NCBI RefSeq assembly: GCF_010731575.1
Contig: NZ_AP022617.1
Span: forward strand, 372,001 to 436,000
Length of the DNA stretch: 64,000 nucleotides
Direction: 5' to 3'
DNA from: Mycolicibacterium monacense
GTDB lineage: Bacteria; Actinomycetota; Actinomycetes; Mycobacteriales; Mycobacteriaceae
The notes under the pieces were generated by a model. The model worked only from the letters and a program-made list of their open reading frames with translations, had not been told where the DNA came from and ran no database searches. The position numbers and the translations under genes are program-made. Position 1 is the first letter of the stretch. Each line of letters opens with the position of its first letter. This document shows positions 1 through 64,000 of the stretch, piece after piece.

Positions 1-344
1 CCGGTGGCCATCCGAGGCAAGTAACGGTCCTTCTGCTCCTCCGTGCCATAGGTCAGGAGAAGTTTCGCGACCACGGTGTGTCCGCCCATTGCGCCGGCCA
101 AACTCATCCAGCCCCGCGCGAGCTCCTCGGTGACGGCTGCGTAGCAGGGCACGGAGACATTGGCCTCGCCCCAGGGCTGGGGAATCGCCAACCCGAAGAT
201 GCCCATCTGCTTCATCTGGTCGATGAGTGCTTCCGGATAGGTGTTTGCATGCTCGAGCTCCCGGACCACGGGTTTGACTTCGCGGTCGACGAACTGGCCC
301 ACGAGCGCGACAATCGCGGCTTCTTCTTCGTTGAACGTGTACAT
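1..344 (-). CDS. Acyl-CoA dehydrogenase, N-terminal part (cut by window edge)
   Basis: Reverse-strand reading from the ATG at 342-344 gives an open frame to the window edge, about 114 residues. It begins MYTFNEEEAAIVALVGQF and includes the stretch VTEELARGWMSLAGAMGG and then YGTEEQKDRYLPRMATG. This is the usual N-terminal and substrate-pocket region of the acyl-CoA dehydrogenase family, FAD enzymes that alpha,beta-desaturate acyl-CoA thioesters. The frame has an upstream TGA shortly before the ATG, which supports the start. The catalytic Glu and C-terminal half lie outside the window, so substrate class cannot be judged. It is divergent from the LysR gene that begins at 467, so that regulator may control it. 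Confidence 0.85.
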   Translation of the reverse strand, partial: MYTFNEEEAAIVALVGQFVDREVKPVVRELEHANTYPEALIDQMKQMGIFGLAIPQPWGEANVSVPCYAAVTEELARGWMSLAGAMGGHTVVAKLLLTYGTEEQKDRYLPRMAT

Positions 345-385
345 CCGCTGCTTGTGCTCCTCGCCATCACCCGCCCCGCCGCTCC

Positions 386-410
386 ATCATGGTCGTTGAT
401 GATTCATGAT
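386..410. promoter_or_regulatory. Possible LysR-type operator in divergent promoter
   Basis: ATCATG (386-391) and CATGAT (405-410) form an inverted repeat around 13 bases, between the divergent acyl-CoA dehydrogenase and LysR genes. LysR regulators usually bind such dyads next to their own gene. Position and symmetry are seen; function is inferred. Confidence 0.3.
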
Positions 411-466
411 GTGAAATAGCGATTGATGATGGTGCGATGTCGCGAACGCATGAGAGGACGCAGCTC

Positions 467-1474
467 GTGGAGATCAAACAGTTGCAAGCGTTGGTCACGG
501 TTGCCGAGGTGGGGTCCATAACGAAGGCCGCTGCGCTGCTGCATCTCGTGCAGCCGGCGGTCACGCGCCAGATCCGCGCTCTCGAGGACGAGCTCGGCGT
601 CGACCTGTTCGAGCGGACGCGGCAGGGCATGCGTGCGACACCGGCGGGCGTAGCGATGGTGGAGCGGGCACGGCGAGCCTTGACCGAACTGGAGCGCGCC
701 CGAGCCGAGCTTCGGCCGCGGGCCGACCACGTGACCGGCATCGTGACGGTCGGGCTCCTCGAGAGCGTGCTGGACGTCGTGGCAGCGCCGTTCACGGCGG
801 CCGTCACCCGACGTCATCCAGGGATCGAATTGCGGTTACTCACAGCGTATTCCGGTCATCTGCAGCAGTGGCTGGACGCCGGGGACGTCGACCTGTCTCT
901 GCTGTACAACATGCGCAGTACATCATCGGTGCATGCGCGTCCGCTGTTGCATGAGGCGATGTGGGCGGTGGCGCCACCGGACGCGGGACTGCGCACCGAT
1001 GAGCCGGTGGATTTGGCGGCACTCGCCAGACACCCGATCGTGATGCCGGTGGCCGGGCACGGCCTGCGCGTCATCATCGACCAGGCGTGTGCCCGCGCGA
1101 CCGTCAGCCTGGACGTGGCTGTCGAAACCAACTCGATGCGCCTGCAGAAACAGCTGGTGATCGCCGGTTACGGCTGGACGATTCTGCCTTCCGCCGGCGT
1201 CGCCGACGACGTGGCCCGCGGGATCCTGAGCGCCGCGCCGGTGTCTGCGCCGACGATGTCACGCCTGGTGGTGCTGGGCCGGCAGCGCAGCGGGAGAATC
1301 CCGCCGGCGGTCGAAACAGTGGCTCACGAGCTGGTCGAGGTCATTCACTCAGTCGTTGCCTCCGGTGCCTGGCCATCTGCCGAACTGATCGAGGGTGGGC
1401 CGACTCGAGACGGGTCAGTTGTGCGCGAAGGAGCCCGGATCCGCACGCCGGTGTACGACCCGGTCGATGCGTGA
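467..1474 (+). CDS. LysR family transcriptional regulator
   Basis: About 335 residues, normal for LysR. The N-terminal winged helix-turn-helix is clear (VTVAEVGSITKAAALLHLVQ, then TRQIRALEDELGVDLFER), followed by a periplasmic-binding-like effector domain with a hydrophobic core. I chose the GTG at 467 because family members usually begin with M-E-I-K-Q-L and a GAGAGGA-like ribosome site lies just upstream. An ATG at 437 would add ten residues. It is divergent from an acyl-CoA dehydrogenase, a typical LysR-target layout. The last 30 residues (GGPTRDGSVVREGARIRT) are a low-complexity tail with no family match that I recognise. The effector is unknown. Confidence 0.88.
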   Translation: MEIKQLQALVTVAEVGSITKAAALLHLVQPAVTRQIRALEDELGVDLFERTRQGMRATPAGVAMVERARRALTELERARAELRPRADHVTGIVTVGLLESVLDVVAAPFTAAVTRRHPGIELRLLTAYSGHLQQWLDAGDVDLSLLYNMRSTSSVHARPLLHEAMWAVAPPDAGLRTDEPVDLAALARHPIVMPVAGHGLRVIIDQACARATVSLDVAVETNSMRLQKQLVIAGYGWTILPSAGVADDVARGILSAAPVSAPTMSRLVVLGRQRSGRIPPAVETVAHELVEVIHSVVASGAWPSAELIEGGPTRDGSVVREGARIRTPVYDPVDA

Positions 1475-1551
1475 GCGCCGCGTCGGCTTTGCCGGCGCGC
1501 CGGCCGAGGTGCCGCGGCGGTCATCCGAGGAATGCCCTAGATTCGTCTGCC

Positions 1552-2073
1552 ATGACTGCCTACGACGTCGGAGTCCTGATCCTGCGGGTGGTGCTGGGCC
1601 TGGCCATGGCCGCCCACGGCTACAACAAGTTCTTCGGCGGCGGACGGATCCCCGGAACCGCGCGCTGGTTCGACAGCATCGGCATGAAGCCCGGCATGTT
1701 CCACGCTCGCATCGCCGCGACCACTGAGATGGCCGCGGGCATCGGCCTGGTGGTCGGCCTGCTCACTCCCATTCCGGCCGCGGGCTTCGTGGCGCTCATG
1801 CTCGTCGCCGCGTGGACCGTGCACCGAGACAACGGCTTCTTCATCGTCAAGGAGGGCTGGGAATACAACCTGGTGCTCGCGACTGCCGCGGTCGCCGTCG
1901 CGACCATCGGGTCCGGCAGGCTCAGCCTCGACTACGCCCTCTTCCACGGCACCGGCTTCTACGACCTGCTGCGGGGCTGGTGGGGTCTGCTGATCTCGGT
2001 CGGGCTCGGGCTGGCCGGTGGTGTCGGCCAATTGGCGATCTTCTACCGTCCACCCACCAAGACGGGTGACTGA
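1552..2073 (+). CDS. DoxX family integral membrane protein
   Basis: About 173 residues from the ATG at 1552. The first segment, LILRVVLGLAMAAHGYNKFF, has the characteristic DoxX opening: a helix ending in H-G-x-x-K-F. Four hydrophobic segments follow or include this region, near residues 5-25, 60-85, 100-120 and 145-165. The DoxX/DoxD group covers small four-helix membrane proteins of uncertain function, some linked to thiol/redox homeostasis. The gene follows the LysR gene by 77 bases and could share its regulation. Its 3' end is overlapped on the other strand by the stop of a degenerate TetR-like fragment. Confidence 0.8.
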   Translation: MTAYDVGVLILRVVLGLAMAAHGYNKFFGGGRIPGTARWFDSIGMKPGMFHARIAATTEMAAGIGLVVGLLTPIPAAGFVALMLVAAWTVHRDNGFFIVKEGWEYNLVLATAAVAVATIGSGRLSLDYALFHGTGFYDLLRGWWGLLISVGLGLAGGVGQLAIFYRPPTKTGD

Positions 2074-2240
2074 CGGGGATCCTGAGCGGTGATCCTTTTT
2101 CGCGATGCGCGCCGAAGTCTCAGGAATGCCGCCTCGAATGCCGCGCGGATGGATAGGGCGTCGGCTTCGGGTGAGCAATGGGTGAACGTGCCGTCGGCGC
2201 GACCCCGGTGGAGGATCGCGGCGAGTTCCAACTCTCGGGG
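2043..2240 (-). pseudogene. TetR-like C-terminal remnant
   Basis: The reverse frame reads ELELAAILHRGRADGTF followed by PEADALSIRAAFEAAFLRLR. This resembles the last two helices of a TetR ligand domain, where the pattern AAILRRGxADGTF is common. No HTH domain or start is present upstream in any frame. The frame runs on into the end of the DoxX gene before stopping at 2043. I infer the 3' stump of a regulator left by a deletion. The similarity is by eye and could be coincidental. Confidence 0.35.
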
Positions 2241-2244
2241 GTCC

Positions 2245-2525
2245 CTGGGCCTCTGACACACCGCCCGCTCCGTGCGCGTGTAACAGCTTTTCCCACGCGG
2301 CGGTCGATTCCCGGCTGAGGACAGCGGCCAGACGGTCTGCGAAGTCCGTGAAGTGCCGAAGTGCTGCGACGAGCCGTTGCCACTCCTTTGGCTGGGGCGC
2401 GGCAAGGAACACGCGTCCCTCCCTGGTCTCGTACATCCCGTAGAGGGCCGACAAGCCGGTGCCGTCTACGCCGGCATTGCGTGCGCCTCAACCCAGTATT
2501 GGTGTCTGCAACGTCATGACCGCAA
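2245..2525 (-). pseudogene. Family III (CaiB/BaiF) CoA-transferase fragment
   Basis: The reverse frame reads GLSALYGMYETREGRVFLAA and then KEWQRLVAALRHFTDFADRL, ending in AAWEKLLHAHGAG. This is the recognisable 'LY-Y-T-DGWVFLAA' module and following helices of family III CoA-transferases. It lacks the N-terminal half with the catalytic Asp and the C-terminal end. A TGA at 2488-2490 interrupts the frame upstream of the conserved block. It sits directly downstream of the aldolase gene and runs into the TetR-like remnant, so it is probably deletion debris. Confidence 0.55.
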
Positions 2526-2528
2526 CAG

Positions 2529-3620
2529 TCAGCCTTTCCTTGGCGAACCACCGATAGCATGCGACTGCCTACCCGCCGCATCAGATTCCATTTCGCGCTT
2601 GATCTCCAGCGCGATGTCGATGAGCTGGTCTTCCTGGCCGCCGATCAGTTTGCGCTGCCCGGCGCGGTGCAACAGCTGGTGCGCGGGCACCCCGTACCGC
2701 TCGGACTGCCGGATGGCGTGTTTGAGGAAGCTCGAGTAGACCCCGGAGTAACCCATGATCAAGGCGTTGCGGTCGAGCAGGCACTCGGCAGGCATGGCCG
2801 GTGCGACGACCTCCTCGGCCGCGTCGGCGATGTCGAAGAAGTCGATGCCCGTCTTGACGCCGATCTTGTCGAACACCCCGATCAGCGCCTCGACGGGTGC
2901 GTTGCCCGCGCCCGCGCCGAAACGGCGGCAGGATCCGTCGATCTGCTTGGCGCCGGCGCGCACGGCCTCGACCGAATTGGCCACGCCGAGGCCGAGATTC
3001 TCGTGGCCATGGAAACCGACCTGCGCGTCGTCCCCCAGTTCGGCGACCAGCGCGGCGACCCGGTCCCGCACCCCTTCGAGCACCAGCGCGCCCGCGGAGT
3101 CGACGACGTACACGCACTGGCATCCGGCGTCGGCCATGATGCGCGCCTGCTGCGCGAGCTTCTCCGGTGGAATGGTGTGGCTCATCATCAGGAACCCGAC
3201 GGTCTCGAGTCCGAGTTCGCGCGCCAGCCCGAAGTGCTGGATCGACACGTCCGCCTCGGTGCAGTGGGTGGCGATGCGGCAGATGGACCCGCCGTTGTTC
3301 TGCGCCTCCTTGATGTCCTCCTTGGTGCCCACACCGGGCAGCATGAGGAAGGCGATCTTGGCTTCCTTGGCGGTCTCGGCTGCGAGCTTGATCAGTTCCT
3401 GCTCAGGGGTTTTCGAGAATCCGTAGTTGAAGCTGGACCCGCCCAGACCGTCGCCGTGGGTCACCTCGATCACCGGCACCCCGGCCGTGTCGAGTGCGGC
3501 GACGATGGCTCCCACCTCGTCCTTGGTGAACTGGTGGCGCTTGTGGTGCGAACCGTCACGCAGCGACGTATCCGTCATCCGCACGTCCCAGATCGGGTCG
3601 AAGAAGATGTCGCTCGTCAT
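2529..3620 (-). CDS. dmpG: 4-hydroxy-2-oxovalerate aldolase
   Basis: 363 residues, slightly longer than usual (about 340-350). It is a class II pyruvate aldolase that splits 4-hydroxy-2-oxovalerate into pyruvate and acetaldehyde as the penultimate step of meta-cleavage pathways. The N-terminus carries [16 protein letters not shown] (residues 16-31), with the catalytic Arg21 and metal-ligand Asp22. The metal-binding [11 protein letters not shown] has His204 and His206. The C-terminal communication domain expected to pair with the acetaldehyde dehydrogenase is present. The ATG at 3620 overlaps the dehydrogenase stop by four bases. That is consistent with the known channelling complex of these two enzymes. 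The meta-pathway genes that feed it lie 16 kb away on the other strand. The gene could also be called hsaF/bphI/mhpE. Confidence 0.95.
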
Positions 3621-4558
3621 GATCGGCCTCCTGATGATGCGGAAAGGCTGGCGCCGGCCAACTTCGCGGCGATCTCTTCGCCGACCTTCGTCGCTGCCGC
3701 GGTCATGATGTCCAGGTTTCCAGCGTAAGGCGGAAGATAGTCACCGGCACCCTCCACTTCGACGAATGTTGTGACCAGCGCCTGGCCCCCGGAGTTCACC
3801 GACGGCGGATCGAACTGCGGCTCGTTGAGCAACCGGTAACCCGGCACGTAGGTCTGCACCTGGGCTACCACCTCTTTGATCGAGGCGGTGATCGCGTCCT
3901 GGTCGGCGTCCTCGGGGATCGCGCAGAAGATGGTGTCGCGCATGATCATCGGCGGATCCGCCGGGTTGAGGATGATGATCGCCTTGCCGCGACGCGCGCC
4001 GCCGATGGTCTCGACCCCCTTGCTGGTGGTCTTGGTGAACTCGTCGATGTTGGCCCGGGTGCCCGGTCCCGCCGACGCCGAGGACACCGACGCCACGATC
4101 TCGGCGTAGGGCACCCCGACCACGCGCGACACCGCGTGGACCATCGGGATCGTGGCTTGCCCGCCGCAGGTCACCAGGTTCACGTTCGGCGCGTCGAGAT
4201 GCTCACGCAGATTCGCCGGCGGGATCACCCCGGGACCCACCGCCGCGGGGGTCAGATCGATCGCGCGGATACCGGCCTCGGCGTACCGGGGCGCGGCATC
4301 ACGGTGCACATAGGCACTCGTGGCCTCGAAGACCATGTCCGGCAACTCGTCTCTGGCCAACAACCAGTCCACACCCTCATGTGAGGTCTCCAACCCCAAC
4401 GTGCGGGCGCGGGCCAAACCCTCGCTCTGCGGGTCGATCCCGATCATCCAGCGCGGCTCCAGCCACTCCGAACGCAACAACTTGTAGAGCAGATCGGTGC
4501 TGATATTGCCCGATCCGACGATGGCGACCTGCATTTTCCGTCCAGCCTTGTCAGGCAT
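3617..4558 (-). CDS. dmpF: Acetaldehyde dehydrogenase (acylating)
   Basis: 313 residues, the normal length. It oxidises acetaldehyde to acetyl-CoA with NAD and CoA, taking its substrate through a channel from the partner aldolase. The Rossmann motif [10 protein letters not shown] spans residues 11-20. The catalytic cysteine is Cys131 in [17 protein letters not shown]. The region [20 protein letters not shown] is characteristic of the family. The ATG at 4558 has a strong AGAGGAG ribosome site just upstream. It is the first gene of a two-gene operon with the aldolase. A palindrome 110 bases upstream may be its operator. Equivalent names are hsaG, bphJ and mhpF. Confidence 0.95.
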
Positions 4559-4668
4559 GGGTTCTCCTCTGATGTGGCGGGCAGTGTCGAGACGAACAGG
4601 TTTCAGCCATCACCCGCTGCGTACCAGCCAGCGACGATCCCTGCGCCGCGCGTGATGTTCGACATATG

Positions 4669-4682
4669 TTGTTGCACAACAA
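4669..4682. promoter_or_regulatory. Palindrome upstream of the dmpF-dmpG operon
   Basis: TTGTTG-CA-CAACAA is an inverted repeat with a two-base centre. It lies in the 254-base gap between the acetaldehyde dehydrogenase start and the end of the ferredoxin oxidoreductase gene. Its core TGTTGCACA recurs at 18948-18956, in front of the extradiol dioxygenase operon. That fits an operator for a shared aromatic-pathway regulator such as the IclR or MarR protein encoded here. This role is inferred. Confidence 0.4.
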
Positions 4683-4812
4683 ATTCGGGAACCAGCATAA
4701 AAGTTATTCGGCGCAGCTGACCGGAACGCCGTCGGTGCGCCCGCTCCCGCGGCATCGTCATGTCCCAGCATGCGGACTCAGCTGCGCCAAACGACATGCC
4801 GCCGGCAGCACG

Positions 4813-7800
4813 TCACGGCAGCGGCAGCAGATCGGTGGGGATTCCGAGTTCGCCGAGGCGTGAAAGGTAAACGCCAAGATTACGCACCTTGACTTCTTCG
4901 TAGCCGCGAATGAGGTCGGGAGCCGAGGCGACGGCCAGTGCCCATTCATAGGAGTCGAGTGTCAGCGAGGGCAGAAGGTCGTTGATGGTTGCTTCGTAGT
5001 GGGTGATCAACTGACGTTCAATCCGTCGCATCTCGGTGTACCCGAAGGGGTCTAGAGGCGTTCCCCTGAGTTTCTTGGCCTTCGCCAGCAGTCGAAGCGC
5101 TACGTGGGTACGTGGGCCCATGCTGATCTTCTTTTTGCGTCCGAGTGCCTTCAACACCGGTGGGTGTAGCTTGAAGGTCAGGTTCTCTCCGCCGGGGACC
5201 TGTGCTCGCACCGATGCGAGGAACGCCGGGTCAGTGAGCATCCGGGCGACCTCGTACTCGTCCTTGTATGCGATGAGTTTGAAGAAGTTCCGGGTTATGG
5301 CTTCGGACAGGTCGGTGCGGTCGGTGAGGCTGCGCTCCTGATCCCACGCACGCTGCGCCAGATTGATCAGGCGAGCAGCCGCGTGGTCGTCCTGGTACGC
5401 GACAAGATCCGCCGCCCGCCGTTCCAGAAGTTCACGCACGGCGCCGGTGACCGGGCTCGTCGTGAAGAGATGGCTCGGCACCTGCGGCGGTCGTTCGTCG
5501 GCCGGGTCGGTCGTGGCGGTTCGGAACACCTCAGGGACTGCCACGGCTACCCGCCCCCACTGGAACGCCGCCTTGTTCGCGTGCACGGCAACCCCATTGA
5601 TCGAAATCGCGTCCTCGATCGCGGCGGCGGTCATCGGGAGCGCACCGGCCTGGTACGCGGCACCCACCAGGAGAAAGTTCGCGGTGGTGGTGTTGCCGAA
5701 GAGTCGTTCGGCGGCCGCCAGTGCGTCGAAGGAAACCAGCGACCGACTCCGGACGTCCAACCGGGACAACAGCGACTCATCACTCGGATGCTCGACGGCG
5801 GCGTCGTAGACCATGTCGCCGGTGGGCGTCCTGCTCGTCGAGGCGATCACGACGGTGCGATCGGGGTTGCTGTAGCCGACGTTCTTGGCATCGACGGCGG
5901 TGAGCAGGTCGAAGGCCAGGATGCAATCGGCGGCCCCGGCGCTGATCCGGTTGGATGAGGGGACGGGTTCGGTGCTGAGCCGTAGGTGGGAGGTGACCGG
6001 TCCGGCCTTCTGGCTCAGGCCCGTCTGGTCCAGGCCCTCGGCGTAGAAACCGGCGCGCAGCGCGGCCATCGCCAGCACCTGGTTGACGGTCACGATGCCC
6101 GTTCCGCCGATGCCGGCCAGAAAGACGTTGTAGATACCCGACATCGGCGTCACCGCGGGGTCGGGCACATCCGGCGGGACGGGTCGCTCGGGCGCAGTGG
6201 GCGGGCCGTTCTTGGCGGGCAGTTCCACGGTCACGAATGAGGGACAGTTGCCGTCCAGGCAGGAGTAGTCCGTGTTGCAGGTGCTCTGGTCGATTCGCGT
6301 CTTGCGGCCGAGCTCGGTTTCAACCGGCTGAACCGACAGACAGTTGCTCTTGACACCGCAATCGCCGCATCCTTCGCAGACGGCCTCGTTGATCACCACC
6401 CGGGTGAGCCGGGGCGGCAGCATTCCGCGCTTACGCTTGCGGCGCGCTTCCGCCGCGCACTGCTGGTCGTAGATCAGTGCCGTGACGCCTTCGGTGTCAC
6501 GCAGCAGACACTGAGCCTCGTCGAGGCGATCGCGCGGCCACAACAGCACTCCTTTGGCGAACACCGCGCCCTTCTGTCGCTCAGGCTCGTCGGCGCAGAC
6601 GATCACTTTGGATACACCGTCGGCGACGAGCTTGTGGGTGAGTTCGGGAACCGTCAGCCCTGCCTCGACATCCTGGGCTCCGGTCATCGCGACCGCGCCG
6701 TTGTAGAGGATTTTGTAAGTGATGTTCACACCGGCGGCGGCACACGCCTGCACCGCGAGCTGTCCTGAATGGAAATACGTTCCGTCGCCGATGTTCTGGA
6801 AGATGTGTTTGACATCGGTGAACGGCGCCTGGCCGATCCATTGCGCCCCTTCGCCACCCATCTGGGTGAGGGCGGTGACCGCCGAATCTGTTCGTGAGGA
6901 CATCGTGACCAGCGTGTGACAGCCGATCCCGCCGCCGGCCAGTGAGCCGTCCGGCACCGCGGTAGAGCGGTTGTGTGGGCAGCCCGAGCAGAAGTACGCG
7001 GTTCGGGTGGTGGACAGCACCGTCAGGTCGAGCGTGGGCGGCGGCGCGGGTGCCAGCGTCACCCTGTCCTTCAACACCGCGCGCAGCGGTGCGAGCAGGC
7101 GGGTGGTGGTGAGTTCGCCGTCCGGGGGGATCAGCGTGCCCCCGTCGGCCGCGTGCTTACCCAGGACCTCGGGCGCTGCACGGTGGCCGTAGAGAATGTC
7201 TTTGAGCTGTGTCTCGACGAACGCCGACTTGTCCTCGACCACCAGTATCCGCTCAACCCCGTCTGCGAGGCGGGAAACCACCTGCGGGTCAAGGGGATAG
7301 GGCATCCCGATGCGCAGTATTCGGATGCCTGATCGGGTCAGATCACGATCAGTCAACCCGAGGTCGACCAGAGCCTCGCGGACCGTGTCGTAGGCCGTGC
7401 CGACCGCGACGATGCCCAGCCATGCCTGCGCCGGATCAACCTCGATACGGTCGATGTCGTTGGCGGCATTGAACGCCCGCACCATCGCCCAGCGGGGTCC
7501 GTACAGGTCGGCCTCCGCGAACAGGCTGTCCGGCGGAGCGGAGCAAATGCGCTGACGGTAGCTCCAGGGCCGGCCGTCCCACTCGATGGTCGGGGTGGTG
7601 ATGTCAAAGTCGGAGAAGTCGCGGTCCAGCGTCCAGACGCCGTCTGCGACGTCGGCGACGATCTTCATGGCAGGCCAGCATCCCGATGCGCGCGACAAGG
7701 CGATGCCGTACATGCCGAACGCGATGATCTCTTCGGCGTTGCGAGGGAAAAGGATCGGCATTGACAGGGCCGCCAGAGACCGCTCACTGGCGACCGGGAG

Positions 7801-8277
7801 GGACGAGGATTTCGCACCGGGATCGTCACCGACCAGGGCGAGTGCACCGCCGGCAGGGTTTGCCCCGTACATCGCCCCGTGACGCAGGGCGTCGCTGGCG
7901 CGGTCGAGCCCAGGGCCCTTCCCGTACCAGACGCCGATCACCCCGTCGTAGTCACGGGTGCCCGAGGGCAGGTCATTCTGGCTTCCCCACACCGACGTCG
8001 CGGCGAGTTCTTCGTTCATCCCAGGCTGGAGGTGGACATGATGTTCGGATTCGAGCTCCGGCAGGCCGGCCAACAGCTGATCGAGTCCGCCAAGCGGACT
8101 GCCCTGGTATCCCGAGACGAAGGTAGCGACGTGGCGTCCCTCGCGGGTGTCCCGTTCGTGCTGCTCCACCATCAGTCGAGCGATCGCCTGAACTCCGGTC
8201 AGCAGAACCGGACCCGAGGACGCCCGGTACCGCGCGTTGAGGTCACGGTCAGGCCCGGCTGAACGAAGATCTGTCAT
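4813..8277 (-). CDS. Indolepyruvate:ferredoxin oxidoreductase, fused alpha-beta type
   Basis: About 1154 residues from the ATG at 8277; an upstream ATG at 8337 would add 20 atypical residues. This enzyme family decarboxylates aryl- or branched-chain 2-oxoacids to acyl-CoA, reducing ferredoxin. The order is typical: an N-terminal transketolase-like domain (LTGVQAIARLMVEQHERD, VSGYQGSPLGGLD), a ThDP-binding domain with IGDGTYFHSGQLAVQACAAA, then an iron-sulphur stretch with Cys-rich CEGCGDCGVKSNC and STCNTDYSCLDGNCPSF. A gamma-type domain (GIGGTGIVTVNQVLAMAALR) follows, and then a C-terminal extension (about 250 residues). The likely substrate is an aromatic or branched 2-oxoacid, but it cannot be fixed. 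It is divergent from an Lrp/AsnC regulator, the classical controller of amino-acid catabolism. Confidence 0.9.
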   Translation of the reverse strand: MTDLRSAGPDRDLNARYRASSGPVLLTGVQAIARLMVEQHERDTREGRHVATFVSGYQGSPLGGLDQLLAGLPELESEHHVHLQPGMNEELAATSVWGSQNDLPSGTRDYDGVIGVWYGKGPGLDRASDALRHGAMYGANPAGGALALVGDDPGAKSSSLPVASERSLAALSMPILFPRNAEEIIAFGMYGIALSRASGCWPAMKIVADVADGVWTLDRDFSDFDITTPTIEWDGRPWSYRQRICSAPPDSLFAEADLYGPRWAMVRAFNAANDIDRIEVDPAQAWLGIVAVGTAYDTVREALVDLGLTDRDLTRSGIRILRIGMPYPLDPQVVSRLADGVERILVVEDKSAFVETQLKDILYGHRAAPEVLGKHAADGGTLIPPDGELTTTRLLAPLRAVLKDRVTLAPAPPPTLDLTVLSTTRTAYFCSGCPHNRSTAVPDGSLAGGGIGCHTLVTMSSRTDSAVTALTQMGGEGAQWIGQAPFTDVKHIFQNIGDGTYFHSGQLAVQACAAAGVNITYKILYNGAVAMTGAQDVEAGLTVPELTHKLVADGVSKVIVCADEPERQKGAVFAKGVLLWPRDRLDEAQCLLRDTEGVTALIYDQQCAAEARRKRKRGMLPPRLTRVVINEAVCEGCGDCGVKSNCLSVQPVETELGRKTRIDQSTCNTDYSCLDGNCPSFVTVELPAKNGPPTAPERPVPPDVPDPAVTPMSGIYNVFLAGIGGTGIVTVNQVLAMAALRAGFYAEGLDQTGLSQKAGPVTSHLRLSTEPVPSSNRISAGAADCILAFDLLTAVDAKNVGYSNPDRTVVIASTSRTPTGDMVYDAAVEHPSDESLLSRLDVRSRSLVSFDALAAAERLFGNTTTANFLLVGAAYQAGALPMTAAAIEDAISINGVAVHANKAAFQWGRVAVAVPEVFRTATTDPADERPPQVPSHLFTTSPVTGAVRELLERRAADLVAYQDDHAAARLINLAQRAWDQERSLTDRTDLSEAITRNFFKLIAYKDEYEVARMLTDPAFLASVRAQVPGGENLTFKLHPPVLKALGRKKKISMGPRTHVALRLLAKAKKLRGTPLDPFGYTEMRRIERQLITHYEATINDLLPSLTLDSYEWALAVASAPDLIRGYEEVKVRNLGVYLSRLGELGIPTDLLPLP

Positions 8278-8303
8278 CGTGATGCCCCGCCATGTGGTTG
8301 GTG

Positions 8304-8321
8304 AGATGCCCGATGGCATCT
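8304..8321. promoter_or_regulatory. Short hairpin in the leader of the oxidoreductase gene
   Basis: AGATGCC and GGCATCT form a perfect 7-base-pair stem around CGAT, 27 bases upstream of the preferred ATG at 8277. It lies in the divergent region shared with the Lrp gene. It could affect translation or be an operator half. No function can be assigned. Confidence 0.25.
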
Positions 8322-8434
8322 GGTCCGAAGTACCCATCAGGTTGGTTTGGAATGGATTTCAGGTCAACTAATCTCGCATTAACTGAACTGATGGTTCACT
8401 TGTGCGGGTATGGCAACGTGGTGAGGTGACTCGA

Positions 8435-8941
8435 ATGTTCAGCATCGACCGGCTCGACGTCGACCTGCTCGAGATGCTCGCACGCGACGCGCGGGTCGGA
8501 GTCGTGGAACTGGCGTCGCGGCTGGGCATCTCGCGTAACACCGTGCAATCGCGCCTGAAGCGGTTGGAGGAGAGCGGGCTGGTCGCCGGCTACCGCCCCG
8601 AACTCGACCTCGCGCAAGCCGGGATCGCCACGCAGGCCTTCATCGGACTCGAGGTGCAACAGGGTCGTCTCTCCTCAATCGTGGATGCTCTCGTCGGAAT
8701 ACCTCAGGTGCTGGAGATACACGCGACGACAGGGCGCGAGGATCTTCTGGTGCGCGTCGCTACCGAGACGCAGGCCGGACTCCAGCAGTTGATCGAGCAG
8801 GTGGTCGCCATTCCGGGTGTTGTGCACTCGACGACGACGCTGGCGCTGACGACTCCGTTGACCTTTCGGCCGATGCCGCTGCTCAAGAACATCACTCGCA
8901 ATGCAGGGTGGGGACGGTCGACGCCGACACCAAGGCAATGA
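8435..8941 (+). CDS. Lrp/AsnC family transcriptional regulator
   Basis: 168 residues from the ATG at 8435, which has a GTGAGGTGA ribosome site eight bases upstream; a GTG at 8402 is less likely. The N-terminal HTH is clear (LDVDLLEMLARDARVGVVEL, then GISRNTVQSRLKRLEESGLV). It is followed by the ligand-binding RAM/AsnC domain (TGREDLLVRVATETQAGLQQ). Lrp family proteins sense amino acids or related metabolites. The divergent position next to the fused 2-oxoacid:ferredoxin oxidoreductase makes that gene the obvious target. The intergenic region near 8345-8400 is unusually AT-rich for this genome, as expected for a shared promoter. Confidence 0.92.
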   Translation: MFSIDRLDVDLLEMLARDARVGVVELASRLGISRNTVQSRLKRLEESGLVAGYRPELDLAQAGIATQAFIGLEVQQGRLSSIVDALVGIPQVLEIHATTGREDLLVRVATETQAGLQQLIEQVVAIPGVVHSTTTLALTTPLTFRPMPLLKNITRNAGWGRSTPTPRQ

Positions 8942-8997
8942 GCCTTGGCGATCTGGGGCTGTTCGCGTCTTTAGCGCACCCGGCGGAAGTGGCCTGT

Positions 8998-9023
8998 TGA
9001 ACATATATGAGGATATCTGTACT
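8998..9023. promoter_or_regulatory. 26-bp TetR-type operator, site 1 (Rieske operon promoter)
   Basis: TGAACA (8998-9003), 14 bases, TGTACT (9018-9023). The left ten bases, TGAACATATA, are identical to those of the perfect palindrome at 35721-35746 and the spacing is the same. It lies in an AT-rich stretch 216 bases upstream of the first Rieske gene, where the promoter is expected. The match is seen; regulator identity is inferred. Confidence 0.5.
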
Positions 9024-9063
9024 ATCTCTACTAGACGTCTCACCAGCTGACCCGACGTGATTC

Positions 9064-9083
9064 GTACGTTGGATCCAACGAAC
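9064..9083. promoter_or_regulatory. Palindrome in the Rieske operon leader
   Basis: CGTTGGATCCAACG (9067-9080) is a perfect 14-base palindrome, extended to 20 bases with one mismatched pair. It lies between site 1 and the alpha-subunit start. IclR regulators often bind such dyads, and an IclR gene closes this operon at 13822. That assignment is inferred. Confidence 0.45.
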
Positions 9084-9238
9084 GGAGAGTTACGACCACT
9101 CATGGGTATCGAGTCCGTCGTTGTGTGGTTCGACGTAGCTGCCGATCACAGGATCCGACTCAACTTGCGGTTCATCTCTGCCTGCAGAGAACGGTCCTGC
9201 TACCAGGGGGCGTCACTGCGGCGCAGAAGAAAGGTGTC

Positions 9239-10642
9239 ATGACCGACCAGTCCAGGGTACTCGACGACGTTCGCCGAGGCATGATCCCGGCCCATATCTA
9301 CAACGACCGGGAGATCTTTGAGCTGGAGAAGCGGCACATCTTCGCCAAGGCGTGGGTCTTCGTTGGCCACGAATCGGAGATCGCACAGCCAGGAGACTAT
9401 GTCGTGCGGCGGATTCTCGAGGACTCTTTCATCATCACCCGTGACGAAAATGGCACCGTCTGCGCGCATTTCAACATGTGTCTGCACCGCGGTATGCAGG
9501 TGTGCCGGGCGGAGATGGGCAACGCCTCACACTTCCGTTGTCCGTATCACGGCTGGTCCTACCGCAACGACGGCAGGATTGTGGGGTTGCCGTTCCACCA
9601 GGATGCCTACGGCGGCGAGGAAGGATTTGCCCGCAAGGGACAGCGGTTGTTGCCGGCTCCGAACCTCGCGATCTACAACGGCATGATTTTTCTGAGCCTG
9701 AACGCTCAGGCGCCACCGCTGGAGGATTACCTGGGGGACTTCAAGTTCTACCTCGACTTCTACACGCGGCAGAGTTCGAGTGGCATCGAGTTGCACGGAC
9801 CACAACGGTGGCGGATCAAGGCGAACTGGAAGATCGGCGCCGAGAACTTCGCCGGCGACATGTACCACACGCCCCAAACGCACACTTCGGTGGTCGAGAT
9901 CGGACTCTTCCGGGAGCCCAACGCGCAGAAGCGCAAAGAGGGTGCGCTGTACTGGGCCGGCAACGGCGGCGGAACCACCTACAAACTGCCTGACGGATCG
10001 CTGGAGGAGCGGCTTCGGTACGTCGGCTATCCCGACCAGATGATCGAGCGGATGAAGCGGAGCTGGTCGCCGGAGCAGCTCGCCATTGTCGGCACCGACG
10101 GCTTCATGTTCAGTGCCGCAACGCTGTATCCCAACCTGTCATTCGTGCACAACTGGCCGAAGGTCGCCGACAGCGACGATGTGCTGCCGTTCATCACGCT
10201 CCGGCAATGGCAGCCGATCAGCGAAGATGAAACCGAGGTGCTGTCCTGGTTCGCCGTGGACGCCGACGCCCCGGACGAGTTCAAGGCGCTGTCCTACAAG
10301 GCTTATCTCATGTGCTTCGGTAGTACCGGCATGTTCGAACAGGACGATGTCGAGAACTGGGTGTCGCTGACCAACACGGCGGCCGGCTCGATGGCGCGGC
10401 GATTACTGCTCAACAGCCGGATGGGTCTGCTCGCCGATGACTCGGAGGTAGCGCCTCCACTGCCTGACGACCGATTCAGCGGACCGGGTATCGCCCGTCA
10501 GGGTTACAGCGAGTTCAATCAGCGAGAGTTGCTGCGACGCTGGGCCAATGACCTCGAAGCCGGTTCTGCCGAGACGGTAGGTCCCGGATCATCCGACGGT
10601 GTGACGGTCAACGGCGACCACGGGGCGGTGACGCGCGTATGA
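9239..10642 (+). CDS. Aromatic ring-hydroxylating dioxygenase, alpha subunit
   Basis: 467 residues from the ATG at 9239, which has an AGAAGAAAGG ribosome site; an upstream ATG at 9125 gives an implausible extension. It is the catalytic subunit of a Rieske non-heme iron oxygenase that makes cis-dihydrodiols from an arene. The Rieske 2Fe-2S ligands are Cys81 and His83 (CLHRG) and Cys101 and His104 (CPYHGW). The mononuclear iron site is GDMYHTPQTH, with Asp207, His210 and His215, plus an Asp near 369-370 (QDDVENW). It is followed by a coupled beta subunit, SDR, ferredoxin and reductase, so the system is three-component. The gene order resembles phthalate 3,4-dioxygenase loci of actinobacteria. 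The substrate is inferred, not proved. Confidence 0.93.
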   Translation: MTDQSRVLDDVRRGMIPAHIYNDREIFELEKRHIFAKAWVFVGHESEIAQPGDYVVRRILEDSFIITRDENGTVCAHFNMCLHRGMQVCRAEMGNASHFRCPYHGWSYRNDGRIVGLPFHQDAYGGEEGFARKGQRLLPAPNLAIYNGMIFLSLNAQAPPLEDYLGDFKFYLDFYTRQSSSGIELHGPQRWRIKANWKIGAENFAGDMYHTPQTHTSVVEIGLFREPNAQKRKEGALYWAGNGGGTTYKLPDGSLEERLRYVGYPDQMIERMKRSWSPEQLAIVGTDGFMFSAATLYPNLSFVHNWPKVADSDDVLPFITLRQWQPISEDETEVLSWFAVDADAPDEFKALSYKAYLMCFGSTGMFEQDDVENWVSLTNTAAGSMARRLLLNSRMGLLADDSEVAPPLPDDRFSGPGIARQGYSEFNQRELLRRWANDLEAGSAETVGPGSSDGVTVNGDHGAVTRV

Positions 10643-11226
10643 GCAATGCCGCCGACACCGACTCCAGCCGGTCCCGCCTCGGCGGGTCGGCATCGCGCGT
10701 CACCCGTACCGGCAAGACGCTGCGATTCGACGACAAGCGGCACTTGCTCGCCCACCAGTGGCTGGTCGACGAGACCTATCTGCTGGACGCACAGTCGTAT
10801 TCGGAGTGGCTCGAGAGTCTCTGCGAGGACATCCACTATCTGATGCCGGTCAGGGTCACGACGGCGCTGGCCGCCGGCTACGACACCTCGCCCGGCATGG
10901 CGCATTTCGACGAAGACAAGTACTCGTTGTCTCGCCGGGTGGCCCGCTTCCTCACCGAACACGCCTGGACCGAGGATCCGCCGTCCCGGTTGCGCCACCA
11001 CCTGTCGAACGTGCGCACCTTCGCCACCGACGACCCCGACCACCTGATCGTCGAGTCCGCCACCCTGCTGTTCCGGAGCAGAGGCGACGTTCGGGAGGGT
11101 GCCTTTCTGTCGGCGGGCCGGGAGGACCTGTTGCGGCTCGAGGGCGAGCAGTGGCGGCTGGCCCGTCGCGTCATCTCCGTCGATGAGTCGGTCATCCGCA
11201 TGCAGAATCTGGCGGTGTTTCTGTGA
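10639..11226 (+). CDS. Aromatic ring-hydroxylating dioxygenase, beta subunit
   Basis: 195 residues with an NTF2-like fold. It shows the usual beta-subunit pattern: an N-terminal helix (LLAHQWLVDETYLLDAQSYS), EWLESLCEDIHYLMPVR, a region RLRHHLSNVR, and the end SVIRMQNLAVFL. It has a structural role in the alpha3beta3 oxygenase. It overlaps the alpha-subunit stop by four bases (ATGA), so it is translationally coupled. The first 20 residues are a Ser/Arg-rich extension not needed for the fold. Confidence 0.92.
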   Translation: MSNAADTDSSRSRLGGSASRVTRTGKTLRFDDKRHLLAHQWLVDETYLLDAQSYSEWLESLCEDIHYLMPVRVTTALAAGYDTSPGMAHFDEDKYSLSRRVARFLTEHAWTEDPPSRLRHHLSNVRTFATDDPDHLIVESATLLFRSRGDVREGAFLSAGREDLLRLEGEQWRLARRVISVDESVIRMQNLAVFL

Positions 11227-11534
11227 CGCCTCCCAAGGAACAGCAGACGGGCCCGGCGAGCGTAGTGCGCAGTGAGCTGCTCAGACATGTTGTCGGCGAA
11301 CCGATCACGATCGGCAACGAGTTCAGTGAGGTGCGCCTCACCCGCGTCGACACCCGCAACGGCTCGCGGCTGCTGATCGAATCTCAGAAGTCGGGGCAGT
11401 GGGTGTCGCTCTGCCCTCTTGAAGTCGAGGCCCTGACGTGGCAGTCGACCGCGACATTCTCGGCGATGATCGGACACCCCTTCGGATCCCTGGTCGACGA
11501 GCGGTCCGGCGAGTCCGCTCCGGAGTCGCGGTGA
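11223..11534 (+). CDS. Small conserved-looking protein of unknown function in the dioxygenase operon
   Basis: 103 residues, starting at a GTG that overlaps the beta-subunit stop (GTGA) and ending in a GTGA overlap with the next SDR gene. It has no signal peptide, membrane helix or metal-binding Cys cluster. The central part has alternating hydrophobic strands (FSEVRLTRVDTRNGSRLLIE, SGQWVSLCPLEVEALTW), suggesting a small beta-rich fold, then FSAMIGHPFGSL. I have the impression that similar small proteins beside actinobacterial Rieske genes are auto-labelled 'dihydrodiol dehydrogenase'. It has no Rossmann motif, so that label would be wrong. The tight coupling suggests an accessory role for the dioxygenase or dehydrogenase. 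Confidence 0.75.
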   Translation: MTPPKEQQTGPASVVRSELLRHVVGEPITIGNEFSEVRLTRVDTRNGSRLLIESQKSGQWVSLCPLEVEALTWQSTATFSAMIGHPFGSLVDERSGESAPESR

Positions 11535-12337
11535 CCGGCTGGCTCACCGGTCGGCGGGCCCTTGTCGTGGGCGCCGGTTCGGGGATCGGCAGGGCGGTGG
11601 TCGACGCCTTCCTCGATGAGGGGGCGCGCGTGGCCGTTCTGGACCGCGATGAGCAGAAGTGCTCGGCGCTGAGCGCTGACCATCCCGATGTGCCCGTGGT
11701 GTGTGGCGACGCGAGCTTCCGCGCCGCCAACGACGAGGCCGTCGCCGCCGCGGTTGAGGCGTTCGGTGGTCTCGACGTGCTCGTCAACTGCGTCGGGGTG
11801 TTCGACTTCTACCGCAGCATCGAAGAAATCGACGCGGACGTGCTCGACGAGGCATTCGACGAGATTTTCCGTGTCAACGTCAGAAGCTATCTGCATTCGG
11901 TCAAGGCGGCACTTCCCGCGCTGCGGGAGGCCGCCCGGCCCGTCATCGTGCTGACAGAGTCCACCTCCGGGTACTACGCGGGGCGAGGTGGAGTCCTCTA
12001 CGTCGCTTCCAAATTCGCTGTCCGCGGACTGGTCACCGCGCTGTCGCACGACCTGGCGCCGCAGATCAGGGTCAATGGTGTCGCACCCGGCGCCACACTC
12101 GGCACCGACCTTCGGGGTCTGGCCGGGCTTGGCATGGCGGACCGCAGCATCTCGAACGTGCCCGGTCGTGCCGAAGAGATGTCGGCGCGTGTTCCCCTGC
12201 AGGTCGCGTTGTCCGCGCAGGATCACGCGTGGAGTTACGTGTTCCTGGCATCGCATCGCGCCCGCGGCATCACCGGCGACGTCATCCACCCCGACGGAGG
12301 CATGAGTGTCGCCGCGGCACCGAAAAAGCGCAGTTGA
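11531..12337 (+). CDS. SDR dehydrogenase, cis-dihydrodiol dehydrogenase type
   Basis: 268 residues from the GTG at 11531, which overlaps the previous stop. It is a classical short-chain dehydrogenase: NAD-binding GAGSGIGRAVV (14-24), VNCVG near residue 85, a Ser near 144-146 (ESTSG) and the catalytic YVASK with Tyr157 and Lys161. In this operon it most likely oxidises the cis-dihydrodiol made by the dioxygenase to a catechol, the role of BphB/PhtB. The motif GAGSGIG replaces the usual TGxxxGIG threonine, as in dihydrodiol dehydrogenases. A longer frame from 11438 exists but overlaps the upstream gene and lacks family features. Confidence 0.88.
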   Translation: MTGWLTGRRALVVGAGSGIGRAVVDAFLDEGARVAVLDRDEQKCSALSADHPDVPVVCGDASFRAANDEAVAAAVEAFGGLDVLVNCVGVFDFYRSIEEIDADVLDEAFDEIFRVNVRSYLHSVKAALPALREAARPVIVLTESTSGYYAGRGGVLYVASKFAVRGLVTALSHDLAPQIRVNGVAPGATLGTDLRGLAGLGMADRSISNVPGRAEEMSARVPLQVALSAQDHAWSYVFLASHRARGITGDVIHPDGGMSVAAAPKKRS

Positions 12338-12372
12338 GCACGCGCGCCCACGATCGGAAGAGAGGGAACATC

Positions 12373-12570
12373 ATGCCCAGACTCCACGCTGACTACCCCT
12401 CGTGCCAGGGCTACGGCAACTGCGTGACCGGCGCTGCCGACACCTTCGATGTCGACGACGACGGCGTGGTGGTGCTGTTGCGCGACACCTTCGCAGAGCC
12501 CGAGCGCTCACGAATCGAGGACGCCGTGCGCAGTTGCCCTGTGAACGCCTTGAGCATCGAGACCGACTGA
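12373..12570 (+). CDS. 3Fe-4S-type ferredoxin of the dioxygenase system
   Basis: 65 residues. The ATG at 12373 has GAGAGGGAA just upstream, and the longer frame from 12229 runs inside the SDR gene. The pattern C-Q-G-Y-G-N-C followed by RSCPVNAL near the C-terminus gives the three-cysteine arrangement of 3Fe-4S ferredoxins, with Gly/Tyr in place of the second cysteine of a 4Fe-4S motif. It should carry electrons from the following reductase to the Rieske oxygenase. A 3Fe-4S ferredoxin in this position is known from actinobacterial phthalate and PAH dioxygenases, rather than the Rieske ferredoxins of pseudomonads. Confidence 0.9.
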   Translation: MPRLHADYPSCQGYGNCVTGAADTFDVDDDGVVVLLRDTFAEPERSRIEDAVRSCPVNALSIETD

Positions 12571-13814
12571 TGTCCGGGCAGACCGTCGTCATCGTCGGGT
12601 CATCCGTCGGCGGGGTGCGCACCGCAAAGGCGTTGCGCTCCCAGGACTTCAGCGGCCGGATCGTGTTGATCGGCGGTGACCGCAGACTGCCCTACGACAA
12701 GCCACCCCTGTCCAAGCAGTTCCTCGCAGGCCAGTGGGATGAGAGCCGGCTGACGATGCTCACCGCTGAGCAAGCTGACGAGGCGGGTATCGAATTGCGC
12801 CTCGGCAGCGCGGCTGAGCACCTGGACCTCGCTGATCGAGCGGTGCTCCTCGCCGACGGCGCGCGCGTCCCATTCGACATCCTCGTTGTGGCAACCGGCG
12901 CCGATGCGCGACCGTCCCCGTGGCCGGTGGCCTCCGGCGTCCATCTCCTGCGGACGCTCGACGACAGCCGTGGCCTGGCTCGCGCGCTGGCGGCCGCCGG
13001 ACCGGTGGTGGTCGTCGGCGGCGGGTTCATCGGCGCCGAGGTGGCCGCGACCGCGCACGCCGCGGGGCGGAACGTGACCATCGTCGATCCGCTCACCGCA
13101 CCGATCGGCCGGATCGTCGGGGCTGAACTCGGAGCCATCCTCACCGGCGTGCACGCGCGGCACGGGGTGCAGACGCGGTTCGGCGTCGGTGTCGAGTCGG
13201 TCGACGGATGTGAGGGCGACCTGCGGGTCACCCTCACCAACAAAGAGACGCTGCCCGCCGCCACCGTCGTGGTCGGTATCGGCGCCATCCCCAACGACGG
13301 CTGGCTGTCCTCCTCAGGACTGCTAATCGACGATGGCGTGGTGTGCGACGAATTCTGCCGCGCAGTCGGGCATCCCGGCGTCTATGCCGTCGGTGACGTG
13401 GCGCGCTGGCACCATCCCGGGCATCAGGAAGACGTCCGTGTCGAGCACTGGACCAATGCCGCCGAGCAGGCTGCCTGCGTAGCCCACAACATCAGCCACC
13501 CCAACGAGCTACGTTCCTATGCGCCGACCGAATACGTCTGGAGCGACCAGTACGACTGGAAGATTCAGATCGCCGGACGGCCCCACCGAGCGGTGCTTGA
13601 TCGGATCGTCGGCGACCTTGACGCCGAAAGACCTCAGGGCGCAGCGGTGTTTGGCGATCAGTCCGGTATCTTGACGGCGGCCGTGACCGTGAACTGGCCG
13701 AAGGCCCTGATGATGTGCCGCCGGATGATCGGCGCGGGAACGACCGTCGCCGACTGCCTGTCGGAAGTGGAAAGCCTACCGCGGCTCACGGCCGCGCCCG
13801 CAGCCGGAGGGTGA
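12570..13814 (+). CDS. Ferredoxin reductase (FAD/NAD-dependent)
   Basis: 414 residues from the ATG at 12570, overlapping the ferredoxin stop by one base. It shows the BphA4/ToDA reductase layout: an N-terminal FAD-binding VVIVGSSVGGVRTAKALRS, the YDKPPLSKQFL segment, an NAD-binding VVVVGGGFIGAEVAATAHAA near residue 145, and the second FAD motif YAVGDVARW. A C-terminal domain (PTEYVWSDQYDWKIQIAGRP) follows. It transfers electrons from NADH to the adjacent ferredoxin. A longer frame from 12402 is a shadow through the ferredoxin gene. Confidence 0.93.
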   Translation: MSGQTVVIVGSSVGGVRTAKALRSQDFSGRIVLIGGDRRLPYDKPPLSKQFLAGQWDESRLTMLTAEQADEAGIELRLGSAAEHLDLADRAVLLADGARVPFDILVVATGADARPSPWPVASGVHLLRTLDDSRGLARALAAAGPVVVVGGGFIGAEVAATAHAAGRNVTIVDPLTAPIGRIVGAELGAILTGVHARHGVQTRFGVGVESVDGCEGDLRVTLTNKETLPAATVVVGIGAIPNDGWLSSSGLLIDDGVVCDEFCRAVGHPGVYAVGDVARWHHPGHQEDVRVEHWTNAAEQAACVAHNISHPNELRSYAPTEYVWSDQYDWKIQIAGRPHRAVLDRIVGDLDAERPQGAAVFGDQSGILTAAVTVNWPKALMMCRRMIGAGTTVADCLSEVESLPRLTAAPAAGG

Positions 13815-13821
13815 TCGCCTG

Positions 13822-14607
13822 ATGACGATGGAAGCAGAACCGATTGTCACCCGGGCATACGGGCCGACACCCCAGTACCCGGTGGAATCGGTCGACAACG
13901 CCTTGCAGATCGTCATGCTCCTCGCAACGCGGAATGAGTTGCGGCTCACCGATGTGAGTGCTCACTTCGGCCTCGCCAGTTCGACGGCGCACCGGCTTCT
14001 GGCCATGCTGTCGTACCGCGGACTGATCCGCCAGGATCCGAAAACCAAGGCCTACCGCGCAGGACCGGGCCTGGATCTGCTCGCCTTCAGCGTGCTGCGC
14101 CGGCTCGATGTCGGCGACCGGGCCCGGCCGGTCCTGGAGAAGCTGAACGCCACGCTGCGGGAGACCGTGCATCTGGGACGTCTGGAAGGCGCCGAGGTCG
14201 ACTTCGTCGCGTCCATCGAGAGCCCACAGGCGCTGCGGGTATCCAATCGTCTGGGCGTGGCGATGCCCGCGCACTGCACGTCGACCGGCAAGGCACTGCT
14301 GTCTGCGCTCGGGCCCGAGGAGCTCGACCGGCTCTATCCCCAGCCGGATCTCGTCCAGATGACGCGGAACTCCATCGCGTCGAGGGCGGCGCTCCACGCC
14401 GCGCTGGCCGAGGTGCGCAGGCGCGGGTACGCCATCAGCAATGAAGAGGGCGAGGTGGGCGTGATCTCCATCGCGGTACCGCTGCGCAGCGGAGCGTACG
14501 CCCTGAATGCCTCGGTGCCGGTGAGCCGAATGACCAGGAGCTTGCGCAGAACGGTGCTCAGCGAGCTGAATGCGGCCGCCGACGAGATCGAGGCAATGCT
14601 GCCATGA
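13822..14607 (+). CDS. IclR family transcriptional regulator
   Basis: 261 residues. It has an N-terminal winged HTH (ALQIVMLLATRNELRLTDVS, GLASSTAHRLLAMLSYRGLI) and a C-terminal effector domain with the family's conserved MPAHCTSTGKALLSALGPEE and GYAISNEEGEVGVISIAVPL. IclR proteins often control aromatic operons by binding palindromes and sensing pathway acids. It is the seventh gene of the dioxygenase operon, seven bases after the reductase, and its end overlaps the decarboxylase-like gene. The palindrome at 9064-9083 is a candidate operator. Position and type recall PhtR. Confidence 0.9.
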   Translation: MTMEAEPIVTRAYGPTPQYPVESVDNALQIVMLLATRNELRLTDVSAHFGLASSTAHRLLAMLSYRGLIRQDPKTKAYRAGPGLDLLAFSVLRRLDVGDRARPVLEKLNATLRETVHLGRLEGAEVDFVASIESPQALRVSNRLGVAMPAHCTSTGKALLSALGPEELDRLYPQPDLVQMTRNSIASRAALHAALAEVRRRGYAISNEEGEVGVISIAVPLRSGAYALNASVPVSRMTRSLRRTVLSELNAAADEIEAMLP

Positions 14608-15602
14608 ACAGCTCAGAGCGTCTCGAATTGACCTACGGTGGCGAACTCTACGACAGAACGCGCCGCCTCTACACCGGCGAGGTCGCGCCTGAAGGCATTC
14701 GGATCCGCTACCTGCACACCGCGATCGAAGACCTCTTCTGGCGCCAGGGCAAGTACGGCGAATTCGACGTGGCTGAGTATTCGATGGGTGCATACCTGTC
14801 CACGGTCGACGATCCCGATCGGCCCTTCGTCGCGCTCCCGATATTCCCGTCGCGGCTCTTCCGGCACTCCAGCGTGTACGTCGGCGCCGACGCGGATGTG
14901 GTCGAGGCGGCCGACCTCAACGGTGGCGTCATCGGGACCCCCGAATGGAGCATGACCGCCTCGTTGTGGATGCGTGGCATCCTCGGCGAACATCACGGCG
15001 TCGATCTTGCATCGATCCGTTGGCGTACAGGTGGTCTCGAGCAACCGGGTCGCGAGGAGAAGGCGCCGGTGACACCTCCCGGCCATTTCGACGTCTCCCA
15101 CATCGGCGACGAGGACACCCTCAGCGCCCAGCTGATTCGCGGCGAGCTGGACGGGCTGATCACTGCGCGTGCCCCACGGGCGTTCCTGCAAGGCGATCCG
15201 CGGATTCGACGGCTGTGGCCCGACTTCCGTACGGCGGAGCGCGCCTATTTCGACGTGACGCAGGTCGTTCCGATCATGCATGTGGTGGTCATCAAGCGTT
15301 CGGTGCTCACCGCTCATCCCTGGGTGGCCAACAATCTCGTCGATGCGTTCGAACGGGCCCGCGAACCCGTACAGCGGGAGCTCATCGACACCGCAGTCTG
15401 CACGACCAGCCTGGTCTGGGAGTCCTCCTACGCAGAAGCGGAACAGGATATTCTCGGCGATCCGTTCCGGTGCGGCGTCGCCGAGAACCTCCCCGCCCTG
15501 CGGGCATTGCTGGTCTACGCGCACGAGCAGGGGTTCAGCAAACGCCCGTTGCGACTCGAGGACGTGTTCGTACCGTCGACGGTCAGCGCAGCACGGATAT
15601 AG
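14604..15602 (+). CDS. 4,5-dihydroxyphthalate decarboxylase-like protein
   Basis: 332 residues, the usual length for the Pht5-type decarboxylase family, which has a periplasmic-binding-protein-like fold but no signal peptide. Recognisable pieces are YDRTRRLYTGEVAPEGIRI, YGEFDVAEYSMGAYL, LPIFPSRLFRHSSVYV, and the tail of the catalytic domain YAHEQGFSKRPLRLEDVF. These enzymes decarboxylate dihydroxyphthalates to protocatechuate, and relatives act on other hydroxylated aromatic acids. Its ATG overlaps the IclR stop by four bases. If the dioxygenase makes a dihydroxylated aromatic carboxylate, this would supply the simpler catechol for ring cleavage. The exact substrate is not known. Confidence 0.82.
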   Translation: MNSSERLELTYGGELYDRTRRLYTGEVAPEGIRIRYLHTAIEDLFWRQGKYGEFDVAEYSMGAYLSTVDDPDRPFVALPIFPSRLFRHSSVYVGADADVVEAADLNGGVIGTPEWSMTASLWMRGILGEHHGVDLASIRWRTGGLEQPGREEKAPVTPPGHFDVSHIGDEDTLSAQLIRGELDGLITARAPRAFLQGDPRIRRLWPDFRTAERAYFDVTQVVPIMHVVVIKRSVLTAHPWVANNLVDAFERAREPVQRELIDTAVCTTSLVWESSYAEAEQDILGDPFRCGVAENLPALRALLVYAHEQGFSKRPLRLEDVFVPSTVSAARI

Positions 15603-15623
15603 TCGCACGGAATCCGTTGATGC

Positions 15624-16604
15624 TCAGGCGAGCCTAAGGATCCTCTCGGCGGTCAGCACGCTGACCGACGAAGTGACCGCCTCCGGTAGACCGGCGCCGA
15701 GCAGGGCCGCCCCTGCCGGTCGTTCGGCGATGGCGAACGGATAATCGGTGCCGACCACCACCCGATCGGCCCCGACGCGCCCGACCAGAGCCGCAACCGC
15801 GTCCGCGTCGAAGAGCAGCGAATCGTAATAGAAGCGACCGGCATAACTCGACGGGCGGTCGCCGCAGTCCGATGCTGTCGACGAGTTTTCCCAGAATCGC
15901 TCGATTCTCGGCAGTAGCGCCAGGAACGCACCGCCACCGTGAGCGAGCAGAATATCGAGGTCGGGATGGCGGTCCAAGACGCCGCCTATCACCAATGACG
16001 CTGCGGCCGTCGCCGTCTCAGCGCCCATTCCGACGGATTCGGCGAGACCGTACTTCTGGAGTCGATCCGAGCCCAGCACCTGCCACGGATGCACGAAGAC
16101 CAGCGCGCCGTGATCGGCACAAGCGGCGAAGAATGGATCCAGTGCGCGGTCGTCGAGATTGGCTCCGCACACATTCGAGCCGATCTCCACACCGGCGAGG
16201 CCGAGAACCTGCCGGATTTCGACGACCATCTCTGCGGCCCGGTCCGGATCCTGCAGCGGAACTGTGCCCAGTCCGCTGAACCGCGTCGGATATGCGCGAA
16301 CGGCATCGGCGATCCATTCGTTCTGCACCCGCGCCAGCTCAGCCACGCCATCGGCGCCCAGGTGGTATGAGAAGGTTATCGGTATAGGCGAGATAACTTG
16401 GCGCGCAACACCGTCAGCCTCCATGTCGGCGAGTCGTCGCTCCAGGTTCCAGCATTGCTCCGTGACCGAACGGAAGTGCCGGTCGCCCAGCATGATGTCA
16501 GCGCTGCACGGGCCGGTTTCCACCAGTTCGGGCCATGAACCCGCGAATCGTCGGCCGAAGTTGGGCAGGGAGCGCGGCAGCCCGTGGGTGTGCAGGTCGA
16601 TCAC
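15624..16604 (-). CDS. Amidohydrolase family decarboxylase (ACMSD / gamma-resorcylate type)
   Basis: About 326 residues from the GTG at 16604, which begins M-I-D-L-H-T-H in the usual way; the open frame continues upstream to 16688 without family sequence. Metal ligands are the HTH of IDLHTHGLP, a His in ALVFVHPWQVLG, a His in LLAHGGGAF, and an Asp in VVGTDYPFAIAERP. This group includes 2-amino-3-carboxymuconate semialdehyde decarboxylase and non-oxidative aromatic acid decarboxylases. It sits 28 bases downstream of a MarR gene on the same strand and converges with the Pht5-like decarboxylase gene. A role in decarboxylating a ring-cleavage product or hydroxybenzoate is inferred. Confidence 0.85.
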   Translation of the reverse strand: MIDLHTHGLPRSLPNFGRRFAGSWPELVETGPCSADIMLGDRHFRSVTEQCWNLERRLADMEADGVARQVISPIPITFSYHLGADGVAELARVQNEWIADAVRAYPTRFSGLGTVPLQDPDRAAEMVVEIRQVLGLAGVEIGSNVCGANLDDRALDPFFAACADHGALVFVHPWQVLGSDRLQKYGLAESVGMGAETATAAASLVIGGVLDRHPDLDILLAHGGGAFLALLPRIERFWENSSTASDCGDRPSSYAGRFYYDSLLFDADAVAALVGRVGADRVVVGTDYPFAIAERPAGAALLGAGLPEAVTSSVSVLTAERILRLA

Positions 16605-16632
16605 GCTGTCGCCTGATCCGACGCGGACAGTC

Positions 16633-17208
16633 TCATGACGACACCTCACCACGGCGCCTCGGACGGGGGCGCTTGACGTCAGCGCCATCGGCGACGGCCT
16701 GGCTGTTCTGTTCGATCGAGTCGAGGAACTTGCCCAGCAACGTCTGCAGCTGACGCTTCTGCGGGGGTGTCAGATCGCTCATCAGGGTCTGCAGGTATGC
16801 CCAATGTCCGGGTAGAAACTTGCGGAGGAAGTTACGGCCAGGTCTCCCGATGCGGATCAGGAACGACCGACGGTCGTCGGGATTCGTTATGCGCTCGACG
16901 TAACCCCGCCGTGCCAACCCGTCCACGACACCGGTCAGGTTGGCCGGCAGCACGGACACCTCCTGGCCCAGCGCCCCCATCGTCAGCGGCTCGGAGGCGC
17001 GGTCGAGCACCGTGAGGATATTGAGTTGGCTGATATTCAGGTCGTGCGGGACCAGTTCGGTGACGTGAGCGCGCTCAAAGGCGGTCGCGGTGCGAAACAG
17101 CGCCAGCGTCAGGCCGAGGACGACGGTGTCGAATTCCGGACCCTCCCGGTCGGCCGCCCTTGCGATCTGCTCGGCGATCGAAGGTGGGTTACGGGGCCGT
17201 CGCGGCAT
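16633..17208 (-). CDS. MarR family transcriptional regulator
   Basis: 191 residues, with a GGGAGGCG ribosome site before the ATG at 17208. The winged HTH core is LNISQLNILTVLDRASEPLT, MGALGQEVSVLPANLTGVVD and GYVERITNPDDRRSFLIRI, where the wing DDRR is diagnostic for MarR. Terminal helices should form the dimer. It is followed by the amidohydrolase decarboxylase, and the aldehyde dehydrogenase gene lies upstream in the same direction. It probably represses one or both in response to a phenolic acid. Residues 1-30 form an atypical basic extension. Confidence 0.9.
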   Translation of the reverse strand: MPRRPRNPPSIAEQIARAADREGPEFDTVVLGLTLALFRTATAFERAHVTELVPHDLNISQLNILTVLDRASEPLTMGALGQEVSVLPANLTGVVDGLARRGYVERITNPDDRRSFLIRIGRPGRNFLRKFLPGHWAYLQTLMSDLTPPQKRQLQTLLGKFLDSIEQNSQAVADGADVKRPRPRRRGEVSS

Positions 17209-17299
17209 GGGGTCGCCTCCCGATGAATTGGTGGATAGTTCTGACTCTGTACAGTATCGAGGTCAACCAATCATCGCGGTGTCGGGCGGGTCGGGCGAC

Positions 17300-18793
17300 T
17301 CAGCGGAGAGGAATGTTGACGGTCTTGGTCTGGAGGTAACTCTCCAATTCCTCGACTCCCTCTTCGGTACCCGTTCCGCTGTTCTTGTGACCACCGAACG
17401 GCGCACCGAGGAAGTGGCTGCCGCTGCCGTTGATCCACACGTAGCCGGTGTCGAGTCGGTCTGCCACCGAGACGGCGGTGGTGATGTCGTTGCTCCAGAT
17501 CGCGCCGGTCAGGCCCAACGGTAGTTCGTTCGCCTGAGCGACGGCGGCGTCAAGGTCTGTGAATCGCAGCACCGACAAGACCGGACCGAAAATCTCCTCA
17601 CGCGCAACGGTCATCGACATGTCGACGTCGGCGAAGACCGTCGGCTCGACGTAGAAGCCCGCCTCGAATTCCTTTCCGGGCGGCCGTCCGCCGCCGGTGA
17701 CCAGCCTGGCCCCTTCGCGTTTCGCGACGTCGATGTAGTGGTTCACCTTGTCGAACTGGGCTTCCGACACCAGGCAACCCATCTCAGTCGCCGGATCCAG
17801 CGGGTGGCCGATCCTGATCGATTTCAATCGCTCGACCAGGCCGGAGACCACCTGATCGTGAAGTGACTCGTGAAGAAAGAGTCGGGTAGTCGATCCGCAG
17901 GACTGCCCCTGGCTCCAATGACAGTTCATGCCGAAAGCGGCGCCTTCGACGACGGCGCTCGGGTCGGCGTCCGGGCAGACGATCATCGCGTTCTTGCCGC
18001 CAAGCTCCAGGGTGACGTGTTTGATGCCGGCCTCGGCTGCCGCCGCCATCACCTTCTGGCCAGTCGGGACGCTGCCGATGAGTGCGATGCGCTTGACGTC
18101 GCGGTGCCGCACCAGGGCATCTCCGGCCACCGCGCCGCTTCCCGAGATGATGTTGACAACGCCGGGGGGAAACGACTCGAGTACCACTTCGGCCATCAGC
18201 AGCGAGGACAGCGGAGCCTGATCAGGCACCTTGAGAACCAGGGTGTTACCGGTGATCAGCGGGGCGCCCACTTTGGCGGCGGCGAACAGGATCGGGTGGT
18301 TGTAGGGAATGATCCGCGCCACCGCGCCGTACGGTTCTTTGCGGGTCATCAGCCAGCTGCGCGTCATCGACGGAAGAGTGTCGCCGGTGATGCTGAACGC
18401 CACCGCTGCGTGGTAGTCGAGCCACCGGGCCGCCATCATCACATCGCCGATCATGGCTGTGACGGGATTACCGGTGTCGACGGCGTCGAGCAAGCCGAAA
18501 TCGGTTGCCCGGGAGCGCAGTCTCTGCGCGAACGACCTGATCATCTCCGCGCGCTCGAGCAAGGTGGTGGCGCGCCACTGCGGGAACGCCGCCGCCGCGG
18601 CCGCGACAGCCGCGTCGACGTCGGCGGGGCTGGCGGCAGGCACGCGGGCGATCGTGGAGCCGTCGTGCGGGGCGGTGATCTCCATCGTCGCGCCGTCACC
18701 GGCGGCGACGCGGTCGCCCCCGATCAACATCCGCCAGTCACGGTCGAGCAGGGCCGCGACATACGTCTTGTTGCTATCGAGAGAGGATTGCAC
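17300..18793 (-). CDS. Aldehyde dehydrogenase (NAD(P)-dependent)
   Basis: About 497 residues from the GTG at 18793; the frame opens further to a TTG at 18835, and the choice is uncertain. It is a class ALDH superfamily member with IIPYNHPILFAAAKVGAPLI, the cofactor region LVLKVPDQAPLS, the catalytic Glu in VTLELGGKNAMIV and the catalytic Cys in GQSCGSTTRLF. C-terminal residues include FGGHKNSGTGTEEG. Near an aromatic dioxygenase and a hydratase-aldolase, an aromatic aldehyde such as 2-carboxybenzaldehyde is a possible substrate, but other aldehydes fit equally. A 15-base palindrome lies 77 bases upstream of the start, towards the divergent extradiol dioxygenase operon. Confidence 0.88.
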   Translation of the reverse strand: MQSSLDSNKTYVAALLDRDWRMLIGGDRVAAGDGATMEITAPHDGSTIARVPAASPADVDAAVAAAAAAFPQWRATTLLERAEMIRSFAQRLRSRATDFGLLDAVDTGNPVTAMIGDVMMAARWLDYHAAVAFSITGDTLPSMTRSWLMTRKEPYGAVARIIPYNHPILFAAAKVGAPLITGNTLVLKVPDQAPLSSLLMAEVVLESFPPGVVNIISGSGAVAGDALVRHRDVKRIALIGSVPTGQKVMAAAAEAGIKHVTLELGGKNAMIVCPDADPSAVVEGAAFGMNCHWSQGQSCGSTTRLFLHESLHDQVVSGLVERLKSIRIGHPLDPATEMGCLVSEAQFDKVNHYIDVAKREGARLVTGGGRPPGKEFEAGFYVEPTVFADVDMSMTVAREEIFGPVLSVLRFTDLDAAVAQANELPLGLTGAIWSNDITTAVSVADRLDTGYVWINGSGSHFLGAPFGGHKNSGTGTEEGVEELESYLQTKTVNIPLR

Positions 18794-18869
18794 GTGCAGA
18801 TGCTCACTTCCTGAAGTATTACTTGTCTGATGCAACTCTAGTGCCCAACGCCGCCAGAAAGTTCATGTT

Positions 18870-18884
18870 CCAAAATAATTTTGG
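18870..18884. promoter_or_regulatory. Perfect 15-bp palindrome between aldehyde dehydrogenase and extradiol operons
   Basis: CCAAAAT-A-ATTTTGG is a perfect inverted repeat around one base, in the 357-base divergent region between the two start codons. Its AT-rich arms are unusual in this genome. It is a good operator candidate, for example for the MarR protein encoded at 16633. Confidence 0.5.
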
Positions 18885-18890
18885 AGGACA

Positions 18891-18962
18891 ATGAAGCTGG
18901 ACGCTACAGTGCCCGCCGCCCGATCGCGCTCAGGACACGTAATAACCTGTTGCACAGATTAA
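18891..18962 (+). other. Possible 23-codon leader ORF with strong ribosome site
   Basis: TTGGAGGACAATG gives a near-ideal ribosome site and ATG, directly after the palindrome at 18870. The frame encodes MKLDATVPAARSRSGHVITC plus three residues and stops at TAA 18960-18962. It ends 188 bases before the extradiol dioxygenase start. It could be a leader peptide, the stump of a lost gene, or chance. The core TGTTGCACA at 18948-18956 lies inside it and also occurs before dmpF. Confidence 0.3.
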
Positions 18963-19150
18963 TCCGACGAGTCTGACCAACAGTTTACCCAATTGCCCTT
19001 TGCGCTCGCCGACTCAGCAGGAGTGCCAGGACGGTTTTGACCCGAAGGGGTAGTGCGCAATATAGTTCAAGAGTATAAGTAATACCGGAGGCGCGCGTGC
19101 GGCACTGTAGTGCGGACCGGGTTGCGTCGGTAGGTCCAGGAAGGTCGGAG

Positions 19151-20077
19151 ATGATCGAACTGCAGGACATCGCTTACGTGCGATCCGGGGTGACGGATCT
19201 CCAGCGTGCGACCCGCTTCGCGGTGGACATCGTGGGGCTGGATCCGGTAGCCGAGGACCACGATGTCACCTACTTGAGGGCCGACGCCCGTCATCACTGC
19301 CTGGCCCTGATTGAATCCAACCGGCCAGGGGTCCTCGCATCGGCGTTCTCATTGCGGGATGATGCCGCGCTCGAGTCAGCCGAAGTCGAGTTGCAGCAGT
19401 ACGGCTGCACGGTAACGCGTGGCTCCGAACAGGAAGCGCGGCACCGGCATGTCCGCAACTTCATCGCCTTCGACGACCCGTTCGGCAACCACGTCGAACT
19501 GGTCACCGGCCAGAGCACTCTGGCCCGTCCGATCAACTTCGGTCGACCCGCCGCAGGCATTGCGGAGTTCGGCCACCTGTGCCTCGACGCACCCGATGTG
19601 CGGGCCGCGCACGCCTTCTGGTCCACGGTGTTCAGCGCCAAGGTGTCCGACTGGATCGGTGACGGAGCCTGCCTGATGCGTATCGACCCCGTCCATCACA
19701 AGCTGGCGTTCTTCCAGAACGACGCCGGACCGGGTTTCTGCCACATCAACTTCCAAGTTGGGACTCTCGACGATGTGATGCGCAACTGGCGATTCCTGCA
19801 ACAGAACGGCGTGCAGATCCTGCATGGGCCAGGCCGCCACCCGACGTCGACGGCCATCTTCATCTACTTCCTCGGGCCGGACAACCTGACCTACGAGTAC
19901 TCATTCGGAGTTCAGTTGATCGACGACGAGGCGTGGACTCCGCGCATGTTCGACCTCGCGGAGCCGGGCTCCATCGATATGTGGTTGGGGCCGACCCAGC
20001 GAACCGTCTCCCAGCCTCAACTCGCCGCCCGCTCGACTGCACCGCATTCCGTCGCTGCGCCTGAGCTCGGCGTGTGA
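19151..20077 (+). CDS. Extradiol ring-cleavage dioxygenase (type I, VOC fold)
   Basis: 308 residues from the ATG at 19151, with AGGAAGG and GGAG upstream; an in-frame ATG at 19097 lacks family sequence. It has the two-module vicinal-oxygen-chelate layout of BphC/catechol 2,3-dioxygenase. Fe(II) ligands are His142 (FGHLCLD), His198 (FCHINFQV) and Glu249 (LTYEYSFG). It cleaves a catechol next to the hydroxyl pair to give a 2-hydroxymuconic semialdehyde. The downstream genes process exactly that kind of product. The catechol used is unknown. The N-terminal module has lost its metal residues, as usual for this group. Confidence 0.92.
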   Translation: MIELQDIAYVRSGVTDLQRATRFAVDIVGLDPVAEDHDVTYLRADARHHCLALIESNRPGVLASAFSLRDDAALESAEVELQQYGCTVTRGSEQEARHRHVRNFIAFDDPFGNHVELVTGQSTLARPINFGRPAAGIAEFGHLCLDAPDVRAAHAFWSTVFSAKVSDWIGDGACLMRIDPVHHKLAFFQNDAGPGFCHINFQVGTLDDVMRNWRFLQQNGVQILHGPGRHPTSTAIFIYFLGPDNLTYEYSFGVQLIDDEAWTPRMFDLAEPGSIDMWLGPTQRTVSQPQLAARSTAPHSVAAPELGV

Positions 20078-20871
20078 TGCGCACCGAAGAGTGCCGTCAG
20101 ATGGCGGAGGATCTACTTGCGGCTTATGCGACGCGCCGCCCGATCGCCCCGCTGACCGACCGAATCCCCGACTTGACCGTTGCGGAGGGCTTTGCCATCC
20201 AGCGAGCCCAGGTCGACCGGTGGACGGCCGGAGGCCGCGCCATCAAGGGCCACAAAGTCGGCTTGACCTCGGCGGCCATGCAGCGTCAGATGGGGGTGAG
20301 TCAACCGGATTTCGGTGTCCTGCACGACGAGATGTTCTACTCGGAGTCCGATCCCATCGCAGTGACCGCCTTCCTGCAGCCGCGTGTCGAGCCGGAGATC
20401 GCCCTGATCATGAAGCGCGACCTCGCCGGTCCGGGTGTGACAGTCGCCCAGGCCGTGGCTGCAGTGGACTTCGTGCTGCCGGCACTGGAAATCATCGACA
20501 GCCGCATCGCCGACTGGCGTATCAGCATCGCCGATACGATCGCCGACAACGCGTCGTCCGGGGGGGTCGTGCTCGGCGGGCATCCTGTTCGGCCCACGGA
20601 TGCGAACCTCCGACTCCTCGGGTGCAACCTGTACTGCAACGGCGAGGTGGTCGCAACGGGAGCCGGTGGAGCGGCGCTCGGTTCTCCGGTGGTATCGCTG
20701 GCATGGCTGGCCAACACCCTGGGTCAGCAGAACGACTGTCTGAGGGCCGGCGACGTCGTGCTACCGGGTTCGGTGACCGCGGCACAAGCGGTGCGCCCTG
20801 GCGATGTATGGACCGCACAGTTCGCTCAACTCGGGCACGTCACTGCATGTTTCGCCGAAGGACAGTCATGA
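20074..20871 (+). CDS. 2-keto-4-pentenoate hydratase
   Basis: 265 residues, overlapping the dioxygenase stop by four bases. It belongs to the FAH-like hydratase/decarboxylase group: GHKVGLTSAAMQRQMGVSQP, the metal-ligand stretch LQPRVEPEIALIMKRDLAGP, DFVLPALEIIDSRIADWRIS, and DNASSGGVVLGG. In meta-cleavage pathways the enzyme adds water to 2-hydroxypenta-2,4-dienoate to make 4-hydroxy-2-oxovalerate, the substrate of the aldolase at 2529. The next gene is a homologue. Which of the two is hydratase and which is decarboxylase is judged mainly from the usual pairing, so roles could be swapped. Confidence 0.85.
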   Translation: MMRTEECRQMAEDLLAAYATRRPIAPLTDRIPDLTVAEGFAIQRAQVDRWTAGGRAIKGHKVGLTSAAMQRQMGVSQPDFGVLHDEMFYSESDPIAVTAFLQPRVEPEIALIMKRDLAGPGVTVAQAVAAVDFVLPALEIIDSRIADWRISIADTIADNASSGGVVLGGHPVRPTDANLRLLGCNLYCNGEVVATGAGGAALGSPVVSLAWLANTLGQQNDCLRAGDVVLPGSVTAAQAVRPGDVWTAQFAQLGHVTACFAEGQS

Positions 20872-21653
20872 ACACATGGACCGTTGACCGAGCGGCGACC
20901 GAGCTGCTCGACGCCGAGGACACGCGAACTGCCCGCAACCCGATCACCGACGATTGGCCTGACCTGGATCTGCGGACGGCCTACGCAATTCAGGATGAGA
21001 CGTTGTGCCGCCGAGTCGAGCGTGGTGAAACCGTCGTGGGTGTGAAGCTCGGCCTGACGTCTCGGGCCAAGCAGCAGCGAATGGGTATCTCGTCGCCGCT
21101 GGTCGCGTGGCTGACCGATGCGATGACGCTGCCAGCCGGGGCGCCGTTACCGGAGGGCGCGCTGATTCACCCCCGCGTCGAGCCGGAACTCGTCTTCGTC
21201 ATGAAGGATAGGTTGAGCGGTCCGGGTGTCACCGCGGCGCAGGCGATGTCAGCGGTAGGGCATGTCTACGCGGGCATGGAGATCATCGACTCCCGTTACC
21301 GCGATTTTCGGTTCACCCTGCCCGACGTGGTCGCCGACAACGCGTCATCGGGTCGGTATGTGACGGGTCCGATCGGCTTGCCGCCGGAGGAACTGGACCT
21401 CTCACTGGAGGCGTGCCTGGTCGAAGTCGACGGCGTCATCGTCGACAGCGCCACCGGTGCCGCGGTTCAGGGCCACCCCGCCGAGGCGCTGGCGTTGGCG
21501 GCAAACGTGCTCGCCGATCGGAACATGGTGATCGAGCGCGGCTGGATCGTGCTCACCGGCGGGATGACCGACGCGGTGGCGCTCGGTCCGAAAACCGCGG
21601 TGCGAATGCACTTTTCGAACCTGGGTTCACTCGTCGTCCACGGAGGGAAGTAA
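20868..21653 (+). CDS. 4-oxalocrotonate decarboxylase
   Basis: 261 residues from the ATG at 20868, overlapping the hydratase stop (ATGA). It is paralogous to the preceding protein, with VVGVKLGLTSRAKQQRMGIS, IHPRVEPELVFVMKDRLSGP, YAGMEIIDSRYRDFRFTLPD and DNASSGRYV. The decarboxylase (DmpH/XylI type) converts 2-oxo-3-hexenedioate to 2-hydroxypenta-2,4-dienoate and normally forms a complex with the hydratase. The adjacent, coupled gene pair supports this. The tautomerase starts four bases after the stop. A longer frame from 20091 is a shadow of the hydratase. Confidence 0.86.
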   Translation: MNTWTVDRAATELLDAEDTRTARNPITDDWPDLDLRTAYAIQDETLCRRVERGETVVGVKLGLTSRAKQQRMGISSPLVAWLTDAMTLPAGAPLPEGALIHPRVEPELVFVMKDRLSGPGVTAAQAMSAVGHVYAGMEIIDSRYRDFRFTLPDVVADNASSGRYVTGPIGLPPEELDLSLEACLVEVDGVIVDSATGAAVQGHPAEALALAANVLADRNMVIERGWIVLTGGMTDAVALGPKTAVRMHFSNLGSLVVHGGK

Positions 21654-21657
21654 CGCG

Positions 21658-21855
21658 ATGCCGTTAGTCGAAGTCACCCTGGTCCAGGGCCGCGCGCCGC
21701 ATCAGTTACGTACGCTGATCACCGAGCTCACCGACGCGGTCGAGACCGCGCTGGGCGCATCGCGCTCCACCATCCGTGTGGTCCTGCGTGAAGTTCCCGA
21801 TACTCACTGGGCCGCCGGTGACGTGACCATCGCGGAGCGGAACAAGGGTTCATGA
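21658..21855 (+). CDS. 4-oxalocrotonate tautomerase
   Basis: 65 codons, typical of the 4-OT family. After Met removal the catalytic Pro1 is exposed (PLVEVTLVQGR). The expected active-site arginines fall at the right places, Arg11 and Arg39 (STIRVVL), and position 50 is an aromatic Trp where the model enzyme has Phe. It isomerises 2-hydroxymuconate to 2-oxo-3-hexenedioate between the semialdehyde dehydrogenase and the decarboxylase. It overlaps the following dehydrogenase start by four bases. Confidence 0.93.
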   Translation: MPLVEVTLVQGRAPHQLRTLITELTDAVETALGASRSTIRVVLREVPDTHWAAGDVTIAERNKGS

Positions 21856-23315
21856 CCGAGCTCATACCTCACGTCATCGACGGTGAAGAGACCGAGTCGG
21901 CCAGTCGGGCATGCTTCGACACCGTAGATCCGTGGACCCGCCAGCCGTGGGCCAGGGTGGCGCTCGGCGGGCATGAGGAGGCCGCCCGCGCCGTAACGGC
22001 GGCGCGCCGCGCTTTCGACGACGGGCCCTGGCCACGAATGGGTCTGGCGGAACGGGGTGCAGTTCTGCACCGGCTGGCCGATCTGATCATCGAGCATCGC
22101 GACGAGCTGGCCCTCGCCGACACCACCGATATGGGAAAGCCGATCACCGACACCCGCGGCAACGACGTGCCGCGGTCTGCGCAGAACTTCCGGTTCTTCG
22201 CAGACCATGCGCGGCTCTCAGCCGGTGAGGCACTGCCGATGGACACCGGTCACCACGCCTACACCAGATTCGAGCCGGCGGGTGTCGTCGCCGCGATCGC
22301 GCCGTGGAACTTCCCGCTGATGCTCGAGACGTGGAAGGTCGCACCGGCGCTCGCCTGGGGAAACACCGTCGTCCTCAAACCTGCCGAGGACACTCCCGCG
22401 TCCGCGACCATCCTTGCGCGACTTGCTTTGCAGGCCGGAATGCCCGATGGCGTCCTGAATGTCGTGCACGGGTACGGCCCCGGCTCGGTGGGATCTGCCC
22501 TTACCGGCGATCCCCGCGTCGACAGGATCACCTTCACTGGCGAAACCGGCACGGGCAGAACCATCGCCGCCGCGGCAGCGGCACACCTGACCCCGGTGAG
22601 CCTGGAACTGGGGGGAAAGGGTGCCAATCTGGTCTTCGCCGACGCCGACCTCGACAGCGCGGTGAGCTGGTCGATCCGGGCGATCTTCTCCAACGCCGGG
22701 CAGGTGTGTCTCGCCGGTAGCAGGCTGTATGTCCAGCGGGAGATCTACGATGAGTTCTTGTCCCGTTTTGTCAATGCTGCCGAATCACTGATCGCCGGTG
22801 ACCCCAAACTCGCCGGCACTCAGCTCGGTCCACTGGCGTCGGAAGAACATTGGAAGAAGGTCCGCTCGTACGTCGAGGGGATCCCCGCCGATGGGGGCAC
22901 CATGCGCACGGGTGGTCCGGGGGAGGGATGGCTCATCCGCCCGACCGTCGTGACGGATCTACCTGCCACCGCGCGGCTCTGCCGTGAAGAGATATTCGGC
23001 CCGGTCGCGGTCGTCGCGCCCTTCGACACCGAAGCAGACGGCATTGCTGCAGCCAACAACACACCGTATGGGCTGAACGCGATGTTGTTCACCGAGAATC
23101 TTTCCCGGGCGCACCGCGTGGCAGCCGCGCTGAACGCGGGCACCGTCTGGGTAAACTGCTTCTTCGTTCGCGACCTTCGCGCGCCGTTTGGCGGGGTGGG
23201 CGACTCCGGAATCGGGCGTGAGGGTGGCACATTCAGCCGTGAGTTCTTCACCGAGCCGAAGGCGGTTGTGATGGCGATCAGTGACATTGCGTCCGCTCAC
23301 GTCCAGAGTGACTAA
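21852..23315 (+). CDS. 2-hydroxymuconic semialdehyde dehydrogenase (aldehyde dehydrogenase family)
   Basis: 487 residues of ALDH type: AIAPWNFPLMLETWKVAPAL, VVLKPAEDTPASATILARLA, the Glu of SLELGGKGANLVFADADL, the catalytic Cys of NAGQVCLAGSRLYV and the C-terminal FGGVGDSGIGREGGTFSREF. It is the last gene of the coupled meta-cleavage operon, overlapping the tautomerase stop. Its position makes it the NAD-dependent oxidation of ring-cleavage semialdehyde to 2-hydroxymuconate. It differs from the ALDH at 17300, so the two probably have different substrates. Confidence 0.9.
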   Translation: MTELIPHVIDGEETESASRACFDTVDPWTRQPWARVALGGHEEAARAVTAARRAFDDGPWPRMGLAERGAVLHRLADLIIEHRDELALADTTDMGKPITDTRGNDVPRSAQNFRFFADHARLSAGEALPMDTGHHAYTRFEPAGVVAAIAPWNFPLMLETWKVAPALAWGNTVVLKPAEDTPASATILARLALQAGMPDGVLNVVHGYGPGSVGSALTGDPRVDRITFTGETGTGRTIAAAAAAHLTPVSLELGGKGANLVFADADLDSAVSWSIRAIFSNAGQVCLAGSRLYVQREIYDEFLSRFVNAAESLIAGDPKLAGTQLGPLASEEHWKKVRSYVEGIPADGGTMRTGGPGEGWLIRPTVVTDLPATARLCREEIFGPVAVVAPFDTEADGIAAANNTPYGLNAMLFTENLSRAHRVAAALNAGTVWVNCFFVRDLRAPFGGVGDSGIGREGGTFSREFFTEPKAVVMAISDIASAHVQSD

Positions 23316-23847
23316 GTGGTTAACAGCTCCAGCTCCTGATGGGATTGGCGGGTCGCGGGTCGTGTGCTGCGCCAAAGAATTGCACGGCTCCAGCCCGTCA
23401 CACTGCTCGACGGTCACCCCGCCCGAGGTGATGCGGCGCGGGTCGATCTCACACTGCTTGCGCCAAGGTCCACGCCACATCGGTCTGACGGTTGGGCTGG
23501 TTCCTGCGCTCTGGCCGTTCGGTACCGCCACCTCAACCGCCCGGCTGTGGCGTGCTGATGGCTTCACTCCCGTGGGGCCCCTTCCGGGGGGCCCAGGTAC
23601 TTCTCGTCGAGTAGCCCCAGCAGGTGGGTGATGGTGTGCAGTAGCGGTGCGGCTCGACCCGGCCGGCGTGACGCGCGATCGCGGTGCACAGCCACAGCGC
23701 CGCGTTCGGCGATCACATCGAGAGCATCACCGCCCACGCCGTGGCTTCTGGATAGGCAGCACTGATACAGACTCGTATGAAGGACTGCGGCGAATCACCT
23801 GGGCCCCACGTGTCACCGGCCACCGGCGGTCACACAACTCGCTCGGC
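23316..23847. other. 532-base gap between convergent genes, no gene recognised
   Basis: The gap separates the meta-cleavage operon from the convergent hydratase-aldolase gene. Short open frames on both strands (for example 23364-23558) look non-coding or eroded, and I recognise no protein family. A strong GC hairpin lies at 23575-23594. It may hold remnants of a lost gene. Confidence 0.4.
23575..23594. terminator. GC-rich hairpin between convergent operons
   Basis: GGGCCCC and GGGGCCC form a perfect 7-base-pair stem around a six-base loop. It lies 260 bases after the ALDH stop and lacks a T-run on either side. It may act as a non-canonical terminator or be a relic of a repeat. Confidence 0.3.
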
Positions 23848-24819
23848 TCAGCGGAAGGCGCGGTACTTTTCCTCCAGGGCGGCCCACCGGCGGCCGGTTT
23901 CCTCACCGCCGGCGACCATGTCGGCCGGTGCATCGGTATAGGGCGGCCGGCTGGGCCCGCAGTCGATCAAGCCCGCTCCGCGGAACCGGCCGCGCCCGAC
24001 CGGAATGCTGTAGTCCATGAAGCGCGACATGTCACCGCCGAACTGCGGGGCCAATGCCCAGTTCACCTGCTCGGAAATGTCGTCCGCCTGTGCCCAGTCC
24101 TGCGACAGCACGGCGCGCGAGAGCAAGGCCAACGGCGAGGGTGCACAGGCGACGTTCCCCGACCAGCACGCCGTTGCCCTGGCCGGGAAGCGTTTGGCAA
24201 CGCGGACCCAGTCGCTGTCGAGGGGCAGCACGGCGACCTTGTCGCCGAAGGCCTCGATGTCGCCCTCCAGAGTCGGCCCGCCTGCGTGCTTGGTCGCAAC
24301 GATCTCGGGCGCATCGGCAAGTTGCTGGTAGGCGTCGACGCTGATCTTGCCCTTGAACGCGGCGGGGTTGTCATAGATCACTACCGGCACCCCGGGCAAC
24401 GCCTCGGTGACATCGCGATAGAAGCGCACGACGCCGGCGTCATCGAGCGGCAGCCACATCGGACGACCGACGAAGAGACCGTCGGCGCCGGCGTCGATCG
24501 CTTCGCGACCCCGCGCTATGGTGTCGCGGGTGTTCAACGTCGTCACGCCGGCGAAGAACGGCGCGCGGCCCCGGATCGTCTCGGCAACGCAGGCCGAGAA
24601 CTGAAGCCATTCCTGATGAGTGAGCGACGCACACTCACCGAAGGTTCCGGTGGTCATCACGATATCGATCCCCGCGTCGACGACCTGCTCGACCATCTTC
24701 TCTGTCTCAGTGACATTGACGCTGTTCAGGCAACGCCAGTCATCGGCGTCCTCGGTCGCAGGTGTCGGCACGATGCCCACGATCCCTCTGATGTCCGCAC
24801 GGGTGATCGCCATGGTCAT
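23848..24819 (-). CDS. Hydratase-aldolase of the dihydrodipicolinate synthase family (PhdJ/NahE type)
   Basis: 323 residues from the ATG at 24819, which overlaps the cupin stop by four bases; the open frame continues upstream without family sequence. It is a class I aldolase: GIVPTPATEDADDW near the start, MTTGTFGECASLT, VTTLNTRDTIARGREAIDAG, FVGRPMWLPLDDAGVVRFYR, VVIYDNPAAFKG and the Schiff-base Lys in EIVATKHAGGP. These features match trans-o-hydroxybenzylidenepyruvate and carboxybenzalpyruvate hydratase-aldolases, which release pyruvate and an aromatic aldehyde in naphthalene and phenanthrene breakdown. Coupling to a ring-cleaving cupin fits the PhdI-PhdJ step. A plain lyase with another substrate is possible. 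Confidence 0.85.
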   Translation of the reverse strand: MTMAITRADIRGIVGIVPTPATEDADDWRCLNSVNVTETEKMVEQVVDAGIDIVMTTGTFGECASLTHQEWLQFSACVAETIRGRAPFFAGVTTLNTRDTIARGREAIDAGADGLFVGRPMWLPLDDAGVVRFYRDVTEALPGVPVVIYDNPAAFKGKISVDAYQQLADAPEIVATKHAGGPTLEGDIEAFGDKVAVLPLDSDWVRVAKRFPARATACWSGNVACAPSPLALLSRAVLSQDWAQADDISEQVNWALAPQFGGDMSRFMDYSIPVGRGRFRGAGLIDCGPSRPPYTDAPADMVAGGEETGRRWAALEEKYRAFR

Positions 24820-25928
24820 GCCCGTGTCTTCGCCGCGGATACGAGATCGCCGGGCACGATGGGATATGGCTGGGTACCGAATGAGTGGTGCGGCTCCTCG
24901 CGGTACATTCCGAGCGCCTGAAGCACGGGAGCGTCGGTCGCGGAGAAGAGCACGGCGTCGACGTCGGAAGACCGGTTCATGTGGGCATGCCACATCCAGT
25001 TGGGCACCACAAACGAGTCGCCGGCAGACCAGTCGATTTCCTCGTCACCTACAACTGTGGTGCCTGTGCCCTCCACGACGTAGTACACCGCACTGGAAGT
25101 GTGGCGGTGGCGTTCGGTGCGCAGCCCCGGACGGAGCAGCTGTGCGAAGCAGTCGATGGTGGGCAGCGTCGGTCCGCCGGTGATCGGGTGGGCGTAGTGC
25201 AGGATGACACCGTCGAACGGGCTGCCGTCACTGTGGCGATGTGTGTCCAAGGCGGCCCGAACCTCGCTCCACGCGTACCGGAATGGAATGCGAGAGCTCT
25301 GCCGAGCTTCCCACGCAGGGCGTACATGGGCGGCGCGAGTGCTCGTGCAGGAGGCAGCGTCTTCGTGCAATGGCTGCGTGCGACCACCGAAGGGTTCGAA
25401 GAACATCTGACGCAGATAACCCATGAGCGGCACGTCGAGGATGTCGACCCAGACGCCGCGCTTATCGCTTTCGTTGTGGTGATCGTGCCAAGAATAGGCC
25501 GGCGTGATGATCAGGTCACCGTCTTCCATCGGCAGTTTCTCCCCGTCGACCGCGGTGAACAGGTCGGGGCTGCCGTCCACGACGAAACGCAAAGCGTTGA
25601 TGGAGTGCCGGTGTGCCGGGGCGATCTCGCCCGGAAGGGTGATCTGCATGCCCATTGCCAAGGTCTGCGACGTGCCGTTGACGTCAGGAGCCGGGTTGAT
25701 GAAAGTGAAGTTTCTGCGGGCGGTTTCGCCCGACACCGCCGCGCACATCTCGGTCAGCGCGCGATCCGCGAGTTCCCATGACCACCGGAACGGCACACCC
25801 GCCGGGATGGGTCCGTCGGTGAGCTGGACCAGCTGCGCGTCATACTGCCACTGGCCACGAAGGTGCAGTTCGTCGAGCTTCTTGTCGAACAGTGCCAGAT
25901 CCGACACGGACTCCTGTGTGGTCGTCAT
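24816..25928 (-). CDS. Bicupin ring-cleavage dioxygenase (gentisate / 1-hydroxy-2-naphthoate type)
   Basis: 370 residues from the ATG at 25928. The first cupin has PAHRHSINALRFVVDGS, with the His residues expected to bind Fe(II), then DLIITPAYSWHDHHNES. The second has GLRTERHRHTSSAVYYVVEG and DSFVVPNWMWHAHMNRS. This layout is that of gentisate 1,2-dioxygenase, salicylate 1,2-dioxygenase and 1-hydroxy-2-naphthoate dioxygenase (PhdI). The coupled hydratase-aldolase favours a PhdI-like role, producing a benzalpyruvate from a hydroxynaphthoate. Gentisate cleavage would normally be followed by an isomerase and hydrolase, not by this aldolase. Both metal sites appear to retain histidines. Confidence 0.85.
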   Translation of the reverse strand: MTTTQESVSDLALFDKKLDELHLRGQWQYDAQLVQLTDGPIPAGVPFRWSWELADRALTEMCAAVSGETARRNFTFINPAPDVNGTSQTLAMGMQITLPGEIAPAHRHSINALRFVVDGSPDLFTAVDGEKLPMEDGDLIITPAYSWHDHHNESDKRGVWVDILDVPLMGYLRQMFFEPFGGRTQPLHEDAASCTSTRAAHVRPAWEARQSSRIPFRYAWSEVRAALDTHRHSDGSPFDGVILHYAHPITGGPTLPTIDCFAQLLRPGLRTERHRHTSSAVYYVVEGTGTTVVGDEEIDWSAGDSFVVPNWMWHAHMNRSSDVDAVLFSATDAPVLQALGMYREEPHHSFGTQPYPIVPGDLVSAAKTRA

Positions 25929-26103
25929 AATCCCTTGTCCTCGTAGGAAACCGTGGCAGTCGGAGCAGCTCACGCTCGACCCGTCGTCGCCGGTCGGCCG
26001 AAACGTCCACGGCGGCCTCGAGTGTCGATGCCTCGAGCCCGCGGGACCGCTTCCCGGTGATGACGACGCAGCGCCGACGCTAGCACCGGCCGCGGCGCAC
26101 GAC

Positions 26104-26129
26104 AAGACACTTAAGAATGATTCTGTCTA
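26104..26129. promoter_or_regulatory. 26-bp palindrome between cupin and TetR genes
   Basis: AAGACA (26104-26109), 14 bases, TGTCTA (26124-26129), with perfectly paired AGACA/TGTCT. It is almost exactly midway between the two divergent start codons at 25928 and 26303. The length and spacing match the TGAACA-N14-TGTTCA family, but with a different core, so it may be the operator of the TetR encoded at 26303. Confidence 0.45.
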
Positions 26130-26302
26130 AAACGTAACTTGAGTACTCGCTGTTCTCGCGCTGCACGGGCGGTCGATCTACGGGACCGCCGTACCAGGCA
26201 GCCGTGAGCCGCCTAGGACAGATATGCGTAATGTTGTCGATTCCACGTCTTCTTCTGCACGTCGGGAATACGCTCTGCAGAGTGGAAGGCAGAGGAGGAC
26301 CG

Positions 26303-26881
26303 ATGGCGGCGAACCACGACATGCTTGCGCGCATATTCGACGCGACCACTACGGCGCTGGCACGCAGCGGTGCGAGAAGGCTGTCGATGACCGACGTCAG
26401 CGCTGAGGCGGGGATCGCCCGCGGAACGCTGTATCGCTATTTCAGTGGGAAGCAAGACCTCCCGAATGCGGTCGGAGTACGAGTCGTGAAGCTCTTTGAA
26501 GACGGAATCGTCAACGCCGTAGAAGAGCGGCCCGAACTCGACGTTCGTGTCCGGGTGGTCGTGGAGGCGATGGCCGACGTCGGCCGCGACCATCCGGAAA
26601 TCATGCAGGTGATCGCCCTTGAACCGGGCTTCGGCGTGGACTTCTTGCAGCAGATCTTTCCGGAGTTCGTCTGCCTGCTGGACGAGCTGCTGGCGCCGGC
26701 TCTCAACATGACCCGTGCCGTTCGGTCCATGGGTGTGACCAGTGGTCAGCTCAGTGAACTCATCCTCCGCATCGTGATGTCGGCGTACGTGTTGCCGACC
26801 CCTGATCTGGCCGACGTGCCCCGGGCGATCCTGGCGTTGCCGTGTCTGGCCCGGTGGACTCCCGACCTGTACCTGGTCTGA
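26303..26881 (+). CDS. TetR family transcriptional regulator (divergent from cupin gene)
   Basis: 192 residues from the ATG at 26303, preceded by an AGAGGAGGA ribosome site; the ATG at 26204 has no family sequence. The HTH is TDVSAEAGIARGTLYRYFSG. The ligand domain carries HPEIMQVIALEPGFGVDFLQ, which has a visible counterpart in the TetR at 35037 (PATVQIGQLEPGFVLDYIKL) and a weaker one in the TetR at 45506. The three look like paralogues. It probably represses the divergent cupin/hydratase-aldolase operon through the palindrome at 26104. Confidence 0.92.
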   Translation: MAANHDMLARIFDATTTALARSGARRLSMTDVSAEAGIARGTLYRYFSGKQDLPNAVGVRVVKLFEDGIVNAVEERPELDVRVRVVVEAMADVGRDHPEIMQVIALEPGFGVDFLQQIFPEFVCLLDELLAPALNMTRAVRSMGVTSGQLSELILRIVMSAYVLPTPDLADVPRAILALPCLARWTPDLYLV

Positions 26882-26908
26882 AACCTCAGTCGACCCGAAG
26901 CGTCGCCA

Positions 26909-27133
26909 TCATTTGCCGGCTTCGGCGCGACGCACGGTGATGGCTTCGGCAGGACAGGCCTGCGCTCCTCGGCGGGCCTGCGCCTCGAGTTCAAGCGGCA
27001 CGCTCTCAGGTGCCACGGCGTATCCAGCGTCGTCGATCGTGTAGACGTCGGGACCTTCAGCGGCGCACAGGGTGTATCCGCAGCACTTCGACCGGTCGAC
27101 TGTGATCACAAGTGGTAGCTGGCTGTCTGCCAT
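26909..27133 (-). CDS. 3Fe-4S-type ferredoxin
   Basis: 74 residues. The motif KCCGYTLCAAEGPDVYTID with a C-terminal AQACPAEAI gives the three-cysteine ferredoxin signature common beside P450 and Rieske genes in actinobacteria. It is convergent with the TetR gene and divergent from the flavin reductase gene. It is a plausible electron donor for the Rieske oxygenase at 31548, which has no ferredoxin or reductase in its own operon. That link is inferred from proximity and from the palindrome at 27192 shared with the neighbouring operons. Confidence 0.9.
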   Translation of the reverse strand: MADSQLPLVITVDRSKCCGYTLCAAEGPDVYTIDDAGYAVAPESVPLELEAQARRGAQACPAEAITVRRAEAGK

Positions 27134-27191
27134 GATGCTCGGCTCCTCCGATGGCCTGGGAAGTGAAACTTTGTGAGGTAGTGTCCTGTGC

Positions 27192-27217
27192 TGAACAGTC
27201 TATACAGATTGTGTCCT
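27192..27217. promoter_or_regulatory. 26-bp TetR-type operator, site 2 (ferredoxin / flavin reductase)
   Basis: TGAACA (27192-27197), 14 bases, TGTCCT (27212-27217), in the 141-base divergent region between the ferredoxin and flavin reductase genes. The left half-site and spacing match sites 1, 3 and 4. The right half-site is degenerate (TGTCCT for TGTTCA). Confidence 0.45.
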
Positions 27218-27274
27218 AATCGCATATGTCGCCCGCTTGGGTGGCACTTAGCGCGATCGCCGGAGGAGCGCAGG

Positions 27275-27835
27275 TTGGCTGACCCGAAACAACGTGTCAC
27301 AGAACTAGATCCGATATCAACGGACCGACGGGTCCTACGTACGGCCTTTGGGTCCTTTCCCAGCGGCGTGACTGCCGTGTGCGGTGTGGGCGCAGACGGC
27401 GATCCAGTCGGGATGGCGGCGAGCTCGTTCGTTTCGCTGTCGCTGGATCCGCCTCTGGTGGCGGTCTGCATACAGAAAACATCCACCTCCTGGCCCCGGC
27501 TGCGACGGCTGCGTCGACTCGGATTGAGCGTGCTGGCGCAGGACCAGGAGGACGCGTGCGTGCGGCTGTCGGGCAAGGGCGATCGCTTCAGCGACATCGA
27601 CTGGGTGCCTACGGCCGACGGCGCCGTATTCGTGTCAGGTGCTTCGGTGTGGCTGGAGTGCTCCCTGTTCAATGAGGTCCCGGGAGGCGATCACACAATC
27701 GCCATGTTGGAGATTCATCGGCTGCACACCGAGCCGGGCGTTGCTCCGCTGGTGTTCCACGGCAGTGCATTTCGCCGTCTGGAAGTGGCTGTGGACACCG
27801 AGGTCGCATCGGGCTCCCCGGGCAGTCCGATGTGA
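27275..27835 (+). CDS. Flavin reductase (HsaB/HpaC-like, FMN-binding split barrel)
   Basis: 186 residues from the TTG at 27275, chosen because GGAGGAG lies seven bases upstream; the open frame begins at 27188 inside the operator region. The core is typical: VLRTAFGSFPSGVTAVCGVG, GMAASSFVSLSLDPPLVAVC, and the C-terminal IAMLEIHRLHTEPG with PLVFHGSAFR. Such enzymes supply reduced FMN/FAD to two-component monooxygenases. The acyl-CoA-dehydrogenase-like monooxygenase that starts 155 bases downstream is the likely partner, as HsaB serves HsaA. Confidence 0.9.
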   Translation: MADPKQRVTELDPISTDRRVLRTAFGSFPSGVTAVCGVGADGDPVGMAASSFVSLSLDPPLVAVCIQKTSTSWPRLRRLRRLGLSVLAQDQEDACVRLSGKGDRFSDIDWVPTADGAVFVSGASVWLECSLFNEVPGGDHTIAMLEIHRLHTEPGVAPLVFHGSAFRRLEVAVDTEVASGSPGSPM

Positions 27836-27894
27836 GGCGCGCCGCGGATCGGTGCGAAGGAACTTCGCCTGATGCCTTGACGCCGCGGTGATAC

Positions 27895-27920
27895 TGAACA
27901 CATAATACTACTACTGTTCA
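27895..27920. promoter_or_regulatory. 26-bp TetR-type operator, site 3 (monooxygenase operon)
   Basis: TGAACA (27895-27900), 14 bases, TGTTCA (27915-27920). Both outer hexamers are identical to those of the perfect palindrome at 35721. It lies 70 bases upstream of the monooxygenase start, where the promoter should be, so binding would block transcription. Confidence 0.6.
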
Positions 27921-27989
27921 ACGCGAACTATTCGTTTAACCGACGCCGGCGTAAGCGCCCGGGCGATTGGCCAATTGGAGGACACATAC

Positions 27990-29171
27990 ATGACAGCCGT
28001 CGAGGCCGACACCACCACCGTCTTGGACGCCGTCCGGGCGATCGTTCCCGAGATCGCCGAACGAGCGAATGAGATCGAGGCGGCGAAGCTTATCCCGGCC
28101 GATTTGATCCAGCGGCTCACGGACGCAGGGGCATTCAGGATGTTCGTGCCTCGCCAGTACGGCGGTGAAGAGATGAGCATGCTCGATGCCATGGCTGTCA
28201 TCGAGGAGGTGGCGAAGGCCGACGCGTCAGCGGGTTGGACTGTGATGATCGGTGCTGACTTCGCGCCGGTGTTCGGCCGTTTCCCCCAGCACGTCCTCGA
28301 CGGGGAGATCTATCCCGAAGGACCCGACACCATGGCCCGCGGAGCGTTCGCCCCCAAAGGGGTGGCGATCCGCACCGACGGTGGCTATGTCGTCAACGGG
28401 CAGTGGCCTCTCGCCAGCGGTAGCTATGAGCATCAGTGGATGATGGGCAGCTGCATCGTGCTGCAGAAAGGTGCGCCCGTCATGACCGACGCGGGGGTGC
28501 CCCAGATGGTGCTGGCGATGGTGCCGGCGCAGCAGGCTGACTTCGTTCAGACGTGGGATTCCGTTGGCTTGCGCGGGACGAACAGCAACGACTTCGTGCT
28601 CAGGGATGTCTTCGTTCCCGATCAGCACATTGGTAACTTCTTTGGACCAGCCACCGTGGACACCACGCTGTTTCGGCTGCCTGTCCGCTTGGCGCTGGGC
28701 CCGACCCATGTCGCGGTGGTCATGGGCATCGCCGAGGGCGCCCTGGGCGATCTTCGAGCGCTGGCCAAGACGAAACGACCCGCGTTCAACCCCACCATGC
28801 GACTGGCTGAGGACCCCGTATTCCAATACCGGCTGGGGCAACTCGACATCCGGTTGGCCTCGGTCCGTGCGTTGGCCGAGAAGGAGGTCCGTCTGATGTG
28901 GGACGCGGCGTCGGCAGGTGAACCCATGTCGCCGCTGCAGGCGACACGCCAGCGGGCGATGGTGGCGCGGGCCCACACGGAGTGTGTCGAGATCGTCAAC
29001 GAGGCGTTCGGACTGGCAGGCAGCAACGCCATGTACAACACGTCCACTCTGCAGCGACGCCTTCGCGATGTGCGGACGGCGGCGCAGCACGCCGCCGCCA
29101 GTGCGGAGATCTACACGATCGTCGGTGCGCTGCTCGTCGGAGAGGACGTCCCGCCGGCCGCCTTGGCCTAG
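27990..29171 (+). CDS. Acyl-CoA-dehydrogenase-fold flavin monooxygenase (HsaA-like)
   Basis: 393 residues from the ATG at 27990, with GGAGGACA upstream. The fold is that of acyl-CoA dehydrogenases: ADLIQRLTDAGAFRMFVPRQ, YGGEEMSMLDAMAVIEEVAK, DASAGWTVMIG, WPLASGSYEHQWMMGSC, DSVGLRGTNSNDFVLRDVFV and the C-terminal FGLAGSNAMYNTSTLQRRLR. These patterns belong to the group C/D flavin monooxygenases such as HsaA and HpaB-type hydroxylases. They use reduced flavin from a separate reductase, here probably the gene at 27275. It would hydroxylate a phenol to a catechol. A true acyl-CoA dehydrogenase is less likely given the SGSYEH motif and the reductase. Confidence 0.83.
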   Translation: MTAVEADTTTVLDAVRAIVPEIAERANEIEAAKLIPADLIQRLTDAGAFRMFVPRQYGGEEMSMLDAMAVIEEVAKADASAGWTVMIGADFAPVFGRFPQHVLDGEIYPEGPDTMARGAFAPKGVAIRTDGGYVVNGQWPLASGSYEHQWMMGSCIVLQKGAPVMTDAGVPQMVLAMVPAQQADFVQTWDSVGLRGTNSNDFVLRDVFVPDQHIGNFFGPATVDTTLFRLPVRLALGPTHVAVVMGIAEGALGDLRALAKTKRPAFNPTMRLAEDPVFQYRLGQLDIRLASVRALAEKEVRLMWDAASAGEPMSPLQATRQRAMVARAHTECVEIVNEAFGLAGSNAMYNTSTLQRRLRDVRTAAQHAAASAEIYTIVGALLVGEDVPPAALA

Positions 29172-29191
29172 CGGCCGGGACAACCGACAGG

Positions 29192-29650
29192 ATGACAACC
29201 GACGCCATGACAGCCACGATGACGCCACAGGCCGTGACCACCCACTGGGAGCTCAGCCGCCTCAACAACGCTTTCGCCTACTTCATGGACAACGGTGAAT
29301 TCGATTCCATGATCGGGCTGTTCACCCCGGACGCGGTGTTCGACCGGGCCGGAATCGTCCATCACGGCCACGAGGAGATGCGTCAGGGGATGCGCGAGCG
29401 GCCGAAGGTGACCACCCGTCACCTGTTGACGAACTTCCACCTGACCAGGGCCGACGACGACTCCGCAGAAGCGGTGGTGTGCGCCATGGTCTATCACGGT
29501 CCGCTCGCGGAAGACGGTGGGCCGGTGGTCTACGCCACTGACAACGGACGGGTCATCGAGTTTCACGACACCTACACCAAAACCGCAGAGGGCTGGCGCA
29601 TCTCGTCACGGATCGCACGCCCGATCTTCACCCCCAAGGTATGGCCGTGA
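29192..29650 (+). CDS. SnoaL/NTF2-like protein
   Basis: About 152 residues; starts at 29192, 29207 and 29219 are all possible. It has an NTF2-like fold: LSRLNNAFAYFMDNGEFDSM, GLFTPDAVFDRAG, HHGHEEMRQGMRERP, TRHLLTNFHLTRADDDSAEA, FHDTYTKTAEGWRISSRIA. This group includes small dehydratases and isomerases and beta subunits of oxygenases, but the length and lack of the beta-subunit C-terminus argue for a stand-alone enzyme or binding protein. It lies 20 bases after the monooxygenase gene in one operon. No function is assigned. Confidence 0.8.
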   Translation: MTTDAMTATMTPQAVTTHWELSRLNNAFAYFMDNGEFDSMIGLFTPDAVFDRAGIVHHGHEEMRQGMRERPKVTTRHLLTNFHLTRADDDSAEAVVCAMVYHGPLAEDGGPVVYATDNGRVIEFHDTYTKTAEGWRISSRIARPIFTPKVWP

Positions 29651-29677
29651 CCGGGCCGGACAACGAAAGCGAGTCAC

Positions 29678-30085
29678 ATGGCTGAGAACCACCATGACGT
29701 TCTGGGCACCGTGGAGAAGTTCGTCGCCGCGCTGACGGCGGGCGACGCAGGCGCTCTCGACGCCCTCTTCACGCACGACGCAGTGATCTGGCACAACTAC
29801 GACCAGGTCGGGCAGCCGGCCAGAGAGGCGCTGGCGGCACTCGCCGGACTGGCGGCGCTTGCGCCCCGCTACGAGATTGCAGGGCGTGACCTGGTGGACA
29901 GTGCCTGCGTTCAACGCCACGTCGTGCACATCACTCTGCCCGGAGGACAGCCGGCATCCATCCCGGCTATTCAGCGGATCTCCGTGGTAAACGGCCAGAT
30001 TCGACGGATCGACGAATACATGGACTCAGCCCAGATGGCGACCGCAATGCAAGCGCTCCAAACCAGTCCGCAGACCCCGGTGTGA
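29678..30085 (+). CDS. SnoaL-like / limonene-epoxide-hydrolase-fold protein
   Basis: 135 residues with the alpha+beta barrel pattern VEKFVAALTAGDAGALDALF, THDAVIWHNYDQVGQPAREA, LAALAPRYEIAGRDLVDSAC, ISVVNGQIRRIDEYMDS. It is the second consecutive NTF2-fold gene, 27 bases after the first, and the two are only distantly alike. Members with WHNYD are seen near aromatic and steroid clusters, often without known function. A small hydratase or isomerase role is possible. Confidence 0.8.
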   Translation: MAENHHDVLGTVEKFVAALTAGDAGALDALFTHDAVIWHNYDQVGQPAREALAALAGLAALAPRYEIAGRDLVDSACVQRHVVHITLPGGQPASIPAIQRISVVNGQIRRIDEYMDSAQMATAMQALQTSPQTPV

Positions 30086-30122
30086 CCGAAGAGATATTCC
30101 CATCGATGAGAAGGAACCCCTG

Positions 30123-30701
30123 ATGCCCGCAATCACAGACAAGTTCACCGGTGAACCTGTCCTGAAGCTTCAGCGCCTCGGTCACGGCACCCTCGAGACC
30201 GTGGATCTGGCCAGGGCGCGCCGCTTCTACGAGGAAGTGCTCGGGCTGGAGGTGATTCAGCCGAGCAGCAGGTCGATGATGATCCGGCTCGGGACCAACC
30301 ACGCCTACGCCGTGGTGGAGACCGGGAAGGAGAGCACGATGACCATGCTGGCGCACAACGGGCTTGACGTCGGCACCGTGGAAGAAGTCCACGCCGCGCA
30401 CAAGAAGTTGGTCGAGATCAAAGACCAGTGGGGAATCAAGCAGATCACCGAGCCCCGTCACATGCATGGGGACACGTCGTTCTACTTCACCGATCCCGAC
30501 GGCAACTGGTGGGAGATCGTGGCGGTTCGCGAGAACGGCTACGCTGCGGACTTCGCCGATCGTGACCGCGATCTCACCGGTCTGCATGAGTTCGACGGCG
30601 AGAGCGGAAACGTGAACTTCAGCCACACCCACGACCCAAACTTCCGCGCGCGGGTCCGTGAGGTCGTCGAAGCCAGAGCCGGATCGGAGAGCACCGCGTA
30701 A
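30123..30701 (+). CDS. VOC family (glyoxalase/extradiol-like) protein
   Basis: 192 residues. RLGHGTLETVDLARARRFYE and VLGLEVIQPSS mark the start of a VOC module, with His residues in GHGT and PRHMHGDTSFYFTDPDGNWW and an acidic residue in WWEIVAVRENG. These could give the metal site of a single-module extradiol dioxygenase or of a glyoxalase-like lyase. In the same operon there is a Rieske oxygenase and FAH-family hydrolase, so ring cleavage or product isomerisation is plausible. The ATG at 30123 follows a run AGAAGGAA. Confidence 0.8.
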   Translation: MPAITDKFTGEPVLKLQRLGHGTLETVDLARARRFYEEVLGLEVIQPSSRSMMIRLGTNHAYAVVETGKESTMTMLAHNGLDVGTVEEVHAAHKKLVEIKDQWGIKQITEPRHMHGDTSFYFTDPDGNWWEIVAVRENGYAADFADRDRDLTGLHEFDGESGNVNFSHTHDPNFRARVREVVEARAGSESTA

Positions 30702-31522
30702 TGAGTCGGTTGGGCGGTAAGGTCGCCGTCGTCACAGGAGCCGGCAAGGGCATCGGCCGGGGCATCGCTCGCCGGTTCGCCCGCGAGGGCGCGAAAGTCA
30801 TTGCCGCTGAGCTAGATCGGGATGCGGGCAAGCAGGTGGTGGAGGACATCGGTGAGCTCGGCGGCGAAGGGCTGTTCGTGCAGACCGATGTGTCCCGGAA
30901 GACCGATATCGAGGGCGCTATCACCGCCGCGCAGGAGTCCTTCGGCGGACTCGACATCCTGGTCAACAACGCCATCGCGCTGACGCCGGACGTCCCGTTG
31001 GAGTACAAGACGGACGAAATGCTCGAGCAGACGATGAAAGTCGGATTGTGGAGTGTCTGGTGGGGCATGCAGACCGCGTTCCCGCTGATGAAGGCCCGCG
31101 GCGGAGGACGGATCATCAACTTCTATTCGATCGACGCCGACAACGGCAACTGGGTCCACGGTGACTACAACACCGCGAAGGGCGGTGTGCAGGCACTGAC
31201 CCGCACGGCCGGCTTCCAGTGGGCACGCCACAACATCTGTGTCAACGCCATCGCGCCGATCGCCGCCTCAGCCGCTTTCGAACAGATGGTGGCCGACAAC
31301 CCCGCACTCGCGGAGGCGATTCCGATGATGATCCCGATGGGACGGATGGGTGACCCGGAAGACGACATCGCCCCCGTGGTCGCCTTTCTGGCCAGCGAGG
31401 AAGCCCGCTTCATCACCGGGGCCACGATTCCGGTCGACGGTGGCCTGCATGTGCCGAGGTTGAACACCCGGCCGCCGGATCCCTCGGTGTTCGACTCACC
31501 GCCCGCCAGTCCCGGGCAATGA
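30701..31522 (+). CDS. SDR dehydrogenase
   Basis: 273 residues, overlapping the VOC stop by one base (TAATG). It has VTGAGKGIGRGIARRFAREG, the NNA near ILVNNAIALTPDVP, a catalytic Tyr-Lys in VHGDYNTAKGGVQALTR and PVDGGLHVPRL at the end. The Tyr-x-x-x-Lys motif is YNTAK. In an operon with a Rieske oxygenase it may be the dihydrodiol dehydrogenase, or may act on a ring-cleavage product. It ends with an unusual Pro/Ser-rich tail (PPDPSVFDSPPASP). Confidence 0.88.
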   Translation: MSRLGGKVAVVTGAGKGIGRGIARRFAREGAKVIAAELDRDAGKQVVEDIGELGGEGLFVQTDVSRKTDIEGAITAAQESFGGLDILVNNAIALTPDVPLEYKTDEMLEQTMKVGLWSVWWGMQTAFPLMKARGGGRIINFYSIDADNGNWVHGDYNTAKGGVQALTRTAGFQWARHNICVNAIAPIAASAAFEQMVADNPALAEAIPMMIPMGRMGDPEDDIAPVVAFLASEEARFITGATIPVDGGLHVPRLNTRPPDPSVFDSPPASPGQ

Positions 31523-31547
31523 AATCACAGGAAAAGGAGAAGTTGGC

Positions 31548-32954
31548 GTGACCATAGATGAGGTGAAACACGCCCCGACCGGACCGGTCCTTTCGGACGG
31601 GACCCCGTTGTCGGAGCTGATTGACAAGGACTTCAGGGAAGTTTCGCTGCGGGTCCTGGTCGACCCAGAGCTCTACCAGCTGGAGTTGAAACATATTTTC
31701 GCCAAGGCGTGGACCGCGGTGGCGCACGAGGATGAGATCCCCAACGTGGACGACTACGTCCTGCGTTACGTCGGCGAGGACGAGGTCATCATCAGCCGGG
31801 CGGCGGACGGCAACTTCACGGTGGCGCTCAACGTGTGTGCCCACCGTGCAGCCAAGGTGTGCCGGTTCGAGGCCGGAAACGCCAAGACGTTTCAATGTGC
31901 TTACCACGGTTGGGTGTACAAGCCCGACGGCACCTTCGTCGGGGCCCCCATCGCCCGTGAAGACATGCACGGCTTGTTGCGTCCCAAGTCCGAACTGGGT
32001 CTGGCCAAGGGGCGGGTAGAAACCTACTGCGGCATGATCTTTGTGACCTTCGACGATAATGCGCCGACCCTGCGGGAGTACCTCGGCCCGATGACGTACT
32101 ACTGGGATCTGATGTTCAACCGCACCCGCGGTGGTATGACGGTCCTTGGTCATCCCCAGCGGTTCATCATCAAGGCAAACTGGAAGAGTGCCGCTGAGCA
32201 GTTCGCCGGCGATATCTTCCATACCCTGTCGCTGCACCGGTCGATGCAGGAACTGCAGCTGCTGTCGACTGAAGGCGAGACACAGGAGCCGGCGATGGCC
32301 GGCGTGAGCGCCAGCTACAACGGCCATTTCGTGCGCTGCTTCGACTTGACCCAGGAGCACTACGTCAACGCCCTCAAAGGCAAGAACCTCGCTGAGATGA
32401 CGCCAATGGAGCGGCTGCACCTGGTCCCGCCGCCAGGGATGTCACCCGACATGGTCGACGGCCTGGCCGAACGATTCGACGACGGACAGCTCAAGATCCT
32501 TGCGGAGTTCACTCCGCAGGTCGGCCAACTGTGGCCGAACGTAGCCGCTCTCTGCATGCCGTTCCAGTTCCCCGACGGCACGCCGTCGGCCTTCCTCAGC
32601 TGGCGGGTATGGGTGCCGCGCGGTCCCGAGCATTTCGAGCTTTTCCACTGGAGCCTGGTTGAGCGCGACGCGCCGCAGGAACTCCGCGACACCGTGAATC
32701 TGATGACAGCGGCCACATTCGGCATCAGTGGTTTCGTCGAGGCCGACGACACTGATACCTGGCCGATGCAGACCCATGCCGCCCGTGGTGCCCTCGGCAA
32801 GGACCAGAAGCTGCGGTACCAGGCGATCACCGGCGAGCACAAGCCAGATGACTGGCCGGGTCCCGGCGAGATCTATGCCGGGTTCCCGAAGGACGACACG
32901 CAGTGGAACTTCTGGGTCCGCTACACCGAGATGATGGAAGGGAGAGCATGGTGA
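31548..32954 (+). CDS. Aromatic ring-hydroxylating dioxygenase, alpha subunit (second system)
   Basis: 468 residues from the GTG at 31548 with AGGAGAAG upstream. Rieske ligands are Cys97 and His99 (VCAHRAAKVC) and Cys117 and His120 (CAYHGW). The catalytic iron site is GDIFHTLSLH, with Asp222, His225 and His230. It is distinct from the alpha subunit at 9239, although both begin with a similar HIFAKAW segment. The operon contains the beta subunit but no reductase, and the nearest ferredoxin is at 26909, so the electron chain is at least partly encoded elsewhere. The substrate is unknown. Confidence 0.92.
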   Translation: MTIDEVKHAPTGPVLSDGTPLSELIDKDFREVSLRVLVDPELYQLELKHIFAKAWTAVAHEDEIPNVDDYVLRYVGEDEVIISRAADGNFTVALNVCAHRAAKVCRFEAGNAKTFQCAYHGWVYKPDGTFVGAPIAREDMHGLLRPKSELGLAKGRVETYCGMIFVTFDDNAPTLREYLGPMTYYWDLMFNRTRGGMTVLGHPQRFIIKANWKSAAEQFAGDIFHTLSLHRSMQELQLLSTEGETQEPAMAGVSASYNGHFVRCFDLTQEHYVNALKGKNLAEMTPMERLHLVPPPGMSPDMVDGLAERFDDGQLKILAEFTPQVGQLWPNVAALCMPFQFPDGTPSAFLSWRVWVPRGPEHFELFHWSLVERDAPQELRDTVNLMTAATFGISGFVEADDTDTWPMQTHAARGALGKDQKLRYQAITGEHKPDDWPGPGEIYAGFPKDDTQWNFWVRYTEMMEGRAW

Positions 32955-33547
32955 CCGCTGAAGCGACCCGAGAAGAGGTTGTTCCCCCCGCCCATGCCGG
33001 CCTGGGCACCGTCGATTACCCGCTGCCGCAAGGCAAGCGGTTGCCGGCAACCGACCCGCGCCATGCCCAGATCGTGGAATGGCTCGAAGACGAGTCGTCG
33101 CTGCTGGACGACGACAATCTGACTGGCTGGCTGGCCCTGCTGGCGCCCGACATCATCTACCGGGCGCCGGTACGCACCACCCGCGATCATCGATCGAAGG
33201 GGGTGTTCGAGGCGGAGATGTACCACTTCAACGAGAACATCATGACCCTGATGTTGAAGCTCATGCGGCTGACCCAGACCGACAGTGCCTGGTCAGAAAA
33301 CCCGTTGTCGCGCACCCAGCGGATCGTGCACAAGGTGCGAAGCTACGAGACCGACAAAGCCGACGAGTACGAAGTCTTCAGCTCGATCGTCCTGATCCGC
33401 TCCCGCTATGACGAACCGCAGCTGGAGTTCCTCCCGGCTCGACGGGTGGACAGAATCCGGGTAGGCGATGAGTGGAAACTCGCCGCGCGGACAATCTATT
33501 TCGATCAGGCCACGCTGGGGGTACAGAACCTGGCGGTCTATCTGTAG
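32948..33547 (+). CDS. Aromatic ring-hydroxylating dioxygenase, beta subunit (second system)
   Basis: 199 residues from the ATG at 32948, seven bases inside the alpha gene, with a GGGAGAG ribosome site; GTG at 32951 is the alternative. The sequence follows the beta-subunit pattern: WLEDESSLLDDDNLTGWLAL, LLAPDIIYRAPVRTTRDH, WSENPLSRTQRIVHKV, and the end FDQATLGVQNLAVYL, which resembles the last residues of the beta subunit at 10639. Confidence 0.92.
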   Translation: MVTAEATREEVVPPAHAGLGTVDYPLPQGKRLPATDPRHAQIVEWLEDESSLLDDDNLTGWLALLAPDIIYRAPVRTTRDHRSKGVFEAEMYHFNENIMTLMLKLMRLTQTDSAWSENPLSRTQRIVHKVRSYETDKADEYEVFSSIVLIRSRYDEPQLEFLPARRVDRIRVGDEWKLAARTIYFDQATLGVQNLAVYL

Positions 33548-33613
33548 CCGGATTTCTGGAGACAACAGCCGAGTGCCGTCCAGCTGGCCGGCAATTACAC
33601 AAGTGAGGTACCA

Positions 33614-34192
33614 ATGTCGTCTGCGACATCGGAAATCCCGGGGTACATGCCAGGAATGTGGCCCGTGGACACGGTCCGGTCGGAGCTGAAGTTCTCGGTC
33701 GGTCACCTGGGTCTGCACACCGTACACGGCACGCTCGCCGTCCGGGGTCGGATCGTGGTGGCCGAGGACCCGCTCGATTCGTCCGTAACCGCCACCATTG
33801 ATCTGGGCTCGGTGAGAACTGGTAGCAAGGGTCGTGACAGCGCGATCCTCTCGGCGCATCTCGTCGACGTCGACAAGCACCCGACGGCGACGTACCGCTC
33901 CACCGGTATTGCCGCGGGCCTTGGTCCGGGTGAGTACCTGATGTCTGGCGAGCTCACTTTCCTGGACGTGACAAGACAAGTGCCACTACGAATTCGACTG
34001 GAGCGCTTCGCTCCCGGTGACGGTCGGCCCAGACCGATCGTCACGGGCCGCGCGGAATTCCTGCGCCGGGACTTCGGCTTCGTCTACCAGGTGCGTCCGA
34101 AGTTCCTCGACCGAGCGATATCACAGACCGTCACCGTCGATATTCGTCTCGAGGGTTCACCTACTGCGTCGAGTGAAGGGACAGGGCACTGA
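33614..34192 (+). CDS. YceI family protein
   Basis: 192 residues with the YceI lipocalin-like barrel: DTVRSELKFSVGHLGLHTVH, GTLAVRGRIVVAEDPLDSSV, DKHPTATYRSTGI, FLDVTRQVPLRIRLERF, RRDFGFVYQVRPKFLDRAIS. There is no signal peptide, so it is probably cytoplasmic. YceI proteins bind polyprenoid or hydrophobic ligands and are often encoded in catabolic clusters of actinobacteria with no proven role. It follows the beta subunit by 66 bases and overlaps the presumed start of the FAH-family gene. Confidence 0.88.
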   Translation: MSSATSEIPGYMPGMWPVDTVRSELKFSVGHLGLHTVHGTLAVRGRIVVAEDPLDSSVTATIDLGSVRTGSKGRDSAILSAHLVDVDKHPTATYRSTGIAAGLGPGEYLMSGELTFLDVTRQVPLRIRLERFAPGDGRPRPIVTGRAEFLRRDFGFVYQVRPKFLDRAISQTVTVDIRLEGSPTASSEGTGH

Positions 34193-35031
34193 AGATCGCC
34201 AGGATTGGCCTGCCGGACAACGACTCCTGGGCGGTGGTGGACGTCGACAACGCGACAGTGCAGCCCTTCTTCGGTGACATCGCTGAGTGGGGTGCGGCAG
34301 CCGCGGAAGGTCGGGCGTCCTTCGATTTCAGTGGACCGCCGTTGAAATTGGACGATGTTCGGCTGCTGCCGCCGATCACGCCGACGTCCACCGTCGTGGG
34401 AGTCGGCATGAATTATTGGTCTCACCTGGAGAAGTTGGGCGTCACCGAGCGGCCGAAAAGCACGCTCGGATTCCTCAAGCCCCGCGCGGCGATCATCGGT
34501 CACGGTGACGTCCTGGCCAATCCCGTCATCACCGAGCAGTTGGACTTCGAGGTCGAACTTGTCGTGGTGCTGGCGCAGTCGGTGAGTCACCCCGGTGGAC
34601 GACCTACCGAAGCCGTCTTGGGCTACACGGTGGGCAACGACGTCAGCGCTCGTGATGCCGCCGTACCGATGAGCGGGGGACTGGATCTGTTCTCCATCAA
34701 AGCTCTCGGGGGAACGACGCCGGTGGGACCGTGGATCACCACCAAGGACGAATTCGGCGGATCCGGTCAGATCGATGTCGGTATCTCACTGCGTGTCAAC
34801 GGTGAGCAGCGCCAGCATGATCGCACCGGGAAGATGATCTTCAGCATCGATGAGTGCTTGGATTATGTCGTCGCCAGGATGCCATTGGCTGCCGGCGACA
34901 TCGTGTTCACCGGCACGACGCACGGTGTCGGGTTCGAAGATGGCCGATATCTGCAGGCGGGCGACGTCGTCGAGGCTGAGGTAGAAGGCGTGGGCGTTCT
35001 TCGCAACATCGTGGGTGAAAAGTCGCTGTGA
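34189..35031 (+). CDS. FAH-family hydrolase, apparently with a CTG start
   Basis: Family members usually begin M-K-I-A-R-I-G. Here that sequence is K-I-A-R-I-G-L-P-D, preceded by CTG at 34189, whose last two bases form part of the YceI stop (CTGA). The first ATG/GTG in frame is GTG at 34234, which would cut 15 conserved residues. With the CTG start the protein has 280 residues. The fold shows GMNYWSHLEKLGVTERPK, FLKPRAAIIGHGD, the metal ligands in EQLDFEVELVVVL and GNDVSARDA, and TGTTHGVGFED. Relatives hydrolyse fumarylacetoacetate-like C-C bonds or act as hydratases or decarboxylases in aromatic degradation. An AAGGGACAGGG stretch precedes the CTG. Confidence 0.82.
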   Translation: MKIARIGLPDNDSWAVVDVDNATVQPFFGDIAEWGAAAAEGRASFDFSGPPLKLDDVRLLPPITPTSTVVGVGMNYWSHLEKLGVTERPKSTLGFLKPRAAIIGHGDVLANPVITEQLDFEVELVVVLAQSVSHPGGRPTEAVLGYTVGNDVSARDAAVPMSGGLDLFSIKALGGTTPVGPWITTKDEFGGSGQIDVGISLRVNGEQRQHDRTGKMIFSIDECLDYVVARMPLAAGDIVFTGTTHGVGFEDGRYLQAGDVVEAEVEGVGVLRNIVGEKSL

Positions 35032-35036
35032 CCGCC

Positions 35037-35639
35037 TCAGCTGGCGGCTTTGTTGGCGGTTCTGGCGCGGGCCCTTCTGGGTTCGAGCCCGGCTGATGCA
35101 CCGAGGAGGACCAGGACGTCACGGAACTCTCGATAATCGTTCGAGGGCATGAAGTAGTGCGAAACAGCCATGCGCACAATCAGATCTACTACCTCGTCCA
35201 GGGTCACTGATCCACTGAGGACGGCGGTGCTGTCCTTGAGCACGGGCTCGATGGCGTCGTGCAGCACTGTCGACAGTTTGGGGGTCACCAGTTTGATGTA
35301 GTCCAGTACGAATCCGGGTTCGAGTTGACCGATCTGTACGGTCGCCGGATTCTCCAGCCAAAATCGCAGCATGACGTCGACAACGATTTGCAGCCGGTCA
35401 GCCGGTCGGGGATTGTCTTCGATGGTCTGCTGAAGTACTGACTGCAGCTTCTCGACGAAATGATCGCCCAGCGAGCGCATCAGTTCGTCCTTGTTCTTGA
35501 AATACCGGTACAGCGTGCCGACCGACAACCCGGCTTCGTCGGCGATATCGCTCATTGCCAGCTTCCTCGGTCCCTGCCGCGCGAGCGCGTGGAGGGCGCC
35601 GTCGAAGATGCGCGCCTGTGTAGTCGCCCTAGTTGCCAC
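35037..35639 (-). CDS. TetR family transcriptional regulator (next to mce operon 1)
   Basis: 200 residues from the GTG at 35639, with AAAGG upstream; the open frame extends to 35834 through the operator, without family sequence. The HTH is SDIADEAGLSVGTLYRYFKN. The ligand-binding domain has PATVQIGQLEPGFVLDYIKL, comparable to the TetR at 26303. It converges on the FAH-family gene. A perfect 26-base palindrome lies 82 bases upstream of its start, so autoregulation is likely. The same palindrome type occurs in front of other catabolic operons in the window, making this protein the best candidate for a local master repressor. Confidence 0.92.
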   Translation of the reverse strand: MATRATTQARIFDGALHALARQGPRKLAMSDIADEAGLSVGTLYRYFKNKDELMRSLGDHFVEKLQSVLQQTIEDNPRPADRLQIVVDVMLRFWLENPATVQIGQLEPGFVLDYIKLVTPKLSTVLHDAIEPVLKDSTAVLSGSVTLDEVVDLIVRMAVSHYFMPSNDYREFRDVLVLLGASAGLEPRRARARTANKAAS

Positions 35640-35720
35640 CGGATCGGCCTTTCGCGTCCAGTTCACCGCGGATGCGGAAAACAGTCCCTGGTACAGGAAT
35701 AATATCGCAATTCGTCCTGA

Positions 35721-35746
35721 TGAACATATACAGCGGTATATGTTCA
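35721..35746. promoter_or_regulatory. Perfect 26-bp palindrome, site 4 (TetR / mce operon 1 region)
   Basis: TGAACATATAC (35721-35731), AGCG, GTATATGTTCA (35736-35746): perfect 11-base arms. It is in the upstream region of the TetR gene at 35037-35639 and on the promoter side of mce operon 1. Sites at 8998, 27192 and 27895 share the outer TGAACA, the 14-base spacing and part of the right arm. The palindrome is seen directly; binding by the TetR is inferred. Confidence 0.7.
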
Positions 35747-36351
35747 AATGTCGTCCCCGATGACAAAACGTGAAGTCCGTTTCAGCCTGTGCTGAATGCA
35801 GTTCAGCAACATAGACGCGCCCCTGGCCGAACATCTTCTGATCGCATCGAGGGATTATCCGGCGGTTGCTACGGCGCCCCCGTCGGGCATCCCTTCATGC
35901 GCGCGCTTGGGAGCGCAGCCGATCCCCGCGATGCCGACCGACGTCGGCTGGTTCCAGCCATACGCTGGCGCCCTATGAAGGAGGATCGAAGGCGTCCGAG
36001 ATGGTTGCGGATGACCGTATTCGCGGAGCGACATCCCCCGAACTTCGTCACGTAATCCGCTGGCAGACAACGTGTATGGCGCCTGCTGTCACGTCGAGGC
36101 ATCTTGGACAGGCGGTGGCCGGCGCAGGTGTTGCGTTCCAGATCTCCGCCGCCCCTTGACCCACTATTGTTATGAAACTAAAGTATCGTCGCAATGACAC
36201 TTCACCCGTCTCGTGCACATGTCTCCTGGCAGCGCCTGCGCCGGTGCGGCCCACTCTCCGTGCGACCGAGGCCCTCCGCGGACGGTGTCACCGGACAGCA
36301 CCTTGCGCTGCGTGTCAGCAACGTCATCAGTGTTTCATCAGAGAGGTCACG
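35747..36351. other. 605-base non-coding leader before mce operon 1
   Basis: Between the palindrome and the yrbEA start there is no convincing gene. Short frames overlap on both strands without family similarity. It includes a possible sigma-70-like promoter at 36156 and a long putative leader. Confidence 0.4.
36156..36184 (+). promoter_or_regulatory. Possible promoter of mce operon 1
   Basis: TTGACC (36156-36161), a 17-base spacer and TAAAGT (36179-36184) resemble a sigma-70-type promoter in a locally AT-rich stretch. It lies 168 bases upstream of the yrbEA GTG. The -10 is weak, so the call is tentative. Confidence 0.3.
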
Positions 36352-37119
36352 GTGATCTCGTCTCACTCGGCGGCGAAGCCCGTCCGCGCACTCGGGGATT
36401 TCTTCGCGCTCGCGGCGGACACCATGATGCTGATTCCGCGCCGGCCATTTGCCGGGCGGGAGTTCATCCTGCAGACCTGGTTCGTCGCCCGGGTATCGCT
36501 GGTTCCGACGTTGATGCTGTCCATTCCGTTCACTGTGCTCACGGTCTTCACGTTGAACGTCCTATTGCTGGAGTTCGGTGCAGGCGACTTCTCCGGAAGC
36601 GGTGCAGCCCTTGCCGCTGTCACCCAAATCGGTCCCCTCGTCAGTGTTCTGGTGGTCGCGGGTGCGGGCGCGACCGCGATGTGCGCCGACCTCGGCTCCC
36701 GCACCATCCGCGAAGAACTCGACGCGCTTCGCGTCCTGGGGATCAATCCCGTTCAGGCGCTGGTGGTACCTCGAGTGCTCGCAGCCACGTTGGTGTCTTT
36801 ACTGCTGTCCGGCGTGGTGATCGTGACGGGCCTCGTCGGTGGCTTCGGCTTTTCGGTATTCGTCCAGAACGTGACACCGGGTTCCTTTGTCGCCGGCATC
36901 ACACTCCTCACCGGCGCACCCGAGTTGGGCATAGCTCTGGTCAAGGCTGGGCTCTTCGGTCTGACCGCCAGTCTCCTCGCCTGCTACAAGGGAATCTCGG
37001 TCGGTGGGGGACCGGCGGCCGTCGGCAATGCCGTGAATGAAACGGTGGTCTATTCGTTCGTGTCACTGTTCGTCATCGACGTCATCGTCACCGCTGTCGG
37101 CATCAAGGCGACGGCATGA
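36352..37119 (+). CDS. yrbEA: YrbEA/MlaE-type permease of mce operon 1
   Basis: 255 residues from the GTG at 36352, with GAGAGG upstream; the frame opens earlier at 36172 without family sequence. It is a multi-spanning membrane protein with the MlaE permease pattern: LQTWFVARVSLVPTLMLSIP, FTVLTVFTLNVLLLEFGAGD, AGAGATAMCADLGSRTIREE and LDALRVLGINPVQALVVPRV. The coupling motif region REELDALRVLG should contact the ATPase (Mkl/MceG, not in this window). It forms the permease half of an Mce lipid or steroid importer. It overlaps yrbEB by four bases. The paralogue at 56083 has the same length. Confidence 0.93.
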   Translation: MISSHSAAKPVRALGDFFALAADTMMLIPRRPFAGREFILQTWFVARVSLVPTLMLSIPFTVLTVFTLNVLLLEFGAGDFSGSGAALAAVTQIGPLVSVLVVAGAGATAMCADLGSRTIREELDALRVLGINPVQALVVPRVLAATLVSLLLSGVVIVTGLVGGFGFSVFVQNVTPGSFVAGITLLTGAPELGIALVKAGLFGLTASLLACYKGISVGGGPAAVGNAVNETVVYSFVSLFVIDVIVTAVGIKATA

Positions 37120-37973
37120 GCCTCAGCGTGGCCGGCCCGCGGTTTCCCGGCCTGACGCACCGCTTGGACGGCTGGGTGGCCGGCTGGCGACGGATCGGTG
37201 CGCAGGCGCGGTTCTACGCCAAGACGCTCGGTGCTATGTGGGAGGCCCTGGTCTACTACCGGGGCGAAACCCTGCGCATGATCGCGCAGATGGGCTTGGG
37301 CGCCGGCGCGCTCGCCATGATCGGCGGCACAGTGGGCATCGTCGGTTTCCTCACGCTGACAGCGGGTTCGCTTGTCACGATCCAGGGCTACAGCTCGCTG
37401 AGCGACATCGGCGTGGAGGCCCTGACCGGTTTTGTGTCCGCCTACGTTAATGGCCGTATCGTCACCCCGCTGACCGCCGTCATCAGCCTGTCCGCCACCA
37501 TCGGCGCGGGCACGACCGCCCAATTGGGTGCGATGCGAATCAACGAGGAGATCGACGCACTCGAGGTGATGGGTATCCGCTCCGTCGCCTACCTGGCTTC
37601 GACCAGGGTCATCGCCGGCGTCATCGTGGTCATCCCGCTGTACTGCATCGCGGTATGGATGTCCTTCATGTCCGCGCGCTTCGCCACCACCGTGTATTAC
37701 GGGCAGGCGACTGGCATCTACGACCACTACTTCTCGACGTTTCTGCAGCCCTCCGACATCCTCTGGTCACTGTTCCAGGCGGTGTTGATGGGCTTCGTCG
37801 TGATGCTGGTGCACACCTACTACGGCTTCACCGCGTCCGGAGGGCCCGCGGGCGTCGGCGAAGCTGTTGGTCGGGCGGTTCGTACGTCGCTGATCGCAGC
37901 GGTGTTCGTGATTCTGTTCGCTTCGCTTGCCATCTATGGGCAAAGCGGCAATTTCCAATTCTCGGGGGCTTGA
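37116..37973 (+). CDS. yrbEB: YrbEB/MlaE-type permease of mce operon 1
   Basis: 285 residues. It has GAGTTAQLGAMRINEEIDAL followed by EVMGIRSVAYLASTRVIAGV, the second permease signature with an E-E-I-D-A-L coupling motif. Membrane segments follow near the ends, and the C-terminus AVFVILFASLAIYGQSGNFQ resembles that of its paralogue at 56847. It pairs with YrbEA. The gene ends 51 bases before mceA, the only non-overlapping junction in this operon. Confidence 0.93.
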   Translation: MSLSVAGPRFPGLTHRLDGWVAGWRRIGAQARFYAKTLGAMWEALVYYRGETLRMIAQMGLGAGALAMIGGTVGIVGFLTLTAGSLVTIQGYSSLSDIGVEALTGFVSAYVNGRIVTPLTAVISLSATIGAGTTAQLGAMRINEEIDALEVMGIRSVAYLASTRVIAGVIVVIPLYCIAVWMSFMSARFATTVYYGQATGIYDHYFSTFLQPSDILWSLFQAVLMGFVVMLVHTYYGFTASGGPAGVGEAVGRAVRTSLIAAVFVILFASLAIYGQSGNFQFSGA

Positions 37974-38024
37974 GGTGTCTCTGATCAACGACGCCGGCGA
38001 CCTCAGCTCGGTCGGGGACTGAGC

Positions 38025-39335
38025 ATGGAATCCTCTGGCGGCGAGAGGTACCTGGGATGGTGGACGGCGATCCTGCTCGTCGTCATCGTCGCCCTGATGC
38101 TGTTGTCGGCTGGATTGTTCAAGGGATCGTTCCGGTCGTTTGTCCCGGTCACATTGACGTCTGACCGCTCCGGTTTGATCATGGAGACCGGTAACAAGGT
38201 CAGGTTCCGCGGGGTACAGGTCGGACGGGTCGGCTCGGTGACCGCAGGGACAGAACGGGTCAGCCTGCAGCTGGAGATCGACCCGGACGAAGTGCAGAAT
38301 TTGCCGGCCAACACGAGAGCACAGATCAGGGCCTCCACGGTCTTCGGCGCCAAGTACGTCGACTTGATCTATCCCGACGATCCCGCCATCGCACGCATCA
38401 CGGCGGGGACGGCGCTGCAAGCGGTCAACGTCAGCACCGAGGTCAACACTGTGTTCGAAAACCTCGTCCTCCTGTTGCGACAAATCGATCCTGCGAAGCT
38501 CAACGCAACGCTGACGGCGTTGGCGGAGGGGGTTCGCGGCAAGGGTGAGATCATCGGGCAGGCGACCAGCGACGCGAACGAGGTTCTGCTGGCGGTGAAT
38601 CCGCGAATGGAAACCGTGCGTGAGGACTTCCGGTCGCTGAGCGGATTCAGCGCCGCCTACAGTGCGGCTGCGCAGAACCTCCTCAAAAGCCTTTCGGCGG
38701 TGAGCACCACAAGTACGACCATCACCGCTCACACCGCGGATCTCGACGCGCTGCTGCTCAACATGATCGGATTCTCGCGCAGCGGCACCGATCTCCTGGC
38801 GCCGAACCAGGACAACCTGGTCCAAGCCATCAATGGGCTCGAGCCCACGACGAACCTGTTGATGAAGTACAACCCCTCCTACACCTGCATGCTTCTCGGC
38901 GCCACCTGGTTCCTCGACAACGGTGGACGACATGCCCTCGGTGAGGGGGACGGCCGAACAGGCATCTTGGACAGCACCTTTCTGCTCGGCGATGACGAGT
39001 ACAAGTACCCGGAGAACCTGCCCGTCATCGGCGCCAAGGGCGGGCCCGGTGGTAAGCCGGGCTGCGGCTCCCTCCCCGACGCCAGCAAGAGCTATCCGGT
39101 GCGACAGATGGTCACGGACACAGGGTGGGGCACCGGAGGTGGATTCCGGCCCAACCCGGGCATCGGCCACCCGTGGTATGTCAACTACTTCCCCGTCACA
39201 CGCGCCGTGCCCGAGCCGCCGAGCATTCGTGGCGAAGGGCCGCCCGCACCGGGTCCCGCGCCTGCACCCGGGCCGCTCCCGCTGCCCGTCGGCCCGCCAC
39301 CACCTCCGCAGGACACGTCAGGACCGCAGCCGTGA
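38025..39335 (+). CDS. mceA: MceA protein of mce operon 1
   Basis: 436 residues. An N-terminal membrane anchor (WWTAILLVVIVALMLLSAGL) is followed by the MCE domain: LTSDRSGLIMETGNKVRFRG, VQVGRVGSVTAGTERV and a long helical region, then the conserved MceA part YNPSYTCMLLGATWFLDNGG. The C-terminus is Pro-rich (PAPGPAPAPGPLPLPVGPPP), which is typical of Mce proteins outside the membrane. It should be one of six subunits that build the substrate tunnel across the periplasm. Confidence 0.94.
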   Translation: MESSGGERYLGWWTAILLVVIVALMLLSAGLFKGSFRSFVPVTLTSDRSGLIMETGNKVRFRGVQVGRVGSVTAGTERVSLQLEIDPDEVQNLPANTRAQIRASTVFGAKYVDLIYPDDPAIARITAGTALQAVNVSTEVNTVFENLVLLLRQIDPAKLNATLTALAEGVRGKGEIIGQATSDANEVLLAVNPRMETVREDFRSLSGFSAAYSAAAQNLLKSLSAVSTTSTTITAHTADLDALLLNMIGFSRSGTDLLAPNQDNLVQAINGLEPTTNLLMKYNPSYTCMLLGATWFLDNGGRHALGEGDGRTGILDSTFLLGDDEYKYPENLPVIGAKGGPGGKPGCGSLPDASKSYPVRQMVTDTGWGTGGGFRPNPGIGHPWYVNYFPVTRAVPEPPSIRGEGPPAPGPAPAPGPLPLPVGPPPPPQDTSGPQP

Positions 39336-40360
39336 GAGACAATTTCGCAGGCGCCATCTGGCGACTGGCCATCTTCGTCACGGTGTGCGGCCTGACCTTG
39401 TTCGGGCTCTATGCGGTCTTCGGACAGTGGCGGTTCCAGGCAGAAAAGAAGTACAACGCAGAATTCACCAACGTGGGCGGCTTGGAGAGAGGCAACTTCG
39501 TCCGCATCGCCGGTGTCGAGGTGGGCAAGGTCGAGAAGGTTTCGGTGCAGCGAAACGCGTTCGCGCTCGTCGAGTTCACAACGGACGACTCGGTGGTTCT
39601 CACCCAGGGCACCAAGGCCGTCGTCAGATACGACAACCTCATCGGCGGCCGGTTTCTGGCTTTGGAGGAAGGGGCCGGAGCCGCCGCCAGGCTCGAATCC
39701 GGGCAGACCATTCCGCTGGACCGCACGGCGCCTGCGCTCGACTTGGATGCGCTCATCGGCGGTTTCCGGCCCCTGTTCCGTGCCCTGGACCCCCACCAGG
39801 TGAATACGCTGACTCGACAATTGATTTCGGCTTTCGAAGGTCAGGGCGCCACGATCACCTCGTTCCTCGCGCAGACGTCAGCGCTGACCAGCACGCTGGC
39901 CGACCGCGACGATCTGATCGGGCAGGTGATCAATAACCTCAACACCGTGCTGGGCTCGCTGGCCGGTCAGAGCGACCAGTTCGGCAAGGCTGTCGATTCA
40001 CTGTCGGAACTGGTGGCGGGACTGGCTGAACGGAGAAGCGAGATCAGCGATGGGCTGGCCAACATCGACTCGGCCGCGGCGTCGATCGCCGACCTCCTCA
40101 CCCAGGCTCGTCCACCGTTGCAGAACACCGTCGCACAGACCGACCGTGCCGCGGGGATCGTGGTCGCCGACCATGCCTACGTCGACGATCTGCTCAACAC
40201 GCTTCCCGACGCCTACCAGCAACTCAACAGGCAGGGGATGTACGGCGACTTCTTCAGCTTCTATCTGTGCGACCTGATCGTCAAGGTCAACGGCAAGGGC
40301 GGTCAGCCGGTGTTCGTCAAGTTGGCCGGCCAGTCAACCGGAAGGTGTGCACCTCAGTGA
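39332..40360 (+). CDS. mceB: MceB protein of mce operon 1
   Basis: 342 residues from the GTG at 39332, which overlaps the mceA stop (GTGA). N-terminal anchor AIWRLAIFVTVCGLTLFGLY, then MCE domain: FTNVGGLERGNFVRIAGVEV, GKVEKVSVQRNAFALVEFTT and a helical stalk. The region TDRAAGIVVADHAYVDDLLN and YGDFFSFYLCDLIVKVNG at the C-terminus is characteristic of MceB. The paralogue at 59206 has identical length. Confidence 0.94.
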   Translation: MRDNFAGAIWRLAIFVTVCGLTLFGLYAVFGQWRFQAEKKYNAEFTNVGGLERGNFVRIAGVEVGKVEKVSVQRNAFALVEFTTDDSVVLTQGTKAVVRYDNLIGGRFLALEEGAGAAARLESGQTIPLDRTAPALDLDALIGGFRPLFRALDPHQVNTLTRQLISAFEGQGATITSFLAQTSALTSTLADRDDLIGQVINNLNTVLGSLAGQSDQFGKAVDSLSELVAGLAERRSEISDGLANIDSAAASIADLLTQARPPLQNTVAQTDRAAGIVVADHAYVDDLLNTLPDAYQQLNRQGMYGDFFSFYLCDLIVKVNGKGGQPVFVKLAGQSTGRCAPQ

Positions 40361-41580
40361 AATCCTTCGCTGAACGCAATTCGTTGATCGTCGGCGCCGT
40401 CGGCTGTGCCCTGACGGCCGGAATCGTCACGGCCGCAACGCTGTACGACAAGCTTCCGTTCATCACGCGGAACCATACCTACACGGCTCACCTGGCGGAG
40501 GCCGGCGGTCTGAGAGCAGGGGCCGCCGTGCAGGTCTTCGGCACCCGCGTCGGTCAGGTGTCGAGCATTGAGCTGGACGGACGTCAGGTACTGATCACTT
40601 TCGACGTGTCCAAGGAGATAACGCTCGGCGACCGCACGGAAGCGGCGGTGAAGACCAAAAGCCTTCTCGGCACCAAGATCTTCGAAGTGACACCGCGCGG
40701 CGACGGCCGCCTGGCGGGCACGATTCCGCTGGATCGGACCACGCCGGCCTATCAGCTGCCTGACGCACTCGGCGATCTGACGACCACGATCAGCGGTCTG
40801 GACACCGATCAGGTATCCGACTCGCTGTCGGTGTTGGCACAGACTTTCGCCGAGACGCCACCCGAACTCAAGGTCGCGGTACAGGGTGTGGCCCGACTGT
40901 CGCAGACGATCGATGCCCGAGACGCACAGTTGCGCAACCTGCTCGCCAACGTCAACAAGGTCACGGCTGTGTTGTCGGAACGCAGCACCCAGATCGTCAG
41001 CCTCATCTCCGACACCAACGCGCTGATGGTGGAGCTGCAGAATCAGAGCAACGCACTGCAGACGGTTGCATCCAACATCTCCGCGATGTCACGGCAGCTG
41101 TCGGGGTTGGTCGCCGACAATCGCGCACAGTTGAAGCCCGCGCTGGACAAGCTCAATGGTGTGCTGACGATCGTGGACAATCGGAAAGAGCGTGTGCAGG
41201 AAGCGATTAAGGGACTCAACGCGTATGCGATGTCGTTGGGTGAGGCGGTGGCCGCTGGTCCGTTCTTCAAGGCTTATGTCGCCAATCTGCTCCCCGGTCA
41301 GTTCATCCAACCCTTCGTCGACGCGGCTTTCTCCGACCTCGGTCTGGACCCCAACGTCCTGCTGCCATCGGAACTCTCCGATCCCTCAGTGGGCCAGCCG
41401 GGGACACCGCCCCTGCCGGTGCCGTATCCGCGTACCGGGCAGGGCGGGGAGCCGAACTTGACGCTGCCCGACGCCATCACGGGCAAGCCGGGCGATCCTC
41501 GTTACCCGTACCGTCCACCGCTCCCACAACCGCCGCCGGGGGGCCCACCGCCCGGACCGCCTGCCGAGGATGGGGCGTGA
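40357..41580 (+). CDS. mceC: MceC protein of mce operon 1
   Basis: 407 residues from the GTG at 40357, overlapping the mceB stop. Anchor VGAVGCALTAGIVTAATLYD, MCE domain AEAGGLRAGAAVQVFGTRVG and QVSSIELDGRQVLITFDVSK, then long helical part and DALGDLTTTISGLDTDQVSD. The end is Pro-rich (PPLPQPPPGGPPPGPPAEDG). The paralogue at 60231 is longer because of an extended Pro-rich tail. Confidence 0.94.
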   Translation: MKSFAERNSLIVGAVGCALTAGIVTAATLYDKLPFITRNHTYTAHLAEAGGLRAGAAVQVFGTRVGQVSSIELDGRQVLITFDVSKEITLGDRTEAAVKTKSLLGTKIFEVTPRGDGRLAGTIPLDRTTPAYQLPDALGDLTTTISGLDTDQVSDSLSVLAQTFAETPPELKVAVQGVARLSQTIDARDAQLRNLLANVNKVTAVLSERSTQIVSLISDTNALMVELQNQSNALQTVASNISAMSRQLSGLVADNRAQLKPALDKLNGVLTIVDNRKERVQEAIKGLNAYAMSLGEAVAAGPFFKAYVANLLPGQFIQPFVDAAFSDLGLDPNVLLPSELSDPSVGQPGTPPLPVPYPRTGQGGEPNLTLPDAITGKPGDPRYPYRPPLPQPPPGGPPPGPPAEDGA

Positions 41581-42890
41581 CCGCGTTGCGCGGCAGAAGG
41601 ATCGGCTTGGCGTCGGTCCTGGTGCTGCTGCTGATCGCCGGCCTGGTTACGGTGTCGCCCGCGCTGAAGGCCGCCGACCGGGTCACCGTCGTCGGGTACT
41701 TCGAGAACAGCAACGGTCTGTTCGCCGGCGACGAGGTACAGATCCTGGGCGTTCCGGTCGGCGAGATCGTCGAGATCGAACCGCAGCCCGACCGGGTCAA
41801 GGTGATCTTCTGGTACGACGCCAGGTATAAGGTGCCCGCCGACGCCAACGCTGCGGTCCTCTCACCGGCGCTGGTGACGGCGCGCGCCGTTCAGTTGACT
41901 CCGGCGTACTCGGGCGGCCCGATCATGCAGGACAACGCCGTGATCCCCGAAGATCGCACCGCCGTCCCCGTCGAATGGGACGATTTCCGTGCGCAACTCG
42001 ACTCGCTCACCGAGATGCTGCAGCCGAGCGAACCCGGCGGCGTTGCTCCGCTGGGCGCCTTCATCAACACGGCCGCGGACAACCTCCGCGGTGAGGGCGC
42101 CAACATCCGCGACGCGATCATCAAATTCTCGCGGGCGATTTCTGCGCTCAGCGACCACAGCACCGACATCTTCGGCACCGTGAAAAACCTGTCCATTCTG
42201 GTGGCGGCTCTGCGAGCCAGTTCGGATCTGATGCAGCAACTGAACGGCAACCTTGCCGCGGTTACCGCACTGCTGACAGCAGATCCGGGAGCGGTAGGTA
42301 TTGCAATGCAGGACCTCAACGGCGCAGTGGGCGAGGTCCAGAGCTTTGTGGCCGAGAACCGGGAAGCACTCGGCGTCACATCGGACAAGTTGGCGTCCGT
42401 CTCCCAGGCGGTCACCGACAGCCTCGACGACGTGAAGCAAACGCTGCACATTGCACCCACGGCGCTCAACAACTACAACAACATCTGGCAGCCTGCCCAA
42501 GGCGCCTTGTCGGGCGCACTGGTCATCAACAATTTCGCCAACACCATCTCGTTCCTGTGTGGTGCTGTGCAGGCGGCGTCACGGATGAACGGCGAGCAAT
42601 CGGCCAAGCTGTGCGCGCAATACCTCGCTCCGATCATCAAGAATCGCCAGTACAACTTTCCCCCACTGGGGGAGAACCTCTTCATCGGCGCCCAGGCCCG
42701 GCCGAACGAGGTGACCTACAGCGAGGACCGGCTGCGTCCCGGTCACATTCCGCCGGTGCCTGACACACCGCCACCGGCGGTCACCTCAACGCCAGCGGGC
42801 AGCGCTCCGTTACTGCCCGCCGAGACGATCGCCACCAACCCCGCCGACGGCCTGCCCGGCTTGATGGTCCCCTCCGGAGACGGGTCGTGA
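41577..42890 (+). CDS. mceD: MceD protein of mce operon 1
   Basis: 437 residues, GTG start overlapping the mceC stop. Anchor LASVLVLLLIAGLVTVSPAL; MCE domain GYFENSNGLFAGDEVQILGV, PVGEIVEIEPQPDRVKVIFW; stalk with VEWDDFRAQLDSLTEMLQPS and FINTAADNLRGEGANIRDAI, both typical for MceD. The C-terminus is Pro-rich, ending DGLPGLMVPSGDGS, close to the same ending in its paralogue. Confidence 0.94.
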   Translation: MTALRGRRIGLASVLVLLLIAGLVTVSPALKAADRVTVVGYFENSNGLFAGDEVQILGVPVGEIVEIEPQPDRVKVIFWYDARYKVPADANAAVLSPALVTARAVQLTPAYSGGPIMQDNAVIPEDRTAVPVEWDDFRAQLDSLTEMLQPSEPGGVAPLGAFINTAADNLRGEGANIRDAIIKFSRAISALSDHSTDIFGTVKNLSILVAALRASSDLMQQLNGNLAAVTALLTADPGAVGIAMQDLNGAVGEVQSFVAENREALGVTSDKLASVSQAVTDSLDDVKQTLHIAPTALNNYNNIWQPAQGALSGALVINNFANTISFLCGAVQAASRMNGEQSAKLCAQYLAPIIKNRQYNFPPLGENLFIGAQARPNEVTYSEDRLRPGHIPPVPDTPPPAVTSTPAGSAPLLPAETIATNPADGLPGLMVPSGDGS

Positions 42891-44026
42891 CGCGGTCCCG
42901 TCACGCCCGTGCGTCGGGGTTGGTGCTGGTGCTCACCGCTGTCGTCGGACTCTCGGGCTGCGGCTGGCGCGGGCTGAACTCTCTTCCGCTCCCCGGAACC
43001 GCGGGCGGTGGCCCGGGCTCGTTCGAGATCAAAGCTCAGCTCCCGGATGTGACGAACATCCAACAGAATTCGCGCGTGCGGGTGGGTGACGTGACGGTTG
43101 GCAACGTCACCGCCATCGAGCGGCAGGACTGGCACTCACTGGTCACTATGCGACTCGACGGTGATGTGTCGCTGCCCGCCAACGTCACCGCGACGATCGG
43201 TCAGACCAGTCTCCTGGGTTCACTGCACATCGAGCTGGCGCCCCCGGTCGACGCATCGCCGCAGGGCCGGCTGCACAGCGGATCGCTGATCCCGTTGTCC
43301 GCGGCGGGCGGCTACCCGACCACCGAGGAGACATTGGCGGCGCTGTCGTTGGTGCTCAACGGTGGCGGGATCGGCCAAGTCCAGGACATCACCGCGGCGT
43401 TCAGCACCGCGTTCGCCGGCCGAGAGAAGGATCTTCGGAGTCTGATCGAACAGCTGGACGTGTTCATCGGCCGGCTGAGTGCGCAAACCGACGACATCAT
43501 CGCCGCCACTGAGAACGTCAACGAGCTGGTCGGCCAGTTTGCCGAGCAGAAACCCGTGGTGGACCGTGGCCTGCGCACATTTCCCGACGCACTGGCCGTC
43601 CTGAAGGAGCAGCGAGAACAGCTGGCCGAAGTGGTCGACAAGCTCGGTGAGTTCGGCGCGCTCGCCGCAGATTCGGTGAACCTCACCAAGGAAGCCCTGG
43701 TTCAGGAGCTGAAGGATCTTGGGCCGGTGCTTGAGTCGCTGGCCAACGCCGGCCCGTCGATGACCAGATCGTTGAGCTTTCTCACAACCTTTCCGTGGGC
43801 GAAAGAACTGATTCCCAAGTGGTTTCGCGGCGATTTCGCCAACCTCACGCTGGTGCTGGACTTGACATTGAGCCGCCTCGACTCGGCGCTGCTGACCGGC
43901 ACCCGCTTCGAGGGCAGTTTGACCGAGCTAGAGGCGCAGTGGGGTCGCACGATCGGCCAGCAGCCCAGTCCTTACACCGCGGGTAATCCGCTCACTTTTC
44001 CCTACCAGCACGATCAAGGACCGTAA
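42887..44026 (+). CDS. mceE: MceE lipoprotein of mce operon 1
   Basis: 379 residues. It has a lipoprotein signal: an arginine-rich start, hydrophobic stretch LVLVLTAVVGLSGC with the lipobox L-S-G-C, then the acylated Cys near residue 25. This is characteristic of MceE (LprK-like) in mycobacteria. The MCE domain is PDVTNIQQNSRVRVGDVTVG, followed by QTSLLGSLHIELAPP and GGGIGQVQDITAAFSTAFAG. It overlaps mceD by four bases and mceF by one. Confidence 0.94.
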   Translation: MTRSRHARASGLVLVLTAVVGLSGCGWRGLNSLPLPGTAGGGPGSFEIKAQLPDVTNIQQNSRVRVGDVTVGNVTAIERQDWHSLVTMRLDGDVSLPANVTATIGQTSLLGSLHIELAPPVDASPQGRLHSGSLIPLSAAGGYPTTEETLAALSLVLNGGGIGQVQDITAAFSTAFAGREKDLRSLIEQLDVFIGRLSAQTDDIIAATENVNELVGQFAEQKPVVDRGLRTFPDALAVLKEQREQLAEVVDKLGEFGALAADSVNLTKEALVQELKDLGPVLESLANAGPSMTRSLSFLTTFPWAKELIPKWFRGDFANLTLVLDLTLSRLDSALLTGTRFEGSLTELEAQWGRTIGQQPSPYTAGNPLTFPYQHDQGP

Positions 44027-45474
44027 TGCGCTTAGAGCGTCAAGTACGGATCAAGCTCGCGGTGTTCGCAGCGGTGTCAGCTGTTGCAGTCGCGGTGACA
44101 GTCTTCGGCTATATCAAGTTGTCCAACCTGGTGCCCGGTGTCGGCCAGTACACCGTGACAGTCCAGCTTCCCGAGTCCGGTGGCCTGTACAAGAGCGGAA
44201 ACGTCACCTACCGCGGCAGCGAGGTGGGGCGAGTCGTCGACGTGCGAGTGGCGGGAACCGGTGTCGAGGCCGAACTCTCGTTGAAATCCGACATCGAGAT
44301 CCCGTCCGACCTCGACGCCGAGGTACACAGCCAATCGGCAATTGGTGAACAGTATGTCGCGTTGCTGCCGCGCGATGGCAATGCCCGGCCGCTGCGTCAG
44401 GGTGACGTGATACCGCGGGAGCGGACATCGGTGCCCGCTGACATCAATTCGCTGCTCGACGCGACCAACACCGCGCTGGGTGCGATCCCTCTCGATAACC
44501 TGAAAACCGTTGTCGACGAGAGCTACACCGCGATCGGTGGCCTCGGGCCCGAACTCTCCCGAATAGTGAAGGGGTCGACGACCCTGGCCATCGACGCCAG
44601 GAAGGAGCTGCTTCCCTTGATCGGCCTGATCGACCAGTCGGCGCCCGTACTGGACTCCCAGGCCGAGTCGGCGGACTCCATCCAGGCCTGGGCCGCAAAC
44701 CTGGCAGACCTTACTGGCCAGCTCGAGAAGCAGGACCGCGCGGTCGCGGGCATCCTGGAGAAGGGGCCACCCGCTGCCGAGGAAGTGAGGCAACTCTTCG
44801 AGCGAGTGCGGCCGACCATTCCCATCGTGCTCGCCAACCTCGTCACCGTCGGCGATGTCGCGATCACCTACCAGGACAACATTGAGCAGTTACTGGTGCT
44901 GCTCCCGCAGGGAACCGCCATCATGGGCGGCGGCGTGGTACCGAATCTTCACGCCAAGCAGGACTACCGGGGCTTCTACCTCGACTTCAACCTGAATCTG
45001 AACGTGCCGCCGGCGTGCACCACCGGCTTTCTGCCCGCTCAGCAGCGGCGGCCGGCCAGCGAAGTGGACTACCCCAAGCGTCCGGAAGGCGACCTTTACT
45101 GCCGGGTGCCTCAGGATTCACCGCTGAGCGTCCGCGGGGCGCGCAACGTCCCCTGCACAACCGTGCCCGGCAAGCGCGCGCCGACAGTGAAGATGTGCGA
45201 AAGCGACGAGAACTACGTGCCCCTCAACGACGGCTACAACTGGAAGGGCGACCCGAACGCCACTGTTACGGGGCAGTCGGTTCCGCAGTTGCCGCCGGGA
45301 TCGCCGCCCGCACTTCAAGCCGCTCCGCCGCCGCCGGTAGCGGCAGCGGCGTACAACCCTGCGACGGGCACGTACCTGGGACCCGATGGCCGGGTCTACA
45401 CGCAGTCCAACCTTGCTCACAGCGCCGACCAGAACAAGACGTGGCAGTCGATGTTGCTGCCGCCGTCGCCGTGA
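44026..45474 (+). CDS. mceF: MceF protein of mce operon 1
   Basis: 482 residues, ATG overlapping the mceE stop (TAATG). Anchor LAVFAAVSAVAVAVTVFGYI, MCE domain LPESGGLYKSGNVTYRGSEV and GRVVDVRVAGTGVEAELSLK. The large C-terminal part contains GFYLDFNLNLNVPPACTTGF and ends with YNPATGTYLGPDGRVYTQSN, as usual for MceF. It completes the six-subunit set. No mas/mam accessory genes follow it. Confidence 0.94.
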   Translation: MRLERQVRIKLAVFAAVSAVAVAVTVFGYIKLSNLVPGVGQYTVTVQLPESGGLYKSGNVTYRGSEVGRVVDVRVAGTGVEAELSLKSDIEIPSDLDAEVHSQSAIGEQYVALLPRDGNARPLRQGDVIPRERTSVPADINSLLDATNTALGAIPLDNLKTVVDESYTAIGGLGPELSRIVKGSTTLAIDARKELLPLIGLIDQSAPVLDSQAESADSIQAWAANLADLTGQLEKQDRAVAGILEKGPPAAEEVRQLFERVRPTIPIVLANLVTVGDVAITYQDNIEQLLVLLPQGTAIMGGGVVPNLHAKQDYRGFYLDFNLNLNVPPACTTGFLPAQQRRPASEVDYPKRPEGDLYCRVPQDSPLSVRGARNVPCTTVPGKRAPTVKMCESDENYVPLNDGYNWKGDPNATVTGQSVPQLPPGSPPALQAAPPPPVAAAAYNPATGTYLGPDGRVYTQSNLAHSADQNKTWQSMLLPPSP

Positions 45475-45505
45475 GGCGCGACTGTGACTCAACGAAACCG
45501 GGGCG

Positions 45506-46111
45506 TCAGCCGGCGCCGGTGCGACGTCTCGGACGAGGGTTTCCGGCCGGAGGGTCGTTGAACAGCGAAGCCACCAGCGCGGGGACTTCATCGGAATGAC
45601 TACCCGGCAGCAGCAGCATCGACATGACACTGCGCAGAAACAGATCGCCGAGCTGACGTTTGGTCAGAGCCCCGCTGGTCACCAGTGGAGACTCATCGGC
45701 GGCCGGGCCCAGCGCCTCGGTGACCACGTCGACCAGGTTGGGGAAGGTGTCGCGGATGAGCGCTAGCGTGAACTCCGGTGCCACGTCGAGCATTCGGTTC
45801 AAGTCGCCGCCGGAGGCGCGATAGTCGATCAGTGTGTTCAGCACGACAGCGACCCGTCGTCCCGGGTCGGGATCCGCCTCAATCGCCGCCTCGAACGCCG
45901 CGGTGATGCCGACCTCGAAATGCCGGCCGACAGCTGACAGCACCTCTTCTTTGTTGTTGAAGTATCGGTAGAAGGTGCCACGAGCGACGTGTGACGCCTT
46001 GCAGATATCGCTGACGGACAGCTTCTGGGTGCCTTGCCTGCTCAACGCCTTCATCGTGCCGATTAGGATTTTACGTACGGCAGCATCGGCTTGCGGGCTG
46101 TCAACGGTCAC
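45506..46111 (-). CDS. TetR family transcriptional regulator (3' of mce operon 1)
   Basis: 201 residues from the start at 46111. The HTH is SDICKASHVARGTFYRYFNN, close in style to the TetRs at 26303 and 35037 (all R/V-G-T-x-Y-R-Y-F), with a ligand domain LNRMLDVAPEFTLALIRDTF. It converges on mceF with 31 bases between stops. Mce loci often carry their own regulators, but at the 5' end; here it is at the 3' end and points the other way. It has an Arg/Pro-rich C-terminal tail. I saw no copy of the 26-base palindrome upstream of it. Confidence 0.9.
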   Translation of the reverse strand: MTVDSPQADAAVRKILIGTMKALSRQGTQKLSVSDICKASHVARGTFYRYFNNKEEVLSAVGRHFEVGITAAFEAAIEADPDPGRRVAVVLNTLIDYRASGGDLNRMLDVAPEFTLALIRDTFPNLVDVVTEALGPAADESPLVTSGALTKRQLGDLFLRSVMSMLLLPGSHSDEVPALVASLFNDPPAGNPRPRRRTGAG

Positions 46112-46321
46112 TCAGCTTCACCTCACAGCCCATCGGCAGGCCGGTACCCTGCCCGCGTGGCAGCTTGCCGGCTCGCCCGCGCATCGAAACCGGGCGCACA
46201 TCGCTTCATACTCGACGATTATGGTCTCCGTCCGGATGCCTCGGGCACCTTCGCCGTCGAGTGTGACCAAGGGAATGCGCTAGACGCGTCTGCCCCGCCG
46301 AGGTGCTCCCCTGATACTCCG
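46112..46321. other. Non-coding gap upstream of the TetR gene
   Basis: No gene, palindrome or terminator is recognised in this stretch. It should hold the promoter of the TetR gene at 45506-46111. Confidence 0.4.
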
Positions 46322-46921
46322 TCAATGAGACCGGACACCGAAGTCGATGTCGTGAATGCCGGAGAACGGAGTGAAACCGTTCTTTCCGAGCCACGACGGC
46401 GCGGCGTGGTGTTCCGGTTCTGGCCGCGCCCAGTCCACCCAGGACCCCCAGTCGCCGCGACGCAACTTCTGCTGCAAGGACTGCGGGTGTTCCGTCGCTG
46501 CGTCGGTGTAGCGCTGCGCGAATCGTTTCATCTCTGCGAGCACCCAGACGTCCTCCTCGGAACGCCATTTGCCGTCGCCGCCGTACTCGATGAACTGGTA
46601 TGACGGAAAGTCGATGGGACGTCCGCCCGGCTGTGGGTTGTCAGCTCGATTGAGCACCTTGTAGGCAACGCGCGTGCCATCGACGACGTACCACACGAGC
46701 GGGCTGTAGACCTGGGGTGCGGCGCCCATCGTGCCCTCGAGGAACCGGGTGATCTCCTGTGGACCGGTGAAGGTGCCGTAGTAGTGGTCGAAGTAGGTCG
46801 CGTCGTCGGTGAACAGATTGGCCCAGGCCGCCCAGTCTTCGAGCACCGGGCCGGTCATGAAATAGCGCCGAAACTCCCGCTCGACTTCCGCAATATCTGA
46901 CATGCGCGTCATCTTATGCAT
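46322..46921 (-). CDS. SnoaL/NTF2-like protein, single gene
   Basis: 199 residues from the ATG at 46921 (ATGs at 46912 and 46903 also possible). It has EVEREFRRYFMTGPVLEDWA, AWANLFTDDATYFDHYYGTF, GPQEITRFLEGTMGAAP, YVVDGTRVAYKVLNRADNPQ, in NTF2 style with a C-terminal extension of 60 residues. It resembles single-domain SnoaL-like proteins of mycobacterial sterol or phenol clusters. No function can be assigned. It is divergent from the extended SDR at 47112 (190-base gap). Confidence 0.82.
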   Translation of the reverse strand: MHKMTRMSDIAEVEREFRRYFMTGPVLEDWAAWANLFTDDATYFDHYYGTFTGPQEITRFLEGTMGAAPQVYSPLVWYVVDGTRVAYKVLNRADNPQPGGRPIDFPSYQFIEYGGDGKWRSEEDVWVLAEMKRFAQRYTDAATEHPQSLQQKLRRGDWGSWVDWARPEPEHHAAPSWLGKNGFTPFSGIHDIDFGVRSH

Positions 46922-47111
46922 CGTGTATTTTCCATAGGTGCAAACCCATAGTCGAATCTGACATCCGGGGACATGCCCGACCGCCGATAAGACGCGGTCT
47001 CACTAATAGGGAATCATCGAAGTCGCCGCCAGGCCGTTCGTGAATCTGACACGCTGATCACGGTGTGGCACACTGCGAGATGCCTGCCGATGGTCACGAC
47101 AGCGAGAAGGG

Positions 47112-48128
47112 ATGGCGGTGCCCGGAAGCACGAAGCTGGTGATCGGTGCGAGCGGATTCCTCGGCTCACACGTCGTGCGGCAGCTCGTCGAACGCGGCGA
47201 GCGCGTCCGAGTCCTCATTCGGGCCACCAGTTCCACGAAGGCTTTCGACGACCTCGACGTCGAGCGCTGTTATGGCGACATCTTCGACGACCAGGCGGTC
47301 CGCGAGGCCATGACCGGCTGCGACGATGTGTTCTATTGCGTCGTCGACGCCAGGGCGTGGCTGCGGGACCCGGCGCCCCTTTTTCGCACGAATGTCGACG
47401 GCCTGCGGCACATTCTCGACATCGCCGCCGAGGCAGACTTGCACCGGTTCGTATTCACCAGCAGCATCGGCACGATCGCCCTGAACGCGGACGGTGCAGC
47501 CACCGAGGACATGCCGTTCAACTGGATCGACAAGGGCGGCGCCTACATCCGCTCGCGCGTCGAGGCCGAGAACCTGGTGCTCGGCTACGCAAGGGATCGC
47601 GGCTTGCCCGCGGTGGCGATGTGCGTGTCGAACACCTACGGGCCGGGGGATTGGCAACCCACGCCACACGGCTCACTCGTCGCGGCCGCCGCGGCCGGGA
47701 AGATGCCCTTCTACGTCAAGGGCATGGCGATGGAGGTGGTCGGCATCGAGGACGCTGCGCGCGCCCTCGTCCTGGCCGCCGAGCGCGGCCGACCCGGTGA
47801 GCGATACATCATCTCCGACAGATTCATCAGCGCGCGCGAACTGTACACCGCTGCTGCTGCGGCAGCGGGCGTCCGGGGCCCGCGGTGGGGAGTTCCGCTG
47901 AAGATCATGTATGCGTTGGGTTTTGCCGGTGACCTCGCGGCCGCGATGCTGCGACGGGACCTTCTGCTTTCGTCCATGAGCGTCCGGTTGATGCACATCA
48001 TGTCGCCGATGGATCACGGAAAAGCGGAACGCGAGCTCGGGTGGCGCCCCGAGCCCATCGTCGACTCGATCCGAAAAGCCGTCGACTTCTACCGCGCCCG
48101 GCGCGCCGACGAGGAGGGCCCCCGATAG
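47112..48128 (+). CDS. Extended SDR, NAD-dependent epimerase/dehydratase family
   Basis: 338 residues from the ATG at 47112, preceded by GAGAAGG. Cofactor motif VIGASGFLGSHVVRQLVERG, VDARAWLRDPAPLFRTNVDG, a Ser in FVFTSSIGTIAL, and GEDAAR-type C-terminal residues near EDAARALVLAAERGRPGERY. The likely catalytic Tyr lies around GGAYIRSRVEAENLV, with S-R in place of the usual Tyr-x-x-x-Lys spacing, so the active site is unusual or different. Relatives are 3beta-hydroxysteroid dehydrogenases and dihydroflavonol reductases. It is followed by a DapB-like gene 13 bases later. Confidence 0.85.
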   Translation: MAVPGSTKLVIGASGFLGSHVVRQLVERGERVRVLIRATSSTKAFDDLDVERCYGDIFDDQAVREAMTGCDDVFYCVVDARAWLRDPAPLFRTNVDGLRHILDIAAEADLHRFVFTSSIGTIALNADGAATEDMPFNWIDKGGAYIRSRVEAENLVLGYARDRGLPAVAMCVSNTYGPGDWQPTPHGSLVAAAAAGKMPFYVKGMAMEVVGIEDAARALVLAAERGRPGERYIISDRFISARELYTAAAAAAGVRGPRWGVPLKIMYALGFAGDLAAAMLRRDLLLSSMSVRLMHIMSPMDHGKAERELGWRPEPIVDSIRKAVDFYRARRADEEGPR

Positions 48129-48141
48129 TGAAGGTTCACGA

Positions 48142-49179
48142 ATGAAAGTTGTTGTCTGCTACACCGGCGGCGTCGGCTCCCAGGTGATCAGGCTGCTCGG
48201 CGAGCACCCCGACCACGAATTGGTCGGTGTGCTGGTCCACGATCGGGCGAAGGAGGGCCGCGACGTCGGCGAGCTGACGAACACCGCTCAAATCGGCGTG
48301 GCCGCTACCTGTGACGTCGATCAGATCCTCGCGCTACGACCCGACTGCGCGCTCTGGCACGGAGCGGCCTGGGACCGCGAGACTGTAGCCCGCTTCCTGC
48401 GGTCGGGAGTCAACGTCTACACCGGCATGGCGGGCTTCTCCGTCCCGCTCGCCGAGGACGAGGAGCTCCGGGCCGCATGCCAGGCCGGCGGCGCCAGCCT
48501 GGCCAGCGGCGGGAACATCCCCGGGCTCATCAGCGACGTGCTGCCGCTGTTCCTCAGCGGCTACACCGGCAACATCCGACGTATCCGGGCGACTCAGCGC
48601 AACCACGTCGCCGAGTACCCGTCGGCACACCAACTCCACGAGTACCTCATGATGGGTGTCCCACGGGAGCAGGCCGAGCACGCCACCGCTGTGGACGCAA
48701 TCTGGCTGACCGCGCAGTCCGAATCGGCCAAGCTCGTCGCAGCCGGGCTGGGCGCGGCCTACGGCCAGACCACCATCAGCACGAGAGAATTCGCGCTCAC
48801 GCCTGTCGAAATCACCTTGGAGTCAAGCGGTCTCACCGTGCCCGCGGGCACAGTCGCCGGGGTTCGGTGGACGTTCACCACGACTACCGCCGAGGGGTAT
48901 CCGTTCCTCGACGTCGTCAACGAACAGACCGTCGCCCTCGGGCTCGGTGCCGGATGGCGCCAGCAGATCGACGAACCGAACTGGACTGTCGAGGTCGACG
49001 GGCACCCCTCGATCCGCTGTCAACTGGAATTGACCGCAGGCACCGATCAACCCGTCGACTCGTCGCCGGCGCTCAACGCCGCCCGCGCGGTGAACTTCAT
49101 ACCTCAACTCGTCGCAGCGGCGCCGGGCTTCGTCTCCGTGCTCGACATGCCCGCGCCCCGCGGCTACCTGGCCGGCTGA
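48142..49179 (+). CDS. Dihydrodipicolinate-reductase-like oxidoreductase
   Basis: 345 residues. The N-terminus VVVCYTGGVGSQVIRLLGEH is a Rossmann-type start like DapB-like 2,4-diaminopentanoate dehydrogenases, followed by LTNTAQIGVAATCDVDQILA and ASLASGGNIPGLISDVLPLF. Mycobacteria have many paralogues of this group with no known reaction. It is too long and lacks the tetrahydrodipicolinate-binding motif of true DapB. It lies 13 bases after the extended SDR in one operon and converges with a TetR. Confidence 0.82.
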   Translation: MKVVVCYTGGVGSQVIRLLGEHPDHELVGVLVHDRAKEGRDVGELTNTAQIGVAATCDVDQILALRPDCALWHGAAWDRETVARFLRSGVNVYTGMAGFSVPLAEDEELRAACQAGGASLASGGNIPGLISDVLPLFLSGYTGNIRRIRATQRNHVAEYPSAHQLHEYLMMGVPREQAEHATAVDAIWLTAQSESAKLVAAGLGAAYGQTTISTREFALTPVEITLESSGLTVPAGTVAGVRWTFTTTTAEGYPFLDVVNEQTVALGLGAGWRQQIDEPNWTVEVDGHPSIRCQLELTAGTDQPVDSSPALNAARAVNFIPQLVAAAPGFVSVLDMPAPRGYLAG

Positions 49180-49184
49180 CCCAC

Positions 49185-49895
49185 TTACCGCGGGTGTTCG
49201 CGCCGCAACTGGTCGGCGAGGTTGCTCAGCGCCTCGATCGCCACGCCGACTGCGTCCTGGACCTCCATCGTCCGGGAGACGCGCTCACCGCTCCCGCCAT
49301 CTGATGCAGCCAAGCCGGGGATGACAAAGTGACGGAAGCGACGTCGTACCTCGTCTTCTGAGCGATCTATTTCCTCTGCGGCGAGGTAGGTCTGCTCGAC
49401 GAGGAAGTCCACCATCTCGCCGATCTCGATGTCGGTTCGCACCTGCCCGCTGGTCTGCCCCTCCCGCAGCACCGGTCCGACCGCCTCCACCGCGACCTGA
49501 TGAACGCGCGGATCGCGCATCGACGCGGAGTGCTGGGCGATGAGTGCCGATATCGACGGGTCGGACGGCAGCTCACGGGTGGTGTACACCAGAGCCGCTT
49601 CCAACTTGGCGAAGACCCCGGTTTTGGCGGCCATCACCGCCGCCACCGCCGCGACGTGTCTGCGGGCCCGCAGCAGCGCGACCTGCACCAACATCTCCGA
49701 GACGCTGCCCAGTTGGCGAAACGCGGTGGCACGGGATACGCCCGCGGTCTTGGCGACCACCTCCATCTGCACCGCGTTGATTCCGCGGGCCGCGATCTCC
49801 GCGTCGGCTGCGCGAATCAATCGGTCCCTGACGCTGCCGTCGTCACGGGAATTGATGTCGCCGGCGGTCACGGCGCTGAGACTACGTGATCGCAC
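49185..49895 (-). CDS. TetR family transcriptional regulator (P450/CaiB operon)
   Basis: 236 residues from the GTG at 49895; GTG at 49871 is an alternative. The HTH is VQMEVVAKTAGVSRATAFRQ with R-A-T-A-F-R-Q-L in place of the usual Y-R-Y-F, and a long helical ligand domain follows. The start overlaps the CaiB stop by 14 bases. It is the third gene of a P450-CaiB-TetR unit on this strand, so it may autoregulate it through the dyad at 52331. Confidence 0.87.
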   Translation of the reverse strand: MRSRSLSAVTAGDINSRDDGSVRDRLIRAADAEIAARGINAVQMEVVAKTAGVSRATAFRQLGSVSEMLVQVALLRARRHVAAVAAVMAAKTGVFAKLEAALVYTTRELPSDPSISALIAQHSASMRDPRVHQVAVEAVGPVLREGQTSGQVRTDIEIGEMVDFLVEQTYLAAEEIDRSEDEVRRRFRHFVIPGLAASDGGSGERVSRTMEVQDAVGVAIEALSNLADQLRREHPR

Positions 49896-51111
49896 CAGCG
49901 ATCTTCAGCTCGATGAGGCGGTCGTCATCGATGCCGAGCTCGCGCAGCACGTCGTCGGTGTGCTCGGCGAACTGCGGTGCTCGAGCCAGTGCCGCCGGGT
50001 CGTCGTCGAACTTCACTGGATTGGCCACCAGTTCTCGCGAAACACCCTCTGCATCAACGATTTCAGAGATACGGCCGTTGGCGCGCAGCGCTTCGTCGTT
50101 GGCGATCTCCCAGGCATCCTGGACCGGAGCCCACTGGCCCGTGCCGCGGCTCAAAATGGCCTTGCACTCGTCGAAACTCAACTCGGCGATGCGGTCCCGC
50201 ACGATGCCGTACGCGGTCTCGCTGTTCTCGGCCATCGCCGCCAGCGAGGCGAACCGAGGATCCTCGGCATACTGATCTAGGCCCATCAACCGGCAGAACT
50301 CCGGCCAGTACCGTGTCGGTTGCAACATCGACAGCTGGACGAATCTGCCGTCTGCGGTGCGATAAGCCCCGGTGAGCGGGTTGCCCGGCGCTTGCGTCCG
50401 GCGTTCGACCTTGGGCAGCGGTCCGCCCATCAGCATCGCCATGTTGACGCTGAACTGGGTGGTCCAGGCGCCGACCGCCAGCAGCGAAACATCCAGGACC
50501 GACGGTTCACCCGTCACGTGCCGCCCGTAGAGCGCCGCAGCCACGCCGCCGGCGATGGTGATTCCGCCGATGTTGTCCCCGTAGGCACCGGCAGGCATGA
50601 ACGCGCTGTGTGCGGCATCGGGCGGTGTGAGTCCGTCGGCGCTGCCGCCACGGGCCCAGAACGCCGTCGCGTCGTAGGCGCCGGCGTCGCGGTCGGGCCC
50701 CTTCATGCCGAATCCGCTACCCGCGACATAGATGATGTCGGGATTGACGCGCCGGACGTCGTCGACGTCGATGCCCAACTTCTCCCGCGCCGACGGCAAA
50801 TAGTTGGTGAGGAACACGTCGCTTCGGCGGATCAACTCGTCGAGAACCGGTCGGGCCTCGGCGTTGTCGAGCGCAAGCCCGACGCTGCGCTTTCCGCGGT
50901 TGGGCGCCTCCATGATCGGTGCGAAGCTCGATCCCGGCGCACTGGCCGCCGTGCCCAGCACCTTGACCAGACCGCGCTGCGCATCGCCGGTCACGGGATG
51001 CTCGATCTTGACCACCTCGGCGCCCCAATCCGACAGCACCGCGCCCGCCGACGGCACGAATGTGAACTGTGCGACCTCGAGCACCCGAACACCGTTGAGT
51101 GGCTTGCGCAT
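49882..51111 (-). CDS. Family III CoA-transferase (CaiB/BaiF)
   Basis: 409 residues. VRVLEVAQFTFVPSAGAVLS, the block DWGAEVVKIEHPVTGDAQRG, NRGKRSVGLALDNAEARPVL, FLTNYLPSAREKLGI, the GEPSVLDVSLLAVGAWTTQF segment that holds the catalytic Asp in this family, and LTGAYRTADGRFVQLSMLQP. It transfers CoA from an acyl-CoA donor to a carboxylic acid, typically activating a hydroxylated or branched acid. Its ATG overlaps the P450 stop by one base, suggesting that the P450 product is a substrate acid. Confidence 0.92.
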   Translation of the reverse strand: MRKPLNGVRVLEVAQFTFVPSAGAVLSDWGAEVVKIEHPVTGDAQRGLVKVLGTAASAPGSSFAPIMEAPNRGKRSVGLALDNAEARPVLDELIRRSDVFLTNYLPSAREKLGIDVDDVRRVNPDIIYVAGSGFGMKGPDRDAGAYDATAFWARGGSADGLTPPDAAHSAFMPAGAYGDNIGGITIAGGVAAALYGRHVTGEPSVLDVSLLAVGAWTTQFSVNMAMLMGGPLPKVERRTQAPGNPLTGAYRTADGRFVQLSMLQPTRYWPEFCRLMGLDQYAEDPRFASLAAMAENSETAYGIVRDRIAELSFDECKAILSRGTGQWAPVQDAWEIANDEALRANGRISEIVDAEGVSRELVANPVKFDDDPAALARAPQFAEHTDDVLRELGIDDDRLIELKIAGAIT

Positions 51112-52304
51112 CAGAGGTCCCAGACCAGCGGCAGGCTCTCGAGGCCCAACTGACTACCGCTTTCCAACATCTGCGCATCAGGAGCCACCCGATAGTGAGG
51201 TATCCGCTTGTGCCACTCCTCCATGGCGATTCTCAGCTCCTGGCGGGCCAGGTGCGAACCGAGGCAGCGGTGCGGACCAGCGCCGAACCCGATGTGATTG
51301 TTCGGTTTACGATTGATGTCCACCGTGGACGCGTCGGCGAAGGCCGCCTCGTCCCGGGTGGCGGCGTTCAGCGGGATGTTCACCATGTCACCTGCCTTCA
51401 TCGGACATCCCTGAATCTCGATGTCCTCCATGACTTTGCGGGCAGGAATGACTATCGCGTACGCGCGTACGAACTCCTCGACCGCCGTGGGGATTACGAC
51501 TGGCTCTGCGAGGATCTGCTCGCGGTCGCCGTCGTTGCGGGCCAGGTGAAGAAACATCCAGCCGAGCGTGACCGAGACGGTGTCCAGACCGGCCATGAAC
51601 ATCAGCAGACAGAACGACAGCAGATCCTCGTCGGTGACCGGCTTTCCGTCGATTTCGTAGGTCAACGCCTTGCTGACGATGTCGTCGCGCGGTTCCTCAC
51701 GGCGCTCGGCGATGACCGTCGAGAACCGACCCATCACCGCCATCATCGCGGCCATCTGCTTCTGCAGCTTCTCCTCATCACTGCCCCCGGCATGCAGGAT
51801 GTCGTGCTCCCATTCGAGGAACCGGTCGAGTTCGTCGACCGGGAGACCCATCATTTCGAGGAAAATCGTGGTCGGAAAGCGCGTTGCGAAGTCGGCCATG
51901 AAGTCGCAGGACCCGCGGCCGACGAATCCGTCGATGATGTCGATCGCCCGTTGCCGCACCGTCGATTCGAGGCGCTCCACCGCGCCGGGGGAGAACAGCG
52001 AACCCAGCTGGCGCCGCCACTGCTTGTGCTCGTCGCCGTCGAGCATCTCGGGGATCCATTTGACCGGTGGATTCGGCTCGAGGGCAGTGACCACGCTGTT
52101 GGAGAACGCCTGCGGGTTCTGCATGATCTCCAGGATTCCCTCGTAGTTGCACACCGTCCAGAAACCGGGGCCGAATTCGTTCCGGTACCAAGGGAATTGC
52201 TGTCGTAGCTCGTCGTATCTGGCGAACCAAGTGCCTTCGGCCTCGGTCGTCGTGTAATCGAACGTCACCACGGGGACCGTTCCGGTCCGCTCGCCTGTTG
52301 CCAC
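51111..52304 (-). CDS. Cytochrome P450
   Basis: 397 residues, normal for bacterial class I P450. The I-helix is FMAGLDTVSVTLGWM (residues 236-250 with the AGxDT acid-alcohol pair), ExxR is EEFVR (Glu277, Arg280), and the haem motif is FGAGPHRCLGSHLAR with Cys347. It has no dedicated ferredoxin in its operon; ferredoxins at 12373 and 26909 are in the same window. The coupled CaiB gene suggests a hydroxylated acid for CoA activation. The family assignment (CYP number) cannot be given. Confidence 0.94.
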   Translation of the reverse strand: MATGERTGTVPVVTFDYTTTEAEGTWFARYDELRQQFPWYRNEFGPGFWTVCNYEGILEIMQNPQAFSNSVVTALEPNPPVKWIPEMLDGDEHKQWRRQLGSLFSPGAVERLESTVRQRAIDIIDGFVGRGSCDFMADFATRFPTTIFLEMMGLPVDELDRFLEWEHDILHAGGSDEEKLQKQMAAMMAVMGRFSTVIAERREEPRDDIVSKALTYEIDGKPVTDEDLLSFCLLMFMAGLDTVSVTLGWMFLHLARNDGDREQILAEPVVIPTAVEEFVRAYAIVIPARKVMEDIEIQGCPMKAGDMVNIPLNAATRDEAAFADASTVDINRKPNNHIGFGAGPHRCLGSHLARQELRIAMEEWHKRIPHYRVAPDAQMLESGSQLGLESLPLVWDL

Positions 52305-52330
52305 GCCGCCGCCTCCTTGCCTGCGATTAT

Positions 52331-52345
52331 CGTCAATCGATGACG
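52331..52345. promoter_or_regulatory. Inverted repeat upstream of the P450 operon
   Basis: CGTCA (52331-52335), ATCGA, TGACG (52341-52345). It sits 27 bases upstream of the P450 start, so it would lie at or just after the promoter. It is a possible operator for the TetR encoded in this operon. The arms are short. Confidence 0.3.
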
Positions 52346-52442
52346 CATATCTGCGACTTCTTAGGGGGACAGTATCAGTCTCGCCTCGCTAAAGGGAGAT
52401 CCACGCCACATTCGCGGCGATGGGCAGGACCGACCGGTGAGG

Positions 52443-53228
52443 TCAATAAATGATGTCTCGGACCCGGGTCTTCTCGTAGCCCTTTCGCAGCGCTGCGCTG
52501 GCGTTCTCCATGTGTCTACGCCAATGAGCTTCCGCCTCAGCACCTTTGCGTTCCGAAACCAGGACCGCGAGGCGGACGTAGGACCGCATCAGCTTGGAGT
52601 ACTGCGCCTTCGGCACCACGTTCTGGACACCCTGGAACGCGGTGGTCATGTGCTTCTCGAAAATCTCGTGAAGCATGCCGGCGATCATGGTCAGTGTTGC
52701 GTTGCCGGATAATTCCACCAGTCTGCGGTGCAACTCGGTAGACGCCGCCGCGAGCCCCCCGGTCTCCCAAGCCGTGGGAATCTCGTCGATCAGCCGCTGC
52801 AGCTCGCGATGCGCTTGTTGGCTGCCATTCTCGGCGAGCAGTCCGGCTGCGTACGGTTCGATAGCGATGCGTGCGGTCATCACGTCGGTGAGTGACGTCC
52901 CCGATAGGGCAAGCAGCAGGCCGGCGGGTCGCGCGACGACCTCGGGGCCGGGGACGCGGACCTTGGCGCCCGTCCGCGACCCCCGCCGAACCTCCACCAA
53001 GCGGTCGGACTCCAGCACGCGCACCGCTTCCCGGAGAGAAGGCCTACTGACCTGGAAATGCGCCATGAGATCGGCCTCGTACGGTAGGAAGTCACCGTCC
53101 TTCAATTGACCGTCGACGATCATCTTCCGCAACGTATGGGCCACGAGTTCTGCTGTCTTGGGCGACCGGACGGCATTCGCGGAGGTCTCTGGTGCGGTCA
53201 GCGGCGCGAGCGGTTCCTGTCGAGGCAT
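52443..53228 (-). CDS. GntR family regulator, FCD domain
   Basis: 261 residues. The N-terminal winged HTH is LKDGDFLPYEADLMAHFQVS, followed by RPSLREAVRVLESDRLVEVR. The C-terminal FCD domain carries DVMTARIAIEPYAAGLL and ELHRRLVELSGNATLTMIAG with the metal-binding His pattern of the family. FCD regulators sense carboxylic acids. It is downstream of the LLM oxidoreductase on the same strand (78 bases) and upstream of the P450 operon. It could regulate either. Confidence 0.9.
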   Translation of the reverse strand: MPRQEPLAPLTAPETSANAVRSPKTAELVAHTLRKMIVDGQLKDGDFLPYEADLMAHFQVSRPSLREAVRVLESDRLVEVRRGSRTGAKVRVPGPEVVARPAGLLLALSGTSLTDVMTARIAIEPYAAGLLAENGSQQAHRELQRLIDEIPTAWETGGLAAASTELHRRLVELSGNATLTMIAGMLHEIFEKHMTTAFQGVQNVVPKAQYSKLMRSYVRLAVLVSERKGAEAEAHWRRHMENASAALRKGYEKTRVRDIIY

Positions 53229-53306
53229 CGCGACCTTCCTGGTGGATCCTTAGCAGTACTACTCAGTAAACCATGTCAGCGTGTCCCTACTCGGAATTCG
53301 GATCGC

Positions 53307-54302
53307 TCAGGGCAGCTGCGACGCCACTCGGATGGCCGCGGCGTCGTAGTCGGCGCGTCGGCGGCGGCCAACCAGAAAACTCGGCGGCGACACGAATGCC
53401 AGATCGGGCAGCCGCTTGCGGGCGGCGAGCATCTCGCACGCCTGCTCGGTACTCCCGCATATCGCGATCGACCAGAGCATGTCGTCGGTGACATGGTCCG
53501 CGATCGTATCCGGTTGCCCACTGCGGAACGCCCTCCGTATCGCCGCCACCTGGTCCTGCCAGCCGTGCATTTCCACGAGAGAGTCGTATGTCTTCACGGT
53601 CAGGTAAAAGGCGATCTGCATGCGCGCGTCCCGAACGGCGCGCGGTGGGTCGTCGTCGTCGATGGCGGTGATCAGCCATCCCCACCGCAGCAGGTCCGCG
53701 GCGTCGCGTCCGGTCGATTCTGCGCCACGGGCGAGCTCCGGCTCCACCATCTCAGTCCACCAGCGATCGGTGAACAGGCCGTGGCCCAGCACCCCGTCGG
53801 CAACCCGCCCCACAGTGCGCAGCATTATCTTGTTGAATGCTCCGACGAGGATGGGCACCTCCAGCCGTCCCAGCACCGGTGCCCGGATATCGGCGTCGAT
53901 GGTGTAGAACTCGCCGCGGTATCGGACCGGTTCGCCGTTCTCCGCCTGCAGAAACGCCCTGATCACTTCGATCAACTCGGCCATTCGGGAAGCCGGACGC
54001 GCAGCATCGACGCCGAACCAGTCCCGGTTCATTCGAGCGGTGCCCGACCCGAGGCCGAGGAAGACCCTGTCCGCAGCATGCCTGGACAGGTGACGCACCG
54101 ATGCGGCGTGTACGAACGGCGATCGCGCGAACGCGTACGCGATGCCCGGGCCGATCATCGCCGTCGAAGTTTCGTGTGCCATCTCCGTTGCGGTCACATA
54201 CGCGCTCAGGTCGGCGAATTCGCCGGCGCAGAACGCACCGGCCCCGGCAGCCTCGGCCTGCGCCGCGAGGGCAGGCCCGGGCCACGGCAGACCCCATTTC
54301 AT
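53307..54302 (-). CDS. LLM class flavin-dependent oxidoreductase
   Basis: 331 residues. It starts MKWGLPWPGPALAAQAEAA and has GIAYAFARSPFVHAASVRHL, VFLGLGSGTARMNRDWFGV, EVPILVGAFNKIMLRTVGRV and a TIM-barrel-like repeat of beta-alpha units. In mycobacteria, luciferase-like proteins with this size are commonly F420-dependent, such as hydroxymycolate or glucose-6-phosphate dehydrogenase relatives, but which flavin this one uses is not visible. It is divergent from a TetR gene (133-base gap). Confidence 0.88.
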   Translation of the reverse strand: MKWGLPWPGPALAAQAEAAGAGAFCAGEFADLSAYVTATEMAHETSTAMIGPGIAYAFARSPFVHAASVRHLSRHAADRVFLGLGSGTARMNRDWFGVDAARPASRMAELIEVIRAFLQAENGEPVRYRGEFYTIDADIRAPVLGRLEVPILVGAFNKIMLRTVGRVADGVLGHGLFTDRWWTEMVEPELARGAESTGRDAADLLRWGWLITAIDDDDPPRAVRDARMQIAFYLTVKTYDSLVEMHGWQDQVAAIRRAFRSGQPDTIADHVTDDMLWSIAICGSTEQACEMLAARKRLPDLAFVSPPSFLVGRRRRADYDAAAIRVASQLP

Positions 54303-54366
54303 ATCTTCGCCAACCCATCTGAGCTACATCGATTACCTAGTAATACACGTAGGATAGCAGACAGTC

Positions 54367-54392
54367 ATTTTTCGACACAGATGTCAAAAAAT
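54367..54392. promoter_or_regulatory. Inverted repeat in the LLM/TetR divergent region
   Basis: ATTTTT-C-GACA-CAGA-TGTC-A-AAAAAT is a dyad with only one unpaired position per arm. It lies between the LLM start at 54302 and the TetR start at 54436. It is a natural operator candidate for that TetR, which has an unusual HTH. Confidence 0.45.
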
Positions 54393-54435
54393 CGATGTGG
54401 TGAGAGCCGGCGCCCCCGATGGAAAGGACGCGTTG

Positions 54436-54975
54436 ATGACGACGAAGACATTGCCGAGCATGGTGCCCACCGGCTGGTTCCAGGTGGCCCGTGACATCAC
54501 CGACCTGGCGTCCGTCACGCGCGCGAACTTCTACTACTACTTCCGGGACAAGGCAGAACTCTTCATCGAACTCGGCACGCAGACCTACCGGCAAGCCCTC
54601 GAGGTGGTCGAAGCTGTCCGTGGCCTGAGCGGCCGGACCTCGCGCGAGGATATTGAGGAGCGGGTCAGCAGGTACTTCGACTACCTTGACCACAACGACG
54701 CCTTCGTCGTCCGCTCGGCCGAAGACATGCCGACGGATCGGAAGTTCCGGTCGGCGGTGTCCCGCTCGCATCGTCGGACGGCCGCGGCGCTTGGTGAGGG
54801 CATCGCAGCGATCTCGAAGACCGCCCCCGACTCCGATCCGGTGGCCGCAGGGGTGGTGATCATGGCAATGCTGGAACGCTCCTGGTCGATGGTGATCCAC
54901 AACGAGGTCTCGTCCACCTCGCGCGCGGCCGTGGTGGGCGCGGCGACCGAATTGCTCTGGCGAACCGTCAATTGA
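54436..54975 (+). CDS. TetR-like regulator with shortened N-terminal HTH
   Basis: 179 residues from the ATG at 54436, with GGAAAGGA upstream. From VTRANFYYYFRDKAELFIEL onward it is a clear TetR protein, with the expected ligand domain. Before it there are only about 30 residues, PTGWFQVARDITDLAS, where a full TetR has a first helix and a complete helix-turn-helix (about 40-45 residues). The canonical 'ILDAALELFAERGY' stretch is missing in all frames nearby. Helix 1 may be reduced, or the gene may have been altered at its 5' end. It is divergent from the LLM oxidoreductase gene. Confidence 0.75.
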   Translation: MTTKTLPSMVPTGWFQVARDITDLASVTRANFYYYFRDKAELFIELGTQTYRQALEVVEAVRGLSGRTSREDIEERVSRYFDYLDHNDAFVVRSAEDMPTDRKFRSAVSRSHRRTAAALGEGIAAISKTAPDSDPVAAGVVIMAMLERSWSMVIHNEVSSTSRAAVVGAATELLWRTVN

Positions 54976-55140
54976 CGCGCCGGCGACCCATCGGCGGCCC
55001 CTTGGTGGCCATTCGGCCTGCAGGAGCGCGGTACCACGCTGGCTGAGGGCAGATCGTCTACTTGCATAGGCAACGCCCCCGCCGCAGAGGCCGGACCGCT
55101 CCGAAGTGTGCTGGGCGAAAATCATTTGTCGCCGGCAACA

Positions 55141-55152
55141 TCGTTCAATTAT
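55141..55152 (+). repeat. TCGTTCAATTAT, left copy of inverted repeat
   Basis: TCGTTCAATTAT at 55141-55152 recurs in reverse orientation at 55575-55586, so the two copies bound about 420 bases of non-coding sequence. The repeat could be chance, an operator pair, or the ends of a lost element. No flanking duplication was seen. Confidence 0.35.
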
Positions 55153-55163
55153 CTATATAGATA
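55150..55163. repeat. Perfect 14-bp palindrome TATCTATATAGATA
   Basis: A perfect, fully AT-rich-cored dyad overlapping the left inverted repeat. It lies between the TetR at 54436 and mce operon 2, and may be an operator. Confidence 0.4.
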
Positions 55164-55574
55164 CCTATTTCCGCGTCTCAAGCGGCGTCCGACAAGCCCC
55201 CATTTTCGCAGTCCGGAAAGAGGCGACTACGGAAGTTCCCGAGTCCGACTGACGGATCTACAACCGGTCGGTGCGCGAACGAAGGCCACTCGACGATCCG
55301 CCGCATCTGGCGGGCTCGGTGACCGCAACATCATGCGACCGGTCCGTTTCCCGAGGCTACAGCCATACCGCCGGCTGTCCGGGGACAGTCCCGGCGGCTG
55401 CCGACCGGGCTCGTGTGTGATTTCTTGGTCTGCGCCGCGAGAATCTTGCGATCCGCATTGTGCTCCGAAAAAGCCACGAACTGAGGCGAATAAGATTCTT
55501 CTCGAGCATTGAATAGATTTCTTTCTGAGCACTTGTTCTGAATACATCGCCGACATCATTCAATGGTCGTCAGA

Positions 55575-55586
55575 ATAATTGAACGA
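55575..55586 (-). repeat. TCGTTCAATTAT, right copy of inverted repeat
   Basis: This is the reverse complement of the 55141-55152 copy. It is preceded at 55556-55563 by CATTCAAT, a partial variant of the same word. It lies about 500 bases upstream of mce operon 2. Confidence 0.35.
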
Positions 55587-56082
55587 CCTTGCTAGCAATT
55601 TGTAGATCAATTCGCCGGAGTGCGCGTGCAGCATCGGTAGCAACGTCTGAGTGTGCGGAGGTCACCTGACGCTTGGCATGGTGGGTGGGCCGTCGCCGGG
55701 GGCGCTGGGAAGCGCGTGAACCCGTGTGTCGACGCTCGCGTCAATAGACGCTTCAACTGCAGGGATGAGAGCGTCCAGCATGGAGCTCCGGCGTCTGCTG
55801 GGCGTTCTCAGATGGGTCGAGCCCGGCTGGCTACAGCATGGCGTGGGCAGCCAGAAAACGATCAACGATGGCTCCGAGCAAAGTGTACGTATCCAACTAG
55901 GTAGGCCAGGTTCCGGAGATGACGAAGATTCAAGCTTGTTGCTACGGCGGGAAAGCGTGGTGTACCTTTCTCGGCACAGTGCGCTGTGCCCTGAATCACA
56001 GGCCTGAACCGGCGCGCGTGCGAGCTTTACGAAGGGAATCGCAGTCTATGAACCCAATGAGGGGCCTGGCGGAAGGTTGGCT

Positions 56083-56850
56083 TTGGTAGCACAGAGCGTG
56101 GCCGCCAAGCCGATGCGCGCCCTTGGTGGCTTCTTCGCCATGTCCCTGGACGCCTTCGTTCAGATGTTCCGTCCGCCGTTCGCATGGCGCGAGTTCCTGC
56201 TTCAGACGTGGTTCGTGGCACGGGTGGCGCTGTTTCCCACCATCATGCTGGCAATCCCGTTCACAGTGCTCACGGTCTTCACCATCAACGTGCTGCTGGT
56301 GGAGATCGGGGCCGCGGATTTCTCCGGCACCGGTGCCGCGCTGGGCGCGGTGACCCAGATCGGTCCGATCGTCACGGTGCTCGTGATCGCCGGTGCGGGT
56401 GCGACCGCGATGTGTGCCGACCTGGGTGCTCGGACGATTCGCGAAGAAATAGATGCACTCAGGGTGCTGGGTATCAACCCGATTCAGGCGCTGGTGGTAC
56501 CGCGCATAGTGGCGGCCACGGTCGTCTCCCTGATGCTCACGTCGTTGGTGACGATGGTGGGAATCGTCGGGAGCTTCATATTCTCGGTTTACTTCCAGAA
56601 CGTGACCCCAGGCGCGTTCGCCGCCGGGTTGACCCTGCTGGTCGGGACGCCGGAAGTGGTCGTCAACCTGCTGAAGGCGGCGATATTCGGGTTGGCCGCG
56701 AGCTTGATCGCCTGTTATAAGGGCATCTCCGTCGGAGGTGGGCCCCAAGGCGTGGGCAACGCCGTCAACGAGACAGTCGTGTACACGTTCATGGCGCTGT
56801 TCGTCATCAATGTGATCGCCACCGCGGTTGCCGTGAAGGCGACGACATGA
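56083..56850 (+). CDS. yrbEA: YrbEA/MlaE-type permease of mce operon 2
   Basis: 255 residues if it starts at the TTG at 56083, six bases after GGAAGG; TTG at 56077 lies too close to that site. It matches its paralogue at 36352 closely: LQTWFVARVALFPTIMLAIP, FTVLTVFTINVLLVEIGAAD, AGAGATAMCADLGARTIREE, IDALRVLGINPIQALVVPRI. The match runs almost end to end, showing a duplication of the whole operon. It overlaps yrbEB by four bases. Confidence 0.93.
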   Translation: MVAQSVAAKPMRALGGFFAMSLDAFVQMFRPPFAWREFLLQTWFVARVALFPTIMLAIPFTVLTVFTINVLLVEIGAADFSGTGAALGAVTQIGPIVTVLVIAGAGATAMCADLGARTIREEIDALRVLGINPIQALVVPRIVAATVVSLMLTSLVTMVGIVGSFIFSVYFQNVTPGAFAAGLTLLVGTPEVVVNLLKAAIFGLAASLIACYKGISVGGGPQGVGNAVNETVVYTFMALFVINVIATAVAVKATT

Positions 56851-57701
56851 CGCAGGGCGCCCCGAGCACACAGTTCCCGCGGTTGCGGCGCAAGGTCGAT
56901 GGATGGGTCAACGGTTGGAACCGCATCGGCACCCAGACCCAGTTCTATGGCGAGACCATCAAAGGCATCTGGGACGCCGTCGTCCACTACCGGACGGAAG
57001 TCGTTCGGCTGATCGCGCAGATGAGCCTCGGCGTCGGAGCCCTGGCGGTCATCGGCGGAACCATCGTCATCGTCGGGTTTCTCACCCTGTCCGCCGGCTC
57101 ACTCATCGCGGTGCAGGCCTACTCCCAGCTGCAGCAGGTCGGTGTCGAGGCACTGGCGGGCTTCACCTCCGCCTTCCTCAACGTGAGACTGGTGTCGCCA
57201 CTGGTGGCGGGTATCGGCCTGGCAGCGACCATCGGGGCCGGCGCCACAGCGCAGCTGGGCGCCATGCGGATCAGCGAGGAGGTCGACGCGCTCGAGGTCA
57301 TGGGCATTCGCTCGGTGGCCTACCTGGCCTCCAGCCGGGTGCTCGCCGGCGTGATCGTCGTCATCCCGCTGTATTGCATCGCCGTGCTGGCGGCTTTCGC
57401 GGCGACCCGAACGGGCACCACGCTGGTCTACGGGCAGTCGACCGGCGTCTACGACCACTACTTCTATACGTTCCTGAACCCGACCGATCTGATCTATTCG
57501 TTCCTACAGGCCATCTCCATGGCGGTCGTGGTGATGCTGGTGCACACCTATTACGGTTTCACCGCCACGGGTGGGCCGGCCGGCGTCGGCGAGGCGGTCG
57601 GGCGCGCCGTGCGCACGTCCTTGGTGGCTGCGGTGTTCGTCACCCTTTTCGTATCGCTGGCCATCTACGGCCAGTCCGGCAATCTGAACCTCTCGGGATA
57701 G
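56847..57701 (+). CDS. yrbEB: YrbEB/MlaE-type permease of mce operon 2
   Basis: 284 residues, ATG overlapping the yrbEA stop. Signature: GAGATAQLGAMRISEEVDAL and EVMGIRSVAYLASSRVLAGV; C-terminus LFVSLAIYGQSGNLNLSG. It differs from the 37116 paralogue by small substitutions and one fewer residue. MceA begins four bases after its stop, unlike the 51-base gap in operon 1. Confidence 0.93.
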   Translation: MTQGAPSTQFPRLRRKVDGWVNGWNRIGTQTQFYGETIKGIWDAVVHYRTEVVRLIAQMSLGVGALAVIGGTIVIVGFLTLSAGSLIAVQAYSQLQQVGVEALAGFTSAFLNVRLVSPLVAGIGLAATIGAGATAQLGAMRISEEVDALEVMGIRSVAYLASSRVLAGVIVVIPLYCIAVLAAFAATRTGTTLVYGQSTGVYDHYFYTFLNPTDLIYSFLQAISMAVVVMLVHTYYGFTATGGPAGVGEAVGRAVRTSLVAAVFVTLFVSLAIYGQSGNLNLSG

Positions 57702-57705
57702 CGCT

Positions 57706-59160
57706 GTGGAATCCAGGAGACACGACCGCGCACTGCACCCGGCATGGTGGACGCTGATCCTTCTCGTGGTGCTGGTCACCATCGTCATGGTGACCTCGGC
57801 GATGTTCGCGGGCACGTTCAAGCGATTCGTGCCGGTGACACTCACCTCGGATCGCTCAGGCCTCGTGATGGAGCCGGGCGGCAAAGTGAAGCTGCGCGGT
57901 GTCGTCGTCGGCCGGGTCAGCGAAATCACGGGTGGCAACGATCCGGTCAGGCTGAAGCTGGACCTGTTCCCCGATCAGATCAAGTACATTCCCGCCAACG
58001 TCGAGGCGCGCATTCGGGCTACCACAGCGTTCGGCGCCAAGTACGTCGACCTGATCTATCCGAGCGACCCCAGCCCGAAGCGAATCTCCGCCGGGGCCGT
58101 GGTCGCGTCGAAGAATGTCAGCACCGAAGTCAACACCGTTTTCCAGAACCTGACCGGCGTGCTGCAGAAGATCGACCCGGCCAAGCTCAACGGTGTCCTC
58201 TCGGCCCTGTCGGAGGGTCTGCGCGGCCAGGGGGAGCGGATCGGCGAAGCGACTACCGACGCCAACCAGGTCCTCATCGCCCTCAACTCGCGCACCGACA
58301 CGGTGCAACGGGACTGGCAGTCGCTGCGCAACTTCAGTGACACCTACAGCGTCGCTGCTCAGGACATCGTCACTGTGCTGAACGCGGCGAGCACCACCAG
58401 TGCGACGATCGCCAACAACGCGCCGGCGCTGGACGCCCTGCTGGTCAATCTGCTCGGCTTGTCCAACAGCGGCATCGAAGTGCTCGGTCCGAACAAGGAA
58501 AACCTGGTCACCGCCATCAACACGCTCGAGCCGACGACGAGCCTGTTGATGGAGTACAGCCCGTCGTTCACCTGCACGCTCGTCGGAGGTAAGTGGTTCC
58601 TGGACAACGGCGGCTACAAGTGGGGGGGCGGCCAGAACGGCAAGTCGGCGATTCTGGACACCGCCATCCTGCTCGGTGACGACCCCTACCGATACCCCGA
58701 CAACCTCCCGATCGTCGGCGCCAAGGGCGGACCGGGCGGCAAGCCCGGCTGCGGGGGACTCCCGATCGTCGACGACGACTGGCCGGTCCGCCACCTGGTC
58801 ACCAACACCGGCTGGGGCACCGGGCTGGACCTGCGGCCCAATCCTGGCATCGGGTTCCCCGGGTGGGCCAACTACTTCCCCGTCACCCGCGGCGTGCCCG
58901 AACCGCCGAGCATTCGCTATCCGGGTGGCCCGGCGCCGGGACCGATCCCGTACCCGGGTGCCCCGCCCTACGGCGCACCGCAGTACGCGCCCGACGGAAC
59001 TCCGCTGTACCCGGGTCTGCCGCCGGCTCCACCGCCGGGGGCGCCGCGGGATCCGGGGCCCCCACCGCCGGGGGCGGAGCCGTTCGTCGTGCCGCATCCG
59101 GCGCTGGGGCAACCCACCCCAACCCCCCTGCTGCCCGAGGCCGTCACACCGTCGCCGTGA
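57706..59160 (+). CDS. mceA: MceA protein of mce operon 2
   Basis: 484 residues, GTG start. Anchor WWTLILLVVLVTIVMVTSAM; MCE domain LTSDRSGLVMEPGGKVKLRG and VVVGRVSEITGGNDPVRLKL; conserved YSPSFTCTLVGGKWFLDNGG. It is 48 residues longer than the 38025 paralogue because of a more extended Pro/Gly-rich C-terminus (PAPGPIPYPGAPPYGAPQYA). That tail holds several PPY/PGAP-like repeats. Confidence 0.94.
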   Translation: MESRRHDRALHPAWWTLILLVVLVTIVMVTSAMFAGTFKRFVPVTLTSDRSGLVMEPGGKVKLRGVVVGRVSEITGGNDPVRLKLDLFPDQIKYIPANVEARIRATTAFGAKYVDLIYPSDPSPKRISAGAVVASKNVSTEVNTVFQNLTGVLQKIDPAKLNGVLSALSEGLRGQGERIGEATTDANQVLIALNSRTDTVQRDWQSLRNFSDTYSVAAQDIVTVLNAASTTSATIANNAPALDALLVNLLGLSNSGIEVLGPNKENLVTAINTLEPTTSLLMEYSPSFTCTLVGGKWFLDNGGYKWGGGQNGKSAILDTAILLGDDPYRYPDNLPIVGAKGGPGGKPGCGGLPIVDDDWPVRHLVTNTGWGTGLDLRPNPGIGFPGWANYFPVTRGVPEPPSIRYPGGPAPGPIPYPGAPPYGAPQYAPDGTPLYPGLPPAPPPGAPRDPGPPPPGAEPFVVPHPALGQPTPTPLLPEAVTPSP

Positions 59161-59205
59161 GCGGTCCGAAATCGTGTCCGTTGAAACCTATGAGAGGCCG
59201 AAGCC

Positions 59206-60234
59206 GTGAAAGACAATTTGGGAGGCGCCATCTGGCGCCTTGCCATCTTCATGGTCGTGTGCCTGTTCGGCATGTTCGCGATGTTCGCCATTTTCGCCCA
59301 GCTTCGGTTCCAGTCCGAGCGGACATATCGCGCGGTGTTCACCAACGTCTCGGGTTTGGAGGCGGACCAGTTCGTCCGTATCGCCGGGGTGGAGGTCGGC
59401 AAGGTCAAGGCGATTTCGATCCAGCCGGACACCACGGTGTTGGTGGAGTTCAGCGCGGACGACACAGTCGTGCTCACCGAAGGCACCAGGGCCGTCATCC
59501 GTTATGACGACTTGATCGGCGGACGTTACCTCGGTCTCGAGGAAGGGGTGGGCGACACCAAGAAGCTCAACCCCGGCAGCACGATTCCGGTTGCCAGGAC
59601 GTCGCCGGCGCTGGACCTGGACGCGTTGATAGGTGGGTTCCGCCCGCTGTTCCGTGCGCTGGACCCCGACCAGGTCAATGCTTTGTCCAGCCAGCTGATC
59701 AGGGCCTTCCAGGGTCAGGGCGCGACCATCAGTTCCTTTCTGTCGCAGACCGCGGCGTTGACGAACACTCTGGCCGACCGCGATCAACTGATCGGGCAGG
59801 TCATCGGAAACCTGAACACGGTCCTGGGTTCGCTCGGCGACCAGAGCACGCAGTTTGCCAAGGCGGTCGAGTCGCTGTCGCAGTTGGTGGCGACGCTGGC
59901 CGGCCGGAAACAGGACATCAGCAATTCGGTGGCTTATACGAACGCGGCTGCCGGTTCGATCAGTGACCTCCTGGCGCAGGCACGGCCGCCGCTGCAGAAG
60001 ACCGTCCACGAGCTGGATCGGACGGCCTCAACGGTGCTGGCTGACAAGGACTACGTCGACAATCTCCTCAACACGCTGCCGGATACGTATCGAATTCTCG
60101 GTCGTGAGGGTCTGTACGGCGACTTCTTCGGGTTCTACCTGTGCGACGCGATCCTGAAGGTCAACGGAAAGGGCGGGCAGCCGGTGTTCATCAAGGTGGC
60201 CGGTCAAGATACCGGGAGGTGTGCGCCGCGATGA
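59206..60234 (+). CDS. mceB: MceB protein of mce operon 2
   Basis: 342 residues, GTG start, 45 bases after the mceA stop rather than overlapping it as in operon 1. Anchor AIWRLAIFMVVCLFGMFAMF, MCE domain FTNVSGLEADQFVRIAGVEV, GKVKAISIQPDTTVLVEFSA, and the MceB C-terminus YGDFFGFYLCDAILKVNGKG. It is the same length as its paralogue at 39332. Confidence 0.94.
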   Translation: MKDNLGGAIWRLAIFMVVCLFGMFAMFAIFAQLRFQSERTYRAVFTNVSGLEADQFVRIAGVEVGKVKAISIQPDTTVLVEFSADDTVVLTEGTRAVIRYDDLIGGRYLGLEEGVGDTKKLNPGSTIPVARTSPALDLDALIGGFRPLFRALDPDQVNALSSQLIRAFQGQGATISSFLSQTAALTNTLADRDQLIGQVIGNLNTVLGSLGDQSTQFAKAVESLSQLVATLAGRKQDISNSVAYTNAAAGSISDLLAQARPPLQKTVHELDRTASTVLADKDYVDNLLNTLPDTYRILGREGLYGDFFGFYLCDAILKVNGKGGQPVFIKVAGQDTGRCAPR

Positions 60235-61565
60235 AGACGTTCTCTGAACGCAGTCCGATCGTCATCGGCGCCATCGGTTGTGCGCTGACCGCCGGCATGG
60301 TGGTGGCCGCGCTGAATTACGACAAGTTGCCCTTCTTCGACGACAGCAAGGGGTACTCGGCGTATTTCGCCGAGTCGGGTGGCATCATTGCCGGTGCGCC
60401 GGTGCAGGTTTCGGGCTTCCGGGTGGGTGAAGTCACCAGCGTCGAACTGGACGGCCCGCGGGTCCTGATCAAGTTCGGCGTCGACAAAGGCGTTCGGCTC
60501 GGCGATCGCACCGAGGCGGCGATCAAGACCAAGACCTTGCTCGGCGCAAAAATACTGGAAGTAAGCCCCCGCGGGGACGGCGAGCAGCGCGAAGCCATCC
60601 CGATGGATCGGACCCGGCCGCCCTATCAGTTGCCCGACGCCCTGGGTGATCTGACGACCACCATCAGCGGGCTGAACACCGATCAACTCTCGGAATCGCT
60701 TGCCGTGCTGGCGGATACCTTCCACGACACTCCGCCGGACGTCAAGGTCGCGGTCCAGGGTGTCGCACGGTTCGCGGATACGCTGAACAAGCGCGACGAA
60801 CACCTGCGAAATCTATTGTCCAACGCCAACAAGGCCACTGCTGTGCTGGCGCAGCGCAGCGATCAGGTGGTGAGCCTGATCGCCGACACCAATGCGCTCT
60901 TGCTGGAACTGCAGGGCCAGAGCGCCGCGCTGGACCAGATCTCCGGCAACATCTCGGCGGTTACGCAGCAGCTCAAGGGATTCATCGGGGAGAACCGCGA
61001 GACGCTCAAGCCCGCGATAGACAAGCTCAACGAGGTGCTCGCGGTCGTGGATAACCGAAAAGTACAGGTGCAGCAGGCCATCAAAGGTCTGAACAGCTAT
61101 GCGCTCGGGCTGGGCGAGGCAGTGTCCTCGGGACCCTTCTACAAGGCCTACGTCGCCAATCTGCTGCCCGGCCAGTTCCTGCAGCCGGCCATCGACGCCG
61201 CGTTTTCCGATCTGGGCCTCGATCCCAACGTTTTGTTGCCGACCGATCGGGTCGATCCGCAGGTTGGTCAGAAGGCGACGCCTGCGCTTCCTATCCCCTT
61301 CCCGCGCACAGGCCAGGGCGGTGAGCCGAGAATGACCATCCCCGACGCCATTACGGGTAAGCCCGGCGATCCGCGCTATCCGTATCGGGAGCCGCCGCCC
61401 GCGCCGCCTCCCGGCGGACCGCCGCCCGGCCCGCCGATCCCCACCGAGCAGATACCCGGACTGCCGGGGGCCGGGCCGAGCAGCGTGCCGGCCCCTGGGG
61501 AACCCGCGCCGGCACCCCTGGCACCGGCGACCGGTGACCCCGCGCCCGCGGAGGATGGTCAATGA
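60231..61565 (+). CDS. mceC: MceC protein of mce operon 2
   Basis: 444 residues from the ATG at 60231, overlapping the mceB stop. Anchor IGAIGCALTAGMVVAALNYD, MCE domain AESGGIIAGAPVQVSGFRVG and EVTSVELDGPRVLIKFGVDK, with DALGDLTTTISGLNTDQLSE. The tail has long Pro/Ala/Gly repeats (PAPPPGGPPPGPPIPTEQIP) making it 37 residues longer than its paralogue. Confidence 0.94.
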   Translation: MKTFSERSPIVIGAIGCALTAGMVVAALNYDKLPFFDDSKGYSAYFAESGGIIAGAPVQVSGFRVGEVTSVELDGPRVLIKFGVDKGVRLGDRTEAAIKTKTLLGAKILEVSPRGDGEQREAIPMDRTRPPYQLPDALGDLTTTISGLNTDQLSESLAVLADTFHDTPPDVKVAVQGVARFADTLNKRDEHLRNLLSNANKATAVLAQRSDQVVSLIADTNALLLELQGQSAALDQISGNISAVTQQLKGFIGENRETLKPAIDKLNEVLAVVDNRKVQVQQAIKGLNSYALGLGEAVSSGPFYKAYVANLLPGQFLQPAIDAAFSDLGLDPNVLLPTDRVDPQVGQKATPALPIPFPRTGQGGEPRMTIPDAITGKPGDPRYPYREPPPAPPPGGPPPGPPIPTEQIPGLPGAGPSSVPAPGEPAPAPLAPATGDPAPAEDGQ

Positions 61566-62908
61566 TGAGTAAGCGAACCTTGCGGCTCGTGCTGGCGGTG
61601 GCGCTGGTGGTGATTTCGGCCGTGGGCGTCGTGACCGCAACGCGACCGGCGGGCGGGCTCAATCGCACCCAGGTAATCGCCTATTTCGCCAACAGCAACG
61701 GCATTTTCGTCGGCGACGAGGTGCGCATCCTTGGGGTGGCCGTCGGCAAGATCGACAAGATCGAGCCGCAACCTAAGCAGGTCAAGATCACCATGTCCTA
61801 CGACGACAAGTACAAGGTGCCCGCGGACGCGAAGGCGGTCATCCTGTCACCGTCGTTGGTGTCCGTCCGGGCGATTCAGCTGACGCCTGCCTACACGAGT
61901 GGACCGGCGATGCAGGACGGGGCGGTAATCCCCGAACAACGCACCGCCGTACCGGTGGAGTGGGACGACTTCCGCCAGCAGCTCGAAAAGCTCAGCGAGA
62001 CACTCCAGCCCACGGAGCCGGGCGGGGTCAGCACACTGGGGTCCTTCGTCAACACCGCGGCGGACAACCTCCGCGGCGAGGGCGCCAATATCCGCGAAAC
62101 CGTCATCAAGCTGTCTCAGGCGTTTTCGGCCCTCGGCGACCACAGCGACGACCTGTTCACCACTGTCAAGAACCTTTCAGTGCTGGTTTCCGCCCTGCAG
62201 AGCAGCACCGACTTGATGCGTGACCTGAATCAGAGCCTGGCCTCGGTGACCGGATTGCTCGCCAACGGCGACAACGAAGTGGGCGCCGCGCTCGCCGACA
62301 TCAACTCGGTAGTCGGCGACGTGCAGACCTTCGTGGCCGAGAACCGGGAATCGTTGGGCACCACCTCGGACAAGCTGGCGTCGGTGTCGACGGCCCTCAA
62401 TCAGAGCCTCGACGACATCAAGCAGACACTGCACCTCACCCCGACCACGTTCCAGAACTTCGTCAACATCTATCAACCCTCGCAGGGTGCTCTTACCGGT
62501 GCGCTGGCGTTGAACAACTTCGCCAACCCGATCTCGTTCATCTGCGGGGCGATCCAGGCGGCGTCGAGGCTCAACGCCGAGCAGTCGGCGAAGCTGTGCG
62601 TGCAGTATCTGGCGCCCATCGTCAAGAACCGCCAGTTCAACTTCCCGCCCATTGGCGCGAACCCCTTCGTCGGTCAGAGCGCGCGTCCGAACGAGCTGAC
62701 CTACAGCGAGGACTGGTTGCGTCCGGATTACGTTCCGCCACAATCGCCGCCGCCACCGGCGGATGTGCGGCCGGCGGTCGCGTCCCCGGCTGGTGACTCT
62801 GCACAGGTGCCGACCGACGCCGCACCCCCGTTGCCGGCCGAGGCGCAGCCCACGAATCCGTCCGATGGTCTCCAGGGCATGATGGTGCCGCCGGGAGCCG
62901 GCTCATGA
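61562..62908 (+). CDS. mceD: MceD protein of mce operon 2
   Basis: 448 residues from the ATG at 61562, overlapping the mceC stop; an adjacent ATG at 61565 is possible. Anchor LRLVLAVALVVISAVGVVTA; MCE domain AYFANSNGIFVGDEVRILGV and AVGKIDKIEPQPKQVKITMS; FVNTAADNLRGEGANIRETV; ending DGLQGMMVPPGAGS as in the other mceD. Confidence 0.94.
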   Translation: MMSKRTLRLVLAVALVVISAVGVVTATRPAGGLNRTQVIAYFANSNGIFVGDEVRILGVAVGKIDKIEPQPKQVKITMSYDDKYKVPADAKAVILSPSLVSVRAIQLTPAYTSGPAMQDGAVIPEQRTAVPVEWDDFRQQLEKLSETLQPTEPGGVSTLGSFVNTAADNLRGEGANIRETVIKLSQAFSALGDHSDDLFTTVKNLSVLVSALQSSTDLMRDLNQSLASVTGLLANGDNEVGAALADINSVVGDVQTFVAENRESLGTTSDKLASVSTALNQSLDDIKQTLHLTPTTFQNFVNIYQPSQGALTGALALNNFANPISFICGAIQAASRLNAEQSAKLCVQYLAPIVKNRQFNFPPIGANPFVGQSARPNELTYSEDWLRPDYVPPQSPPPPADVRPAVASPAGDSAQVPTDAAPPLPAEAQPTNPSDGLQGMMVPPGAGS

Positions 62909-64000
62909 GCCGCTCATGGATGCGCGGTGCCCCAGGTGTCACAGTGTTCGTGATGGCCGCGGTGGTACTCAGCGGCTGCGCCGACTGGCGCGGCGCCAAT
63001 TCCTTGCCCCTGCCCGGCACCGAAGGTGGTGGCGACGGCGCGTACACCGTTCAGGCGCAACTGCCCGATGTCGACAACATTGAGCGCAATTCCCGCGTCC
63101 GGGTCGGTGACGTGACCGTTGGCAATGTCACCAAGATCGAGCGGCAGGGCTGGAATGCGTTGGTGACCATGGCCATCGACAAAGACGTCGACCTTCCGGC
63201 CAACGCGACCGCGACAGTCGGCCAGACGAGTCTCCTTGGGTCGCTGCATATAGAACTGGCCAGCCCGACCGCCGTCCCGCCGGAAGGCCGGCTGCGCGAC
63301 GGCTCGCTGATTCCGTTGTCGTCTGGTGGCAGATACCCCAGTACCGAGCAGACGTTGGCCGCGGTGTCACTGATTCTCAACGGTGGCGGTATCGGCCAGA
63401 TTCACGACATCACTCAGGCGTTGAGCACCGCCTTTCGCGGCCGGGAAGAGGATCTGCGCAGTCTGATCAGCCAACTGGACACGTTCATCCGGTACACCAA
63501 CGAACAGACCGACGACATCATCGCGGCCACCGAGAGTCTGAATGATCTGGTCGGTCAGTTTGCCGACCAGAAACCGGTGATCGACAATGCGCTCAAGACG
63601 ATTCCCGACGCGCTGGCCGTGGTACGGGATCAGCGACAAACCCTCGCCGATGCGCTCGACCGGCTGGGCCAGTTCAGTGCGTTGGCCGCCGACTCGGTCA
63701 ACCAGAGCAAAGAGAACCTGGTCAAGGAGCTCAAAGACCTCGGACCGGTGCTGGAGTCGCTGGCCAACGCCGGGCCGGCGCTGACCCGTTCGATGAGCTT
63801 CTTCTCTGTCCTCCCGTGGCAGAAGGAGACAATTCCGAACTGGATTCGAGGCGACTACGCCAACCTCTCTGCGGTCATCGACCTGACCCTGAGCCGCCTT
63901 GATGCGGGCCTGTTCACCGGCACCCGGTTCGAGGGGGCGTTGACGAGGCTCGAAATGCAGTGGGGTCGCACCATCGGTCAGATGCCGAGCCCGTACACCG
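62905..64000 (+). CDS. mceE: MceE lipoprotein of mce operon 2 (truncated by window end)
   Basis: ATG at 62905 overlaps the mceD stop. The lipoprotein signal ends in VVLSGCADW with a lipobox L-S-G-C. The MCE domain is PDVDNIERNSRVRVGDVTVG, with QTSLLGSLHIELASP and GGGIGQIHDITQALSTAFRG. About 365 codons are visible and the frame is open at the window edge, ending near GRTIGQMPSPYT, a segment 15 residues before the end of the paralogue. MceF presumably follows outside. Confidence 0.93.
   Translation, partial: MSRSWMRGAPGVTVFVMAAVVLSGCADWRGANSLPLPGTEGGGDGAYTVQAQLPDVDNIERNSRVRVGDVTVGNVTKIERQGWNALVTMAIDKDVDLPANATATVGQTSLLGSLHIELASPTAVPPEGRLRDGSLIPLSSGGRYPSTEQTLAAVSLILNGGGIGQIHDITQALSTAFRGREEDLRSLISQLDTFIRYTNEQTDDIIAATESLNDLVGQFADQKPVIDNALKTIPDALAVVRDQRQTLADALDRLGQFSALAADSVNQSKENLVKELKDLGPVLESLANAGPALTRSMSFFSVLPWQKETIPNWIRGDYANLSAVIDLTLSRLDAGLFTGTRFEGALTRLEMQWGRTIGQMPSPYT

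Follow-up and report, generated by a model that had tools for sequence, protein, structure and literature searches.

Estrogen degradation in Caenibius tardaugens is linked to EdcR, a regulator of the TetR family (PMC8700777). This single repressor serves a catabolic cluster. Its long palindrome covers the −10 box in the promoters of two operons, and a copy that is less well conserved lies at the EdcR gene itself (PMC8700777). Long operators have also been described for QacR, whose tetramer is bound to a 28 bp palindrome, and for DarR, which binds overlapping palindromes as a dimer-of-dimers (PMC10636190, PMC4482099). In mycobacteria, KstR, KstR2, BkaR and Mce3R are TetR-family catabolic repressors, and the Mce3R gene adjoins an mce operon (PMC4482099, PMC11667970).

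A 64-kb stretch of Mycolicibacterium monacense DNA (hereafter the window) was analysed here, and five operator-like sites were found in a predicted aromatic-degradation cluster that encodes two TetR proteins, TetR-A and TetR-B. As described, the arrangement is similar to that of EdcR in the features given above. However, the putative EdcR operator is TnnCnnTACnAnTnGTAnnGnnA and not TGAACA-N14-TGTTCA, its host is a proteobacterium, and a single TetR acts there in place of a pair. QacR and DarR share the long operator with the present sites, but their words and genes are different in the accounts cited. The likeness to KstR, KstR2 and BkaR is one of family and predicted catabolic role; TetR-B was rejected as a KstR equivalog because it scored 36.2 bits with NCBIfam NF033703 against a cut-off of 280. 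The TetR-B gene, like that of Mce3R, adjoins an mce operon. However, Mce3R, with 406 residues, is a double TetR whose sites are asymmetric and 25 bp long (PMC4482099, PMC11667970), whereas TetR-B has about 200 residues, one TetR_N match and inverted candidate half-sites, and it was therefore also rejected as Mce3R. The earlier note knew of no described regulator for TGAACA-N14-TGTTCA; none was found by us in the open-access literature, most subscription journals being outside the scope of the search.

Five putative operators share a 14-base spacing

Re-reading of the letters confirmed four 26-mers, beginning at 8998, 27192, 27895 and 35721, that had been proposed earlier; site 5 is an addition.

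Site 1, 8998..9023, + strand: TGAACATATATGAGGATATCTGTACT, TGAACA-N14-TGTACT; operator-like element in the promoter of the Rieske (phthalate 3,4-dioxygenase-like) operon
Site 2, 27192..27217, + strand: TGAACAGTCTATACAGATTGTGTCCT, TGAACA-N14-TGTCCT; between the ferredoxin and flavin reductase genes
Site 3, 27895..27920, + strand: TGAACACATAATACTACTACTGTTCA, exact TGAACA-N14-TGTTCA; promoter of the HsaA-like operon
Site 4, 35721..35746, − strand: TGAACATATACAGCGGTATATGTTCA, palindrome TGAACATATAC-N4-GTATATGTTCA; upstream of the TetR-B gene (35037)
Site 5, 26104..26129, + strand: variant AAGACA-N14-TGTCTA; upstream of the TetR-A gene (26204, start taken as 26303)

All five sites have 14 bases between their half-sites and the common form NNRACA-N14-TGTYNN; the right half of site 1 (TGTACT) agrees with the core ACA-N14-TGT, but not with the Y. 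The sites had all been called palindromes, a label that fits site 4 fully (24 of 26 positions self-complementary, 11-base arms) but not sites 1, 2 and 3 (16, 12 and 12 of 26). Sites 1 and 3 are seen in the sequence to overlap −35/−10-like elements: site 1 overlaps the promoter-like boxes TTGAAC (8997-9002) and TACTAT (9020-9025), with a spacer of 17, and site 3 includes CATAAT (27901-27906), 18 bases downstream of TTGACG (27877-27882).

The genes of the predicted cluster are as follows.

9239..10642, + strand: Rieske oxygenase alpha subunit (NCBIfam), first enzyme gene of operon 1
10639-11226, + strand: Rieske beta, operon 1
11223-11534, + strand: small ORF of operon 1, taken as ferredoxin by position; no Pfam match
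about 11534-12337, + strand: cis-diol dehydrogenase, operon 1
12402-13814, + strand: ferredoxin reductase, operon 1
13822-14607, + strand: IclR gene inside operon 1
26303..26881, + strand: TetR-A, TetR family (PF00440); listed ORF 26204-26881, start chosen by us
26909..27133, − strand: small ferredoxin of 74 aa (PF13459/PF13370, translation), divergent from the flavin reductase
27275..27835, + strand: HsaB-like flavin reductase (PF01613; NCBIfam HsaB-like below cut-off), TTG start chosen by eye
27990..35031, + strand: HsaA-like operon (monooxygenase, SnoaL-like, VOC, SDR, second Rieske alpha/beta, YceI, FAH family)
35037..35639, − strand: TetR-B, TetR family, 200 aa (PF00440), GTG start at 35639 chosen by us

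The nearest solved protein to the Rieske alpha subunit of operon 1 is the phthalate 3,4-dioxygenase alpha subunit (PDB 9jp5; 449 residues aligned, E 2.9e-238). The present cluster differs in adding the HsaA-like monooxygenase and a second Rieske pair. Gene order suggests that 27990..35031 is one operon, and this order is unchanged in relatives. A search of the window against Rfam at gathering scores showed no RNA family.

The bare word is not promoter specific

Exact TGAACA-N14-TGTTCA occurred twice in the window, against none in 100 shuffles, and these are the only two copies in the whole 6.04-Mb genome. Sites 1 and 2 each have two mismatches to this word, and since the genome contains 121 places with at most two mismatches, these two sites could be chance as judged by the bare word. 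The AT-flanked pattern TGAACANWWWNNNNNNWWWNTGTTCA, with at most three mismatches, matched exactly sites 1-4 in the 6.04-Mb genome, all within 27 kb (control, 0); as the pattern was derived from these same sites, the scan shows their absence elsewhere and is no independent test.

A matrix was then made from the HsaA-upstream sites of six relatives, without any letters of the window. The four sites occupied ranks 1-4 in the window with scores of 29.5, 28.4 (site 4, at the TetR-B promoter), 16.2 and 15.1, the next being 13.8. In 20 simulated windows the highest scores ranged over 6.3-16.6, and seven 20-kb control stretches gave at most 15.3, showing that by this matrix alone only sites 3 and 4 stand out; sites 1 and 2, as candidate operators, rest on the conservation of their own promoters.

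The exact word was present in 16 of the 148 genomes searched, this one included. One locus was examined in each of the other 15 genomes (second places in G001 and G041 were left out). Two of these loci (G038, G062) are at the aromatic cluster, and the other 13 are in genomes where no TetR-B was found, 12 of the 13 sites lying under a mechanical ORF, as do nine of the 10 one-mismatch places in the own genome. The mechanical ORF test is crude, because it also puts sites 1, 2 and 4 under ORFs: those over sites 1 and 2 have a weak codon signal, and site 4 is under an extended TetR frame. The bare word was dropped as evidence, as it is not promoter specific and elsewhere lies mostly under ORFs. The proposed absence from gene bodies holds for the AT-flanked motif, but not for the bare word.

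Conservation of the sites in related genomes

The best proof of the predicted sites is their conservation in relatives, and four of the five putative sites are found again at matching positions in related mycobacteria. Conservation was scored row by row, each row against the p99 of its own 100 mononucleotide shuffles; because several of the relatives are close to one another, the rows are not independent. Some genomes carry duplicate labels, with loci interchanged (G018 = G157, G038 = G153, G062 = G151, G315 = G154, G317 = G155, G329 = G149, G347 = G150 and G439 = G148).

With a matrix built without site 3, the HsaA-operon site was found in 13 of 14 genomes, own included, and TTGAC was invariant in all 12 aligned HsaA promoters. 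G152 is outside the HsaA row (full-matrix score there, 30.5). In G315 TetR-B and the operon are present and the HsaA site is decayed (10.8), and G317, outside the promoter-row table, has no site of at least 15 near its HsaA gene (L072). With a matrix built without site 1, a site upstream of Rieske alpha was found in 8 of 12 rows, own included, and TTGAACA and TGTA-N-TAT were invariant in 7/7 aligned Rieske promoters; within 350 bp no Rieske site was found in G407, G315 and G297, nor in a distant copy in G153. For site 2, ACA-N14-TGT was invariant in 7/7 aligned ferredoxin/flavin-reductase gaps, and a matrix made without site 2 gave scores above the shuffle p99 in none of eight rows (site 2 itself, 11.9 against 12.5). 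For site 5, AAGACA-N14-TGT was seen in all eight cluster genomes that have the TetR-A upstream region (own included; seven aligned), and the matrix score exceeded the row's own p99 in 7 of 10 rows, that of the own genome (G000) being below it (12.0 against 13.7).

Upstream of TetR-B, 7 of 14 rows were above the shuffle p99, G439 barely, and the outer hexamers of site 4 are conserved in G298. Six of the seven failing rows have a strong HsaA site (G329, G347, G152, G438, G062 and G297). The earlier inclusion of the 35037 gene itself in the regulon is supported for the own genome and for G298, its closest relative here. G156 has a TetR-B (66%) without an HsaA operon and without a site of at least 15 within the 20.6 kb examined.

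Genomes in which TetR-A was not detected have further sites before a SnoaL-like gene (L207, L050), the L207 protein being 60% identical to the product of 29246-29638 in the window's HsaA operon, and before an acyl-CoA dehydrogenase gene that comes first in the Rieske operon. A Frankiales MAG, whose completeness is not known, has sites at its HsaA operon (18.8) and at its TetR gene (21.3), with one detectable protein of the TetR-A/TetR-B group.

No site is conserved at the mce promoter

Site 4 lies about 80 bp from the TetR-B start and 425 bp from yrbE. Control of mce operon 1 by this site had been considered possible. In none of seven genomes did the 350 bp preceding yrbE contain a site, and across the whole TetR-mce gap of the seven relatives with the same gene order the best score was 5.5-8.7 in five, 31.6 in G298 and 16.9 in G439. 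Given the lack of a conserved site at the yrbE promoter, a role as mce operon regulator is not supported.

TetR-B is the best candidate for the TGAACA-type sites

Both proteins match the TetR_N helix-turn-helix (PF00440; TetR-B 54.7 bits, TetR-A 44.5, cut-off 24) and are 33% identical to each other. The listed TetR-B ORF extends to 35834, across site 4; in the chosen frame PF00440 starts at residue 11. The predicted model of TetR-B (pLDDT 84.8) has the all-helical TetR fold, and a fold search with it returned generic chains of the TetR type that differed from one another by a few Z units, with no hint of ligand or DNA mode.

No orthologue of TetR-A was found in G018, G038 or G297, and in these three genomes the TetR-B gene accompanies the HsaA operon and its site (full-matrix scores 24.4-28.1). 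For this reason TetR-B (35037) is most likely the binder of the TGAACA-type sites, as the best single guess. A counter-case is provided by G348 (80% complete) and G407 (92% complete, 1,020 contigs), which have HsaA sites of 26.7 and 26.2 and no TetR-B found; both contigs stop inside the operon, before the TetR-B position.

The half-sites fall into two classes. Sites at TetR-A's own promoter have AAGACA/TAGACA in 13 of 14 half-sites (seven distinct sites), and HsaA-promoter sites are of the TGAACA type in 16 of 20 (10 distinct sites); only distinct sites were counted, leaving out the decayed site of G315 and that of the Frankiales HsaA operon, and four TetR-B upstream sites were taken. TetR-A (26204) is likely to read the AAGACA/TAGACA variant and, because its gene has its own conserved site of that type, two TetR paralogues are probably involved. 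The earlier proposal of one TetR (35037) over the cluster is supported as to a local regulon of the oxygenase operon, the ferredoxin/flavin reductase pair and the HsaA-like operon, but probably not as to a single regulator.

Proposed mechanism and alternative explanations

Taken together, the five sites are probably operators of cluster-encoded TetR repressors, TetR-B being the most likely binder at those of the TGAACA type. The targets of TetR-B would be the promoters of the HsaA and Rieske operons and, in this genome and G298, also that of its own gene. TetR-A would bind the AAGACA/TAGACA variant at the promoter of its own gene and at that of the ferredoxin/flavin reductase pair. Binding would stop RNA polymerase until an aromatic substrate or intermediate freed the protein, and the operons would then turn on together. 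With 20 bp between the centres of the two outer half-sites, each site may take a pair of dimers, not one dimer, by analogy with QacR and DarR.

A more specific version, which we put forward tentatively as somewhat less than an even prospect, is that the paralogues share one degenerate operator code. Both would recognise the core ACA-N14-TGT, and the three outermost bases would choose the binder, TGA selecting TetR-B at the oxygenase operons and AAG/TAG selecting TetR-A at the TetR-A gene. The electron-transfer promoter would be open to both, tying reductase and ferredoxin supply to two inputs. With the loss of TetR-A, the adjacent flavin reductase would leave the cluster as well, and TetR-B sites would stand before new first genes.

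It is unlikely that TetR-A alone reads all five sites and TetR-B has another role. The TetR-A gene adjoins sites 2 and 3, and its own site, kept in 8/8 cluster-type genomes with the region, is better kept than that of TetR-B; however, the HsaA site persists in the three genomes lacking a TetR-A orthologue, and the two half-site classes differ. No less unlikely is a binder among the other cluster regulators (IclR 13822, MarR 16633, Lrp 8402), the third TetR (45506) or a distant protein. The IclR gene lies within the Rieske operon and one class of IclR sites (group 2) is TGRAACA-N1-2-TGTTYCA (PMC13273656), but the spacing of 1-2 disagrees with the 14 seen here, so that this class was rejected. 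Moreover, no IclR match was seen in G018, G038 and G297 have only genes at other loci with 44-52% identity to it, and MarR, present in G297, has no match in G018 and G038; as the HsaA site is kept in each of these genomes, neither protein is supported as its binder. For the third TetR, no site exceeded the shuffle p99 in six of seven scorable upstream regions, the exception being G086 (11.8 against 10.8; the G315 region was too short to score). Lrp adjoins site 1 and is kept in G018 and G297, so gene loss does not exclude it, but its own upstream gap bears a different word.

Activation, or action both ways, by the bound protein appears quite improbable: one activator, AtrA, is reported among nine streptomycete TetR genes studied (PMC3511530), but sites 1 and 3 lie on the −35/−10-like region, where a bound protein would normally block. 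It is very improbable that TGAACA is merely a −35-like box and the rest coincidence. The left half of site 1 does lie within TTGAAC, its right half touches TACTAT, and the bare word is found under ORFs too; however, the TGTTCA half of site 3 lies downstream of the −10-like box, in a stretch expected to carry none, and most of the 12 genomes in the alignment retain it. The same 26-bp frame also occurs in promoters with different box positions.

Implications

The sites appear to form a sound and new TetR regulon of a known kind. They yield a putative operator word, two candidate repressors and a predicted target list for an aromatic-degradation cluster common to several non-tuberculous mycobacteria and, in part, to a Frankiales MAG. 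For the TetR field, this is a further worked case and not a new principle; if the two-regulator reading is true, the cluster would be a compact natural example of duplicated repressors dividing a shared DNA code.

Gene cluster and predicted operators

The Rieske oxygenase of operon 1 is nearest to phthalate 3,4-dioxygenase (E 2.9e-238), and the operon also codes for a diol dehydrogenase, a reductase and an IclR regulator. It is followed by extradiol cleavage and lower-pathway genes, then by genes for the regulator TetR-A, a ferredoxin and an HsaB-like flavin reductase, an HsaA-like operon with a second Rieske pair, the regulator TetR-B and mce. This order is wholly or largely kept in Mycolicibacterium lacusdiani, Mycolicibacterium vulneris, Mycobacterium scrofulaceum, Mycobacterium nebraskense and others. 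In M. europaeum (L050 8462-9892) the alpha gene of the operon 1 Rieske oxygenase is apparently reduced to a short piece fused in frame to the ferredoxin reductase, and the upstream sites are retained.

All four 26-mers claimed by an earlier note (sites 1 to 4) were found in the window; site 5 is new relative to that note.

8998-9023, site 1, Rieske operon
27192-27217, site 2, ferredoxin/flavin-reductase gap
27895-27920, site 3, HsaA-like operon
35721-35746, site 4, upstream of TetR-B (35037)
26104-26129, site 5, upstream of TetR-A (ORF listed at 26204)

In the whole 6.04-Mb, one-contig genome, exact TGAACA-N14-TGTTCA occurred only at 27895 and 35721; sites 1 and 2 have two mismatches each, in the right half. 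Since the word at two or fewer mismatches occurred at 121 places genome-wide, the outer hexamers by themselves are insufficient proof for sites 1 and 2. When AT-rich positions beside the hexamers were required (three or fewer mismatches), the genome matches were exactly the four sites (reversed control, 0 matches), a result that shows absence of the motif elsewhere and not independent significance, because these positions were picked from inspection of the four sites themselves.

An independent matrix was built from the HsaA-upstream sites of six relatives only, without window letters. The result showed that the four window sites took ranks 1 to 4 (29.5, 28.4, 16.2 and 15.1; next 13.8), and the control maxima were 15.3 in seven 20-kb stretches of the same genome and 6.3 to 16.6 in 20 simulated windows. 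By this matrix, sites 3 and 4 stand far above chance but sites 1 and 2 do not, and the latter two have to be supported by their own conservation.

Conservation at each promoter

For sites 1 to 4, leave-one-out matrices were used, and each row (own genome included) was scored against 100 shuffled versions of its upstream region. Several of the genomes are closely related, and the rows of all the counts below are thus not independent events. At the HsaA promoter (without site 3), 13 of 14 rows exceeded the 99th percentile (18.8 to 27.2); in G315, below the percentile (10.8), a decayed site is still in place. At the Rieske promoter (without site 1), 8 of 12 rows passed (19.9 to 24.7), and G407, G315, G297 and a distant copy in G153 did not. 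None of eight rows passed at the ferredoxin/flavin-reductase gap (without site 2); ACA-N14-TGT is invariant in an alignment of seven such gaps. Upstream of TetR-B (without site 4), 7 of 14 rows passed, G439 barely, and no site was found in G329, G347, G152, G438, G062 or G297, though HsaA sites are strong there. Upstream of TetR-A, 7 of 10 rows passed (full matrix), and AAGACA-N14-TGT occurs in all eight cluster-type genomes, site 5 being the window copy. Upstream of the third TetR (45506), one of seven regions long enough to score passed. The mce operon, a possible target in the earlier note, is not supported as one, with a site upstream of yrbE in 0 of 7 genomes.

The interval from TetR-B to the mce operon has a second palindrome, TGCTGAATGCAGTTCAGCA (35790-35808); among six relatives' loci checked, some form of it is kept in G298 alone. 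Another recurring word, TCAACTAATCT, unlike the TGAACA-N14-TGTTCA operator, occurs in the gap between an Lrp-type gene and a divergent indolepyruvate oxidoreductase gene (window 8364 and following, L064:17921, L063:1415).

Promoter geometry

Site 1 starts inside TTGAAC and ends inside TACTAT, boxes 17 bases apart that are retained in seven aligned promoters (TACTAT or TATTAT). Site 3 contains CATAAT, 18 bases after TTGACG, and TTGAC is invariant in 12 aligned HsaA promoters. We take these to be sigma-70-type promoter boxes; a protein sitting on site 1 or site 3 would presumably obstruct RNA polymerase.

Site 1 and the Rieske alpha gene are separated by a leader mini-ORF (9102-9242, plus strand, 46 codons) whose stop codon overlaps the start codon of Rieske alpha (TCATGA). 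The frame is open in 7/7 genomes examined, the one studied here included, at lengths of 45 to 50 codons, and in six of them it finishes with RRKVS, which hints at translational coupling.

Candidate binding proteins

The three TetR proteins are paralogues: identity to TetR-A is 33% for TetR-B and 29% for the 45506 TetR, and TetR-B is 30-33% identical to its paralogues. TetR-B and the HsaA site are both present in G018, G038 and G297, where no TetR-A orthologue was found; no IclR match was found in G018 and no MarR match in G018 or G038, and MarR is present in G297. In a Frankiales MAG only one member of this TetR group could be detected, and sites occur both at the gene for it and at the HsaA operon. 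Counting against TetR-B as the binder, G348 and G407 carry HsaA sites and TetR-B was not found in them; these are drafts 80% and 92% complete, whose contigs break off within the operon. In the cluster stretches examined from genomes in which no TetR-A was detected (L050, L053, L155, L156, L205-L208), no HsaB-like gene turned up.

The HsaA site halves are TGAACA in 16/20, whereas the TetR-A site halves are AAGACA or TAGACA in 13/14, and this difference suggests two different binders.

Further predicted targets

Where TetR-A was not found (for G407, represented by L207, in a draft genome), a very strong site precedes a stand-alone SnoaL-like gene (33.5, L207:1215; 28.5, L050:12258). The L207 product is 60% identical to that of window 29246-29638, which lies inside the HsaA operon. 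Sites also precede an acyl-CoA dehydrogenase gene heading the Rieske operon (23.7 in L050, 22.2 in L206, 17.8 in L207).

The record of a distant relative of TetR-B, from Streptomyces sp. WM6386, has two sites with a score of 24 (L080:768 and 3349). One is immediately upstream of an extradiol dioxygenase-like match (27% identity).

Proposed regulation

Most likely, TetR-B would repress at the TGAACA sites and TetR-A at the variant sites, and an aromatic ligand would release both repressors. Each site probably takes two dimers, since its outer halves lie two helical turns from each other; such occupancy is reported for QacR, on a 28 bp operator (PMC4482099), and for DarR (PMC10636190). Repressors of the TetR family that cover the -10 boxes of catabolic promoters are already known, and EdcR (PMC8700777) is a good parallel. 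No description of the operator word was found in the open-access literature searched. What appears new here is this predicted regulon with its word, which we rate as a further case of a known TetR type.
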